A DNA stretch of 64,000 nt, from the NCBI GenBank assembly GCA_033032865.1, contig JAWHQI010000148.1, positions 2,871,501-2,935,500 of the forward strand, in the 5' to 3' direction. The notes under the pieces were generated by a model. The model saw only the letters and a program-made list of their open reading frames with translations, searched no databases and was not told the DNA's origin. The DNA is from Dactylorhiza incarnata. Taxonomy: Eukaryota > Streptophyta > Magnoliopsida > Asparagales > Orchidaceae. A program made the position numbers and the translations under genes. Every line of letters starts with the position of its first letter. The stretch's first letter is position 1. This document shows, piece after piece, positions 1 to 64,000 of the stretch.

Positions 1-294
1 GGGGGTGTGATGAGTCCCATTTATATACACATATTTAGACTCATCTGGGCTAGTTTTCACGCACTTGCACTTCATTTTTAGTTCATTAATGCTTATATTT
101 TACTTGTTCATTCTTTTCACACTAAATGCACTTTTAGGCCCGTTTTGGTGTGCAATTGCATGCTTTGTTGTTGGGGTAAAGCACAATGTGCTCCCCATTC
201 TTTTTCTGTGTTTATCTGGTGCTGGAGGTGTTTTCCCAGCTGTTTTATCTTGTATACAGGTGGTCGGATCATCCAGTTTTCTCCCAGAATTCAT

Positions 295-620
295 AATTGT
301 GTACAACGTATGGTCGTGCGTTTCCTTGACGCACGGACGGTTGCGGTCGTGCATTCTCATCTGGGTAGAAAATGGGAGATCTGAGTTTGGTCGTGCGTTT
401 TGACGCACCGGCGGAATTGCCCGTGCATGAGTAAAACGCACGGTCGCCTGTTTCTTCCTGTTTTTAGCTTTTCTGAATTTACCCATGCATTTTGACGCAC
501 GGGCGGATTTGCCCATGCGTGAGTAAATCGCATGGGCGCGCCAGTTTCATCTTCCTGGCCTGGCTGTTTGTTAAATATCGCACGGTCCATGCACGGTCGT
601 GCATTCGACTGTGCGTGACC
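295..620 (+). repeat. Dyad-repeat array (GCACGG/CCGTGC type) upstream of L's TATA box
   Basis: At least six variants of a motif built from GTGCGT and ACGCAC or CACGG arms occur here, some forming short hairpins, for example GTGCGT at 393-398 pairing with ACGCAC at 403-408. The last copy (about 590-617) ends some 20 bases before the TATA box. Open reading frames through this stretch on the minus strand are repeat translations, not genes. Confidence 0.65.
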
Positions 621-637
621 AATTTCTGACTGATTTT

Positions 638-646
638 CTATATAAG
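638..646 (+). promoter_or_regulatory. TATA box of LTR L
   Basis: CTATATAAG lies 20 bases after the last dyad repeat and is followed by a GC-rich untranslated leader. This sets the plus orientation of the LTR. Confidence 0.6.
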
Positions 647-1268
647 CTGCAGATTCCGCCCTAGATCGGGAGATCTTCTTTCCCGCATCCAAGAGCTCCA
701 GTTTCTCCAATATCGCCGCTCCATCACCGCCACCTTTGGGAGGAGCTCCGGCCGCCATTCTCTTGCAAATCTCAAGTCGGAGCGTCCTCTAGGCCTCCTC
801 CATTGTTCGTGCACCTCCAAAGCTCCATTTTGAGGGATTTTCTACTGCATATATGAAGTTCTCCGGTGAGATCGTGGCCAAAGAAGATAGACGGAGTAGA
901 CGGGTATAATAGAAGAAGGTGACAGCTCTTCCGGACCTCGGACGGCAGTTGGAGCCCGAGCTCGGACAAGGATTGACAACCCTAGATTCGGCCGTGAACC
1001 TCCGATGAGTCTACGTGCTTTGGTTGTAATCTCAACCCCCTTTATACTGTAGTATTGTTTTCCTTTATCATTTGGGTGTATGAATAATGTTTGCTATACC
1101 TTGTTATGATATTTAGTATTTCATGTCTATGTGAAATTGATATGTGTGGTTTATGCAAGTGAGGAGCGCCCCATTCCATCCTCCATCCCGCTGTCACGTT
1201 CTTGTGCCGCACTAGCAATTGCTAGTGGTGTGCTTGTCGACGAGGTGCTTGCGACCCTCATTCCGTAA

Positions 1269-1440
1269 GACTACTCGTCCATCCGCCAAGCTAAGCGGTG
1301 CTAACGGCCCGTGTAATCCATTCGTCTAACGAAGCAGTGCGCTCAAGGCCTGCACAGTTCGATTCCACTTGCCTACTCGTCCATCCGCCCTTGCGGCGCA
1401 GTGCGCTCAAGGCTTGCCTAGTATCCATCCCGCCAAGCGA
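1269..1440 (+). repeat. Degenerate direct repeat in the U5-like part of L
   Basis: CTACTCGTCCATCCGCC occurs near 1272 and again near 1373. Each copy is followed by GCAGTGCGCTCAAGGC, with about 100 and 60 bases per unit. No reading frame is conserved across it. It is unexplained non-coding repeat structure. Confidence 0.6.
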
Positions 1441-1710
1441 AGCATTGCATAGCGGAATTGCATAGGAGTAGTTATGGCTCTTTTACTTTATTTGCCACAA
1501 ACCAAATCACCCCCTTTCGCACCCATCCGACCTTAAGGACTTCAATCTCAAGTCTTTCCTCAATGGCAAACTCCACCTTACTGTGTTCCTTCGAGATCGA
1601 TACTTGGGGATTCACTCCCACATTTTATATTACTTGACCGATCGGTACACTGTCGTTTCATGTCGTAGTCTTGCTACTGCCTATAGCGTTATGCTAAGAT
1701 TTGCGCATCA

Positions 1711-2208
1711 CTCACCCGTCTTCCTGCGAGCGACCCTTGAGACTCCGACTCGCCTACCTTGTTACTTATACGTCGAACACATAGCTGAATTTGTCGATCT
1801 CAAACTAGAGTGCGTTGAACCAAAGACAAAATCTGATGAACTGGCTGGAAGATTGCGTTCGTCGAGCTGAGAAGCAAGTTCGTCGAATGCAGAATGGCTT
1901 TCGTCGAACGAAGAACAGCTTTCGTCGACCGCAGAATGGAGTTCGTCGAACACTGAAACTTAGAAAGAATTCGCTTACCCAGAAGACCACTGCCAGCAGA
2001 CCGCGAGGATCTGGCTAGCTCATCTTCATACGAGCGGTCAGCGAGTGTCTGGCTCACCAGCCTTCCTGCGAGCGATGGGCAAGTGCCTGGCTCTCCCGCA
2101 TTCCTGCTAGCGACCCTTGAGACTCCGACTCATCTTCCTCGTGACTTCTCTCGCCTGTTGACTTCTCAATCTACGCCCATCTCTTGGCAAATATCGGGGT
2201 TGTACAAC
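1711..2208. other. Retroelement fragment of unknown family
   Basis: This stretch holds no gene. It contains a direct repeat of about 35 bases (near 1721-1755 and 2101-2135, core GCGACCCTTGAGACTCC) and the 21-bp tandem array at 1858-1962. The TTCGTCGAA cores are the reverse complement of the TTCGACGAA cores in the LTR of element K, so this may be a fragment of a SIRE-type LTR in minus orientation. Confidence 0.4.
1858..1962. repeat. Five-copy 21-bp tandem repeat with TTCGTCGA cores
   Basis: TTCGTCGA begins at 1858, 1879, 1900, 1921 and 1942, exactly 21 bases apart. Only the first eight or nine bases of each unit are conserved; the rest has diverged. This pattern suggests selection on the core and on its spacing, or recent amplification followed by decay. 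Confidence 0.8.
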
Positions 2209-2213
2209 ACTAG

Positions 2214-2485
2214 TGATGCAGCACGCCCAACCCGCCCCAGTTGGTGGAGTCACACCAGCCATCGGAACACGTCAGGCAGGTCAGTTGGTGATGAGGCCTG
2301 TTAGGAAAGGTGCTTATCAAGGAGGTCTGGGAATCGAGCCCCAGCCTCAACAACCCGCCGCGCTGAGAATAGGTGCGGAGACGGGTTGGGGTGTCTCGGA
2401 TGCAGTCCTTTCGCGGTGTGTGCCTGACGTGTTCCGATGGCTAGTGTGACTCCACCAGCCGGGGCGGGCTGGGCTTGCTGCATCA
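2214..2485. repeat. 65-bp inverted repeat at the 5' tip of solo LTR I
   Basis: Arms 2214-2278 and 2421-2485 are reverse complements with 5 mismatches in 65 positions, around a 142-base spacer. The outer ends read TGATGCAGCA and TGCTGCATCA. The left arm coincides exactly with the LTR start defined by the ACTAG duplication. It could fold into a long hairpin. Alternatives are a foldback or MITE-like element that landed at the LTR end. Confidence 0.8.
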
Positions 2486-2632
2486 AAAAAGTGTTTGATG
2501 ATATTTTTATATTCATAAAAGTTTGTCATTTTTTATTTTGGGACATTTTATTTTATTATGGTGTGTATTTAACCATACAGATGGATGAGATTACATCTCC
2601 ATCATGGATGGTTAAGGTTTTGTTGTAACTCC

Positions 2633-2640
2633 TATATAAG
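2633..2640 (+). promoter_or_regulatory. TATA box of LTR I
   Basis: TATATAAG sits inside CTCCTATATAAGGAG, itself a near-palindrome. It is followed by a short leader rich in GGTGCGACTCC-like repeats that is shared with M. Confidence 0.6.
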
Positions 2641-3250
2641 GAGGCCTTTATGATGAGATTAGAATCATTGAAGAAAAAAAACCCTATTTCCCTCATTGGA
2701 AATTTCGGCCACAAGGAGGAACTCCTCTAGCCGCCGCCCCCTTGGTGTGAAGCCTCCCTTGCGATCTCCATCCCGTTCGGTGCGACTCCGGCGTGGCTTC
2801 CTTCGGTGCGACTCCAAGGAAGAAGGTTGCAACCCCATTCGGTGTGACGCCGGTGGATCCGTGGAGAGAGTGAATCTCCCATCTTATCTTGTGTGTGTTC
2901 ATCTTCTTGGTTGGGTAATCTCTTTCCCATATTGTGACTTCTTTCTATGAGATTTGTGGAGGTTTATTCGGACCGTCCTTTCCGTGATTTTTAAAACGCA
3001 TCGCTTGCACGTTCTGATTTCGATTCGTTGTTATTGAATCTCTTGTGACCCAGATTGGGAAGATCCGTTGCGGGAGCAAACTCGGCCTAGCCTTGACTTG
3101 TTCTCCAAGATTTGGCACAATTTGTGTTAACAAGGGAAATAATCTCAACTAAAGTTTCGACCGCTACTAATCGTTTGCCGCCTCTCCGAAATAAATTAAT
3201 TGCTGCATTTGAAATGGCTCAAGTTGAAAGAATAGTTGCTTGTGTAGCTG

Positions 3251-3371
3251 CGGTGAGTTGTGTGCTTGTTGGAGAGGTAGGTCTTAAGGACGTTGTATCG
3301 AGTCCGGCTTTCGGTGAGTTGTATGCTTGTTGGATAAGTTGGTCTTAAGGACGTTGTATCGAGTCCGGCTT
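3251..3371 (+). repeat. Two-copy 61-bp tandem repeat in U5 of LTR I
   Basis: Each copy contains GTGCTTGTTGGAGAGGTAGG or a close variant, then AAGGACGTTGTATCGAGTCC. The same duplication occurs in M at 62737-62853, so it predates both insertions. Confidence 0.8.
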
Positions 3372-3514
3372 AATTTTATCAATCGGATTTTGGAGCCAAC
3401 CGACCCCTTTTCGTTCGCTTTGGGTCGGAGCCCTCCTATGTTGTTTTTAATTTCTGTGATGATGGTTTTTCGTTAGCGTAAACGAACGCGTCTCCCGTCC
3501 TCCACTACATCAAC

Positions 3515-3739
3515 TAGCCCCGAACTAAGTGACAGATGGGCATGAGGAGCTGCACACATGCCGTAGGTTGGGGTGTTAATTCTATATGCACACTCTATAG
3601 AACGCTCAACCTAGCACTCTTTCCCCCCAATGCCTCGTAAGACCCCATTGGAAACCTCCCCGGTTAAGGACAAGACATGACTTAGAGGTTAGGTCTTCTA
3701 ATGCATACAATCCTACGCCCTCGCTATTGTGAGACACAT
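3515..3739. repeat. Conserved 0.2-kb GC-richer block shared by F and E
   Basis: This block, from TAGCCCCGAACTAAGTGAC to TTGTGAGACACA, matches E at 11391-11615 with scattered differences. It contains the shared strings CCTCCCCGGTTAAGGACAAG and CCTACGCCCTCGCTATTGTG. It stands out from the AT-rich surroundings. I do not see it in K or C. Function is unknown. Confidence 0.75.
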
Positions 3740-5531
3740 AATGTGGGTGAATAATCATGGGCATCCTAAGCATTTTGTCCTATGTAAACAATTTATAAAT
3801 TATGGCTTTTATGAGAGATTGATTTCTAATTATTGTTCATTTTAAAACCACATAGTTATTATGTATTTTTACTTTTAATTTTTCTATTTTAAAATAATTC
3901 ATTATGGCAATATGAGATAACTATCATGAATAATACTTAATAGATGTTAATGCTAGAATGATAAGTTTGCGAGCAATGTTACGCCGTAAGATTAATAGTG
4001 TTAATGTTGCATGTATTCAAGAATAGTATTTAAATTTTAGACCTAGAATAACATGATGATTCTATTTGATTTTTCCTTAGAGATATAAGTTTATTCTATG
4101 GTCTGCATATAAATGAGATACATGCAAAACATAATAGATTCATATACTAATCATGATCACAAACTTTATGTTGAAAGCAATAAGATCTTTTGTAGTTATA
4201 TTTAATGTTTGAATTTAAGAGATCTAATGATCATTAATTTTATCACATAGAAATTTAAGTACTCATAATTAATTATTCATAATTATATAGGTGAAGTGTG
4301 TAAACCAATTCATATTCATCCTTTTAAAAATATTATAGAGAAAAATTGTAAGGCGAATATTGAATATAAAGTGAAAATATTTTTGGTTATTTTTTGAAGG
4401 GTTTATTTTCGGTTCTCTTTGATCTTTGATTTTTGAATATTCATCCTTTTCAAATTTTACTATTCTACTTTGTTTTAACATAACATGACATTATATAACT
4501 AGCATAGACATTGATTTCTACTTATATTAAGTGACAATGCTAGAATGAACAGTTGTCGTAACAAGGTGCAATGTTATGTAAAGATTACAAGCATATAATT
4601 TGTTGGTAGGGGACACAGGAGCATGTTACATAAAACCCGTAGACAAAAAAAATTGCCGAAAAAGAAGAAAACTGATATAACTTTTAAACGGAGTTGAATT
4701 TTGGCAATTTTGAGGGTCTAAACTAACTCAAACGAGCGAAGTTGGTTTGCCATTGCATAGATCTTCTCGGCCTCGTTTCGAAAAGCTATTGTAGGCAAAA
4801 TTCGGACATGCGGCTCAAAAGTTATGATCGTTTGAAGTTTGGGTCGAAATCTCACATATTTTATTTATTTATTTTTTGATCTTTAGAAAAAGTTACCAAA
4901 TGCCTATATTATTTTTCTGAAAGTGCAAGATAATGATAGTTTTCTTTTTCGGTTATTGCAAGAGTACGCATGGGTCTTTAATCAATTTGATCATTGCTAG
5001 ACTTTGGTTGGACTCAGCAATTTAGAGTGGATCTTAGACTTCCCGAGGTCTACCCCATGAGGGGTTCGCACTGGTACAAAGGAGATATGATGGGGTAACA
5101 TTCCAAATCTCCCTTTCTCAAGATATTTAAGTGTTATTGGTTGCTACCCAAACTATTTCAATTTTATTGACTCAAAATTTTTGAAAGAGAAAAAGTGAAG
5201 TTTATGATTTCATAACTTTAGATAAATATGTCATAGCAAATTTAGAATAGGTTTATATGGATAATATAAGATATTTATAGGCAATGAATTTATGAAAGAT
5301 AGATAGGTCACCAAAATATAATATGACTTTGAATTTTGATCAATTTGATAAATTTATTAAGCTTTTAATAGATAAAATCATATTTCCAATAATATATAAG
5401 GTAACCATGACATTATAACTTAAAAATAAGATAATAGAATAAGAAAAATAAAAAGACATTGAAGCATATCATGAAGTATAAATTTGTATATTTCATTTTG
5501 AAAGGATTCTACTTCATGCATTTGATGGTAC
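3740..5531 (-). other. AT-rich 3' region of F without genes
   Basis: No convincing reading frame is present on either strand. A less AT-rich stretch at about 4590-5080 is not found in E and may be a separate insertion or a loss from E. Elsewhere it parallels E downstream of 11615. The 70-residue minus-strand frame at 4269-4481 is low-complexity. Confidence 0.6.
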
Positions 5532-6966
5532 CTAATGAATAAGTTATTTAGGTATCTAAAGGGGACCCAGTGTGGTGATTCCTTTGGGTACCCAAAATAA
5601 TGTGCTGGTTTAGGGGGAGATAGTGATGAATGGGTCTCCATTCAAACCTTGGTTTAATGTTATTCTTATACATCAAATTTCCATTATGATTATCTTTATT
5701 TTGAAGATTATATTTGTAATGATTATTGAAAGTATTGTTCATAGGAATTTTGTGTAATTCTAATTTCAAGTTAGGAGAAACATGATTTTGTAAGTAATGG
5801 TGATTTGATTTTTGATTTACAAAAACTTTGTGTTTCTTACTCCCATTATTAAGCTTATTTAAGATATTCATATTCAACTTGTTTGCTTGGCATTGTGAAT
5901 TTGTGTGTTCTGAATTTGTATTCATAATTTTCATAAGCAAGTTGATTTTTGATTTTAATTCATCATTCTTGATCTTAAGATTTTGCCTAGCTTTATTATA
6001 AGCTATTGTGCTATTTTTAAGAGTGGAAACAATAGAGTCAATATGAGTTTGATAATTATTTCTAAATTCCTCAAATGTTTCGTCCATCTCCATGATTTCA
6101 ATTTTATAATTTTGGCACATAACACAATCATTTTTCAAAGATGAATTTTCTAAAGATAATTATTCATTATCTTCTTTTACAAAAAGAAGTTCTTTTCAAA
6201 ATCCTTGAATTTTTCTTTAATATTATTACAATTCAAACAAGGCATTGAGATTTCGATTTGAGAGCAAGATTGAGAACTAGGTAATTCAAAATTTGATTTT
6301 ACATTAACATTAACTTTTAACCTTTTATTTTCTAAGCGCAATTTGCAATTTGCATTTTTTAATTTCATAATTTTGCGCTTTGTAATTTGAAGCAATTGTA
6401 AAGTAGAAATAGAATTGCAAACAATAAGAGGATTTGATTTTCTTACAGTGCTTTTGGATGATGTGAGATTTGAGCATAGATTTTCTTTGTTATGTTCATC
6501 TTTTTGACATTCCTCTTCCAGAGATTTGATTTCATCTTTTCCACTTTATGTGCACTCCATTGATCCATCATGAGAGGAGCTTTCTTGACCATTTGTGCAA
6601 TTTAGTATGTTATCCACTTCTTGCGTTTGTTCCATACCTGTAGATGGAGAATCATACATTTCTTCAAAAAATTTCCATACTTTTATGCACTAGAAAAACA
6701 ATATATTAATTTGAAAATATCTTGAGATAAAGCGCAGACAATATTATTTAAAGCTTTTGCATTTAGATGACATTCCGGTTTATTTGATTCATCCGCTGGT
6801 CTAACTATTACTATATCCCATGCATTGATATCTAAAGTTTTAAAAAACTTTTCCATTAAAAATTTCCACCATTATAATTTCTTTCTTCAAATAAAGGTGG
6901 TGTTAGTGATTTTCCTTCTTCATAAAAATTTCACCCACTAATAGAAGCGAGATCATGAGACGCCAT
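5532..6966 (-). pseudogene. gag pseudogene of element F (SIRE-type, shortened)
   Basis: Minus-strand remnant of a capsid-type protein. The start (6966) is placed by alignment with E gag, 38 bases inside the primer site. The N-terminal part is broken by many stops. Three open segments remain: 6395-6177, with a lysine and leucine-rich coiled-coil-like run, then 6138-5548 and 5641-5420 in two frames. The asparagine-rich C-terminus ends with a PRFEWRP motif and a shifted VPKG motif also seen at the end of E gag. The central part and the zinc knuckle expected in a full SIRE gag (compare K) are absent, as in E. This is clearly non-functional. Confidence 0.75.
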
Positions 6967-7001
6967 TATTCCCAGTTTTTAAGCAGATTTGGAATAACCT
7001 T

Positions 7002-7013
7002 TCTCTGATATAA
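7002..7013 (-). other. Primer binding site of F (mutated, iMet type)
   Basis: The plus strand reads TCTCTGATATAAC where E has GCTCTGATACCA, the complement of the plant initiator-Met primer site TGGTATCAGAGC. Two or three positions have changed. It lies directly beside the 5' LTR edge. Confidence 0.6.
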
Positions 7014-7015
7014 CT

Positions 7016-7497
7016 TATTGGATCTTGAGGCGCCCTTAGAGGGGGGGGGGGGGGGGGTGAATAAGGGTTTTAGAAAACTTTAAATATTTATAGAAAACTT
7101 TATTAGAAGTAAGTTAAATCAAAAGTAAAGATATAGAAATTAGAAATGAAATCAATTTTATTAAACAAGAAAAGACATGATTATCATTTATAAAATTAAT
7201 TACAAAATCTGATTTTTATGACGTTAGAAATCAAGGCGATTATGAAATTCTCTTTTCATTTTCTACACCGACTCTTCTCACTAAGAACTGGTTGGCCCTA
7301 GCCAATCTCTCCCAAGATACTGGCTCAAGCCGCTCTAGCCCTTCTATCCCCAGAAAGTCCTCGTGCACCCCCTAGATCTACTCCCTAGACTTAGTCGCCA
7401 ACACGAGGCGAATTCCTCCCTAAGTCCTACCCAGACCTTGTCGCCAATACGAGGCAAATTTATGAATCGATTATAAAGATAAATATACAATACAAAA
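7016..7497 (-). repeat. 5' LTR of F, part next to the primer site
   Basis: Begins TATTGGATC (usual TGTTGGATC with one change) and has a run of 17 G at 7041-7057. It is interrupted at CAAAA by E and resumes at 15774. A long stretch resembles the LTR of C near 35470-35660, including the CCAACACGAGGCGAATT strings, so F and C LTRs belong to related subfamilies. Confidence 0.8.
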
Positions 7498-8860
7498 TGT
7501 TGGATCTTGTGGCGCCCTTAGAGGGGGGGGGGGTGAATAAGGGCCTTTTTAAATTACGATTTTTACTTAAGAATTTTTAAAACAAATTTTACTTTTCTAA
7601 AAAATTATTTATATAAATTTCAACCAATGTAATTTTTAAATTAATTCAAACACAAATTTCTAAGTTAAAGATTAAGCAACCATATTTGCAATTAAAGAAA
7701 AAGTCATAATTTTATAATCATGAAATTCACATACAAATAAAATGATCTTAACAATGCTTAAGATCAAGGCACAAATATGATAATAAAACTTTTACAATTT
7801 GTGTTTACCAATCCTTCTCCCAAGGATCGGAAGGCTATCACTTGTCTCTCCCTAGACCAAGCCCAAGCCTATCCTCTAGATCTTCCCAAGATCTAGACAT
7901 AGCACACAAGGCTACGATTTCCCACCAAGCCACGCAAGGACTTGGACGCTCCGCACAAGGAAGCAGTTTTCCCCTAAGCCACGCAAGGACTTAGACGCTC
8001 CGCACAAGGAAGCGATTTTCCCTACCAATACAAAGTAAAATGTATATAAATGAAAATACAAGATAAAATAAGAACTCCCTAGAAATTCAGATCTCTGAAA
8101 GGAAGGTTGAAGCCTCGAGATGATCATTGATGTAGAAGCGCATCCGATCTCGTCTTCAATTCCAAACCTTCTCAGCATAAATGGGAGTTCATGCGGTTCT
8201 GGAGCTCTCTGGATGGAATGCACTCAGGAAGAGACTTAGAATCTTCAGAGCTATGAATGCACGAACAAAAGGAGCCAATTTATAGAATTTTGCTGTCGCC
8301 TGGGCGACATCAGCTGTCGGAAATTTCCGACAGCGCAAAACTGCCGGTCGTGCTGCTGTCGTGGGCAGTTGTTGTAACCTCCGAGCTGTCGCCTGGGCGA
8401 CATCGATGTCGGATTTCTGACAGCTCAAAACTGCCTTTCGTCATGCTGCCGTGGGGGAATTAGTTGTAACTTCTCTGTTGTCGCCTGGGAGACATCCGCT
8501 GTCGCCTGGGCGACATCAGATGTCGCTTGGGCGACATCCGCTATCGCCTGGGCGACAGCTCCTCTTCATTTTTGCCGTCCGGAACTACTCCAGACTGTAG
8601 ATTGAGTCGTTCTCATCTCCGAAATGGGGTGGCACGTTCTGTAACTCTTCCTGGATTGATAGTTATGGCCATTTTAAGATCAGCACACAAAACTCATCCA
8701 ACCTGAGACTTGTCGTTCTCGGATCATGCCCATGAACGAGGACTTGTCTCCTCATTGAACCTATACAACCTGGCCACTATAAACACACAAAAGACTAGAT
8801 CAAATACAACACGGTATTTGTTATTCTCAAACCAAGAGACGCGGAAAGCAAGCTCCAACA
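7498..8860 (-). repeat. 3' LTR of E
   Basis: 1363 bases, closely matching the 5' LTR. It has an 11-G run at 7523-7533 and six copies of the GTCGCC/GGCGAC dyad at 8295-8556. The other LTR has 7 G and five dyads, so the two copies have diverged in both tracts since insertion. Confidence 0.9.
8275..8556 (-). promoter_or_regulatory. Promoter region of E 3' LTR: TATA box plus six GTCGCC-TG-GGCGAC dyads
   Basis: On the minus strand CTATAAATTGG (8275-8285) is the TATA box. Immediately upstream are dyads at 8295-8308 and 8388-8401, then four at 8480, 8501, 8522 and 8543, spaced exactly 21 bases. A perfect 22-bp palindrome at 8313-8334 (arm GCTGTCGGAAA and its complement) lies beside the first dyad. 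Open frames here translate as repeated Gly, Asp, Arg-rich strings and are not genes. Confidence 0.8.
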
Positions 8861-8873
8861 ATCTCCCCCTTTT
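8861..8873 (-). other. Polypurine tract of E
   Basis: On the minus strand AAAAGGGGGAGAT directly precedes the 3' LTR, the usual plus-strand primer position. K has the same tract at 29714-29726. Confidence 0.85.
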
Positions 8874-9954
8874 GATAATAACAAATACCCATATGAGAAA
8901 TTTGTGAGTTTATAGATAAGTGCGATAAAAGATATGCATGAATAAAAGGTTTACTGCGTGATAGATTTTACTCCCCCTAAATATATATGTCACTAGATTT
9001 CTCATTTTATTCTCCCCCTTTTGTTACTACCAAAAGTGGGTTGTCATGATCGAGCAATATCACTCCCTCTACATAGACTCTTTCCATGAAATTTTTTTAA
9101 TATACTCCCCCTAAATTGTATTCTTCCCCTAAATGTATGCTCCCCCTAAATGTTATAATTAATTGCAATGGTCCATTCTGAAAAATTGAGATTAGTAAGA
9201 GATTCCTTGAATTTATATTTCTCCCCTTTTTGATATTATCAAAAGTTATTTTGAAATAAAGAATGAATAATTATGAAGAAATAATAAATATGGGAGTATA
9301 TAAGAGTAATAGATTTTATGTCGAGAAGAAAAATAGGATGCAATCAAAAGCTTGTTAAATACTACTTGTTGAGAAAAATATAAGCAGTATGTAACATAAA
9401 GTAGTAAGCAACATAACTAACATGATAAAGTAAGCATTCTATTTTAAGATACCACTTGCTTAAAGGAAAACACAGTGTTAAAAATAATAAGCACTCTTGA
9501 ACATAAACATCATTTTAGAAGATAAAACCATATAAAGGATAATGAGTTTTAAATTTGAAAAGTTGATGTTTGAGTTAAAGATTGAAGAGATGCTATTCCA
9601 TTAAAATAAAAAAAATTGTAAGCATGATTTCATAATATCAAGAAAAAATACACAAACTACAATGTAATAAAATTTTCATTTCAAGTAAACATAAACATTG
9701 TAGCGGTCATGCTTTGTTATCTAGTGCATTTACTTAAGTTTGTAGAGATTTGAGTAGATGAGCATTAGGATCCAATTCTCATGAGTAGAAGTTTTATGAA
9801 AGATAATGATGTGTACAAAGTAGTGTTTTGATAAAGTATACAAGTGAATCAATCAAAAACACATGACATATATAATGAAATAACACAACATTAAAATACA
9901 CAAATAATATTACTTCCACACTATTTTAATGCACATGAATAAATAGTACAACTA

Positions 9955-10183
9955 CCAAGGTGCTCTGCACACACAATGCTTATTAAGACTTATCAGGGTG
10001 CAAAGTAGTGCTTGGGGGATCACTTTTATACTTTTTAGCTTTATTTTCAATTTTTTGTGATCCGATGTACTAAATAGAAGTGGTGTATAAATTGTTTACT
10101 ACAAGACACTTTACAATTCTTAGCCTAGTTGCTCAACCTCACAATGCTCATTAAGACTTATCAGGAGGGTGAGTAGTGCTTGG
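9955..10183 (-). repeat. Two copies of the conserved 61-bp SIRE 3'-region unit
   Basis: Units 9955-10015 and 10124-10183. On the sense (minus) strand each begins CCAAGCACTACT, has the core CTGATAAGTCTTAAT and ends close to CCTTGG or its variant. The same unit occurs twice in C and once in K. Ends CCAAG and CTTGG are complementary, so each unit could close into a stem. The conservation is seen directly; a function is inferred. Confidence 0.8.
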
Positions 10184-11390
10184 TGGAGTTTTCCTTGTCA
10201 TTTATTATTTGCTTTTTAGTTTAGTGACTAAGGACTCCGAATTCACTTGTTTTGCAAACATAGCATTTTAAACCACATTTCTCTAAAGAATAAGTGCATG
10301 AAAGACAAAGAATTGTAATAACCAATTCAATGTTGTGTAGGTAATCTATTTAGGCATTTTAATTATTTATGTTATTACACTACACAATCATGTAAGAATA
10401 AGATTGTAAACACATGTAGGTTAACAAAAATAAGTGAGTGAATGAATCATTATCAAACATAATACATTACTCATACTTAGAGGCATGCTAAAACATTTCT
10501 ACACATGTTTATCTACAATCAATTTCATTGCACATAACACGATAATTTTCAAGGCATGACAAATACAAAACAATGTTTTTAAGAATCTTAAAAGTTAAAT
10601 TAAACATTGTATTTAATCTTTAATTGATATAATTAATCATTCATCCTTGACAATGGCAATGAATAACAATAAGTTTTTTTTTATATATATATTTTTGAAT
10701 TTTTTTTTGTATATATGCACAAAATAATAAACACGCATAAAGAAAAACATATTTTTGTTCTTTGAAATTGTTTTGTAATTTTGTATTTGTTTTTTTTATA
10801 TATATATATTCTCTGGAAATCATAGAAGTCTTTAATAGCCCTTTCAGTAAATGATATTCTATGCCAGAGAAATAAACAAAAATAATGTATGAGAAAATGC
10901 ATATATATTTTTTAAAAGAAATAAATTTTTGTTTTAAAAGGAATACAAAGATACAAAACTTTTTACAAACACACAGAATATTAAAATAATACCAGAAATA
11001 ATTGAAAACAAAAAATATTTTGGAGCAAAAGAGCTAACGCCAGTCATTAACTTCTTACAGCCAAAACAGAACTGCATTTCTTGATGTTTTGAAAAATATT
11101 TTTCTCAATTCATTTGTATTATAAAGAGACCTTCCTTCAGTTGAAATTTCAAAGTATATTGATTAGATTTGAAGGCTCTTTTAGCATGTATTTGGTGATT
11201 TTTTTTTCAAATACTTGTGTTTGGTAAAATCATTAAAGCTCGAAATATTAAAATATGCAAACACATGATGCAATGTTAGAATAAAAAAATATATGCATGA
11301 TTTATGTATAAAGAGTGAGATAATGTTCATGCAATGAATATAATATAAGTATATCTAAGATCAAGATACCTTAACTACATGACTACACTC

Positions 11391-11615
11391 TAGCCCCGTA
11401 CTAAGTGACGGATGGGCATGAGGAGCTACACACATGTCGTAGGTTGGGGTGTTAATCTCATATGCATACAAAAGACGATGCTCAACCTAGCACTCTTTCC
11501 CCCTAGTGCCTCTCAAGGCCCCACTGGAACCCTCCCCGGTTAAGGACAAGATGTGACTTAGAGGTAATGTCTCTAATGCACACAATCCTACGCCCTCGCT
11601 ATTGTGAGACACATG
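11391..11615. repeat. Conserved 0.2-kb block, E copy
   Basis: Matches F at 3515-3739. It includes the same CCTCCCCGGTTAAGGACAAG string and the TAGCCCCGTACTAAGTGAC start. Confidence 0.75.
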
Positions 11616-12384
11616 TCATAGGTTTATTGATTATAGACATACTAAGCGTGTAAGCCTTAAATATATTAACTGTGTTATAATTTCATGATTAGTTTTGGAT
11701 TTACAATTTTATCGAAGATTGTTGATTTTAAATCCATTTAGAAAAGTTTTATTCATGCAAATAACTACAAAGGAAAATAAGATTTTCATATTTTAATGAT
11801 ATAATTTACTTTAGCATTGCAAGATATAACTAGCATGAGCATTGATTTCTATCTTGGTACGTGATAATGCTAGTGTGATGAATTAGGACATCATGGTGCA
11901 AAGCTAAGTAAAGATGGATAAATATAAGATTGAGTTGCATGTATTCAAATATAGAGTTTTGAATTTTCATAGACCTAGAAAGAAGTGACAATTCTATTTG
12001 ATTTCATCTTGTTGATATCAAGTTAATTCATAGGTCTAAAGATAATGAGATTCATGCAAACAATAAAGATGCACATCACACACACAAAACAAGATATGAA
12101 ACTATAATACAAATTGCAATCATATATTTCATAATTCCTAAGGTTGATAGAATTAGTTGATTTAAGATAGGTCTTGATGGATCATGAATTATGATATATG
12201 ATTATAGTGAATTTTAGCATAGGATATTAATAGATCATGGTGGTGATTGTGAAATGATATTCATCATTTTTGTAAATTTTCTTTTTGATTTTATTTTTAG
12301 AAATTAGACAAAACAAATACAAGGTATTTGACAACAATGATAGTAAAAATAATTTTTTAGAGAAAATCAGAATTTTTAGGAAAA

Positions 12385-12427
12385 TATGTTACCGCCAGCG
12401 TTAGTGATAACGCCTGGCGTTAGCAAC
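12385..12427. repeat. Paired palindromes in the 3' region of E
   Basis: Reads CCGCCAGCGTTA, a short spacer, then TAACGCCTGGCGTTA. This is the palindrome type of the F and K LTRs, not the GTCGCC type of E's own LTRs. On the plus strand a TATATTTGATTTAAAA stretch follows within 15 bases, so this could be the remnant of an antisense promoter. Confidence 0.7.
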
Positions 12428-12955
12428 ATAGTTACTATATTTGATTTAAAACACATTGTTTTTGATATTATTTGATTCTGATTTTTCTCGATTATGATTT
12501 TCAATATAGGGGCTATTATATGAAGCAACGAAAAATAGACAAATATGCAATTAATTGCGCATTTAATATTTTAGCCTAAGACCCCTAAAAATCCATTTAA
12601 ATCTAATTTTGAAAGTAATTTCATTAGTCTTGATAATATCATTTAGAAAATTTAGCATTCAATTTATAATGATAATATAAGACATTTATAGGCAAAGGAT
12701 TTAAAAAGGATAAAACAAAAAGAAAAGATAGATCACTTAAAAATTAAGACTTTATGTTTAATTTAATTCAATTTTGATTTGATAAACATTAGGCTTAAAA
12801 TGTAAAAGTCATATTTCATAATATATCTAAGTGACCTTAGCGTGTTGGCTTAAAAATAAGAAAACAAACAAAAGAAAAAACTATTAAGCATATCATGAAG
12901 TAGAGAATTGATATTTCATTTTTAATTGTTTCTACTTCATGCAAATGATAGGATA

Positions 12956-14380
12956 CTAATGAATAAGAGATTTAGGTATCCAAAGGGGACCATAAGGGAT
13001 GGTTCCTTTGGGAACCCAAATACGACATGATGATTTTTTAGGAGACAAGGATAAATGAGCCCTTTCTATTAAAGTTGATGTGTCATTTTTCTTTAAGGGT
13101 CTCCATTCATACCTTGGTTGTTTATCTTTAAAATTCATATTATGATTATGTGACATCTTTATATGATTGTATTTGTTTGAAAAATAATTCATTTGAGATT
13201 TATGCTTATTCAAATTATTTTTCAAAATAGATTGATGTTGATAATCATAATGAATTTTATTATATGGATTCTTTGAAAATTTATAAGAGTGATTGTCTTT
13301 CTTTAGAATTGAATGTTGAAAGAGTGAGTTACAAAATGTTGTAAATGATTGGTCCTTATTTAGATGATTTTCATTTCCACTCTTTCTTATAGACCTACTC
13401 TTATAATATGAAGTTAAGCTTTTAGACTTTTGAAAGTTTGATAAACTAGAAAAAAGAGATTTTTCATTATATGAAAATTTTTGAATAAACATTTTTAATG
13501 ATTCTAGTTTATCCTTTAAATTATCATTTTCTTTTATCAATTTTTCATTATGTTCTTTTGAAATTAAAAGTCCTTTTTCTAAAACCTTGAGTTCTTCTTT
13601 AAAAGAATTATAATCAAAACAAGGTTTAGCATTTTCAATTAAAGAGCATGAACAAGAATTTGAAACATCAATATAAGATTCTACTTTAGTGTTTGCTAAT
13701 AAAGTTTTATTTTCTAAAAGTAATTTGGAATTAGCATGTTTCAACTTTGAAATTTTACGTATAGCAAATTTAAGCACACGAAATGTAGAAATAGAATTAG
13801 TTACTAAAAGAGAAGATTTAGATTTTCTTACCTTGCTATAGTTTCCGTCTTCTCTTTTGCTTGATGTTTTGCCATCAACTGAGTCCAATATTGTGACGTT
13901 GTCTTCTTCATCTTCCTCTTCCAAACAAGAGTGTCCATCATCCTTTCCGCTTGATGAGTATTCTATGGATCCATCCTTTGTGTAGCTTTCTTGAATATTT
14001 GCATAGGCTTGCATATTCTCCGGTTCTTGTGAATGTTCCGTACCTGTAGAAGGAGAATCATAAGTTCTTTCAAGAAAACTCCAAATTTAATATGCGGTAG
14101 GTAAAGTATAAATAAGTTTGAAAATATTTTGCTCTAACGCACAAAATATACTATTCATAGATTTTGCATTTAAAATAATTTCGTTTCTAGTTAGTGCGCT
14201 AGATGGCTTTTTAATAGTAATATTCCAAACTTTTTCATCTAAGGCCTTAAGAAAATTTTTCATTAATATTTTCCACCCTTTAAAATTTTTGCCCATAAAT
14301 AAAGGTGGTGATAATATTTTTTCATTTATATTAAAATTTTCCCCACTAGTAGAAGCGAGATCATGATCAAGATACGCCAT
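12956..14380 (-). pseudogene. gag of element E (SIRE-type, central part missing, one internal stop)
   Basis: One minus-strand frame from ATG at 14380 to a stop at 12956, broken only by TAA at 14087-14089. The first 97 residues match the SIRE gag N-terminus (PPLFMGKNFKGW motif, compare PPLFTGIDYNYW in K). After the stop come an acidic stretch (EEEDEED), a coiled-coil-like segment, an asparagine and lysine-rich segment, and a C-terminal motif IWVPKG. The central capsid domain and the CCHC zinc knuckle of K gag are missing, so RNA packaging by this protein alone is doubtful. F shows the same shortened layout, so the deletion predates both copies. Nothing of pol follows. Confidence 0.8.
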
Positions 14381-14415
14381 TATTCCCGGTTGTTAAGCCG
14401 ATTTGGAATAACCTT

Positions 14416-14427
14416 GCTCTGATACCA
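14416..14427 (-). other. Primer binding site of E (initiator Met-tRNA type)
   Basis: The plus strand reads GCTCTGATACCA, the complement of TGGTATCAGAGC, two bases from the 5' LTR edge. This matches the standard plant Copia primer site. Confidence 0.9.
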
Positions 14428-14429
14428 AT

Positions 14430-15768
14430 TGTTGGATCTTGTGGCGCCCTTAGAAGGGGGGTGAATAAGGGCCTTTTTAAATTACGATTTTTACTTAAGA
14501 ATTTTTAAAACAAATTTTAATTTTCTAAAAAATTACTTATATAAATTTCAACCAATGTAATTTTTAAATTAATTCAAACACAAATTTCTAAGTTAAAGAT
14601 TAAGCAACCATATTTGCAATTAAAGAAAAAGTCATAATTTTATAATCATGAAATTCACATACAAATAAAATGATCTTAACAATGCTTAAGATCAAGGCAC
14701 AAATATGATAATAAAACTTTTACAATTTGTGTTTACCAATCCTTCTCCCAAGGATCGGAAGGCTATCACTTGTCTCTCCCCAGACCAAGCCCAAGCCTAT
14801 CCTCTAGATCTTCCCAAGATCTAGACGTAGCACACAAGGCCACGATTTCCCACCAAGCCACGCAAGGACTTGGATGCTCCGCACAAGGAAGCGATTTTCG
14901 CCTAAGCATCGCAAGGACTTAGACGCTCCGCACAAGGAAGCGATTATCCCTACCAATACAAAGTAAAATGTATATAAAATGAAAATACAAGATAAAATAA
15001 GAACTCCCTAGAAATTTAGATCTCTGAAAGGAAGGTTGAAGCCTCGAGATGATCGTTGATGTAGAAGCGCATCCGATCTCGTCTTCAATTCCAAACCTTC
15101 TCAGCATAAATGGGAGTTCATGAGGTTCTGAAGCTCTCTGGATGGAATGCACTCAGGAAGGGACTTAGAATCTTCAGATCTATTAATGCACAAACAAAAG
15201 GAGCCAATTTATAGAATTTCGCTGTCGCCTGGGCGACATCAGCTGTCGGAAATTTCCGACAGCGCAAAACTGCCGGTCGTGGTGCTATCGTGGGCAGTTG
15301 TTGTAACCTCCGAGCTGTCGCCTGGGCGACATCGATGTCGGATTTCTGACAGCTCAAAACTACCTTTCGTCGTGCTGCCGTGGGGGAAGTAGTTGTAACT
15401 TCTCTGCTGTCGCCTGGGCGACATCCGCTGTCGCCTGGGCGACATCCGCTGTCGCCTGGGAGACAGCTCCTCTTCATTTTTGCCGTCCGAAACTACTCCA
15501 GACTGTAGATTGAGTCGTTCTCATCTCCGAAATGGGGTGGCACGTTCTGTAACTCTTCCTGGATTGAAAGTTATGACCATTTTAAGATCAGCACACAAAA
15601 CTCATCCAACCTGAGACTTGTCGTTCTCGGATCATGCCCATGAACGAGGACTTGTCTCCTCATTGAACATGTACAACCTAGCCACTATAAACACACAAAA
15701 GTCTAGATCAAATACAACACGGTATTTGTTATTCTCAAACCAAGAGATGCGGAAAGCAAGCTCCAACA
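14430..15768 (-). repeat. 5' LTR of E
   Basis: 1339 bases; the start TGTTGGATC and end CTCCAACA match the other LTR. It has a 7-G run at 14456-14462, a TATA box on the minus strand at about 15204-15214, and five GTCGCC-type dyads. Confidence 0.9.
15204..15464 (-). promoter_or_regulatory. Promoter region of E 5' LTR: TATA box plus five dyads
   Basis: Dyads start at 15224, 15317, 15409, 15430 and 15451; the last three are again exactly 21 bases apart. The perfect 22-bp palindrome is at 15242-15263. One 21-bp unit fewer than in the 3' LTR shows gain or loss of a unit after insertion. Confidence 0.8.
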
Positions 15769-15773
15769 CAAAA

Positions 15774-16577
15774 GACAAATATAAAAACAACCTATGAGGA
15801 AATTTGAAGGAGACGCCGAAGAATCGTTGAAGATTGTTGAAGTCCAAGCGTGCGTTCTTCGCATTGAGTTAGCGTGTTGATCTAAGCCTCCTTTTATTCC
15901 TCCTTTTGAAATTTAGTGGGATATCCTTTATGGTCTAGAAATACGGCCCTCACAAGTAATTCAGAGTGCTGGAATAGGTCTCCTTAGCATTCGTTGTTGG
16001 AGAACATGAAATCCACCTATTTATAGGATTGGACGCTAATGCCGGCATTACGGCTAACGCCTAGCGTTGACCTAGTATAGAAATGTTTTGATGGCTCAGA
16101 TCTTCAAAACAGGAAGGAGATTCTGCATCTTTAGAAACATCCATTTTAGGCAACCTTAATGCTGGTGTTAAGTCTAATGCCTGGCGTTGAGTCAAATCAT
16201 TCCCAAAATGCTCCTACGATCACGTCAGCTTCCCTCCATGCCATTTTCATCTTGTTGGGAATGAAAGTCAATGCTGGCGTTAAGAATTAACGTCGGGCAT
16301 TAGCTCTCTTCCATCATCTCAGCGGAAATCCATATCGTTGATCATCTCAGTGGTAAGCCATCTCATCATTTGTCAACGCCCAACATTAAGTCTTAACGCC
16401 TGGCGTTACACCACTTTCATCATTTCAACTTGTGGGAAGTTCCAGACCAATAATGAATCATCCTAGTGTCATACCTATTCAAACCTGCATGCTAAAAACA
16501 CAATGGCAAACAAGATCAAATACAAGTAGGATTTGTTATTCTCAAATCAAAGGGATGCAGAAAACCATGTTCCAACA
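15774..16577 (-). repeat. 5' LTR of F, distal part with promoter palindromes
   Basis: Continues the LTR of F after E and ends GTTCCAACA. On the minus strand a TATA box (CCTATAAATAGG, 16016-16027) is preceded by four palindrome pairs at about 16032-16072, 16157-16190, 16270-16305 and 16373-16412. They are variants of TAACGCC-GGCGTTA; some have AATGC in place of AACGC. Confidence 0.8.
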
Positions 16578-19494
16578 TACCCTTCAAGTATCTTAAGATC
16601 CTCTTGACAGAGGTGTGATGAGATTCCTTGGAGTTCACATGATATCTAGCACACACACATGTGACAAAGATTATGTCAGGCCTACTGGAGTTAGGTAACG
16701 CAAAGACCCAATCATGCATCTGTACTTGGTTTCATCAAAGGGTATTCCCTTTTCATCCTTGTCCAGAGACACATTGTATCTCATGGGAGTCTTCATAGAA
16801 GAATCACTCTCCAATCCAAATTTCTTGACTAGCTCTATAGTGAATTTGGTGTGTGAGATGAATATACCATCTTTAGATTGTTTCACTTGGAGAACTAGAA
16901 GTATTTGAGCTCTTCCATACTGCTCATTTCAAGGTTTCCCTGCATTAAATTTGCAAATTTCTTGTAGAGATTGTCATATGTATAGCCAAAAATAATGTCA
17001 TCCACATAGATCTACACTAGCAAGATCTTGCCCTTCACTTCCCTTAGGAACAATGTCTTGTCAATCTTTCCCCTTGAAAACTTGTTATCAATGAGAAAGC
17101 TTGACAGTGTCTCATACAAGGCTCTAGGAGCCTGTTTCAAACCAAATAAGGCCTTTCTATGAAAATAAACAAAGTCAGGGTGAGTAGAATCAACAAAACC
17201 TGAAGGTTGTTCTACATATACTTCTTCCTTGAGGTCACCATTCAGAATGTCAGACTTCACATCCATCTGGTAAACTTTGAATGTTTTATAGGCTTCATAG
17301 TCTAGGAAAAATCTGATAGCTTCCAATCTTGCACCAGGGGCAAAGGTCTGATCAAAATTAATGCTCTCTTCCTGTCTATAGCCCTTTTATACTAGCCTTG
17401 CCTTATTCTTTTTAATGACCCCATTCTCATCCAATTTATTTCTATAAACCCACTTGGTTCCAATAATGTTATGTCCTTAGGGTCTGGGAACTATCCTCCA
17501 CACTTTGCATCTCTTAAATTGGTTTAGCTCCTCTTCCATTGCTTCAATCCAGAATGGGTCCTGATTTGCTTCCTCAAATTTAGTGGGTTCAATTTGAGAA
17601 AGAAAACTCAAGTACAATGCTTCATTTAAAGGCCTGCTCCTTATCAGCACTCCTTGATTGACACCTCCTATAATTTGCTATTGAGGAAGTTGTTTGATTT
17701 GTCTAAGTGTAGCAGGCAGTCTTCTAGGGATCTCTTCTATGACATGTTCTTCAGGTTAGACCTCTTTAGTTGTTTATAATCCTTCTATAGCATCTTCTTC
17801 CAATTCAACCATTATTGAATGGTCTTTGTCTCTCCTTGAAGTTTCACCCTTATCTCCAATGGATAGCTTTTCCAATTTGGCTATTGTGCCTGCATCCACT
17901 AAAGAACTAGACTAGCCTTTATGAATAAGGCTAGTCTCATCAAATACAATATGTACAGATTCTTCTACTGCATGGATAATGATGTTGTACATCCTATATG
18001 CTGAGTTGTAGCCAACGAAAATACCTTAACTGCCTTTCTCAGCAAACTAAGTTAGTTTGGATTTCCCATTGTTAAGTACATAGCATTTGCTCCCAAGGAT
18101 TCTGAAGTTGGATAATGTAGGTTTTCGGCATTTCATCAGCTCATAGAGAGTTTGGTCTTTGATGATCGAGGCCCTATTTATCACATGACAAGCTGTATTG
18201 ACAGCCTCTGCCCAGAAGTACTCTGGTAGAGAGGAGTCACTCAGCATTGTCCTACTAGCCTCTATTAAGGTTCTATTTTTCCTCTCTACAACTCCATTCT
18301 GTTGAGGAGTTCTAGGTGAGGAAAATTCTTAGGTGATACCCAGCTCTTGGCAGAATTCAGTCATGGCCCCTGACTGAAATTCTGTACCATGGTCACTTCT
18401 GAATTTGACCACAGTGCAACTCATCTCATTCTGGATCTGCTTGACAAAGTTCTTCAAGATATCTAAGGTATCTGACTTCTTTTTGAGGAAGAACACCCAA
18501 GTGAACCTTGAGTAGTCATCAACTACCACAAGGGTATAAGCCTTCCCTCCTAAGCTGAGAACTAACATAGGACCAAACAAATCCATGTGCAACAAAAAAG
18601 GCACCTTGAGGAATCTTTATTAGAGATTCTCTTAAAGATGGTCCTAGTTTGCTTACCAAGTTGGCATACCTGACCAGGACCTTCCTTAATACACTTAATG
18701 TTTGGTCCATTTCTAACTAGGTCTTGAGAGAAATGCTTACATATGGTTTTGTAATTAATATGAGCAAGTCTCTTGTCCCATTGAACACATAGAACCTCTA
18801 TCTCATTAGCCACAAAACACATAAGCATGAAAGAATTTGAGTGAAAGAAATTTAAACAATATACATTTCCACTCCTAGTACCAGTTAAGGTAACCTCAGA
18901 GTCTAAGGACTTCTTAACTAAGCACTTATCCTTGTGGAAAACAATAACATAACCTAGATCACAAAGTTGACTTATGCTTATGAGATTGTGATTCAATCCC
19001 TCCACATAAGCTACCTTTGTGATGGTCACTAAGCCATTAGATATGTTACCATAGCCTTTGGTCACTTCTTTTTCTGAACCTCCAAATATGACTGTTGGTC
19101 CATTCTCCACAGGGGTGAAGTTTCTTAGATAGCTCCTCACTCCAGTCTTGTTCCTGGAGCAACCACTGTCCAAATACCAAATGAGAGATTTGTTGGCATT
19201 TGGACATACCTACAAGAAAAAATACTTACCCTTAGGAACCTACTTAGATTTGGGTCCTTGGTTTCTATTAGGGGGATAAACTGGGACACAACACCTCTGA
19301 GTGGTCTGCACTCTCTTTGCACTAGGCCATGTTGTGTTGAACCAACAGTCCAAGGCAAAGTGACCCACTTTCCCACAACACCAACACTCGTACCTATTAT
19401 ATCTTCTCTTCTGCCGCACCATATGAGTAGGATGGCAATGTTGGTGGGCAGGAGTGAAGACAGCTGGCCTAATAAGTCGTGGGTGAACCTCACC
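16578..19494 (-). pseudogene. Element J: decayed Copia gag-pol, minus strand
   Basis: Domains follow in the usual Copia order from high to low coordinates. A CCHC zinc knuckle (CWCCGKVGHFALDC, about 19386-19345) is followed by a protease site MDSGCS at 19173. The integrase core has HMDLFGP near 18583, RSDHGTEF, and NGVVERKN near 18290. Reverse transcriptase comes next, with FGLKQAPRA and YVDDIIFG near 17010-16985. A final segment with SRPDII and RYLKG is cut by F at 16577. RNase H is missing because F separates it from what remains. H cuts the gag side at 19495. Multiple stops and frameshifts occur (frames at 19173-18562, 18604-18329, 18247-18047, 17326-17012 and 16886-16671), so it is a fossil. 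Lineage beyond Ty1/copia is not certain. Confidence 0.85.
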
Positions 19495-20023
19495 TGTAAC
19501 ACCCCACCCGTTGCATATTATATAACAATAGGTCTGGTCGGGACCCCACGCCATATAAGGTGAACAAGCAAGAGGGTTACGTATTCAGTTAACCAACCAA
19601 CAACATCTCATAGTTACTTATTAGCGGAAGAATAAGTTAATTATCTTGAACTAGAATGCACATATCCACAGTAAATAATAGGAATGACTGATTAATATAT
19701 ATGAAAGAGTTAGGAACTGAGGCCGTACATGATTTCCAAACATCGGCACGCAGGACGACAATACATGGAGGAAAACACTCAAAACACTTCGACCTTCAAG
19801 GGCCTGCAAAACACAGCAGTAGTTGGGGTTCCAAATCCGCTATTTCCCGCTCGTCTCGCCAAGACCTGTAAGGCACAATCCACCAAGCAGTGGGAAAACA
19901 AGTAATCGGTCAGCTTTAGCTTACTAGAATTATAACAACCCCACCCCATGCTCGGGGCAGCGGTTCTCCTTCCCTGCAAGCAAGCAATATCAGCAGATAT
20001 TTCACAGGTGCGTCTAAGCACCG
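19495..20023 (-). repeat. 3' LTR of H, distal part
   Basis: On the plus strand it begins TGTAACACCCCACCC, the reverse complement of the LTR terminus. It has no gene; the frames at 19779-20021 and 19554-19495 are incidental. It is interrupted by B directly after CACCG. Confidence 0.75.
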
Positions 20024-21539
20024 TGATAGTACATTATTTATATTTATTTTTAAATAATATTTTATTAGTAATTAATTAGTTTTTATATAATTTTAGTTTA
20101 ATATTTATATAATTTGCTTTGTTTTGTGTTTTTAGGAAATCTGTGGCTGCTAATAGCAATTTCAAGCCCACAGCCGTGTTCAGGGGAAAATCTGGAACAT
20201 TTTGGAGAAAACTCCAAGTACATGCCGCAAGTCACTCGCGTGACCTGAGGTATGACTCCATGTCAAGGTCGTGACCCATCCTAGCCGTCTTCCAGCTGCC
20301 AGAACACGCTGCCACGTCGGATTAATATTACACACCCTTTGTCATGGGCGTGATAGAGGGCGTGACTCACCCCAGAAATCCTTCAATGCATACAGCTTCC
20401 AGTCGCACTGTTTCTACCTAACACGCCCTTGGTCGCGGGTGTGACCGAAGCGTGACACCTCCGCAACTGCCGAATTAACTCTTGATCGCATTGTTTCCCA
20501 CCGTTTCCAGGCTCGGTCAAGACACGCCCTAGGTCACGGGCGTGACCTAGGCCGTGACCCGCCGTGCAATTGATTTTTTGCAGTTTCTCTTCCCCAACAT
20601 TCCTAGGCTTTCAAGCCGTAGTTACATAGCTTACACGCCCTTGGTCACGGGCGTGACCAAGGGCGTGACTCAACAATTTTCTGCCTATAAAAGACCAGCT
20701 GCTGCCAAAGTGATGGAATCCAGTCCATGCTTAGATTGGGTCAATTTTAGAATAGTTTTATTGCATTTTCATTTTTTTCTTTCCTTTATGCAATTTACTT
20801 TATGTTTTGCAATTTCAATTCATAGTTTAGAATTTCCTTTTCTCGCAATTGTAATTCTCTTTTCATAGTTATAAAATGTTCTCCTTTTCAATTATGTTTA
20901 GCCAATTTTATAGTATTTAATCGGATGAATTCCTAATCTTTTGTATTTCATAATCTCTTATTCATAGTTTGGATTCGGAAAACTTTGATTTACCGTTGAT
21001 TTAAAATTTTGGTTCCATATTTCTAGTGTATGATAATCAAGCTTTGATCCATATTTTAGTTGATCAAGAGATCCGTAAATACGTGTAGATCGCTAATCGG
21101 TAAAAGGAGTTGCATGCACTCCTCGAGAGAGGAAGACATAAATCTTTCGGATTGGAGTCAAATCCAATAGTGGGGTTCACCGCATAAAGCAAGCTTAGGG
21201 GTTTCGACTGGCCGAGGGTTCTTAATCGATCAACCTAAGGTTAGTTGGTAGTATTACTCGAGAGAGGTGCTATCATTTTGTAGGAACCTCCATGATCAAG
21301 TTTGTCTAAATCAGTTTCCTATGAATTCTAGATTTACGAAATATTTTAGTTAAGAAGGATTCTCAATGAAATGTTTCTTTCTTTCCTTTTATTATTTTTT
21401 TCATTAAACCAATTATTATTTTTGATAAAATAATATTAATTTGCATGAGTAGAAGTAATCAGCAGACCCGTGGAATACGACACTTGATATTTATCTATAA
21501 ATATCCTATACTATGAACGATAGGTGCTCCTGCCTATAG
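20024..21539 (+). repeat. 5' LTR of B, first part
   Basis: Matches 34049-35211 almost throughout. K splits it at TATAG, and the last 45 bases lie at 31092-31136. It carries the dyad-rich promoter described next and an AT-rich U5. The frame at 20554-20868 is not a gene; the same stretch in the 3' LTR reads differently. Confidence 0.9.
20520..20693 (+). promoter_or_regulatory. Promoter of B 5' LTR: GTCACG-GG-CGTGAC dyads and TATA box
   Basis: A 34-bp hairpin with perfect 16-bp arms (20634-20649 and 20652-20667, centre GG) ends 17 bases before CTATAAAAG at 20685-20693. A second large dyad lies at about 20527-20555, and weaker copies occur back to about 20230. The 3' LTR repeats the pattern at about 34647-34708, with one arm base changed. 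Confidence 0.85.
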
Positions 21540-21690
21540 TGTTGGAGCTTGTGTTTCACATCTCTTAGTTTGAGAATAACAAATCACACTATGTATTTGA
21601 TATTGCTTGTGTTTATAAGTGTGCAGGTACTATTGTTAAATAACCCTATGTACAGGATGCTGTTTTGCTGACGATTCTCTGGAAAGAGAG

Positions 21691-21934
21691 AGTCAACGCC
21701 AGGCATTAGGACTTAACGCTGGCATTAGCCGTTCGACGAACTGAACTGCGCTCGACGCTTTGAAGATAACTGCGCTCGGTTTATTGCGTTCGACGAACTG
21801 AACTGAAACCAGAGTCAACGCCAGGCGTTAGGACTTAACGCTGGCGTTAGCCGTTCGACGAACTGAACTGCTCTCGACACTTTGAAGATAACTGCGCTCG
21901 GCTTATTGCGTTCGACGAACTGAACTACGGCCGA
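21691..21934 (+). repeat. Two-copy 122-bp tandem repeat in U3 of K
   Basis: Units start AGTCAACGCC at 21691 and 21813. Each holds one palindrome pair and two TTCGACGAACTGAACTG motifs. The 3' LTR has the same two units, starting at 29869 and 29991, so the duplication predates insertion. Confidence 0.85.
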
Positions 21935-22083
21935 TGATCGTCGAACGGAACTGCGATCGACGAATTGAAGTTAATTCCGTTCGACGAAGGCGCGTTCGAT
22001 GAATTTTGTTTCGTTCGACGAAATTTCGATCTACCACGCTCCCGACTTCTTGCACGACTACAACAACTGCCAGACACGATGCT

Positions 22084-22137
22084 TAACGCTGGCGTTAATG
22101 ATAACTCTAGGCGTTAGCTCCCGTGTCTATTTAAAAG
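22084..22137 (+). promoter_or_regulatory. K 5' LTR core promoter: palindrome pair and TATA box
   Basis: AACGCTGGCGTTA and a degenerate TAACTCTAGGCGTTA are followed after 10 bases by CTATTTAAAAG (22127-22137). The 3' LTR has the same arrangement at 30261-30315, with a better second palindrome (TAACGCCAGGCATTA). Confidence 0.75.
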
Positions 22138-22912
22138 ACCTGATTTCGGTGTTCAATTTAGTTTTTCTGAAGCCTTCACTCCAATCTTTTGAGAAAGCAT
22201 TTCATCCCCGAATTCAGAGAACTCCCAACACCACCATTGGGGAACAAGAGTGAGAAGGAAATTTGCAACGGTCAATTTGAAGAAGGACGCTCGTTTCAAC
22301 TCCGATGATGATCAAAGTGTGTCTTCAACATCTCCTTCAACACTCTTCAATATAGGGAGTCTTTTATTCTAATTTGTATCTTTATCTTTTCATTTACTTA
22401 TAACCGTAGTGAAATCGCCGCCTTGCATGTGACGACTAGGTCCTTGTGTGGCTTAGGGGTAATTCGCCGCCTTGTGCGTGGCGACTAGGTCAAGGGTAGA
22501 TCTAGGGGGTGGCTAGAGGCCTTATCTGGGGATAGATAGGCTATAGCCAACCGGTCCTTGGGAGAAGGACCGGTGAAGGAACAAAAAGAGATCTTCAACT
22601 TATCGCCTTAATTTCAAGAGTTATTGAAATATTATCCTTGTAATCATTTTATGAAATATAAAAACCTTTTTCAGTATATCTATTTTCCTGGATTTGTATT
22701 TCATTTGAAATTGTGCAAGTAAAATCTTTTTGTTTATTTCTGCCAAAATATTTTCTGGAGGGATAACGCCATGCGTTAACTAGTCAACGCCAAGCATTAG
22801 CATCAGTGCTAAAAAGTTTTTCTGTTTCTTTAAAATCTGTCAGTTTATCTTAAAAACAGTAAACCCCTTATTCACCCCCCCCCCCTCTAAGGGCGCCATT
22901 AGATCCAACACT

Positions 22913-22924
22913 TGGTATCAGAGC
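22913..22924 (+). other. Primer binding site of K
   Basis: TGGTATCAGAGC, two bases after the 5' LTR. It is complementary to the 3' end of plant initiator Met-tRNA. Confidence 0.92.
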
Positions 22925-22958
22925 ACGTTATTCCAAAACGGTCTCATAAACGGGAATA

Positions 22959-24902
22959 ATGGCGCATCACGATCATGCCTTTTTGGAGGGTCAAGGGATA
23001 AGTAGACCTCCACTATTTACTGGAATTGATTATAATTATTGGAAAACTAGAATGCGTTGTTTTCTAACTGCTTTAGATAATGACGTTTGGGGTATGGTAG
23101 AACAAAGTTATTCTCCACCAACATTTGTTGTTGGAGAAGTCACTATGGAAAAACCTAAAGATAGATGGGATGACAATGATAAGTTGAGATGTAAGAATAA
23201 CGCTAAAGCAATGAATACGTTATTTTGTGCTTTGGATAGAACGGAATTTAATAGAACTTGTGCTTGCAAAACAGCTTATGATATTTGGAATCTTTTAGAA
23301 ATTACTCATGAAGGCACTTCACAGGTGAAGGATTCAAAGCTCTTCCAACTTGAATCCGAGTATGAGAAATTCTGAATGGATACGGATGAAGACGTGGATT
23401 CTATGTACACAAGGTTCACCAAAATCGTCAACGACTCAAAAGTGCTTGGAAAGGTGTTCTCCAACGGCGACTTGGTGAGGAAAATTCTAAGGTCTCTCCC
23501 TCCAAAGTTCAATCCAAAGGTGACGGCTATCTCGGAGTCGCACGACTTGAAAAAGCTCCAAATTGAGAGCCTTATTGGGAACCTCAAGACCCATGAGGTT
23601 GAACTCAAAATTCAACAACAAGAGTACAACTTGGAGCCAAAGAAGAAGAGCTTGGCCTTAAAGTCAAAGAAGGAGGCAAATGAAGATGATGATGAAGAGG
23701 ACGAGGAGAGCCTTTTTGTGAAAAAGTTCAAAAGGTTCATGAAGAATCCGGAAAGGAGAAACACCCTCCGGAAATATTTCACAAAAAGGGATCTTCATCA
23801 AAGAAAGAGAAAGGAAGCGACGAGGACGATGATGAACGTCCACCACCGGAGTGCTACCATTGTAGAAAGACCGGACATATTCGGAGCAAGTGCCCAAAAT
23901 ATCTGAAAGAGCGTAATGAAAAAGGGCACAAGGGAAATGAGAAGAAGAAGGTCCTAAAAGCGGCTACATGGGATGACTCCTCCTCCGAGGTTTCAAGCGG
24001 CTCATCCACTAGTGATGAAGAAGAGGCAAACATGTGCCTAATGGGAAAGATTGAGTAACGAGATATCCGAAGATGAATGTAGTGTCCAAAGCGACACTGA
24101 GATACCTCTCCCGACTTCTTATGATGAGTTATATATTGAATATTTACAAACATGCAAATTTTTTGATAAAAGTTTAAAAGATATTGACATTCTAAATTCA
24201 GAAAATTAAATTTTTTTTAAAGAAAATAAAAAATTATCTAAACAATTGGGGAAAGAAAAGTTATCTTGCCAAGAGTGCAATCACTCCTTGGTAAGAGTGA
24301 AAGAACTTGAAGAAGCTCTTTCTAAATCCCACTCCACTATTGAACTTCTTACTAAGGAGAAGGGGGATTTGGAAAGAACTTTAAAAACCTCTCTTTCTCA
24401 AATAGAGGATGGGAAGAAGAGTTTTTCGAATCGGTGTGTTATGTTGGTAACGGAAAATACCACTCTCAAAGCCCGTATTCTTGAGTTAAATTTGACTATT
24501 AAAAAATTCAGAGTTGGACAAAGATCTCTGGACATGATCTTGGCCAACCAATGCCATGGGAATGACAAATCATGCCTAGGATATAGTTCTGGAAGCTATC
24601 GCCAAGCATTAACTCCTAACGTCGGCGTTAGCCATAATTCTAGAAAAATTAATTCTGGTAATAATGATTTTAAAAACTTAAATGTTACCTCATATTCTAG
24701 CAAGAGCTTACCCAAATCTTCAAAAAGGGTATCATCCCCTTTTATAGCGTGTATCAAATGTCATTTATTTGGACACACCTCAAACTCTTGTAAGAAAAAG
24801 GGTCGCAATGCTATAAAGCAAATCTGGGTGCCTAAGGTTTCCACCTATTCTATGGGAGGAACCTCTTGGGTATCCGGATCTTTACTCTCATCCCCTTTTT
24901 AG
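22959..24902 (+). pseudogene. gag of element K (SIRE-type, two zinc knuckles, broken)
   Basis: Starts ATGGCGCATCAC 34 bases after the primer site. The capsid part runs in one frame to 23906, with TGA at 23373-23375 where a Trp codon fits the context (EKF then MDTDE). An acidic stretch (DDDEEDEE) follows. A frameshift near 23780 moves into the frame carrying zinc knuckle CYHCRKTGHIRSKC (23852-23893). After stops near 24056-24080 and 24207 the first frame reopens at 24246-24902 with a coiled-coil-like segment and a second CCHC knuckle (CIKCHLFGHTSNSC, 24750-24791). TAG at 24900 separates it from protease in the same frame. At 24617-24630 the coding DNA contains TAACGTCGGCGTTA, one base from the LTR palindrome. 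The long C-terminal extension is typical of SIRE gag. Confidence 0.85.
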
Positions 24903-27900
24903 GTATGTTGGCAGGCTAAGGACAAAAAGTACGTGTGGTATTTGGACTCGGGATGCTCCAAACACATGGCTGGAAACAAAGCAAAGTTCCTTAGCCTTGA
25001 GATGAAGAAAGGAGGGATGGTGACATTTGGTGACAACAGTAAAGGAAGGATCATGTGCATCGGTACACAGTGGGTAATGATTCTTTCTCAATTTCAAATG
25101 TTTTATATGTAGATGGTTTAAAACATAATCTAATTTCAATTAGTCAATTATGTGATAAGGGTTTAAATGTATTATTTGAATCATCTACAAATCTTTGTAA
25201 AATTATAAATTCTAGCACAAATGATGTCGTACTCACCGCACCTAGGATGCATAATATTTATAGGATTACTTTTAATGATCTTTCAAATTCTTCTTTAAAA
25301 TGTTTTATTTCTAAAAATGAAGAATTAGAACTTTGGCATAGGCGCCTTGGTCACTCTAGCACCAAGCTTATTTTGAAATTATCAAAAGATAAATTAATTA
25401 AGGGATTACCTATGCTTAATGGAAATTTATCTTCTCTTTGTACGCCTTGCCAAAAAGGAAAATTTTCAAAAAATTCTTTTAAGAGCAAAATTGTAATTTC
25501 TATTACTAGACCTCTTCAATTAATTCATATGGATTTATTTAGACCAGTTAGCACTTCTAGTCTAGGAGGTAGAAAATATACGTTTGTAATAATTGATGAT
25601 TTTTCTAGATTTTGTTGGACATTATTTCTATCTTCCAAATCCGATGCATTCCTTGAATTTACTAAACTATGCATTCGTATTCAAAATGAACTTGATTTAA
25701 AGATTAAATGCATACGTTCGGATCATGGAGGAGAATTTGAAAATGATAGATTTTCTTCATTTTGTGATGATTTAGGAATTAAACTTGAATTTTCAGCTCC
25801 TCGCACCCCACAACAAAATGGTGTAGTGGAGAGGAAAAATAGAACACTTCAAGAGCTAGCACGCACTATGCTTTGTGAATATGGGTTGCCTAAATCATTT
25901 TGGGCCGAAGCGGTTAATACTTCATGTTATATCATTAATCGTGTCATGCTTCATCCTGTTCTAAAATTGACACCTTATGAGCTTTACTTTTAAAGAAAAC
26001 CTAATGTATCTTATTTTCATGTGTTTGGTTGTAAATGTTTCATTTTAAACACTAAAGATACACTAGGAAAATTTGATGAAAAATGCGATGAGGGAATTTT
26101 TATTGGTTACTCTTCAACTAGTAAAGCTTATAGAATATATAATAAAAGAACTAAAGTAGTTGAAGAGTCTATACATATAAGATTTGATGAGTTTGTTTCT
26201 TGTGTAGATTCTAATCATACAGGAAATGAAGACGAACCTATTTCCCCTTTGGAGCATGAGGATGATGAATCACTTGGAGAAAAAGAAGAAGAAAAAGAGG
26301 AGAAAGAAAATGAGATAATAGAATATGTTCCTCCAAGCGTGTTGCAGTTCAGCAAGGATCATCCAAAGGAGCTTGTGATAGGAGAACCATCAAAAGGGGT
26401 AGGTACTCATTCTTCTTTACATGAGTCTTTTTCAAACCATTGTTATATATCTGAAATAGAACCAAAAATGTTTCAACCGCTTTAAATGATGAATTTTGGT
26501 TTATTGCTATGAATGATGAACTAAATCAATTTGAACATAACAAGTTTGGAATTTAGTAGAGAGGCCATCTAATCATCCGGTTATAGGAGTCAAATGGATT
26601 TTCAAATATAAATTAGATGGTGACTCTAGGATAACAAGGAATGAAGCAAGACTTGTTGCACAAGGTTATTCACAAATCGTAGGGGTAGATTTTGATGAAA
26701 CTTTTGCACCCGTTGCTCACCTAGAATCAATTAGAATATTTCTTGCATTTGCGAGTTTTAAAAGATTTAAATTATTTCAAATGGATGTTAAAAGTGCCTT
26801 TCTAAACGGGATTATAAAAGAAGAAGTTTATGTAGAATAACCCCCCGGTTTTTTGAATGAAAAATTTCCTAATCATGTGTATAAGTTAGAAAAAGTGCTT
26901 TATGGATTAAAGCAAGCGCCACGTGCTTGGTATGATAGATTGACATTATTTTTGATAAAGCACAGTTATAAAATGGGAAGTGCGGATAATACACTCTTCA
27001 TTAAGCATGTAGATCATGATTTGATTATATTGCAAATTTATGTTAATGATATCATTTTTGGAGCCACTAATGAAGAGTTATGTAATGAAGTTATTTTAGT
27101 GATGAAGAATGAATTTGAAATGAGCTTGGTAGGAGAACTCACTTATTTTATAGGATTTCAAATCTCACAAAAACAAGATGGTATATTTATTTGTCAAACT
27201 AAATATGTTCATGATATTCTTAAGAGATTTGGATTCGAAAACCTAAAGCAAGCCAATACCCCTATGAGTGCATCACTAAAGTTAGGAAAAGATGAAGTCG
27301 GTATTTCAATAGATCAAACATTATATAGAGGAATGATAGGCTCATTGCTTTATTTAAGCGCATCTAGACCCGATATTATGTTTTCCGTTTGCTTATGTGC
27401 TAGATTTTAAGAGAACACAAAAGAATCACATTTAAAAGCGGTTAAACGTATTTTTAGATATCTAATCGGAACATCTAGATTAGGCTTATGGTATCCTCAT
27501 AATAATTGTTTTATTCTACACGGTTGTTCTGATTCGGACTATGCGGGATGTTCATTAGATCGTAAAAGCACTAGTGGCACGTGTCATTTTATAGGCCCTT
27601 CACTTATATCTTGGTCGAGTCGGAAACAGAATTCGGTTGCCCTCTCCACCAATGAGGCCGAATATATCGCACTAGGTAGTTGTTGTGCACAAGCATTATG
27701 GATGACCCAAACGTTAGAAGACTTTGGTGTTTATCTAAATAACATTGAATTAAAGTGTGACAACAAGAGCGCTATCAATCTCACAAACAATCCCGTAGAT
27801 CATTCTAGATCTAAACATATAGATGTCCGGCATCATTTCATCAGAGATCATATTAAGAAGGAACATGTTAAAATTAGCTTTATAGGGATGGAATCACAAC

Positions 27901-27986
27901 TTGCCGACATTTTTACCAAACCTCTGCTCGATGCACGTTTTCACATGCTTAGGTTAGAATTAGGTGTCTTAGAAATGTCACTTTGA
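24903..27986 (+). pseudogene. pol of element K: protease, integrase, reverse transcriptase, RNase H (broken)
   Basis: The protease site DSGCS is at 24945-24959. A frameshift near 25045 leads to the integrase frame (25055-25993), with the zinc region (LWHRRLGH to CTPC), then HMDLFRP, RSDHGGEF and NGVVERKN as the D, D, E core. TAA at 25991 interrupts it, and 26021-26485 holds the integrase C-terminus and an acidic linker. Another shift near 26490 precedes reverse transcriptase, with TAA at 26838 and motif [12 protein letters not shown]. The catalytic box reads YVND at 27039-27050 instead of YVDD. TAA at 27408 precedes RNase H (GCSDSDYAGC, STNEAEYIAL, DNKSAI, DIFTKPL) ending at 27986. The order is Copia. 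Five or more lesions make it non-functional. Confidence 0.9.
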
Positions 27987-29713
27987 GCCTTATAAAAAGC
28001 TATCAAATTATTTTATGTACTTTAATTTTTTTTTCTTTACAAAAAAAATATTAATTAAAAATCAATAAAAATTTAAAAACTATGGGAAAACCACCAATAA
28101 CACGCTAAAAAGGCCATCATATCAACTCCATAATGTCTGAAATTTCAACTGTATGAAGGCCTATTTATATTACAAATGTATCATAAAAAATATTTTTCAA
28201 AAAATCAAAAATTAGTGTTCTGTCTTGGCTTTAAGAAGTAAACGCCTGGCGTTAGCTTCTATGCTCATAAATTTCTTTTGTGTTTTTACAACTGTGTTGG
28301 TATTTTGGTGTGTTTTCTTTCAAAACTTAAAAACAAAAAAAATTACTATAAGCTTAAATGTTGATTTCAAGGATGATTATATAGATATTGGTTCAAGATT
28401 ATTTACAATGTTTAATTTAAACCTTCAAGTTTCATTAAAAACATTGTTTTGATTTAATCATGCCTTCAAAATCAATTATCTTCAAATGTGCAAAGAGTTT
28501 GAGAATAGATAACATATGTCGAAATGCTTTTACATGCCTCTAAGTATGAGTAAAGTTTTTATCTTTGATAATGATTTTCTCACTTACACTTTTTGGTTAA
28601 TATACATGTGTTTTTAAATCTTATTTTTACATGGTTGTGTAGTATAAGAACTTATTTTGAATTTCATAAACAATTTACCTACACAACATTGAATTCTTTC
28701 TTGAATTCATTGTTTTTCATGCACTTATATTTAGAGAAATGTGGTAAATAAAATTTAAAACAAAAAAAATAAAAAACTTTGTTTGCTAAACAAGTGAATT
28801 TAGAGTCCTTTGTCACTAAGTCTAAAAAGCAACAAATGAATGACAAGGATAACTCCACCAAGCACTACTTGAACCTCCTGATAAGTCTTAATGAGCATTG
28901 TGAGGTTGAGCACCTTGGAAAGAATTGTAAAGTGTCTTGTGCAAACAAGATTTTCACCACCTCTTTAAAAACAATCTATAGTACATTGAAATTTGTGAAA
29001 GTAAAGTTGTTGTGTTCAATTTAATTTATGCTCTTACATTACATAGTTTCATGTGGTTTGATTTCTACACTTGTATGCTTTATCAAAACACATTTATTGT
29101 ACACATCATTATCAAGTATAATACTTCCACTCATGAGAATTAGACTTAAAGCTTACCTACATTGTTCTCTACAATCATGAATAAATGCAGTAGATAGCAA
29201 AGCATGATCTTTACAATGTTTATGATTTCTTGAAATGCAAATTATTTTACATTGTAAACCTATCTTCCCTTGATATTATATATTCTTGCTTGCTAACTTT
29301 AAATATTCTAAATTTCAAATGTATTTGCAACTTGTGTATTTCATTTCAAAACATCCACTTATTTTATTTACAACGCTTATTAAGTTTTTGTTCTTACAAA
29401 TTCTTAACGATGTTCAAATATTGCTTTCGCTGTGTTCACTTTAAAAGAAAAGTTGCAATTATCTCTACAGAGTGCACAAAAGAACAAATTCCCACTACTC
29501 AGCCCTATCTCCTTTTGATTATAACAAAAGGGGGAGAAGAGACTAACTTCAAGAAATAACTTAGAGAAATCTATTATTTAGGGGGAGTACTTTATGACAT
29601 GCATTCATGTAGGGGGAGTATTCACATAGGGGGAGTTTGCATGATTATCACGCTTATCATATACTATAAACACAACTCTATTTTTATTTCTTATTAGTGG
29701 ATTTGTTATTATC
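27987..29713 (+). other. Trailing region of K between pol and 3' LTR
   Basis: About 1.7 kb, AT-rich, with no convincing gene; the frames of 60-109 residues are low-complexity. It has a palindrome (AACGCCTGGCGTTA, about 28236-28251), one 61-bp conserved unit, and GGGGGAGT repeats near 29578-29637. The layout mirrors the 3' regions of C and E. Confidence 0.7.
28858..28918 (+). repeat. Conserved 61-bp SIRE 3'-region unit, K copy
   Basis: Begins CCAAGCACTACTTGAACC, has CTGATAAGTCTTAATGAGC, and ends CACCTTGG. K has only one copy where E and C have two. Confidence 0.8.
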
Positions 29714-29726
29714 AAAAGGGGGAGAT
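29714..29726 (+). other. Polypurine tract of K
   Basis: AAAAGGGGGAGAT immediately before the 3' LTR start at 29727; the same tract is seen in E in mirror orientation. Confidence 0.88.
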
Positions 29727-31086
29727 TGTTGGAGCTTGTGTTCCACATCTCTTAGTTTGAGAATAACAAATCACACTATGTATTTGATATTGCTTGTGTG
29801 GCAGGTACTATTGTTAAATAGCCCTATGTACAGGATGCTGTTTTGCTAAGGATTCTCTGGAAAGAGAGAGTCAACGCCAGGCGTTAGGACTTAACGCTGA
29901 CGTTAGCCGTTTGACGAACTGAACTGCGCTCGACGCTTTGAAGATAATTGCGCTCGGCTTATTGCATTCGACGAACTGAACTGAAACCAGAGTCAACGCC
30001 AGGTGTTAGGACTTAACGCTGGTGTTAGCCGTTCGACGAACTGAACTGCGCTCGACGCTTTAAAGATAACTGACCTCGACTTATTGCGTTCGACGAACTG
30101 AACTGCGGTCGACGATCGTCGAACGGAACTGCGATCGATGAATTGAAGTTAATTTCGTTCGACGAAGGCGCGTTCGATGAATTTTGTTTCGTTCGATGAA
30201 ATTTCGATCTGCCACGCTCCCGACTTCTTGCACGACTACAGCAACTGCCAGACATGATGCTTAACGCTGGCATTAATGATAACGCCAGGCATTAGCTCCC
30301 GTGTCTATTTAAAAGACCTGATTTCAGTATTCAATTTAGTTTTATGAAGCCTTCACTCCAATCTTTTGAGAGAGCATTTCATCCCCAAATTTAGAGAACT
30401 CCCAACACCACCATTGAGGAACAAGAGTGAGAAGGAAATTTGCAACGGTCAATTTGAAGAAGGATGCTCGTTTCAACTCTGATGATGATCAAAGCGTGTC
30501 TTCAACATCTCCTTCAACACTCTTCAATATAGGGAGTCTTTTATTCTAATTTGTATCTTTATCTTTTCATTTACTTGTAACCGTAGTGAAATCGCCGCCT
30601 TGCGTGTGGCGAATCGGTCCTTGTGCGGCTTAGGAGGTAATTCGCCACCTTGTGCGTGGTGACTAGGTCAAGGGTAGATCTATGGGGTGGATAAAGGCCT
30701 TATTTGGGGATAGATAGGCTATAGCCAACCGGTCCTTGGGAGAAGGAATGGTGAAGGAACAAAAAGAGATCTTCAACTTGCCTCCTCAATTTCAAGCGTT
30801 ATTGAAATATTATCCTTGTAATCATTTTGTGATATATAAAATCCTTTTTTAGTATATCTATTTTTCTGGATTTGTATTTCATTTGAAATTGTGCAAGTAA
30901 AATCTTTTTGTTTATTTCTGACAAAATATTTTCTGGAGGGATAACGCCATGCGTTAACTAGTCAACGCCAGACATTAGCATCAGTGCTAAAATGTTTTTC
31001 TGTTTCTTTAAAATCTGTCAGTTTATCTTAAAAACAGTAAACCCCTTATTCACCCCCCCCCTCTAAGGCCGCCATCAGATCCAACA
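29727..31086 (+). repeat. 3' LTR of K
   Basis: 1360 bases, matching 21540-22910 with scattered substitutions and a short deletion near 29800. It has a 9-C run at 31053-31061 against 11 in the 5' LTR. The minus-strand frame at 30025-30273 is an artefact of the TTCGACGAA repeats. Confidence 0.92.
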
Positions 31087-31091
31087 TATAG

Positions 31092-31160
31092 TTCGAAGAA
31101 TTTGGAGAAATAATTTATACAAAATTTTATTTATCAAGTTTTTGGCGTCGTTGCCGGGGA
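31092..31160 (+). other. End of B 5' LTR and B primer binding site
   Basis: The LTR resumes after K and ends TTATCA at 31136. TGGCGTCGTTGCCGGGGA at 31143-31160 is the primer-site motif known from Athila-type elements. D has TGGCGCAGTTGCCGGGGA in the same place. Confidence 0.85.
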
Positions 31161-31296
31161 CTATTTTTGTTGAAATTTTGAAAGTGTGAATTTTGTTACT
31201 TTTATCAATTTCTTTCTCCGCCCCCATTTCTCTTTTTGCTTTATTTTTAAATTTCATTATATTAAGTGACGGTTGTAAAATTTTCTTCCTTAAAAA

Positions 31297-32408
31297 ATGT
31301 TATCTCAATAGGCCGCCAAAGTTGTCGAGCTTCAAAACAAAGTTAATCTTTTGGAAGCTGTACAAAAGCGCCAAATTAGTTGTAATTTTTGTGGTGCACC
31401 GCATCGAAGTAAGGAATGTTATACTAATTTTTACCCTCAAAAGTTTTCTCATGGAAATAATTTTGAGTTTATTTATGAAAATAATTATTTGAACTTTGAT
31501 GAAAATAATTCCTCTAGTTTTCATGTGAATGATTTTTCCCATTCTAATAATTTTTCTTCCAGCTCTGATGTAGATTATTCGTGGTGAGATGCCCACCCGG
31601 ATAGTTTCCAGAGAAATGAAGATAAATCTTTAGATCCGAATTTTTGTTCTTCTTCTTTTGCGCTGCATGCCTCGTCCTCTAATTTTGGGGAATTTTCACA
31701 AATTCAATTTGATTCTCCTCCCCAAAATTTAGATGAGAATATTATTTCTTCTAGTGCTGTTTCTCCATCTTTGGAAAATTTAATTATGAAGGAACATGAT
31801 TTTTCATGTACTCCCATAGTTTCTTTTACCAAAAATGATGAAAACTTTTTGTACCAAGAATTTCATAATGTTATGGATGCACTAGATGAAATAGTTGAAG
31901 AACAAGTTTCTTCCCCTACTCCACCCGGATCTTCTTTTGTTTGTCATGAATTTTCAAAAAATTATTCTATTTTGTTGAAATTCATGAGAAATTTGTGTCT
32001 GAAAATTTTATTCCGCTTGGTAATGCACTAAATTTTTCAAAAGAAAATTTTATTTTAGAAAATGAACAACCGGTGCTTAATTATGAATTTTCACAAGAAA
32101 CTCCTCGTGAAAAATTTTTAAACTCGCTTAATCTTGATTCTGTTTATTCTAACAATTTTCATATGGAGGATGAGCCATTGCAATCACACATCTTCACGGA
32201 TCCATTTGCCACTCATGTCCAGCAATCCAAATTCCCTAAGGTATGTATGGGTAATTTGGATTCATAATTTCAAGCTAATGGTCGTCGAAAGAATCAAGAC
32301 TATAGAGGAGGAGGAGGAGGAGGAGGGTACCAGTTTTTGGCATATTCACCTACGCGTGAATTAAAGGAGTTGCCTGTGCATTTTTCTTATGTTTATCCTT
32401 CCAGCTAA
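31297..32408 (+). pseudogene. gag-like pseudogene of element B
   Basis: The only coding remnant of B. From ATG at 31297 the frame meets TAG after four codons (31309), then runs through a coiled-coil-like segment and a zinc-knuckle-like CNFCGAPHRSKEC (CX2CX3HX4C), shorter than the canonical spacing by one residue. TGA at 31585-31587 follows, then an Asn, Ser, Phe and acidic-rich stretch in the same frame. A frameshift lies near 31980-31995 (continuing at 31995-32267). After a last TAA near 32265 the frame passes through a Gly-rich run and ends at 32408. No protease or polymerase motif follows. It resembles a gag nucleocapsid with a low-complexity tail; I cannot assign it to a characterised family. 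Confidence 0.6.
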
Positions 32409-34048
32409 CCCTTAACGTCTAGCTAAAAGATAGTAAACAAAGCGCTCTTGGGAGCCACCCATTGCTTTTCTATATTTTGTTTCTTGCACTTTCCTTTTTC
32501 AACATTTTATTTACTTTTCCCTCCTACTTGGCTTATAAGCATTGGAGACAATGTTTATTTTTAAGTATGGGGGTGTATTCTCTTATTTTCTGTTTTTATT
32601 AAAATTCCAAAAAATTAGAAAATCTTTTTCAACAAATCGTAAAAAAACTATTGTTCTTTCTTTATTTTCAATTTTGTTATAAGAATTTACAAAATTAAAA
32701 AAAAATGTTTTCTTTTAAATTTCTATGTCTTTGTGTGTTATTTTCTTTTTATGCAATTTAAAATACCAAAAAAATATAAAATAATTAAAAATTATTTCTT
32801 GCGAAAGGGCCGTGTTGGGCTTTCATCCCACAAAACCTCCTAGCACCTTGAGAGCCCGTCATTGGGTATTCCTTGGGAAGTCCAAGAATAAAAAAATATA
32901 TTGTTTTTGTTTTTCTTTTTCAAGCTAATATTGAAAATATAAAAAAATTAAAAAACCTTTGAAAAGAAAGCAATTTAAAAAAAATGTTTTTTATAAATCA
33001 TGTAATATTAAATTCTTTCCAACTTTTTATTTGAGTTTAACTAATTTCTAGTCATGAGTTTTATTTTTAGGCATTTTTAAGGGTTTTCTTTGTATGAATT
33101 CTTAATCTTATATTTCTTTTCAAAATTTGTTAGATTTAATTTTTTAAATGAATTTGATTTAATGAATTTTTCATTATTTTTGATTTGTTTAGAATATTCT
33201 AAGTTTTATTTTCTCTTCTTAAAATATCACAATTTAATTTTGTAGAAATTGTGTTATATATTCTGTAGATTTTACTTATATTAACTTTAACTCATGATTT
33301 CTTAAAGATTGCTCAAATTGTTTTCTATGCTCTTAAAATATATCTTTGGAATTTTCGTATCCTTTAAACCCCATCCCTTCCCCTACCTTTTTGTTTAACC
33401 CTTTATTTGGCATACAAAAAAGAGTTTGAAAAGATCACATGTCATGGAATGAGAGGATAAAATTCATCATTCTTAAACATATGCACCCAAATTTATAAAA
33501 GATTATATGGCATGAAGATGAGAGAATAAAATTCATCACTCCTAAGCATATACATTTGGGATATAAAAAAAAAAAGAAAAAGAAATTTAAAAAAATGGAA
33601 ATGAGAGGATAAAATTCATCATTTCTTATATGCAAAGTAACTTCTTCAATGCCAATTTTACCCCGATTAGCCAAGTTTATTTGCTTATCTAAGATATTTT
33701 TGAGAGAGCATAGTTAATATTTTGTAGTTTTCTTAAAGTTTCTCATGTAGTTTAAAGTTTCTATAATTTTAATTTTGGATTATTTTACTTAATTCAATGT
33801 AATTTTATTTATGAAGATTTACTTAGAGAATTTCGAAATAATATTTATTCTACTCATTTCAATTTATGAATTACAAATTATTTCTAATAAATCTAAATTT
33901 TAAATTCTTAACTTATTTTCATATGAGTTTTATAAAATTTGGAGTAGATAATTAGAAATAAATCTTTTTGAAAATGTCATATAAATTCTTCTCATACTTA
34001 TAAATTGGTTTTGCTCTGGAATAACAAAAGCTTAAGTATGGGCGTATT
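32409..34048 (+). other. 3' internal region of B, no genes
   Basis: AT-rich and without a supported frame. It contains a module with GGAGACAATG and AAGTATGGGGGTG at about 32545-32575 and a similar CTTAAGTATGGGCG just before the 3' LTR (34031-34044). Both look like polypurine-tract modules. Three diverged tandem units of about 70 bases with GAGAGGATAAAATTCATCA lie at about 33436-33640. Repeated AAAAAT and TTTTC tracts fill the rest. Confidence 0.65.
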
Positions 34049-35211
34049 TGATAGTACATTATTTATAGTTATTTTTATATAATATTTTATTAGTAATTAA
34101 TTAGTTTTTATTTAATTTTAGTTTACTATTTATCTAATTTGCTTTGTTTTGTGTTCTTAGGAAATCTGGGGCTGCTAATAGCAATTTCAAGCCCACAGCC
34201 GTGTTCAGGGGTAAATCTGGAATATTTCGGCAAAAACTCCAAGTGCACGCCCTAGGTCACGGGCGTGACCTGGGGCGTGACTCCATGTCAAGGCCATGAC
34301 CCAGCCTAGCCATCTTCCAGCTGCCAGAACATGCCGCCACATCAGATTAATATTAAATGCCCTCTATCACGGGAGTGACAGAGGGCGTGACTTGCCCGGG
34401 CAAGCCTTCAATGCATACAGCTTCTAGCCACACCGTTTCTAGCATACACGCTCTCGGTCACGGGCGTGACCCCTCCGCAACTGCCGAATTAACTCCAGAT
34501 CGCGTCGTTTCCCTCCGTTTCCAGGCTCGGTCAAGACACGCCTAGGTCACGGGCGTGACCTAGGCAGTGACCCACCGTGCAATTGATTTTTGGTGGTTTC
34601 TCTTCCCCAATGTTCCCGGGCTTTCAAGTCGTAGTTACGCGGCTTACACGCCCTTGGTCACGGGCATGACCAAGGGCGTGACTCACCAATTTTCTGCCTA
34701 TAAAAGACTAGCTGCTGCCCAAGTGATCGAATCCAGTCCATCCTTAGATTGGGTCAATTTTAGAATAGTTTTACTGTATTTTCTTATTTTCTCTCCTTTA
34801 TGCAATTTACTTTATGTTTTGCAATTTCAATTCATAGTTTAGAATTTCCTTTTCTCGCAATTGTAATTCTCTTTTCATAGTTATAAAATGTTCTCCTTTT
34901 CAATTATGTGTACCCAATTTTATAGTATTTGATCAGATGAATTCCCAAGCTTTTGTATTTTGTAATCTTTTATTCATAGTTTGGATTTGGAAAACTATGA
35001 TTTACCAATGATTTGTAATTTTTGGTTCCATAATTCTAGGGTATGATAATCAAGCTTTGATCCGTATTTTAGTTGATCGAGAGATCCGTGAATACGTGTA
35101 GATCGATAGAATGAGTTGCATGCACTCCTCGAGAGAGGATGCCATCAATATTTCGTATTGGAGTCAAATCCAATAGTGGGGTTCACCGCATTATGCATGC
35201 TTAGGGGTTTC
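34049..35211 (+). repeat. 3' LTR of B, first part
   Basis: Starts TGATAGTACATT and matches 20024-21200. It is interrupted after GGGGTTTC by C. The TATA box (CTATAAAAG) near 34708 follows the dyad array. Confidence 0.9.
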
Positions 35212-36295
35212 TATTGGATCGGTAGGCGCCCTTAGAGGGGCGGGGGGGGGGGGGGGGGGGGGGGGGGTGAATAAGGCTTTTTAAAACTTAAGTTATATTT
35301 TGATTATCTTTGAAATAATGCATGAATAAGAAAGTGAGAAATCAAACAAAATAATTAAAATAAAGTGGAGACATGTTTTATTAATATGAAATAAGGTTTT
35401 TCAACAATTGATTTCTATAACGCTAGAAATCGGTGGTGAATAATAGTAAGCTCTTTTTGTTTTCTATCCCGAGTCGCATCCCCACGAACCGGTGGCCCTA
35501 GCCTATCCTTCTCCAGATTTGCCCTCAAGCCGCTCTAGCCAATCCAACCCTGGATATAGCCTTGAGCACCCCGTAGACCTAACCTATATCTATTCGCCAA
35601 CATGAGGTGAATTTCTGCCCTAAGTCCTACCCAGACCTAGTCGCCAACACGAGGCGAATTATCTAACGGTTTACAAGAAATATGAAATGATAATAAAAAA
35701 ACTCCCTCTTGAAGAACTTCTGAAGTTGGAGACTATGATCCGCTGTGAAATAAGCGTTGTAGAAGCGGACATTGTTTGGATCCGACGTGAAGAGATTCTC
35801 CTTCAGTAATCCGTAGAGCTTTGGTAGGACATCAACTTTCGACCAAACCAGCCTCTGGAATTCTAGCACTCAATCTCTCTCTGATGTCCATGTGAAACGA
35901 TAGAAGAGGGGTCCAAAAAATAGCCTCAGCGCTAGCGCCGGCGCTATCCCGTATTAGGCATTATTCTATGCGGGAGAATCTTCAATCCAAGGAAACATTT
36001 CTCTCCTGCCTTCTGTGCTCCGTGCTATCGCATGCGCTATCCTCTATGGCCAGGCGCTAGCTCCTTCTATATGTGCTCCAGAATTTTGCTAATCATCGTT
36101 AGCGCCAGGCGCTAGGTGCTACTGCCAGTGCTAGTGGGAATGATGGATTTGTTGGCTCAAATTTGGGGGCAACCTTCTTATGTAATCCTTAAGTCATATG
36201 GACCTTGTTTCCTGCACACTAAAACACACAAGAAGAAATACACATAGGATTTGTTATTCTCAAACCTAGGAGATGCAGAAGACCATGTTCCAACA
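35212..36295 (-). repeat. 3' LTR of C
   Basis: 1084 bases ending GTTCCAACA. It has a run of 26 G (35242-35267) near the terminus. Palindromes TAGCGCC-GGCGCTA lie at 35933-35946 (perfect 14-mer) and near 36031-36062 and 36103-36141. The TATA box region reads AAAAAATAGCC here and is better kept in the other LTR. Confidence 0.85.
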
Positions 36296-36302
36296 AACTC
36301 CC

Positions 36303-38065
36303 TGATGACGAGCTTTTAGGCATCGTTTTTAGGTTTAAATTTCCCTAGTTTTAATTATATTCTCTTTGCATTTTATGGTTGTTAAGCTTTAATATTGTTA
36401 TTTTATGATTTTATGTTATTTTATGTTATGTTATGTTATGTTTTAATGTTGTTATTATCTAATGTTTGCTATGTTTAATTATGTTAAGTAATGTTATTTC
36501 TTAATAAAACTAATTTTATCCTTTTTTATGTAGGATACACCATGCAACCCTCCTCTTTGAAGCAGCCCGAGCTCTCCCTTTGATGCAATCCAAGTACAGC
36601 CGAACCTACATGGTGCAGCCCCTTCATTTGGAGCAGCTCCCAAGCACAAAACCGAGCAGCCCCCTCCTTCATCTGGTCTACCGGAGCAGCTCCTAAGCAC
36701 AAAACCGAGCCCCCCTCTTCATATGGTGCAGCCTCCCCTTGTCAAAACTGAGCAGCCCATCTCAAGCATGCAAAACCGCCACCTTTTGCATTAAAATTCA
36801 TGCATGGCTCCCATTATTGCTTGGACCGGCCCTCTCTCTCTCTCCCTTTTTTTTATTTTCATATCCATTTAACTCTCATACATCCCCTTCTCTCTCTCTC
36901 TCTCTTATTTTTCTTTCTACATTTCTTTTAATTAACATGCATGCATGGCTTTATCTCTCTCTCTTCCTATTTAATTCATGCATGTACCTTCCCATGCATG
37001 CACCTCTCTCCCCCTCCTCCCATTAATTGAAATACATGCATCCTCCCAAGCATGTGGCCGGCCACCCCCTTATCTCCCCTCTCCTCTTCATTTTCCTAGA
37101 ATCTTCCCCTCCATCTATAAAAGGAGCCCTCCTTCATGCTTATGAAAGAACTTTTGGCAAGGGAACTTTTTGAAGGGAGAAAGAGAGCAAGAGAGTTCTA
37201 GTTTCAAGTTTGCTTTTCTAATGTTGTAATTTTATTTCTTCTTCAAGGAATTCTATTTCTAGGTAATTTTATCTTTGCTTTAAGTTATTGTTCAAGTTTG
37301 TTGTACTACTCTTTTTATTCACTAATGAAAATGCAAACCTTCCTTTACATCTTTGTCTCAACTTCCATTATGCGTAGCTAATTTTCTTTAGCGTTCAATC
37401 ACGATGATCCATGAATTGAGATGAGATTATTTTTTATGTCTTAGTTTTGCTTTTGTTTAAATTATTCTCGATCCTTCTTTGAATTATTTTGCGTCGACTC
37501 CGTATTTTCGGTATACGATAGTAGGCCGTTGATCGCATTTCATAGTAGTCGAGAGACTCATTGATTTGAAAGATCGCTCAAAGAAGGAAGGAGTTGCACG
37601 CACCCCTAGAGATAGGATGACGTAAATCCTCCGAATTGGAGTCAAATCCAATAGTGCGTTTCACTTCGATAATGCGACTTTAGACCTGTTTGATTTGTGA
37701 AGAGATTCCGATTAAACCGTTTTTAAGTTAGGAGATTTAGTGCTCTAGCGAGACTATCTCTCATTTTCGGAACCGTCACGGTCGAGAATTATTTTGCAAT
37801 CGTAGAACTAAATTTTATTTCTCTCTCGTCTCTTTTCATGGTGATTCTTTGATCGAATGTTAGTTTTCTCTTCTGAATTTCCGTTTAAGTAATCTCGTAG
37901 TTTGATTTAGAAATTCTCAAAAATCATCAACAAATCGTACGGTAGGATAATAGTTGGAAGCGTGAGTAGTAATACTTGACAGCCCCGTGTTTTAAATACG
38001 ACCTTGGTACTACAATTCGATAGGTACACTTGCCTCTTCGGGTTGATAGTCAATCTTAATCACCA
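36303..38065 (+). repeat. 5' LTR of D
   Basis: 1763 bases. It contains a TTATG microsatellite at about 36411-36444 that is shorter in the 3' LTR, CT-rich tracts near 36835-36905, several CATGCATG strings, and the TATA box CTATAAAAG at 37115-37123. It lacks the dyad palindromes seen in the other LTRs. Frames at 36494-37026 are not genes. Confidence 0.9.
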
Positions 38066-38071
38066 AGTTTT

Positions 38072-38089
38072 TGGCGCAGTTGCCGGGGA
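38072..38089 (+). other. Primer binding site of D
   Basis: TGGCGCAGTTGCCGGGGA, six bases after the 5' LTR. It is the Athila-style primer motif, usually assigned to an Asp-tRNA; I did not verify the tRNA. Confidence 0.8.
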
Positions 38090-38395
38090 TATTTGTCAAT
38101 ATTAAGAAAACGTCGTCGCTATTACTTCTACAAAAATCCAAAAAAAAATTATTATATATTATAATCAACCCACATCATCATTTTTCTATTCCACCTAAAT
38201 TCCTGGAAATGATGCTTTGGGCTTGAATTCCCATCATAGCTTCTAGTACCGTTGCAAACCCCTCACAGGGCAGATCTCGGGAAGTCCAGGACTAATATAA
38301 TCCGCCTAAAAAGAAAAAAAATCATTATCATTTTTCTTTCTTTTGGTTTTCCTTCATTTTATTTTCCCCTCTTTCCTTTTTCATCTTGCTAGTGC

Positions 38396-40903
38396 ATGAC
38401 CGGCACGAATTCGTCGTTACTTGTTGAGTTGGACCCGGAAATCGAGCGCTCCTTTCGGAGAAATTTACGATTCAGGGGTTCCACTTCTCAGGGTACGGTT
38501 AAGGATTCTAATGGTAATTGTGATTTTAATTCTAAAATTATGGGTGATTCCAATCCAGAAGTTGACCAGCAACGGACCATGTCCTATTATGCTCAGCCTA
38601 ACTTGGAGGGTACAGAATCCAGTATTGTTCGACTTGCAATAGCGAACAACAATTTTGAGCTTAAGCCCGGCACTATACAAATGGTGCAGCAATATGTGCA
38701 GTTCGATGGATTACCAGATGAAGATCCGAACATGCATATTGCTAGTTTCCTTCAGATCTGTGATACCTTTAAAATTAATGGTGTGTCAGACGATGCGATT
38801 AGGCTAAGACTCTTCCCATTCTCCTTAAGAACAAAAGCCAAACAGTGGTTGAGTTCTCTCCCAAGAGGATCAATCACTACTTGGGACATTTTAACAGAAA
38901 AATTTCTTGCTAGGTATTTTCCCCCCGCTAAAACTGCTAAACTTCGAACTAATATTTGTACTTTTAGTCAAATCGATTCTGAGACCCTTTATGACACATG
39001 GGAGAGGTACAAGGAACTTTTGAGACGATGCCCTCATCATGCTCTGCCTGTATGGATACAGGTCCAGACATTTTATAATGGGCTAAATCATGCAACCAAG
39101 CAAATGATAGACGCCACATCCGGTGGTTCTTTGAACCGAAAAACTCAGGAGGGCGCTCTTGAGCTTATCGAGGATATGGCGATGAACACCTATCAGTGGA
39201 ATACGCCTAGGTCTCTCCCAAATAAACCTAGAGGTATGTACGATGTGGACTCTGTATCCCAACTGGCGCTTCAAGTAGAGATGCTGAACAAGAAAGTAAC
39301 GGAGATGACTGTTGCCTCCGCCATTCAGGAACATGAACATGAAAATGCTGCTGCTGCCGAGCAGGTGGATTATCTGGGGAATATACCCGGGCCTGCTCAA
39401 AACAATTTTTCTAATTTTTCTGCTTTTTTTGCTCCTCCTGGTTTTAATGCTGCGTCTAATTCGTATCACCCCGGATGGCGTAATCATCCTAATTTTTTGT
39501 GGAGTAATCCTGCAAACGTCGCACGTCCACCACATGATTTCACTCCACCACCACCACAAAATCAAAATCAAAATTTTCCAAAACCTCCATCTTTGGAGGA
39601 AATGCTTTCTAAATATATGAATTCAAATGAGGCGACCATTAGAAACTTAACAGGGTCGATGAAAAATATTGAAACCACGGTCGGCCAACTAGCTAAGGCT
39701 ATCTACGAGAGACCACTTGGGACTCTTCCCTCAAATACTGAGCCAAACCCAAGGGAACACGCGAAAGCGATCACCCTTCGGAGCGGCAAAGTAGTCCACG
39801 AGCCCACCACAAGGGAAGAGCCAGAGGTTATTGCCTCTCATGCTAATGATGAACAAGTAATCATTAAGGAAACTGATTTAGGAAGTGGAAAAGAAAAAAA
39901 TATTTTTGAAAAAGAAAAAGATAATTTTCAAACAAATGAAGTTTTAAAAGAATTTCCTCCGCCGCCCTACCCCGCTAAGCTTAGGAAAGATAAGCTAGAT
40001 GACCAGTACCAACGTTTTCTGGAAATGTTTAAGCAAATCCACATTAATTTACCCTTTCATGAAGCAATTAGTCAAATGCCTAAGTACGCTAAATATCTTA
40101 AGGATTTGCTCACAAACAAAAAGAAACTGGAAAATTTATCTCATGTAACGCTAAATGAAGAGTGCTCGCCAGTTATTAAAAATACTAATCTCCCTAAAAA
40201 GATAAAAGATCCGGGTAGCTTTTCGATCCCCTGCATTTTTGGTAATCTTTTCATGAAAAATGCATTAGCGGATTTGGGTGCGAGCATCAATTTGATGCTT
40301 TTTTCTTTGTTTAAGAAGCTAGGATTGGGCACTCTCAGCCCTACGCGTATGAGCATCCAATTAGCCGATAGATCCATTAAGTATCCATTAGGTATCATTG
40401 AGGACGTGTTAGTGAAGGTCGACAAATTCATCTTCCTGGTGGATTTTGTCATTCTTGATATTGAGGAAGACGTCGATGTCCCTCTTATCCTTGGTCATCC
40501 CTTCTTAGCCACCTCTGAAGCGGTTATTGATGTGAGTAATGGGAAGCTTCTTCTTCGTGTAGGGGATGATGAGGTCGCATTTTCTATTAATGATTCAATG
40601 AAAAATTCTTTAAAAAACGACGACTCATGTTTTTTTCTTGATGAGATTAATGATAATTCTTCATTTCTTCTTTCTAATGTTTCTTCAAATGATTTTTCTT
40701 CCTCCTTTTCTGACAGTTCTCCAAATATTTTTGAAGACACGGTTATGTCCGTGCAAACAAATTTTGAAAATCTACCAAATTTTGGACAAAAAAATTTTGA
40801 AAATCTTATTTTTGAAAAAGAAAAAGTTTTAAAAATTCTTACGATGAACCACCCTCTCTTGAACTCAAACCACTCCCCGATCATCTTAAGTACGCTTTTT
40901 TAG
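38396..40903 (+). CDS. gag-protease of element D (Athila type)
   Basis: An open frame of 835 codons. Residues about 85-210 form the retrotransposon gag core (RLRLFPFSLRTKAKQWL, then FLARYFPPAK). A Pro and Asn-rich linker follows at about 330-420, then a conserved Athila-type segment with HAKAITLRSGK. I see no CCHC knuckle. The protease lies at about 600-750 with the active site ADLGAS at residues 625-630 (40271) and the flap-side motif LILGHPFL. A one-base shift near 40845 takes the frame away from polymerase: upstream and downstream of it, residues typical of a continuous gag-pol are in different frames, so the last roughly 20 codons are out of frame. Apart from that, gag and protease look intact. 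Confidence 0.88.
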   Translation: MTGTNSSLLVELDPEIERSFRRNLRFRGSTSQGTVKDSNGNCDFNSKIMGDSNPEVDQQRTMSYYAQPNLEGTESSIVRLAIANNNFELKPGTIQMVQQYVQFDGLPDEDPNMHIASFLQICDTFKINGVSDDAIRLRLFPFSLRTKAKQWLSSLPRGSITTWDILTEKFLARYFPPAKTAKLRTNICTFSQIDSETLYDTWERYKELLRRCPHHALPVWIQVQTFYNGLNHATKQMIDATSGGSLNRKTQEGALELIEDMAMNTYQWNTPRSLPNKPRGMYDVDSVSQLALQVEMLNKKVTEMTVASAIQEHEHENAAAAEQVDYLGNIPGPAQNNFSNFSAFFAPPGFNAASNSYHPGWRNHPNFLWSNPANVARPPHDFTPPPPQNQNQNFPKPPSLEEMLSKYMNSNEATIRNLTGSMKNIETTVGQLAKAIYERPLGTLPSNTEPNPREHAKAITLRSGKVVHEPTTREEPEVIASHANDEQVIIKETDLGSGKEKNIFEKEKDNFQTNEVLKEFPPPPYPAKLRKDKLDDQYQRFLEMFKQIHINLPFHEAISQMPKYAKYLKDLLTNKKKLENLSHVTLNEECSPVIKNTNLPKKIKDPGSFSIPCIFGNLFMKNALADLGASINLMLFSLFKKLGLGTLSPTRMSIQLADRSIKYPLGIIEDVLVKVDKFIFLVDFVILDIEEDVDVPLILGHPFLATSEAVIDVSNGKLLLRVGDDEVAFSINDSMKNSLKNDDSCFFLDEINDNSSFLLSNVSSNDFSSSFSDSSPNIFEDTVMSVQTNFENLPNFGQKNFENLIFEKEKVLKILTMNHPLLNSNHSPIILSTLF

Positions 40904-43752
40904 AAAAAAATTCGAAATTTCCCATTATAATCTCAACTTTTCTTTCACAATCCGAGAATGATCAACTGATCGAAGTGCTACAAAAGCATCGTCGAGCTAT
41001 AGCGTGGCAAATTTATGATATTTCTGTCATAAGCCCTTCTTTTTGCACCCACAAAATTTTTGTTGAAAATGATTCAAAACCCTTAATCCAACCTCAGCGT
41101 CGTCTTAATCCAAACATGAAAGAAGTCGTAAAGGGAGAGGTGCTTAAGTTGTTAGATGCGGGAATAATTTATCCAATCTCAGATAGTAAGTGGGTTAGTC
41201 CCGTTCAGGTTGTGCCTAAAAAGGGTGGGATCATGGTAGTAGCGAACGAGAATAACGATTTAATCCCCACTAGGACGGTAATGGGATGGAGAATGTGAAT
41301 CGATTATCGTAAGCTTAATGACGCCACTCGTAAGGATCATTTTCCCCTCCCTTTTATCGATTAAATTTTAGAACGTTTATCTGGGCATAGTTTTTATTGC
41401 TTTCTCGACGGTCTCTCGGGGTATTTCCAAATCCCTATCGCACTCGAGGACCAAGAGAAGACCACATTTACTTGCCCTTTCGGAACTTTCGCTTACCGTA
41501 GGATGCCTTTCGGCCTTTGCAACGCACCTGCGACCTTTCAGAGGTGTATGTTGGCCATTTTCCATAAATATGTAGAAAATATAATGGAAATATTTATGGA
41601 TGACTTTTCTGTTTTTGGTGATTCGTTTTCTTCATGTTTAGAAAATTTGGCTAAGGTTTTAGAACGCTGCGAAGAAACAAACTTACTTTTAAACTGGGAG
41701 AAGTGCCATTTTATGGTACGAGAAGGTCTAGTTCTAGTCACAAAATTTCTGCTAAGGGAATCGAGATCGATCAAGCTAAGGTCGAGGTGATCGAAAAACT
41801 TCCGCCGCCTACGAACATTAAAGCGATTAGAAGTTTTCTAGGCCACGCGGGGTTTTATCGGCACTTTATTAAGGACTTTTCAAAAATCACCAAGCCTCTA
41901 ACCAAACTGTTGGAAAAAGACATTCCTTTTAATTTTGACGAATCATGTTTAGCTGCTTTTAAATTAATAAAATCTAAATTAATTAATGCTCCGATTATGA
42001 TTGCTCCTGTCTGGGATTTGCCGTTTGAAATAATGTGCGATGCGAGCAGCTATGCGGTAGGTGCGGTTCTAGGACAACGAATTGATAAAAATTTCCACCC
42101 AATCTATTACGCTAGCAAGACTCTTAACTCGACACAAGAAAACTACACAACAACTGAAAAAGAACTTTTAACAATTATTTTCTCTTTTGATAAATTCCGA
42201 CCGTATATTACGCTCTCTAAAGTTATAGTTTTAACGGATCATTCCGCCTTAATGTACCTCCTTTCTAAACCGGACGCCAAGCCGCGTCTTATTCGCTGGA
42301 TCATCTTACTTCAAGAATTCGACTTGGAGATCAGGGATAAGAAAGGAGCGGAAAACTTAGCGGCTGATCATCTTTCTCGACTTGAAAACCCCGAAATAGG
42401 TATGTTAAATGAAAATTTTCTTAATGATTCTTTCCCGGATGAACAACTTTTAAATATTTCATCTTCTACTCCCTGGTTTGCCGATCTGGCCAATTATCTT
42501 GTGGCCCGCGTCCTCCCAAAAGAATACTCGACTCAGCAAAAGAAGAAATTCTTTTCTGAGTTGAAGTATTATTTTTTGGAGGACCCCTTTCTATTTCGCA
42601 TTTGTGCGGATCAGGTGGTAAGAAGATGCGTTTCCAGGGAAGAAGGTTTTAAGATTTTAAGGCATGTTCATGAAGGTCCAACTGGCGGGCATTATCAAGC
42701 AAATCGCACCGCCCACAAAGTACTTAGTGCTGGCTTTTATTGGCCAAGCATATTCAAAGATGCTCAAATCTTTGTAAGCGGATGTGATCGATGCCAACGG
42801 ACCGGAAACATATCGAATAAAAATGAAATGGAACAAAATTATTTTTTGGAGTGTGAGGTTTTTGACATGGGGCATCGACTTTGTAGGCCCGTTTCCTTCA
42901 AGTTTAGGTAATAAATATATTTTATTCGCGGTAGACTATGTCTCTCGTTGGGCAGAGGCCCAAGCTCTTCCAAGTAATGATGCCCGCATTGTGATTTCAT
43001 TTATTAAAAAATTGTTTTCTCGTTTTGGTTTCCCTCGAGCGATCGTTAGTGATAGGGGAAGTCATTTTTGCAACGCCCAACTCACCAAAGTTTTAACTAA
43101 ATATGACATTACGCATAAACTTTCCACCGCTTATCACCCCCAAACTAACGGTCAGGTCGAGGTAGTCAATCGGGAACTCAAGAGAATTCTAGAAAAAACC
43201 GTTTCTACTTCTCGTAAAGATTGGTCCTTAAAATTAGACGATGCTCTTTGGGCTTATCGGACGGCGTACAAGACCGCTATCGGTTGTACTCCCTTCCGAT
43301 TGGTCTATGGAAAATCGTGTCATCTCCCGGTTGAAGTAGAACACCGCGCGTATTGGGCACTCAAATTTTTTAATTTTGATCCGCACTCAGTCGGCGAGCA
43401 TAGAAAAAATCAATTAAATGAACTCGACGAGTGGCGAGCGTTTGCTTATGAATATAATAAGCTTTATAAAGAACGTACGAAATTTTATCATGATAAGAAC
43501 TTGCGCCACCCTAAAACATTTAAACCAGGCGATCAAGTTCTCCTTTTTAATTCACGATTACGTCTTTTTCCTGGCAAACTTAAATCTCGATGGTCTGGAC
43601 CGTTTACGGTTAAAGAGGTTTTTTCTTACGGAACTGTTTTAATTTCGCACCCGGACAAGGGTGAATTTAAAGTGAATGGTCATCGACTGAAATTATATTT
43701 TTCTAATGATTCGGTGTCTCTTGAAAAGGGACAAGTTTTATTCATTTCGTGA
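40846..43752 (+). pseudogene. pol of element D: reverse transcriptase, RNase H, integrase (few lesions)
   Basis: It continues gag-protease after the shift near 40845. Reverse transcriptase has SPVQVVPKKGG, then TGA at 41296 where a Cys codon before IDYRKLN is expected. TAA at 41362 follows, and the catalytic box FMDD at 41593-41604 is intact. A one-base shift near 41735 leads to the frame at 41703-42911 with RNase H ([26 protein letters not shown]) and the integrase HHCC region ([11 protein letters not shown] to CDRC). Another shift near 42865 leads to 42784-43752 with the integrase core: Asp in IDFVGPF (42877), Asp in SDRGSHF (43051) and Glu in GQVEVVN (43159), 35 residues between the last two. 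No env-like frame follows. With five lesions this copy is inactive but its catalytic residues are preserved. Confidence 0.9.
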
Positions 43753-45653
43753 TTGTTATCTTTTTGTGGAACTCTGTTTTTAATGGGAACTTTTATTATG
43801 GACTTTATTATTATCAAACTTTTTATTCGAACATTATGTATTGTTTAAATAAGAACAATCTTGGGATCCTTCCCAAGTTCCTTTTCTGCATTTATTTTTG
43901 TATTGTGTTCTTCCTCCCGGTGGCCCAAATGCTTCAAAGTTCGTGACTGCCGCTTCAACGTTGCGGATTTCAAGACGGATCAAATCATACCTGCTGATGA
44001 TCAAGCAACTAAAGTGCAAGCATGGGGGAGCGACATCCGCATTCGGCCTCGCAAACCTGGGGAAGTCCTATTTTTTTAGTTATTATTTATTGCATTTCCT
44101 GCCTTTCACTATTCTCTCTCTTTCTCGTTTTCTTTTTCATTGAGGACAATGAAAAACTTAAGCATGGGGGAGGGTTTCATTGTTCTCTTTCTCTCTTTTC
44201 TACAAAACAAAATATAAAAATCACAAAAACAATTTTTAATTTTTCTTTAAGGTTTATCAAAAATCCAAAAAAACTAGAAATACAAAATCCAAAAAAAAAA
44301 TATAAAATCTATTTGAAAATCAAAGTCAAAAATTATTTTCTATCTTTTTTTTATGCGTCTTCTTGTGATGCGTATGCCCGAGCGGTTCTTTTGTCCTAGG
44401 TAGAATTTTCTTGAATAGGTTTTCTAAACTTATTAGTTTAACATATTTTAGTTTTACGATTTTCTAATCTCTAAATATAGACATCAGTCCTTTAAGGACT
44501 ATAAGTTAGCAAATTGTAGTTTTTCTTTTTTATTCGGTGTTATTGCCTAGGAACGGTTGCTAAATAGCGTTATCACTTTTTCATTTAGGAATAATTCTTT
44601 CTTGGTGGCTAGAACTTGTCCCAAGCTACTCTCGAAGCATGTGCGTAGTTTTTGATTTTCACAAACTTTAGAAATGATCTAGGCCATCCTTTGACCCGTT
44701 TGAGCCTTTTGCCCACCTAAACATTACACCATTGCAAACTATTTTGGGTCTTTCCCTTTTTCTTTGTCTAAGCTCCACTTTTCACTTTTTCACCAAAGCC
44801 AAAATGCCTAACCCTTTTTCCACACTAAACCTTGAGCTTTATGTTTACTCATTTTTGTGATGGGGTTTATGTTTGAAAAATGAAAATAAACTTGAAAGCT
44901 TAAATTTGGAGCTCCCATTTAGAAAAAATAGTACCAAAAAGAAGAATATCATCATCAAAAAAAATTGTGTGAAATCAAAAGAAGAAAAAAAAAATGAAGT
45001 TTATTCGTGGCCAATTATGAAAAGAAAAAATTACATGGCCTTGTTTTTATTTTTGAAATGAAAATTGTTGTACCTCTCAATTCATGTTTTTGTGCTCAAT
45101 TTTGGTTTAGTGTGTTTAGTTTTCTTTTTTATCTTTGAATTATCACTCCTAATCATTTACCTAAACCAAATTATTATGCCTATTAAGTCCTAGTGATCTT
45201 TAGAACGTGTTATTAATCTGCGTAGTGGAGAGAGTGTGAACGGACAAGCTTATGGCCACCATCATTGATGGATTTCTTTGGAGGTTATTTTGAGGTGACT
45301 TAGGGGTAGTCGCTATTTTAGCAACCTAGTAATTTGTTTAATGCACCGTTTATTTAGAAACTCTATATTTTTGTTTTTCTTATTTTCCTAAACTTTTGGA
45401 TGTCTTGTTTTAGGGATTTAGAAATGTGTAATCCTTCTTTATGTTTTAATAATATTTCTAGGTCTCCTCTTTCAAGTTCTCTATTTTGGATATCTCACTT
45501 CACTAGTTGCTAGCATAGAAATTAGGATAGTTTAATTTTTCACATGTTGATTTTCATAATTATGCAACTTAAAAATTATTTTCCTTTTTGTTTCCCCTCT
45601 ATTTTGATTTCCATTTGCTTGGGGACAAGCAAACTCTTAAGCATGGGGGAGTT
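43753..45653 (+). other. 3' region and polypurine tracts of D
   Basis: 1.9 kb without a supported gene where some Athila elements carry an env-like frame. AAGCATGGGGGAG occurs three times: 44018-44030, 44160-44172 and, directly before the 3' LTR, 45639-45651. The second and third are each preceded by a GAGGACAATG or GGGGACAAGC box and CTTAA. A/T-rich frames such as 44022-44399 and 44873-45061 are not genes. Confidence 0.75.
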
Positions 45654-47400
45654 TGATGACTAGCTTTTAAGTATCGTTTTTAGGTTTAAATTTCCCTAGT
45701 TTTAATTATATTCTCTTTGCATTTTATGGTTGTTAAGCTTTAATATTGTTATTTTATGATTTAATGTTATGTTATGTTTTAATGTTGTTATTATCTAATG
45801 TTTGCTATGTTTAATTATGTTAAGTAATGTTATTTCTTAATAAAACAAATTTTATCTTTTTTTATGTAGGATACACCATGCAGCCCTCCTCTTTGAAGCA
45901 GCCCGAGCTCTCCCTCTGATGCAATCCAAGTACAGCCGAACCTACATGGTGCAGCCCCTTCATTTGGAGCAGCTCCCAAGCACAAAACCGAGCAGCCCCC
46001 TCCTTCATCTGGTCTACCGGAGCAGCTCCCAAGCACAAAACCGAGCCCCCCTCTTCATATGGTGCAGCCTCCCCTTGTCAAAACCGAGCAGCCCATCTCA
46101 AGCATGCAAAACCGCCCCCTTTTGCATGAAAATTCATGCATGGCTCCCATTATTGCTTGGATCGGCCCTCTCTCTCTCTCTCCCCCCTTTTTTTATTTTC
46201 ATATCCATTTAACTCTCATACATCCCCCCTCTCTCTCTCTTATTTTTCTTTCTACTTTTCTTTTAATTAACATGCATGCATGGCTTTATCTCTCTCTCTT
46301 CCTATTTAATTCATGCATGTACCTTCCCATGCATGCACCTCTCTCTCCCTCCTCCCATTAATTGAAATACATGCATCCTCCCAAGCATGTGGCCGGCCAC
46401 CCCCTTATCTCCCCTCTCCTCTTCAATTTCCTATAATCTTCCCCTCCATCTATAAAAGGAGCCCTCCTTCATGCTTATGAAAGAACTTTTGGCAAGGGAA
46501 CTTTTGGAAGGGAGAAAGAGAGCAAGAGAGTTCTAGTTTCAAGTTTGCTTTTCTAATGTTGTAATTTTATTTCTTCTTCAAGGAATTCTATTTCTAGGTA
46601 ATTTTATCTTTGCTTTAAGTTATTGTTCAAGTTTGTTGTACTACTCTTTTTATTCACTAATGTAAATGCAAACCTTCCTTTACATCTTTGTCTCAACTTC
46701 CATTATGCATAGCTAATTTTATTTAGCGTTCGATCACGATGATCCATGAATTGAGATGAGATAATTTTTTATGTCTTAGTTTTCCTTTTGTTTAAATTAT
46801 TCTCGATCCTTCTTTGAATTATTTTGCATCGACTCCGTATTTCCGGTATACGGTAGTAGGCCCTTGATCTCATTTCATAGTAGTCGAGAGACTCATTGAT
46901 TTGAAAGATCGCTCAAAGAAGGAAGGAGTTGCACGCACCCCTAGAGATTGGATGACGTAAATCCTCCGGATTGGAGTCAAATCCAATAGTGCGGTTCACT
47001 TCGATAATGCGACTTTAGACCTGTTTGATTTGTGAAGAGATTCCGATTAAACCGTCTTTAAGTTAGGAGATTTAGTGCTCTAGCGAGACTATCTCTCATT
47101 TTCGGAACCGTCACGGTCGAGAATTATTTTGCAATCGTAGAACTAAATTTTATTTCTCTCTCATCTCTTTTCATGGTGATTCTTTGATCGAACGTTAGTT
47201 TTCTCTTCTGAATTTCCGTTTAAGTAATCTCGTAGTTTGATTTAAAAATTCTCAAAAATCATCAACCAATCGTACGGTAGGATAATAGTTGGAAGCGTGA
47301 GTAGTAATACTTGACAGCCCCATATTTTAAATACGACCTTGGTACTACAATTCGATAGGTACACTTGCCTCTTCGGGTTGATAGTCAATCCTAATCACCA
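45654..47400 (+). repeat. 3' LTR of D
   Basis: 1747 bases; near-identical to the 5' LTR with TATA box at 46450-46458. Differences include the shorter TTATG repeat and a few single-base changes. Confidence 0.92.
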
Positions 47401-47405
47401 CTCCC

Positions 47406-49275
47406 CCTTTTGATAATAACAAATCCATTAATTATAAATCAGAGCATTAATATATATAAGCATGATAAACTACTTGTTTGTGTGTGAGAGTGATGACTTA
47501 GGATAATTATCGATTTTAGTATTTAAAATTGCTCCCCCTAATTACATGCTCCCCCTAAGTGAATGCTCCCTTAATATGTAAGTTATCATCTTAATTAATC
47601 ATGTTAGTTCTCATTAGGATAGCGGATCTTATTTATCATGTTAGTTCTCCCCCTTTTGATATTAGCAAAAGTGGGTAAGGAGGCAACACATAAAAGTTTT
47701 GATAATAAGATAAAGGCATGATCGAGCTTTTAGAGAAAAAGAAATGATAAGGAGTTTTTAGAATAATTTTCATAGAAATAAATCAGAGTTTTAGCATAAG
47801 TATGTACATAGAAAGAAATAATAATTTTTAGCTTTAAAAACAATAATATCACATTTACAATGCAAGTAAAAAAATGAGTTGGAGATCTTGATATAAGAAT
47901 GAAAAGAATACAAGGTAAATGTAATGTTGCGGAAGACTTATATAAAAGTGCAATCAAACATCTTTTTGTAAGACATGATGATTCACAAGATGTTTTTGTA
48001 AATCATTTTTCTTTGAAAAACTTATTTATGAAGTAACCAAGCATGAAAGAGATGTATGAAAGAGAGACTACTACGATGTTATTCAAATTCAGAAAGTCAA
48101 AACACACCAGACATTGTAGAAAGCATGCTAGGTTATCTAGTGCATTTTAGATATAAAAAGTATTATAGAATTAACATTAGGATCCAATACTCATGAGAAG
48201 AAGTATAATGGAAGATAATGATGTGCACAAAGTGTATTTTGAAAAGAGTAAACAAATGTTATAATAAATAATACAAGACAAATGTAGAGTAAAGTGCACA
48301 ATAAAACACAAACAATTTTACTTCCATACACTTTTATGCACAAAGAAAAATGTAAAACTACCAAGGTGCTTTGCACACACAATGCTCATTATGAATTATC
48401 AGGGTGCAAAGTAGTGCTTGGGGGATCACACAATTTTATTTTTATCAGTTTTGTTTTTAATCCGGTGTACATGAGAATAAGTGGTATATATTTTTGAAAT
48501 GAAGGTTTGCACAAGGCACTTTACTAATCTTTCCAAGGTGCTCAACCTCACAATGCTTATTAAGACTTATCAGGAAGTTCGAGTAGTGCTTGGTGGAGTT
48601 ATCTTTGTCAATTTTATTTCATTTTTTTTGTTTTGCACAAAGTTCTCCGATTACACTTGCTTTGCAAACCAATAACATTTTGAATGTACAACCACTTTTT
48701 TTATATTTAATAGTGCAAATAAATGTAGTGTAGGTAGGATACTTGTGCAAATTTAACTTATTGTACAATTATAGTACACTAGCAAGCATCTTTAGATTAA
48801 AAACATAAGTAAACTTTAGCCAAACAGTGACTGAAGAAATATCATTATCAACCATAAAACATTTACTCATACTTAGAGGCATGCTTAGCTTGGTTCTACA
48901 CTACTTTTACAATATAATTGATGCACATATGTTTTAGATATATCAAAGCATGATAAAAACAATGTTCAAGTATTTTTAAAAGATAAATTGGAACATTGTA
49001 GAAGTTCTAAAGATAGTTTTAAACATGCTTGATTTTCACAATAAAAGTCCATACATTTTTTTGTTGTTTTTGTGTTTTATATTTTTGTATTTGATTTTTG
49101 CATTTAGAAATAGAATTTGAACAAACAATTTTTTGTAATTTGGCTTTTGTAATTTTGTATTTGGATTTTTCAAAAATGAAATATAGTCAGAAGTGCAAAA
49201 ATAAATAGTACATATAATAAAGAATAAGTGTAGGTATTTTATAAAATTTAAAAAATACAAAAACGCAGAAAGGTA
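47406..49275 (-). other. 3' region of C, no genes
   Basis: The polypurine tract, split by D, continues here as CCCTTTT. The AT-rich DNA has CTCCCCCTTTTGAT strings and the two 61-bp units. Frames of 60-75 residues are low-complexity. This region parallels 8874-11000 in E and, in mirror image, 28300-29713 in K. Confidence 0.75.
48361..48593 (-). repeat. Two copies of the conserved 61-bp SIRE 3'-region unit in C
   Basis: Units 48361-48421 and 48533-48593, in the same order and spacing as in E. Both keep CCAAGG at one end and CTTGG at the other. The first has the altered core ATTATGAATTATCAGG. Confidence 0.8.
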
Positions 49276-49283
49276 CGATATTG

Positions 49284-49887
49284 CTAGCGCTAGCGATAGC
49301 GCTGGCGCTAGCGCTCCTTTAATTAAATCCCCTTTACCCTGTCATTTCGGCCATTGTCATTGAAGCTCTCTCGAAAAACCCGAGAAGATAACGCAGCCCA
49401 CTCATAGATCAAAGGTAAATCTTCATCATTTTTTTGTTTTAAACTTCGATTTTGATGTTGAAGAAGAAGATATTTGAAGTTATTAAGTGGTTTTAGAAAC
49501 TAGATCTACAATGCTTGATTCTTTTATTTTTGAAGAGAGGAACTAGAACAAATCTTCCTTATTTTTATGATTCTTGTTCTAAGTAGTTGATTTTGATGTT
49601 TGTGATGAAGATTTATGACCTCTTAAAAAACATTTGATGTTGATTATAGATCTAAAATGAATCTTCAAGATTTTTGTTTTTCATTTTGAATTTTGTATGA
49701 GGTTTTTTAGTTTTGATTTTGGCTTAGATTATGTAGGTTTCTTGCATCTAGCAATTTAGGATTTGGAAATCTTTTATTTTAGAGAGATCTTAATATTTCG
49801 GATCAGAGAACTAGCGTCGGCGCTACTGCAGGCACTAGTGCTAGCGCCGGGCGCTAGTGCTAGCGCTGGCGCTAGTGAATTTTGCAG
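49284..49887 (+). promoter_or_regulatory. Putative promoter, leader and intron of an antisense gene in C
   Basis: Palindromes of the TAGCGCTGGCGCTA type at 49284-49312 are followed by a TTTAATTAAAT stretch, echoing the palindrome-then-TATA layout of the LTRs. A leader with CTCTCTCGAAAAACCC follows. A possible splice donor AAAGGTAAATC lies near 49411 and an acceptor TTTTGCAG at 49880-49887, right before the ATG. A second palindrome cluster at 49805-49878 lies inside this putative intron. The splice assignment is inference. Confidence 0.45.
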
Positions 49888-50628
49888 ATGGCTCCTAGAT
49901 TAAAAGGAAAGAAAAGTGTGCAGCTGGCCGTGGAGGCTGCAGTAGTAGGTGTCCCATATTTCATGGAGTTTGATATGCCTCGATGCCACCACATCATGCA
50001 GCAATTTGCAACCTCCGAGGTGTTGAATTTGTTTCCTTCTAATGGGTTTTCTTCAGAGTTAGTACGAGATTTCTATATGCACTTCGAAGACCCATTGCAG
50101 ACTGATCTAGATGGAGGATTGCGGTCACAGGTGCAGGGACAAGTGGTTACTATCACCCATGAACAATTGAGGGCCGTGTTTGGATTGACGGAGCATCCAA
50201 ATCGGTTGGAGATAGTTGAGAAGTTTAGGGTAGATAGAGATTGGACTCCTGTGAACATGGTGCTTCATAATAGGGCATGCAGGTGTCTAATATCCTCTTT
50301 ATCGACACTCACAGTAGACACCCTAGTAGTTCAAGATGTATTACACCACATAATTATGCTGAAGTTGGGTGATATAGCGAAGGTCACAGCACAACTTAGC
50401 TCTGTGTCCTTTTTCATTTTGGAGGAGGAAAAGTTTGACGTGGCTGACTTATTACTTTCCTTGATTCGTTACTCATACAAGTTGCGTCAACCTTCTCGCC
50501 AGAGATATAACAACTTGCCCCTGGGTGGCATCATACAATTGGTCATTCAAAGGATGTACCCCTCTATTGAGATAGGTTTTTACTTGATAGACTGCTTTCC
50601 TCCTATCTATTGTACCTCACACCAATGA
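49888..50628 (+). CDS. Antisense ORF in C: putative plant transposon-associated protein
   Basis: Plus-strand frame, opposite to C, starting MAPRLKGKK at the ATG that follows a splice-acceptor-like TGCAG. It has 247 codons. The middle part (residues about 40-110), with VRDFYMHFEDP and VTITHEQLRAVFGL, resembles the putative plant transposon protein domain found in many retroelement-derived antisense ORFs; I recognise the pattern, not a specific family member. After TGA at 50626 the same frame continues, with a second TGA near 50707, to 50907. That extension includes a coiled-coil-like KMGERMTRVEKDVSGIKKMM segment, so the protein was probably longer. No catalytic motif is visible. Function is unknown. 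Confidence 0.55.
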   Translation: MAPRLKGKKSVQLAVEAAVVGVPYFMEFDMPRCHHIMQQFATSEVLNLFPSNGFSSELVRDFYMHFEDPLQTDLDGGLRSQVQGQVVTITHEQLRAVFGLTEHPNRLEIVEKFRVDRDWTPVNMVLHNRACRCLISSLSTLTVDTLVVQDVLHHIIMLKLGDIAKVTAQLSSVSFFILEEEKFDVADLLLSLIRYSYKLRQPSRQRYNNLPLGGIIQLVIQRMYPSIEIGFYLIDCFPPIYCTSHQ

Positions 50629-50966
50629 GCTACATCCCTCCTGAAGGAGCCATCAACATCTACTCGACCACCACTCCAACGAGGAGCATCATCCCGAGGG
50701 TCTTGAGATGATTCATTTGAGTCTTTTCGAGAAAAAATGGGAGAGCGGATGACAAGAGTGGAGAAAGATGTTTCTGGTATAAAGAAGATGATGAAGTTCA
50801 TTATCAAGGCATTAAAGCTAAATCCATCTACACCAGAGCGAAGGGAGTGGGATAGCCCAGTACAGGATCCACCGCGTCATTTGATTCAGAGGAGTCGCAG
50901 AAGATGATCTCCAAGTGCCAGTGTGCAGGAGCTAGACGAAATAGAGTAGAGGAGTAGGAGTGACCT

Positions 50967-53900
50967 TGTAACATCCCCAATCCTTCTAGACCCCTAGATG
51001 GTGTTAAGGCATGGGTGGTGTGCAGAGTGGCCACTAAGGCCCTTGGGCCAAGTGGAGTGTGCTAAGTGCACACCAAGGGCACAAAATCAACATGGCCCAA
51101 TACTACTCCCTTAGGCCAATTGACCCTCAATTCACCAAATTGACCTCCCCCATACCACCCTAACCACTAAGGAAGACCATTACCATGGAAATTGCACTTG
51201 GGTGGGACCCAATTGAATGAAATTGACCAAAGTCAACAATAGGTCAACATTAACCAAACCAAGTCAATTAGGGTTCAATTGACCCTCAAATGTTCAAATT
51301 GACCTTACCACTACACCCTAAACACCTTAAGGAACCCAATGGACCAAAAAGCCCCATCATGGTGGGACCAATTGACCCCAATTGACCAAAGTCAAACCTT
51401 ACCCAATTTTGTTCAAATCTACCCCCTCTGACTAAATTGAACCAATTGGAGCCCCACCATGGACCAACCAACATTGGGTAGTGACAAGGGACCCAAGACC
51501 ATCAAGTGGGCCCATCCCACTCATCTTATTGACCAAGTCAAAGTCAAAGTCAACTCTAGCTCAATCATGGTCAACATAGCCCAATTTAAGTGACTTAGCC
51601 CTCATACACTTGAACCAAATCAAGCCTTGGGACCCCCACATCAATTGATGACCAGGATGACCATGGCAGCTGGCTAAACCTAGGTGAGTCCATGTCACCA
51701 CCTTTGATTTAGGAGAAAAGGAGGAGAGAGAAGAAGGGAACCAAAAGGGAAAAGCAAAAGCACCCTCCCCTCCTTCCACACTCAACCCCAATCAGTCTAG
51801 GGGGCATCCCTGATTGCTGTTGTTCTGGGCTGGACCCAGAGGGAAGCAGGAGGCAGTAGGGAGAAGGACAAGTGGCCGGCCAAGCCTTCCCCTTGAGCTT
51901 GAAATTCAAAACTGTCTATACAAGCCTCCTCCTTCCCAACTGACCACTCCATCAGCTTCAGAAGGGAGAAAGCAGTCGGGAGCGACACCTGGAGCTAAGG
52001 AAAAGGTGGAGAATGGAGGATTTGGGCATGGCCGCCGGAGACATCAACTTCCATGGTGAACCGCCGCCGGAGCCGCCTCCACGCCCCAATCTCGGTTCAT
52101 TTCTCCTCCCCTCCTCTCATGCTAGCTTCCCATCACGAAAGATTGAAGGATCGGGCTCAATTGAGCCCGAATCCATCCATCGATTTCATAGAAATCGGCT
52201 CGATTTGAGCCACCCAGGATCGCCGGAATACCCCCCCCCCCCTCCAGCCGCCATGTCGCCGGGAGTTGCGGCCCCGACCACCACGAAGGTGGTGGCGGTG
52301 GTGGCCGGCCGTGATGGCCACCAGGTGGCAGGGAAAGGAGGAGGAAAGTCGGCCAAGTGCGGATCAATCTTGACCGTCGGCTCGAGGAGGAAGACGACGC
52401 GCCTTCCCTTGATCTGCGCCAAGATTCGTGCGCCGTATGATAGGGTAATCTATATCTCATGGGGATTTAAATAAATGAATAGTGTTGTTTATGTCACACT
52501 TATTTAGTCAACTTCAAGCTAGATTTTGAAGGCCTTAGAGGACATAAATCAAAAAGTTGCCTGATACAACTCTTGTAGGGCTTGATGCCCCCTTTAATTT
52601 GACACCTTAATCATCTCATTTGGTTAAGTGGCCTGACTACAACACTCCATTTAGTGAGGCTGGTCCTTGTAATATCCAGAAATTAAAATGGTCGCCCACT
52701 CAAATTTAACCATCCAAATGGCTTGATATTTGAAACATAGATGTATCTGACCTAGAGCTAGGTTATGCCAAAATCTCAGAATTTTTGGAGTTACTTTTTC
52801 TATAGTTTTTATCTTAAATTAGAAAATGAAATTAATGGTTTATGGTTGGCTATATGCACCCAACTACCCCCCAAAATTTGGTGGCATGATGGTTAGGCCT
52901 TGTGTAAACTCAGGTAGAAAACTTAGACCCATAGGAGCTCTGGCCATGGGTGGATTCACCATTGAAGGGCCTAGGGTTATTGTTCTTGGTGTGCCAATAG
53001 CAAGAATGGGCATTATATTGATTTGACCCTTCTTGGCTTACTATGTGCCACTGAAGTTGTGCATGGTGGGTCACCATGGGGTTTTCTTTATCATCCTTGG
53101 GATGAGAGGGATCTTTGGGAGCAAAAATCCCTAGGGTTTTCATTTAATTCTTGTGTTTAATTAATTCAAAAGCTATGATATTCTGCCAATTTCATTCAGT
53201 CCACTTAAACAATTATTTAATACCTCTTAATGGCTGATTTAGAACAAGTGCCCAACATGAGAGTTGTAGGCCTTGGTCTTAACTTTCATTTGGCCTTGAG
53301 TTTAGGTCATTTGGTGACCTACAGCTCCCTAGGGAGCTGTTTTACTAGGACTGGTCCTACACTAGGTCAGTCCATTAGAAAAATTGCCTAAGTCAAACCC
53401 CTCCATCTTTAGAGCTGTGATTTTAACCATGGATTGGTATACCGTAGGGGCACCCCCTGCCAAAGGGGCATCCCTTGGTGGACTCTTTTACCAAGGATTT
53501 TTATGGTAACTAGAATATTTAAATTAAGTTGATTTTTGGAGCATATGATGTCCAAATGACACCAAACTTTGGTGGGTGGCTCTTTGGTATATGTGTAGTG
53601 CCTACCTAAAATTTCACTCCATTTGGAGTTGATTTGCTATGGTAAATTTGAAACCCTAATGAGGACCTTTAAGGGTCAAAGTAGGGTTTGCATCAATTTG
53701 AGGAGTTGAGTGTGTTAACCTCCTCCCATCTGTTGGATATGTTGGTATGGACATGAAAATGCTTGAGGCTCACCCTAATGGTCCATTTGGAGCCATTATG
53801 GTGGTGTGACCTAAAACCCTAAGGGTGAACCCTTAAGGGTGCAAGGTGGGGTTTTGAGAGGAACCTAGGATAAAATGTTCTTGCCATGGCTTAAGACTTT

Positions 53901-56053
53901 GTGGATATGTTTGTGGGGGCATTAAATGTCTTAGGAAATTTAAATGGGAATTTTAGAGGCATTTCAGTATTTTCTACCTAAAAAATGAAATAGCCACCCC
54001 TTTTCTTAATAAATCGAAATGCATGGTCATAGGACCTTGTATGGTGTTGAAACTCCATCAGTGGCTGATTAGGGATGAAGTTGTACAATGGTAATTTTGT
54101 TATAATTTATTGAGGTGTTATTCCTTATGTAAGAAATTTTAAGTACTTGCTATCTTAGGTGAATTTAATTTTGAAAAATATCAAATCATGGGGCAAAAAT
54201 GTGATATTTGGTTAACTGTCATTAAATGATATTATATACCCATGATAATTTTTTGGAAGCTATTGGAATTGTATGTCACATACTTCATGTAGGAATTGAG
54301 ATTTACATCACTTGAGTATTTAATCTTTTTAAAATGTCAAATCACTTGGTAATGACACATTCTTCTGGAAAAGGACTCTAGGTCCCCATATGAACATTGG
54401 GTAATTTCTGTAGAATTTTCAGAATTGAAATTACTATTTTTCCTAATTATAGTGGCATTTTGGTAATTATACAATTATGATGTTATGGTAGGCCAAATGA
54501 CATCCTAGGGTCATGATACTCAGTGAACCACCTTTATTTGGGATATTACCTTACTGATAATTTTCATGTAACATGAGGAATCATTTTGAGGGTTGTTCAT
54601 GTGTAATTTGGCTTAAGTCCTTAACTATATTGAATTAAAATAAATACCAAATTAATTTGGAAAATTATGGAAATTGGACAATACCTTATTAAGGTCAGTA
54701 GTAGCCTAGGATAATTATACCAGACCCTGGAGATGAGGTTTTAGAGGAATTCCCTTATGGGGTTGAGGGATAGTTCAAATTGGTGGACTCTGGTTTGTAA
54801 AAACTGAATTTGGTGGACTGCGTTTAGTAAAAACAGAATTTGGAGTTTTTGACAATTTAGATCCCTAAGTAGTGGGTAGGTGTTATACCCAATCAGTAAA
54901 TGAGATATAGCCCACCAGGATTCAAGGAGGGTCAATTCTAGGGATAGTTGTGAGGTTGTGCTGAGGTCATTGTAGAAGGAAAGGAGGTACGTCAAACCCA
55001 ATTGAGTGGGACGGGGGGGATGAGCTAAATCACTTTACTATATGAAATGATTAAGGATGAACCAAGTGTTATCCATCAACTAAAATAATTATCTTGAAGA
55101 GGATTGTGGGGTTGAGCCCATTGATCTGTAGTACCGTTAGGGGCCCCTTACGGAGTACACCGCGGGAAGTCCAAGATTCACTCTAAATATAACACGAACT
55201 AAATTGTAGGCAAGAGTAGCCTAAGTGGATATGCAGACTGGTATGGATCTCCTCAGTGAAGGAGGTGGGTTGGATCAGCTGGTGTGTTAGTCCCTGAGCT
55301 GGAAGCTCGGGTGGACAGGTTAACACCTATTACTTATTCAAATAGTGGCGAGTCTTCGGTACTAGGCTAGTCGTGTCACCGACGGTAGTACGTTGACTCA
55401 GGTGAGGGTGAGGTTTAGAGGGCCGGTAAGTTTGAATACCGTGGTCTGGAGGACAATCCCTAATAACCCACCCCGACCTTAAAGTCTGGTGGATTCCAGC
55501 AAGAGTACGCAGGAGCTCCGCTGTTGTGTTATTAGCGTTGAGGCATACATGAGGTCTAGGCTTGGTAGTGACCATACCCGCCTAGGATGTGGAGTGCCCG
55601 ATCCACTGCCACCGTGAGCCACGACGGTCGGTACCCGAAAGGTTGGCTTCCTTTCAAACAAATTGGGAACTATAAAGGTCTGTGCGCATAGAGTCGTGTG
55701 GGTGAGTCACATTGCATAAATTCATTAAAACATCATAACCATAGCATAACATAACATACACATAGCATACTCCCATCATATAAATTAGTATGGGCTCTTT
55801 TATATGATGGGTTTCCTGGACGTCTTAACTTATATGTCGTATGGGCGTTCATATAAGTTAAGGTACGAATCTGTGATGGTAGTTTCGATTTACTTACTGC
55901 ACTGCTTTTCTTTCCATTTACTGCTTACTTCATTGCTCTACATTACAGATAGAGCCAGCGCTAACTGGTAGCGCCAGCAGACAGTGTCCAATGAACATGT
56001 GTTCAAATACCTATATTATTACACAACTTGAAACTAGTTTCCCTCAGGTCTGT
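50967..56053 (+). mobile_element. G: long Tekay-like LTR (solo or truncated) inside C
   Basis: It starts TGTAACATCCCCAATCC, close to the H LTR start TGTAAGACCCCCAATC. A TATA-like TCTATACAAG at 51915-51924 precedes a GC-rich leader (51930-52470) with a 12-C run at 52231-52242. About 3.5 kb of AT-richer DNA follows, then a conserved-looking stretch at about 55130-55650. There is no pol frame or primer site. The right edge is set only by the point where C's 5' LTR resumes. No matching target duplication was found, so deletion is likely. The 153-residue Pro-rich frame at 52013-52474 belongs to the LTR leader and is not called as a gene. Confidence 0.5.
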
Positions 56054-57088
56054 AAGTATATTTTGATTATCTTTGAAATAATGCGTGAATAAGAAAGTAA
56101 GAAATCAAACAAAATAATTAAAATAAAGTGGAGACATGTTTTATTAATATGAAATAAGGTTTTACAACAATTGATTTCTATAACGCTAGAAATCGGTGGC
56201 GAATAATAGTAAGCTCGTTTTTTTTCTATCCGGACTCGCATCCCCACAAACCGGTGGCCCTAGCCTATCCTTCTCCGGATTCGGCCTCAAGCCGCTCTAG
56301 CCAATCCAACCCCGAATATGGCCTTAAGCACCACCTAGACCTAACCTAGATCTAGTCGCCAACATGAGGCGAATTTCTGTCCTAAGTCCTACCCAGACCT
56401 AGTCGCCAACACGAGGTGAATTCTCTAACAGTTTACAAGAAATATGAAATGATAATAAAAAAAACTCCCTCTTGAAGAACTTCTGAAGTTGGAGACAAAG
56501 ATCCGTCGTAGAATAAGCATTGTAGAAGCGGACATCGTTTGGATCCGGTGTGAACAGATTCTCCTTTAGAAATCCGCAGAGCTTTGGTAGGACATCAACT
56601 TTTGGCCAAATCAGCCTCTGGAATTCTAGCACTCAATCTCTCTCTCTCTCTCTCTCTGATGTCCATGTGAAACGAAAGAAGAGGGGTCCAATTTATAGCC
56701 TCATCGCTAGCACCTGCGCTAGCGCTACCACCGGCGCTATCCCGTATTAAGCATTATTCTGCGTGGGGGAATCTTCAATCTGAGGAAACATTTCTCTCTT
56801 GCCTTCTGTGCTCTGCGCTACCGCCTGCGCTATCCAGTACCGCCAGGCCCTAGCTCCTTCTATATGTGCTCCGAAATTGCGCTAATCATCGCTAGCGCCG
56901 GGCGCTAGGTGCTACCGCCGGCGCTAGTGGGCATGTTGGATTTGTTGGCTCAATTTTGGGGGCAACCTTCTTATGTAATCCTTGAGTCATATGGACCTTG
57001 TTTCCTGCACACTTAAACACACAAGATCTAATACACATAGGATTTATTATTCTCAAACCAAGGAGATGCGGAAGACCATGTTCCAACT
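56054..57088 (-). repeat. 5' LTR of C, inner edge missing
   Basis: Matches 35295-36295 and ends GTTCCAACT. The TATA box on the minus strand (GGCTATAAATTGG, 56688-56700) is directly preceded by palindromes at 56704-56743. A 17-mer with CTAGCGCC and GGCGCTAG arms is at 56892-56908. A (TC)n tract lies at 56637-56658. Confidence 0.85.
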
Positions 57089-57093
57089 TTTTC

Positions 57094-57472
57094 GACTGGC
57101 CGAGGGGTCTTAATCGATCAACCTAAGGTTAGTTGGTAGTATTCCTCGAGAGAGGTGCTATCATGTTTTGGAAACCTCCATAGTTAAGTTTGTCTAAATC
57201 AGTTTCCTATGAATTCTAGATTTACGAAATATTTTACTTATGAAGGATTTTCGATCAAATGTTTCTTTCTTTCTTTTTATTATTCTTTTCATTAAACCAA
57301 TTATTATTTCCTATAAAATAATATTAATTTGCGTTAGTAGAAGTAATCAACAGACCGGTGGAATACGACACGTGATATTTATCTATAAATATCCTATGCT
57401 ATGAACGATAGGTGATCTTGCCTATTGTTCGTAGAATTTGGAGAAATAATTTATCCAAAATTTTACGTATCA
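57094..57472 (+). repeat. 3' LTR of B, last part
   Basis: Continues from 35211 after C: GACTGGCCGAGGG to TATCA. It matches 21210-21539 plus 31092-31136. Confidence 0.9.
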
Positions 57473-57477
57473 CACCG

Positions 57478-58795
57478 CATAGAAATAATCATCATATACG
57501 TCGACTCAGGGCCACACGTATTGTGCTCTCAAGGTACGACATCCACAAGTCCTTTTTCAACTTGGATGGTCAAACCGATTGAGCTAGGTCGTACACACTT
57601 CATGTTTTTCGGCTTCTTCCATAAGATGGCGTACCGAGGGGCTCCCTCACCACTGACCACTATGGGAGGGTTCAGATCAAGCTAGGCCCAGCTCAATCAT
57701 TGTGAACACATGATGCCGGTAAGCTTTCACCTCAGCCCGACAAAAAACAACCGCACTGGGTCATCAGAACAGCCTCAGGGGCCATTTCTACATGCACACT
57801 GTGATATTTTGTATCACTAGCACTAGCGCGGGCACTAGCACTAGCGCGGGCACAAGCTAATAGAACTCATTTATGCCAGCTCTTTCTGGTATTTCCTGGA
57901 GGTAGCCTCTAGGACTCCCTGCAGCACATCACAACACTCAGAACCCGAAAACAAGCATACATACTCGGAGACTTCTCCGGAGTGCAATATAACATATCAA
58001 CATAACCAATCCAGACCAACCTGTCCAGATGGGCTTCACACAGTATGCCTATGTCCGTACATCGATATGGACACTATATGCAATTTTCTACGGGGAGACT
58101 CCATATCAACCCATCAAAAGAGCATATCCACTAATTAGTGGAAATCTTCTAGCTACTATGCGAATCAAAGGACTACCCTGTCCAGAGATTTAGGAGGAGA
58201 ATCATTACCCTTGATGCTCATTTCAGTGCCATCGGACCAGGATTCCTCTCCACGCGGTCGAAGACGGCACAAGAACTCAAGAAGCCTTCTACCTTGGACT
58301 TGCCTAGCCAACAAGACTTCCATCCTCTGACTTCTACTTCCTAGCCTTAGGAGAGAGATAGGATCAGAGGGAACTTAAGAGAAAACTATGGCCTGAAGGC
58401 TATATATAATAAACCGTTACCGCCGACGCTAGCCACTAGCGCCTGGCGCTAGCCCAGAGGCGGTACGGCTTAGCCGCTTATGGATTCGTCGAGAAATGCT
58501 ACCGCTACCGCTAGCGCTACCGCCTGCGCTAGCTCTCTACAAGCCGAATTCACGAGTGCGCAACATAATTTGTCGGAATACATTTGTCGGGAAACAATGT
58601 CATCGAGGAGCAACCGCTAGCGCTAGCACTCGATAATGCATCTTGATGCTTTCGACGATACACACAAGTCCCTTCGTCGATATGCTACTAATTCGACAAT
58701 AAGAGCTACCGCCGCCGCTAGCCCTAGCACCCGGCGCTAGCTCCTTAGCTTAGTACACCACGAATTCTTTGCACCTAAAGATTGGGGGTCTTACA
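57478..58795 (-). repeat. 3' LTR of H, proximal part with promoter palindromes
   Basis: Ends (plus strand) GGTCTTACA next to the polypurine tract. A TATA box on the minus strand lies at 58399-58411 (TATTATATATAGCC). Palindromes of the TAGCGCC-GGCGCTA type lie at 58416-58456, including a perfect 17-mer 58436-58452, and at 58500-58535, 58610-58632 and 58708-58745. A direct repeat CACTAGCACTAGCGCGGG is at 57816-57853. No gene is present. Confidence 0.8.
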
Positions 58796-58826
58796 TTCCC
58801 CCCCCCCCCCCCCCCCCCCCTTAAAA
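58796..58826 (-). other. Polypurine tract of H (23-G run)
   Basis: On the minus strand AA-rich then 23 G (plus strand C at 58798-58820) then AA directly precede the 3' LTR start. The run length may be unreliable in the assembly. Confidence 0.8.
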
Positions 58827-58890
58827 AGAATTTCGTCTCGAAATTCTACCGGTGCACGAACTATACAGATACAAAAGTTAGCTCTGTACC

Positions 58891-61800
58891 TTAACATAAC
58901 AACTCAGGGAACTCCTCAAGCATGGTCTGCTCTCTCTCCCACAAAATCTCCTCACGCCCGTAATTGTCCCAGCAGACTTTGACCATTCTGATCAACTTGT
59001 TCTGTAACTGCTTGATTTTAGTGTCTTCAATCCGAATGGGCTTGACCCTTGTCGCTAGCCCACTTTTGATCGGCAGTTGGACATCATCCATAAGCATTTG
59101 AGTAGGCTCTTGCATAGCCTTCCTCAGCACAGAAATGTGGAACACATCATGCAAACTACTCAGCTCTGTCAAAAGAGCTAGACGATAGGCAGCTTCATCA
59201 AATCATTCCAGTATCTCAAACGGCCCAAGGTATCTGGGACTCAACTGTTTCAAGCGTCGAATCCTTAACACACCCTTAAATGATTTAATTTTGAGATAAA
59301 CCCAGTCGCCCACGGTGAACTCGATGTTTCTGCGTCTGGCATTATAGTACTTCGCTTGCTTATCTTGTGCAATCAGCAATCTCTCCTGGATTGTTCGAAC
59401 AGTCGAAGTAGCATCTTCAACTTCCTTTCACTTAAACAGCTTAGTTTCGCCCGTCTCCGCCCAAGACAAAGGTGTACGACACTTCTTCCCATAAAGTGAT
59501 TCAAAAGGCGCCATTTTCAAGCTTGCTTGCTAGCTGTTATTATAAGCAAACTCGATCATAAAATGATGATCCTCCCACCTCTTTTCGAAATCCAAGGCGC
59601 ACATTCAGAGCATATCCTCCAAAGTCCTGTTGGTCTATTCTGTCTGCCCATTCGTTTGAGGGTGGAAGGCAGTGCTAAATTTCAGCTTGGTACCCAACAG
59701 TTGGTGGTTTAGCCTCCAATCTTTCGACGTGAAGCACCCATCTTGGTCACTTACGATGCTACGGGGCACACCGTGCAATCGCACTATGCTATCAACATAT
59801 AATTTTGCTAACTTTTCCATTGATTCATCCCACCAGTTCGAAATGAAGTGTGCAACTTTTGTCAAATGGTCCACAATCACCCAAATGGCATCGTTCCCGA
59901 ACTGTGATCTCGGCAAACCATGCACGAAATCCAGAGAAATATCATCGAATTTCCATTCTGGAATAGGTAACGACTTCAGGAAACCTCCAGGTTTTCGGCA
60001 TTCAGCCTTCACGAGCACGCAAGTGTGACACTTGGCTACGTATAAGGCGATATCTTTCTTTAAACCCGGCCACCATAATAGCTTCTTCATATCCTGGTAT
60101 ATTTTTGTGCTCCCTGGGTGGATTGAGTACTTAGTAATGTGTGCCTCGTACATCAACTCCTCCCATAATTTACCAACATTGGGGATGCACAGACGACTGT
60201 CTTTCCACAAAAGACCATCTTCCAAAGAAAACTCGGTATTAGACCCATCCCTGGTCTCTGCCATATACCGCTTCATGCTTTCATCAAGTTCCAATGCCAA
60301 TCAGACTCTGTCCGCAAGGTCCCACTATACCTCTGTCTAGTTCAAACATGCTGTGGAACTGGTTCTTTTATCCATACAGGAAGTCTCCAAGGCCTCCAAG
60401 TCACTGATCAGACGCAGATCATGCATCTGAATCCAGTTCGCTTGTACAGAAGCCCTCCGACTCAAAGCATCTGCGACAACATTTCCCTTCTCGGGAGTGT
60501 AGTGGATATTAAAAATGTAGTCCCCCAGGAACTCTGTCCACCTTCGTTGTCGCATATTCAGCTCTTTCGGATCTATTAGGTACTTCAGGCTCTTATGGTC
60601 CGTACAGATGCCGATCTTCACGCCATACAAATAATGCCTCCAAAGTTTAAGAGCGAATATCACGACCGCTAGCTCCAAGTCATGGACCGGATAATTCCTC
60701 TCTTGCACTGTCAGTTGGCGAGAGCCATACGCAATAACCTGACCATGCCGAGGAAGAACGCAGCCTAAGCCACTCCCTAACGCATCGATGTAGATTTCAA
60801 TGCCTTTTGTACCACATGGCAAACATAGGATTGGCGTCGTGGTCAGATGACTCTTCAGCTCTTCAAAAGCTCGCGCGCACTCTAGCGACCAAATGAACTT
60901 CTGATCATTCCTAGTCAGTTTCGTGAGAGGCAGAGCTATGCTCGAGATGTTCTCTACAAAGCGCCTGTAATAGCTAGCAAGTCCTAGGAAACTTCGGACT
61001 TCCGCAACAGTAGTCAACACAGGCCACTCCCGTATTGCAACTTTCTTTGCAGGATCCACTGCAATGCCCTCTCCACTTACCACATGACCTAGTAATGCCA
61101 CCGAGGACAGCCAATACTCACTCTTTGAGAACTTGGCATACAACTGACTTCGCCTTAGGGTATCCAATAGAATGCGCAAGTGAATCACATGTTCTTCTTC
61201 TGACTGAGCGTATACCAGAATATTATATATGATGACAATAACAAATTGGTCTAGCCACTCTCGAAACGTTCAATTCATCAGATCCATAAATACCGATGGA
61301 GCATTCGTCAAGCCAAATGGCATCATTATGAACTCAAAGTGCCCATAATGGGTACTAAACACCGTCTTGGGAATGTCACATTCCCGAATTCACAACTGGT
61401 AGTAGCCAGACTTCAAATCCAGCTTTGAGTACACAGTTGATCCAACTAGCTGATAGAACAAGTCATCGATTCGCGAAATCAGATACTTATTCTTTTCTAT
61501 CAGCTTGTTCAATTCACGGTAGTCTATGCACATACGCAAGCTTTCGTCCTTCTTCTTCACAAAGAGGACCGGTGCACTCCAAGGGGATGAGCTTGGACGT
61601 ATATATCCTAGCTCTAGCAACTCCTGCAACTGAACTTTCAACTCCACCATATCCTTTTGCGTAATTTGGTATGGTGAGCATGCCACAGGTTTGGCACCTG
61701 ACAACAGCTAAATAGAGAAGTCAATCTCTCGCTGAGGTTGAGCCCCAGAAAGATCTTTTGGAAAAAAATCTGCATACTCCAATACGATCGGGACATCACA

Positions 61801-62190
61801 CAAACTGGGCTTTGGCTCAGATGTCTCCAATAATGTGAATAACAACTTTGTGCCTTTTCGAACCGCCATGACTACTTGGAGAGCAGACATGAACATCTTG
61901 CTCGATCCTCACAAACTGGTAAATGTAGTCTCACGTTCAGTATTCTGCCCTAGCATGACCTCCTTCAAGTTGCAATCAATGCATGCATGTTGCTTCAAAA
62001 GTGAGTCCATACCAAAGATAACATCAAACTCGGACATCGGCAGCATCGACGCTTCCAAGTCAAACTCATGACTTCCTATCCGCACCTGAACGCTACAAAC
62101 TCTGTCCGCTTGCATTGACACCCATTTGGCATCACCACATCCAGTCTGTCCTTTGCCACTAAAGAAGTCACTCCAGTACGCAGTATGAAA
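58891..62190 (-). pseudogene. pol of element H: protease remnant, RT, RNase H, integrase, chromodomain
   Basis: Minus strand. The C-terminal protease (FDVIFGMDSLLKQHACIDC) is at 62188-61909; its active site is lost at the junction with M. Reverse transcriptase at 61896-61390 has [20 protein letters not shown] and [11 protein letters not shown]. The catalytic box reads IIYNILVY (61222-61227) where Gypsy elements have FIDDILVY, so both catalytic Asp are lost. RNase H at 61188-60337 has LDALGSG-like text and ADALSRRA. The integrase HHCC region (HPGSTK to CHTC), DFVHGLP, SDQDGCF and NGQTE lie at 60300-59635. After further stops, 59172-58891 carries FHISVLRK and a chromodomain-like end (VKVCWDNYGREEILWERE). 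At least eight stops or shifts. The C-terminal chromodomain and LTR ends support a Tekay-type chromovirus. Confidence 0.88.
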
Positions 62191-62996
62191 CCTCCTAGCC
62201 GCCGCCCCCCCCCCCCCCCCCCTCTCTTGGTGTGACTCCAAGGCCGCCTCCCTCCATCCTCTTCGGTACGACTCCGGCGAGACTTCCGCGGTGCGACTCC
62301 AAGGAAGAAAGGGTGTTTCTCCATTCGGTGCGACGCCGGTGGAAACGTGGAGAGAGTGATTCTCCCACCATTATCTTGTGTGTTCATCTTCTTGGTTGGG
62401 TAACCCCTCTCTTTGCTAGTGATTCTTGCTACGCTTGTTTTTGTGGAGGTTTTTGTCGAATCGTTTTATCCGCGGCTTTAATTTCTTCGCTTGCAAAAAT
62501 ATGAGATCAAAGTGTTGTTATTGAATCTCTTGTTGTTCGGATCGGGTAGATCCGGTGCGGGAGCGAAACTCGGCCTAGCCTTGGTTTGCTCTCCAAGATT
62601 GGCGCACTTAGCGCTAACGAGGGAGTTAGTCTCAACTAGAGCTTAATCACCGCTTGAATGTTCACCACCGCTCCTAAATATTGCCGCTGCGTTTTGTAAA
62701 GAATCGATTGATGAAATAGATGCTTGTGTAGGTGCGGTGAGTTGTGTGCTTGTTGGAGAGGTAGGTCTTAAGGACGTTGTATCGAGTCCGGCTAACGGTG
62801 AGTCGTGTGCTTGTTGGAGAGGTAGGTCTTAAGGACGTTGTATCGAGTCCCGCATATTTATTTTCAATCGGATTTGGGAGCCAACCGACCCCTTTTTGTT
62901 CGCTCTTGGTCGGAGCCCTCCTATGTTGTATTACTTTTTGTGATGAATATGTTTCCGTTAGCGTAACGTCCACGTCGTCACGGTACCACTACATCA
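62191..62996 (+). repeat. LTR of M, 5' part missing
   Basis: Aligns with 2719-3512 and ends CTACATCA. It has an 18-C run at 62205-62222 where LTR I has only five C, and the two-copy 60-bp repeat at 62737-62853. Frames across it (62076-62504) are not genes. Confidence 0.85.
62737..62853 (+). repeat. Two-copy 60-bp tandem repeat in U5 of M
   Basis: Two units with GTGTGCTTGTTGGAGAGGTA and AAGGACGTTGTATCGAGTCC, as in LTR I at 3251-3371. The M copies are more alike than the I copies. Confidence 0.8.
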
Positions 62997-62999
62997 ATT

Positions 63000-63011
63000 T
63001 GGTATCAAAGC
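63000..63011 (+). other. Primer binding site of M
   Basis: TGGTATCAAAGC, three bases after the LTR; one base from the initiator Met-tRNA primer site TGGTATCAGAGC. Confidence 0.85.
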
Positions 63012-63478
63012 CGGTCGTTTCAACTCCCACGTTGCAAACATCCTCGCTGCGATCCTTGTTGGTCATTCTAATCAATAGGAAAATCTGAAAATTTTCGGAT
63101 TGGTCTGCGTTTAGCAAATTCTCTGAAATTTAAAACTTGTTAGAAAATTCTGAAATTTTTTCTGTAGCTTCCTGCACGTATTTCCAACAACATTAGAATT
63201 GAAACTTTTTCGATTCGTCCTCATTAGGTCGGCCTAAAAATTGGAAGCGTCGTATTTCTGTCCAGGTGGTGTGCGAATAACGTTCTGAAATCTGAAATTT
63301 TTGTCAAACTTCAAAAAAAAAATTTTAACGATCTCCGTATTACGCACATCAGGAATCTATAAAGTATCCTATGTTCAATCTAGCTACAGCCCTAGGAAAA
63401 ATCATCTTCCCAAAATTTTCCTGAACCTGAATGCGAACTAGGCTAGGCACGGAGTACACGACACCGTCTACGTCTAGG
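63012..63478 (+). other. Leader of M
   Basis: No frame is supported. It has repeated short segments with CTGAAATTT, which occurs at least three times, and an A-run at 63313-63321. It ends just before the gag start. Confidence 0.6.
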
Positions 63479-64000
63479 ATGGCCGCGAATCAACACGACG
63501 ATCCAAACACCGAGGCCATAGCAGTCCTACGCACCGAGCTGACTGAACTTAGGACGATGTTAGAACAAATCTTACGGAATCAAGGAGGACCGCCACCACC
63601 ACCCGGTGATGTTGAGGGGCCCAACCGGCACCAACCGGTCTCTGATTCGGATTCTGATGAGGGCTATCCCCGAGTGCCCCCTCGAGAGCGCCGCCCCGAG
63701 CGTGGTTTTGATATCACTAGAGCCATCAAGATTGATGCCCCCACCTACGATGGCATGGGAGACCCCCAAGTCTTCCTTAGCTGGGTAGTTGATATGGAAT
63801 GTTACTACCAGTGGCACAATCTCACGGATCTCCAAAAGGTCCAAGTCGCCCGCATGAAGTTGACAGATCGTGCGAAAACCTTTTGGATGAATGAGGAAAG
63901 GAGGTTGAGAGCCGGACAGGAAGTCCCACCTATCGGATGGGCGGTGATGAAAAATTTGATCACCGACCAATACATTCCCGCTTACCACCGAACCAAAATG
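63479..64000 (+). CDS. gag of element M, partial (open to the window end)
   Basis: ATG at 63479 opens 174 codons without a stop to the last base. This start is the first ATG of the frame after the leader, and an in-frame TAG lies upstream. The N-terminus has a leucine heptad-like helix (LRTELTELRTMLEQIL), then a Pro-rich and acidic linker, then the start of a Gypsy gag core. Typical core motifs are APTYDGMGDPQVFLSWVVDM, with a Trp and Tyr pair (YYQW), and MKLTDRAKTFW. These are the hallmarks of the capsid domain of chromovirus-type Gypsy elements, which assembles the virus-like particle in the cytoplasm. No lesion is visible. The rest, including any zinc knuckle and pol, is outside the window. 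Confidence 0.88.
   Translation, partial: MAANQHDDPNTEAIAVLRTELTELRTMLEQILRNQGGPPPPPGDVEGPNRHQPVSDSDSDEGYPRVPPRERRPERGFDITRAIKIDAPTYDGMGDPQVFLSWVVDMECYYQWHNLTDLQKVQVARMKLTDRAKTFWMNEERRLRAGQEVPPIGWAVMKNLITDQYIPAYHRTKM

Follow-up and report, generated by a model that had tools for sequence, protein, structure and literature searches.

Arrays of palindromic words upstream of the TATA box in Copia and Gypsy-classed LTRs of Dactylorhiza incarnata

A stretch of 64,000 nt of the Dactylorhiza incarnata genome (contig JAWHQI010000148.1, positions 2,871,501–2,935,500; the window) contains LTRs of several Copia and Gypsy families, and raises the question of what the palindromes next to their TATA boxes are. 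A first-pass annotation claimed that seven families (L, B, E, F, K, C, and H) each carry GC-rich dyads of family-specific sequence just upstream of the TATA box, and proposed a common promoter architecture, for example a dimeric regulator site or a structure in DNA or nascent RNA. This interpretation is partly supported. We favor, with a probability of about one half, the hypothesis that host DNA-binding proteins recognize the dyads as arrays of inverted half-sites, and that these arrays would serve as the LTR's proximal promoter and enhancer, with words reused between lineages. The features are listed in Table 1.

Table 1. LTRs, dyads, and associated features of the window (element orientation for TATA first bases; window coordinates).
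Feature	Position	Strand	TATA first base	Dyads	Remarks
L, U3 of 3' LTR (LTR 8-1710)	8..638	+	639	393-408, 589-604; word ACGCACGG/CCGTGCGT	Copies used to place LTR end and primer site
E, 3' LTR of Sirevirus	7498..8860	-	8284	TGTCGCC-NN-GGCGACA 8294-8309, 8387-8402; TGTCGGA type 8313-8334; 8510-8526	
E, 5' LTR	14430..15768	-	15213	15223-15238, 15242-15263, 15316-15331, 15408-15423, 15429-15444	
F, truncated LTR	15769..16577	-	16025	TAACGCCTGGCGTTA 16394-16408; TAATGCCGGCATTA 16037-16050	
B, 5' LTR up to K insertion	20024..21539	+	20686	34-nt dyad 20634-20667 with 16-nt arms; 20528-20551	Resumes 31087-31136
K, 5' LTR of Sirevirus	21540..22910	+	22128	21817-21829, 21836-21849, 22083-22098 (TTAACGCTGGCGTTAA)	
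K, internal copy of LTR word, AACGCCTGGCGTT	28241..28253	+			Precedes polypurine-tract cluster
K, five AGGGGGAG tracts	29529..29724				Just upstream of 3' LTR
K, 3' LTR	29727..31086	+		29873-29885	
B, primer-binding region TTTTTGGCGTCGTTGCCGGGGA	31139..31160	+			Type shared with D and L
B, 3' LTR up to C insertion	34049..35219	+		34254-34271, 34456-34471, 34540-34565	Resumes about 57090-57472
C, 3' LTR (low end approximate)	35220..36295	-	35923 (TATA-like stretch)	TAGCGCCGGCGCTA 35933-35946; TAGCGCCAGGCGCTA 36100-36114	
D, Gypsy LTR	36305..38065	+		One GTGGCCGGCCAC at -49	Control without dyad array
C, internal cluster of C LTR word	49286..49875	-		49286-49303, 49841-49857, 49860-49875	
C, 5' LTR (both ends damaged)	56053..57087	-	56698 (counted from the C preceding TATA)	CTAGCGCCGGGCGCTAG 56892-56908	
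H, Gypsy LTR, starts TGTAAGACC (low-coordinate end approximate)	57475..58795	-	58408	CTAGCGCCTGGCGCTAG 58436-58452; GCTAGCGCTAGC 58616-58627	
H, pol remains	58891..61269	-			RNase H, integrase, SH3-like domain, sub-threshold chromodomain match

All the dyad words named in the first-pass annotation are present in the window, and GC-rich U3 dyads are confirmed as a real feature of its LTRs. A scan for arms of at least 6, a spacer of at most 4, and a GC content of at least 0.5 computed over the dyad returned 56 dyads, whereas whole-window shuffles gave 13.6 (range 6–22, 20 shuffles). Of these 56, 27 fall into the U3s of eleven LTRs, which make up 9.3% of the window sequence and for which local dinucleotide shuffles predicted 3.1. 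With arms of at least 7 there are 33 dyads against 2.2 (1–5) in whole-window shuffles, and 22 in the U3 regions against 0.7. In a separate count, with the GC cut-off applied to the arm, 72 dyads were found, compared with 13–25 in five shuffles. The proximal dyads of F (TAATGCCGGCATTA) and of the 5' LTR of K (TTAACGCTGGCGTTAA) are not GC-rich. Families D and I/M had been described as bare. For I/M, the window scan found no GC-rich dyad in 1711–3800 or 62000–64000, where these stretches were placed in this analysis. However, both D LTRs have GTGGCCGGCCAC at -49 and exceed shuffles in the number of U3 dyads (p 0.03 and 0.003); the window scan found four dyads with arms of at least 6 in the two D U3s, and no GC-rich dyad with arms of at least 7.

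The excess recurs among genome copies in five families. Out of 40 places listed per family, the analysis took in 28 copies of L, 30 each of E and C, 21 of H, and 17 of K together with the second window LTR of K. The copy in the window is part of every set; members of one family are mutually related, and some are the two LTRs of a single element. One E locus (L010) and one C locus (L059) entered the upstream/downstream enrichment comparison and were left out of the conservation, TATA-proximity, shared 8-mer, fold, local-match, and half-site analyses. The LTR ends used in the E scripts were up to 7 bases off, and B is known from its two window LTRs only. U3 dyads exceeded shuffles in 8/8 L, 30/30 E, 25/30 C, 20/21 H, and 18/18 K copies. 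Enrichment over dinucleotide shuffles, in the window LTRs and in the copies of the five families, supports the half-site hypothesis. Downstream of TATA, a comparison that covered E, L, and C copies, there is a weaker enrichment, which speaks against it: mean paired bases were 32.0 in E (8.7 shuffled; excess in 30/30 copies), 18.8 in L (8.0; 7/8 copies), and 10.8 in C (6.3; 25/30 copies, equal to the upstream count).

The TATA positions given in the first-pass annotation are correct within 1 base for forward-strand elements and, for reverse-strand elements, within 2 bases of the low-coordinate end. When at most one mismatch per dyad is allowed, the nearest dyad lies at -34 in L, -6/-7 in E, -11 in F, and -27 in H, at -29 and -17 in the 5' and 3' LTRs of K, at -18 in the 5' LTR of B, and at -7 in the 3' LTR of C. 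In the 5' LTR of C, however, it lies at -193, and the 3' LTR of B has no listed dyad closer than -133. In the copies, a dyad ended within 40 nt of TATA, relative to uniform placement, in 20/29 of E (8.8 expected), 17/29 of C (3.5), 15/18 of K (4.5), and 18/28 of L (5.4), the L count being biased because the L genome query contained its own -34 dyad. In H the proximal excess is not clear (6/21 against 4.0), which is a further point against half-sites. The K count took CpG-holding dyads, whereas the other four took dyads with a GC content of at least 0.5; under the latter rule, window LTRs with a TATA-proximal dyad number 0/2 in K, 0/1 in F, 1/2 in B, and 0/2 in D. The proposal of a recurring promoter architecture is supported, and in four of the five many-copy families its position is linked to TATA. 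Helical-phase or fixed-period spacing was dropped, with steps of 20–29 and 70–99 nt in E and 80–109 nt in L, and no alignment in C, H, and B.

The seven families are not seven independent cases, since E, K, C, and probably F appear to form a single lineage. E and K, and C in part, have Sirevirus (Copia) signatures. E has five AGGGGGAG tracts near its 3' LTR (8863–9147), together with an AT/TG attachment site and a CA/ATTGG/TATCAGAGC junction, both exact. K likewise has five tracts and an exact AT/TG site, a junction (CA/CTTGG/TATCAGAGC) that is one base off the Sirevirus form and was counted as such, and a Copia reverse transcriptase (PF07727). By eye, a C-rich integrase signal lies near the LTR end in both. 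C has four tracts and the C-rich LTR end; its attachment site, adjoining the D insertion, is TT/TG, and the junction was not found in this element, whose 5' LTR is truncated. The first 71 nt of F are 88.7% identical to a C copy, and neither a AGGGGGAG tract nor the junction was found at the F locus. H is classed as Gypsy by its domains (RNase H PF17917, integrase, SH3-like, weak chromodomain), and B and L provisionally by their primer site, TGGCG.CGTTGCCGGGGA in place of TATCAGAGC; none of the three is classed as a Sirevirus. All three have palindromic repeated motifs upstream of TATA (for B, in the two window LTRs).

The words differ between families: TGTCGCC/TGTCGGA in E, TAACGC[C/T] in K and F, ACGCACGG in L, CTAGCGCC/CTACCGCC in C and H, and GTCACG/CACGCCC in B. 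Symmetry persists across these changes of word, but the words are not strictly family-specific, as F and K share one and C and H another. In the five many-copy families, half-site pairs are mostly inverted, facing in or out, and recur along U3, the final pair being usually near TATA, though less clearly in H. Neighboring half-sites (gap of at most 8) are inverted in 267/267 cases in E, 31/31 in K, 86/91 in C, 69/77 in H, and 55/75 in L (69/74 in C and 46/54 in H without CTAG self-overlaps). The gap of facing-in pairs is 2 in 126/166 for E and 20/20 for L, 0–1 in 20/20 for K, and 2–3 in 40/41 for C, and looser in H (2–3 in 25/46). A second K word set, TTCGTCGA/TTCGACGA, was left uncounted, 138 of its 148 neighbor pairs having arisen by self-overlap. 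The inverted order, the preferred gaps, the closeness to TATA in four families, the joint switch of both arms at one position in E and K, and the low variation of the L arms all count in favor of the half-site hypothesis. From the sequence, a dimeric-regulator site is plausible, and host proteins may bind the inverted half-sites; arrays bound in this way would activate LTR transcription, and lineages may swap words and reuse each other's under selection for the same host factors. Against this hypothesis, a single rigid dimer does not account for the facing-out pairs or for the variety of gap classes; in L, the commonest spacer among dyads with arms of at least 7 is 6 (33/83). An alternating order would also follow if a palindromic unit were simply duplicated in tandem.

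It is unlikely that the arrays are by-products of U3 evolution whose symmetry has no function, generated by tandem duplication, template switching, or conversion between units. U3 tandem repeats are present in E (about 93 nt) and K (about 122 nt), and entire dyads seem to have been swapped for neighboring types: at -9 in E both arms switch between the TGTCGCC and TGTCGGA types among copies, and K copies have three pair types between -10 and -30. The dyads downstream of TATA point the same way. Outside CpG, and with an arm mask that is partly self-selecting, variation at L arm positions is 0.072 compared with 0.166 at other U3 positions (5/171 circular shifts as low), while arm conservation is not significant in E (109/163), C (30/161), and H (61/174), which favors by-products and weighs against half-sites; it was therefore dropped as a general proof of selection. 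Against a by-product origin, GC-rich dyads recur in what we take as three lineages and lie near TATA in four families, the L arms are conserved, one word serves two superfamilies (C and H), and D has no array although it has a primer site and an LTR stretch in common with B.

A structure in sense RNA found no specific support. The dyads could act as RNA hairpins, either at the 3' end of genomic RNA, which includes U3, or in silencing-pathway transcripts, with a role in small-RNA production or RNA function, which we consider improbable. In maize, the palindrome regions of Sireviruses have been reported to be hotspots of small RNA and to have a strong predicted structure (Bousios et al., 2016, as cited in PMC5311732 and PMC10760457). 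In the window copies of L, E, and B, the 250 nt preceding TATA give better folds than their shuffles for both strands (z -3.8 to -7.0), and many L dyads have loop-like spacers of 6–8 nt. Covariation, analyzed in L only at six partly overlapping sites, showed pairing kept through two-sided changes at two sites (15 and 25 cells against 6.9 and 13.0 shuffled, reached by 0/1000) and more weakly at one other (5 against 2.1 double-changed cells; 21/1000 shuffles). However, three sites had no excess, and the double changes resemble a few inherited variants. Array-less D also scores z -4.0 and -3.0, compared with near -1 in C and near -2 in H and K, and the fold scores were rejected as hairpin evidence; they gave no consistent sense-strand advantage in the window copies. 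One-sided losses in L keep a sense-strand G–U pair in 82 cells and break it in 65, which is no clear excess, and facing-in spacers of 0–3 nt, the most frequent class in E, K, and C, have room for a loop only if pairs open.

Copia C and Gypsy H have CTAGCGCC in common and share 41 8-mers against 6 expected. Among the best 12 of 10,761 local matches, of 36–66 nt, the top one scores 57.2 bits (31.0 in 20 shuffles), and the longest exact string is 24 nt. String and matches would fit a U3 block captured between lineages by reverse transcription or recombination, rather than the same word selected twice by the host. In these best 12 of 10,761 matches, little of the similarity extends beyond the dyad array, and it lies at differing distances from the TATA box (ends at -293 to -361 in H and at -61 to -257 in C); 54/63 words of the shared vocabulary are GC-rich. 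Both points argue against capture; we regard it as a possible but rather doubtful origin of this sharing, and one compatible with the other readings.

The claim that no such arrangement had been described does not hold, and much of the architecture is already published for Sireviruses. Bousios et al. (2010; PMC2829016) describe, in their account of the motif, RM boxes that are palindromic, repeated, and mostly element-specific, that lie in U3 upstream of the TATA box, and that have additional copies in the internal linker; near-identical motifs in distant Sireviruses (Osr10, Osr8, Vitis, and Inga) are a precedent for word sharing, and an inverted repeat surrounds the terminal polypurine tract. 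The same account calls the motif absent from the classic retrotransposons of its Ty1/copia set and does not treat Gypsy. What goes beyond it are the arrays in Gypsy-classed H, B, and L and the word shared by C and H. The main words here have CGCC–GGCG arms instead of CGG–CCG, except for TGTCGGA in E and some L dyads. By eye, the CGG–CCG core occurs in some L dyads (CACGG...CCGTG) and in the second H word when facing out, and is absent from B dyads and the main H dyad. Perfect GC-rich dyads number 1–4 per L copy and 0–4 per H copy, compared with the at least eight copies per element of RM boxes; half-sites number 8.4 and 7.8 per copy. The E LTR word, TGTCGCC, differs from the E internal word TAACGCC; the E site that aligns with the K internal word is GACTGGCGTTAG, with the word in one arm.

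Other systems show partial likeness. The maize palindrome clusters are also a palindrome-rich, sequence-variable cis-region of the LTR, but their words differ from those found here, and the sharing here is between a Copia and a Gypsy LTR. PMC10760457 also reports that the maize Copia palindrome is the motif met most often in structured Helitron regions, and that other elements frequently have cis-regulatory regions built as arrays of repeats that are sometimes palindromic. The 5' part of Del (Gypsy) LTRs has a fast-changing CpG-rich block, which PMC4029996 relates to CpG-rich regions upstream of TATA; the string "palindrom" is absent from the main text of that paper. Further papers were set aside as precedents, judged by their relevant passages: the palindromes of PMC6911290 and PMC5738225 concern insertion targets, the Retand study (PMC11963269) concerns internal tandem repeats, and that of centromeric repeats (PMC3648361) does not mention palindromes there.

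Tentatively, and at somewhat less than even odds, palindromic word arrays may be a promoter design common to LTR retrotransposons of plants in general, and not a Sirevirus trait. They would have arisen or been acquired in no fewer than three lineages of this genome, and words may pass between Copia and Gypsy through the same host regulators or through U3-block exchange. In the Copia element Tnt1 of tobacco, repeated U3 enhancer boxes upstream of TATA regulate transcription, a likeness at the level of description. A passing mention of Tnt1 tandem repeats is found in PMC3601003. If unrelated retrotransposons do use the same promoter words, which of the families expand together may hinge on host factors that they share, with the palindromes as the place to look; the view of the motif as a Sirevirus-only marker would also be corrected. 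The CTAGCGCCNGGCGCTAG dyad occurs at 5,655 places in the genome and its reversed pattern at none, which would offer thousands of sites to any factor that binds it.

GC-rich dyads, i.e., inverted-repeat pairs of words, are concentrated in the U3 regions (the LTR part before the TATA box) of the window, which has a GC content of 0.38 and is a nest of LTR retrotransposons. In this nest, the 5' LTR of family B holds a K insertion and its 3' LTR a C insertion, and the terminal polypurine tract of C is the site of insertion of D; in window self-comparison, LTR-pair identity is 96.3% for D, 95.1% for E, 93.7% for K, 88.9% for C, and 88.5% for B. At the looser setting (arms of at least 6 nt, spacer of at most 4, GC of at least 0.5 over the dyad), eleven U3 regions representing 9.3% of the window hold 27 of its 56 dyads, where local shuffles give 3.1; raising the arm minimum to 7 leaves 33 dyads, 22 of them in these U3s (0.7 expected). 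The dyads reported by the first-pass annotation are therefore real.

When U3 bases paired in exact dyads of any GC content were compared with 300 dinucleotide shuffles, the excess gave p ≤ 0.02 for L, both LTRs of B and E, F, the 5' LTR of K and the 3' LTR of C, and p = 0.033 for H; it was not significant for the 3' LTR of K (p = 0.073) or the 5' LTR of C (p = 0.060). The Gypsy control D also exceeded shuffles (5' LTR, p = 0.030; 3' LTR, 0/300 shuffles), with U3 dyads that include CATGCATGCATG and GTGGCCGGCCAC. The absence of dyads from D, as first annotated, thus holds for arms of at least 7 and GC of at least 0.5, where its U3s have none, but not for dyads of any GC.

The genome (3.27 Gb, 3,184 contigs) was searched with E, C, H, and K queries placed downstream of the TATA box, so that dyads lay outside them; the L query (window 500-900) took in part of the U3, including the dyad 34 nt upstream of TATA (-34). 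The excess over shuffles in U3 was recovered in all copies of L (8), E (30), and K (18), in 25 of 30 of C, and in 20 of 21 of H, the window's own included; downstream of TATA, a smaller excess was present in 7 of 8 L copies, all 30 E copies, and 25 of 30 C copies. Among 28 L copies, three pairs about 5 kb apart (L006/L069, L007/L077, L008/L071) are probably each the two LTRs of a single element, and similar pairs 7-8 kb apart occur once each in E and C (L024/L035, L047/L068). A dyad end lies within 40 nt of TATA in 18 of 28 L copies (17 at -34, one at -33; 5.4 expected under uniform placement), 20 of 29 E (8.8), 17 of 29 C (3.5), and 15 of 18 K (4.5), but in H the positional link is not clear (6 of 21; 4.0 expected); as dyad position is inherited within a family, these counts are non-independent trials.

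The unit of the array is the half-site, with no fixed palindrome. Inversion holds for all neighboring half-sites in E (267/267 cases) and K (31/31) and for most in C (86/91), H (69/77), and L (55/75), and pairs face in or out: CTAGCGCC-N-GGCGCTAG and GGCGCTAG-GG-CTAGCGCC in H, CTAACGCCAGGCGTTAG at -10 or CTGGCGTTAACCCTAACGCCAG at -17 in K. B carries a 34-nt dyad (16-nt arms, 2-nt center), but the inverted rule is not demonstrated there, because its two exact words occur as direct neighbors too (8 direct, 5 inverted over both LTRs). The E pair at -9 is of TGTCGCC type in part of the copies and of TGTCGGA type in others. An internal stretch of E matches K at 154/198 positions, with one arm keeping the TAACGCC word, E also holds an internal TAACGCC dyad, and the E LTR word is TGTCGCC, which suggests that the LTR word was replaced and the internal one retained.

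E and K have Sirevirus (Copia) signatures, namely five AGGGGGAG tracts each, an AT/TG site, and a TATCAGAGC junction, which in K differs by one base. No junction was found in C, which carries four such tracts and whose LTR end is C-rich; in F, only the LTR start is Sirevirus-like. H encodes RNase H (PF17917), integrase, and an SH3-like domain, with a chromodomain match below cut-off (E 0.025); from its TGTAAGACC end, we place it presumably near Tekay/Del. B and D have the TTTTTGGCG..GTTGCCGGGGA primer site, which we take to be typical of Athila/Tat Gypsy elements; two L copies (L004, L008) share it, with no match at the other L loci scanned. Three frames within L matched no Pfam family, nor did two adjacent ones, and L may therefore be non-autonomous. 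The gag, RNase H, and integrase of D are all Gypsy-type; B and D have in common a 116-nt LTR stretch (66% identity), with the array in B only.

Words are not wholly family-specific, contrary to what had been claimed. C and H, as single window copies, have 41 canonical 8-mers in common (6.0 expected, maximum 17 in 300 shuffles), fewer as independent words because 8-mers overlap; K and F have 46 (9.7, maximum 21), and the mainly AT-rich sets number 25 in C-F (7.3, maximum 17) and 30 in E-K (11.3, maximum 29). C and H share an exact string of at most 24 nt; the array holds most of their similarity, and distances from TATA differ between them. Exact TTCGTCGA/TCGACGAA occurs 5.5 times per window LTR in K and 1.57 times per copy in H. 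The dyad CTAGCGCCNGGCGCTAG has 5,655 genome places (backward control, 0). Among 20 fetched non-randomly, from the first contigs listed, the best match was to C-type LTRs in 16, H in three (68-90% over short stretches), and no reference in one, which precedes a Copia gag stretch (PF14223, E 1.8e-6).

We favor, with a probability of about 0.5, arrays of candidate sites at which host factors would act, on the grounds of inverted half-site order, tight gaps in facing-in pairs, TATA proximity, and words common across superfamilies. Some words may resemble known plant factor sites, TGTCGG those of auxin response factors and CGTGCG brassinosteroid-response sites. A neutral by-product would fit E, C, and H, in which arm conservation is not significant, but would not account for the recurrence near TATA, and we consider it improbable. 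Dyads acting as RNA hairpins are similarly doubtful, and lack specific support, since wobble-keeping losses numbered 82 vs. 65 breaking, fold scores had no consistent sense-strand advantage, and D scored well too.

Contrary to the first-pass annotation, a description exists: in the accessible text of Bousios et al. (2010; PMC2829016), palindromic motifs upstream of TATA, 13 in number, are reported for Sireviruses, classic retrotransposons are said to be without them, and the Sirevirus gag is described as large and containing a coiled coil. For Gypsy promoters, a literal-term search of open-licence literature found no report of such arrays among the matches listed. The general idea is not new, since arrays of sometimes palindromic repeats are given as cis-regulatory regions in several element types (PMC10760457, citing others, in the text accessible).

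Table. Positions of individual features (window coordinates unless a locus is named)
Feature	Position	Observation
D element (Gypsy)	36298-47410	Separates terminal polypurine tract of C from its 3' LTR; CTCCC target duplication on both sides
K U3	21689-21926	122-nt tandem duplication, in both K LTRs
Beside L	1780-1990	Repeated TTCGTCGAA-type words, resembling those of K and H, in a stretch assigned to no element
E internal dyad	12408-12422	TAACGCC dyad
E interior	12380-12440	TAACGCCAGGCGTTA dyad and more half-sites; E LTR word different
E gag-side frame	12956-14086	376 aa; weak coiled-coil matches below cut-off
Genome locus L131	421-540	Further context of the dyad common to C and H: TAGCGCC and TAACGC word cluster ~100-200 bases ahead of Copia gag stretch
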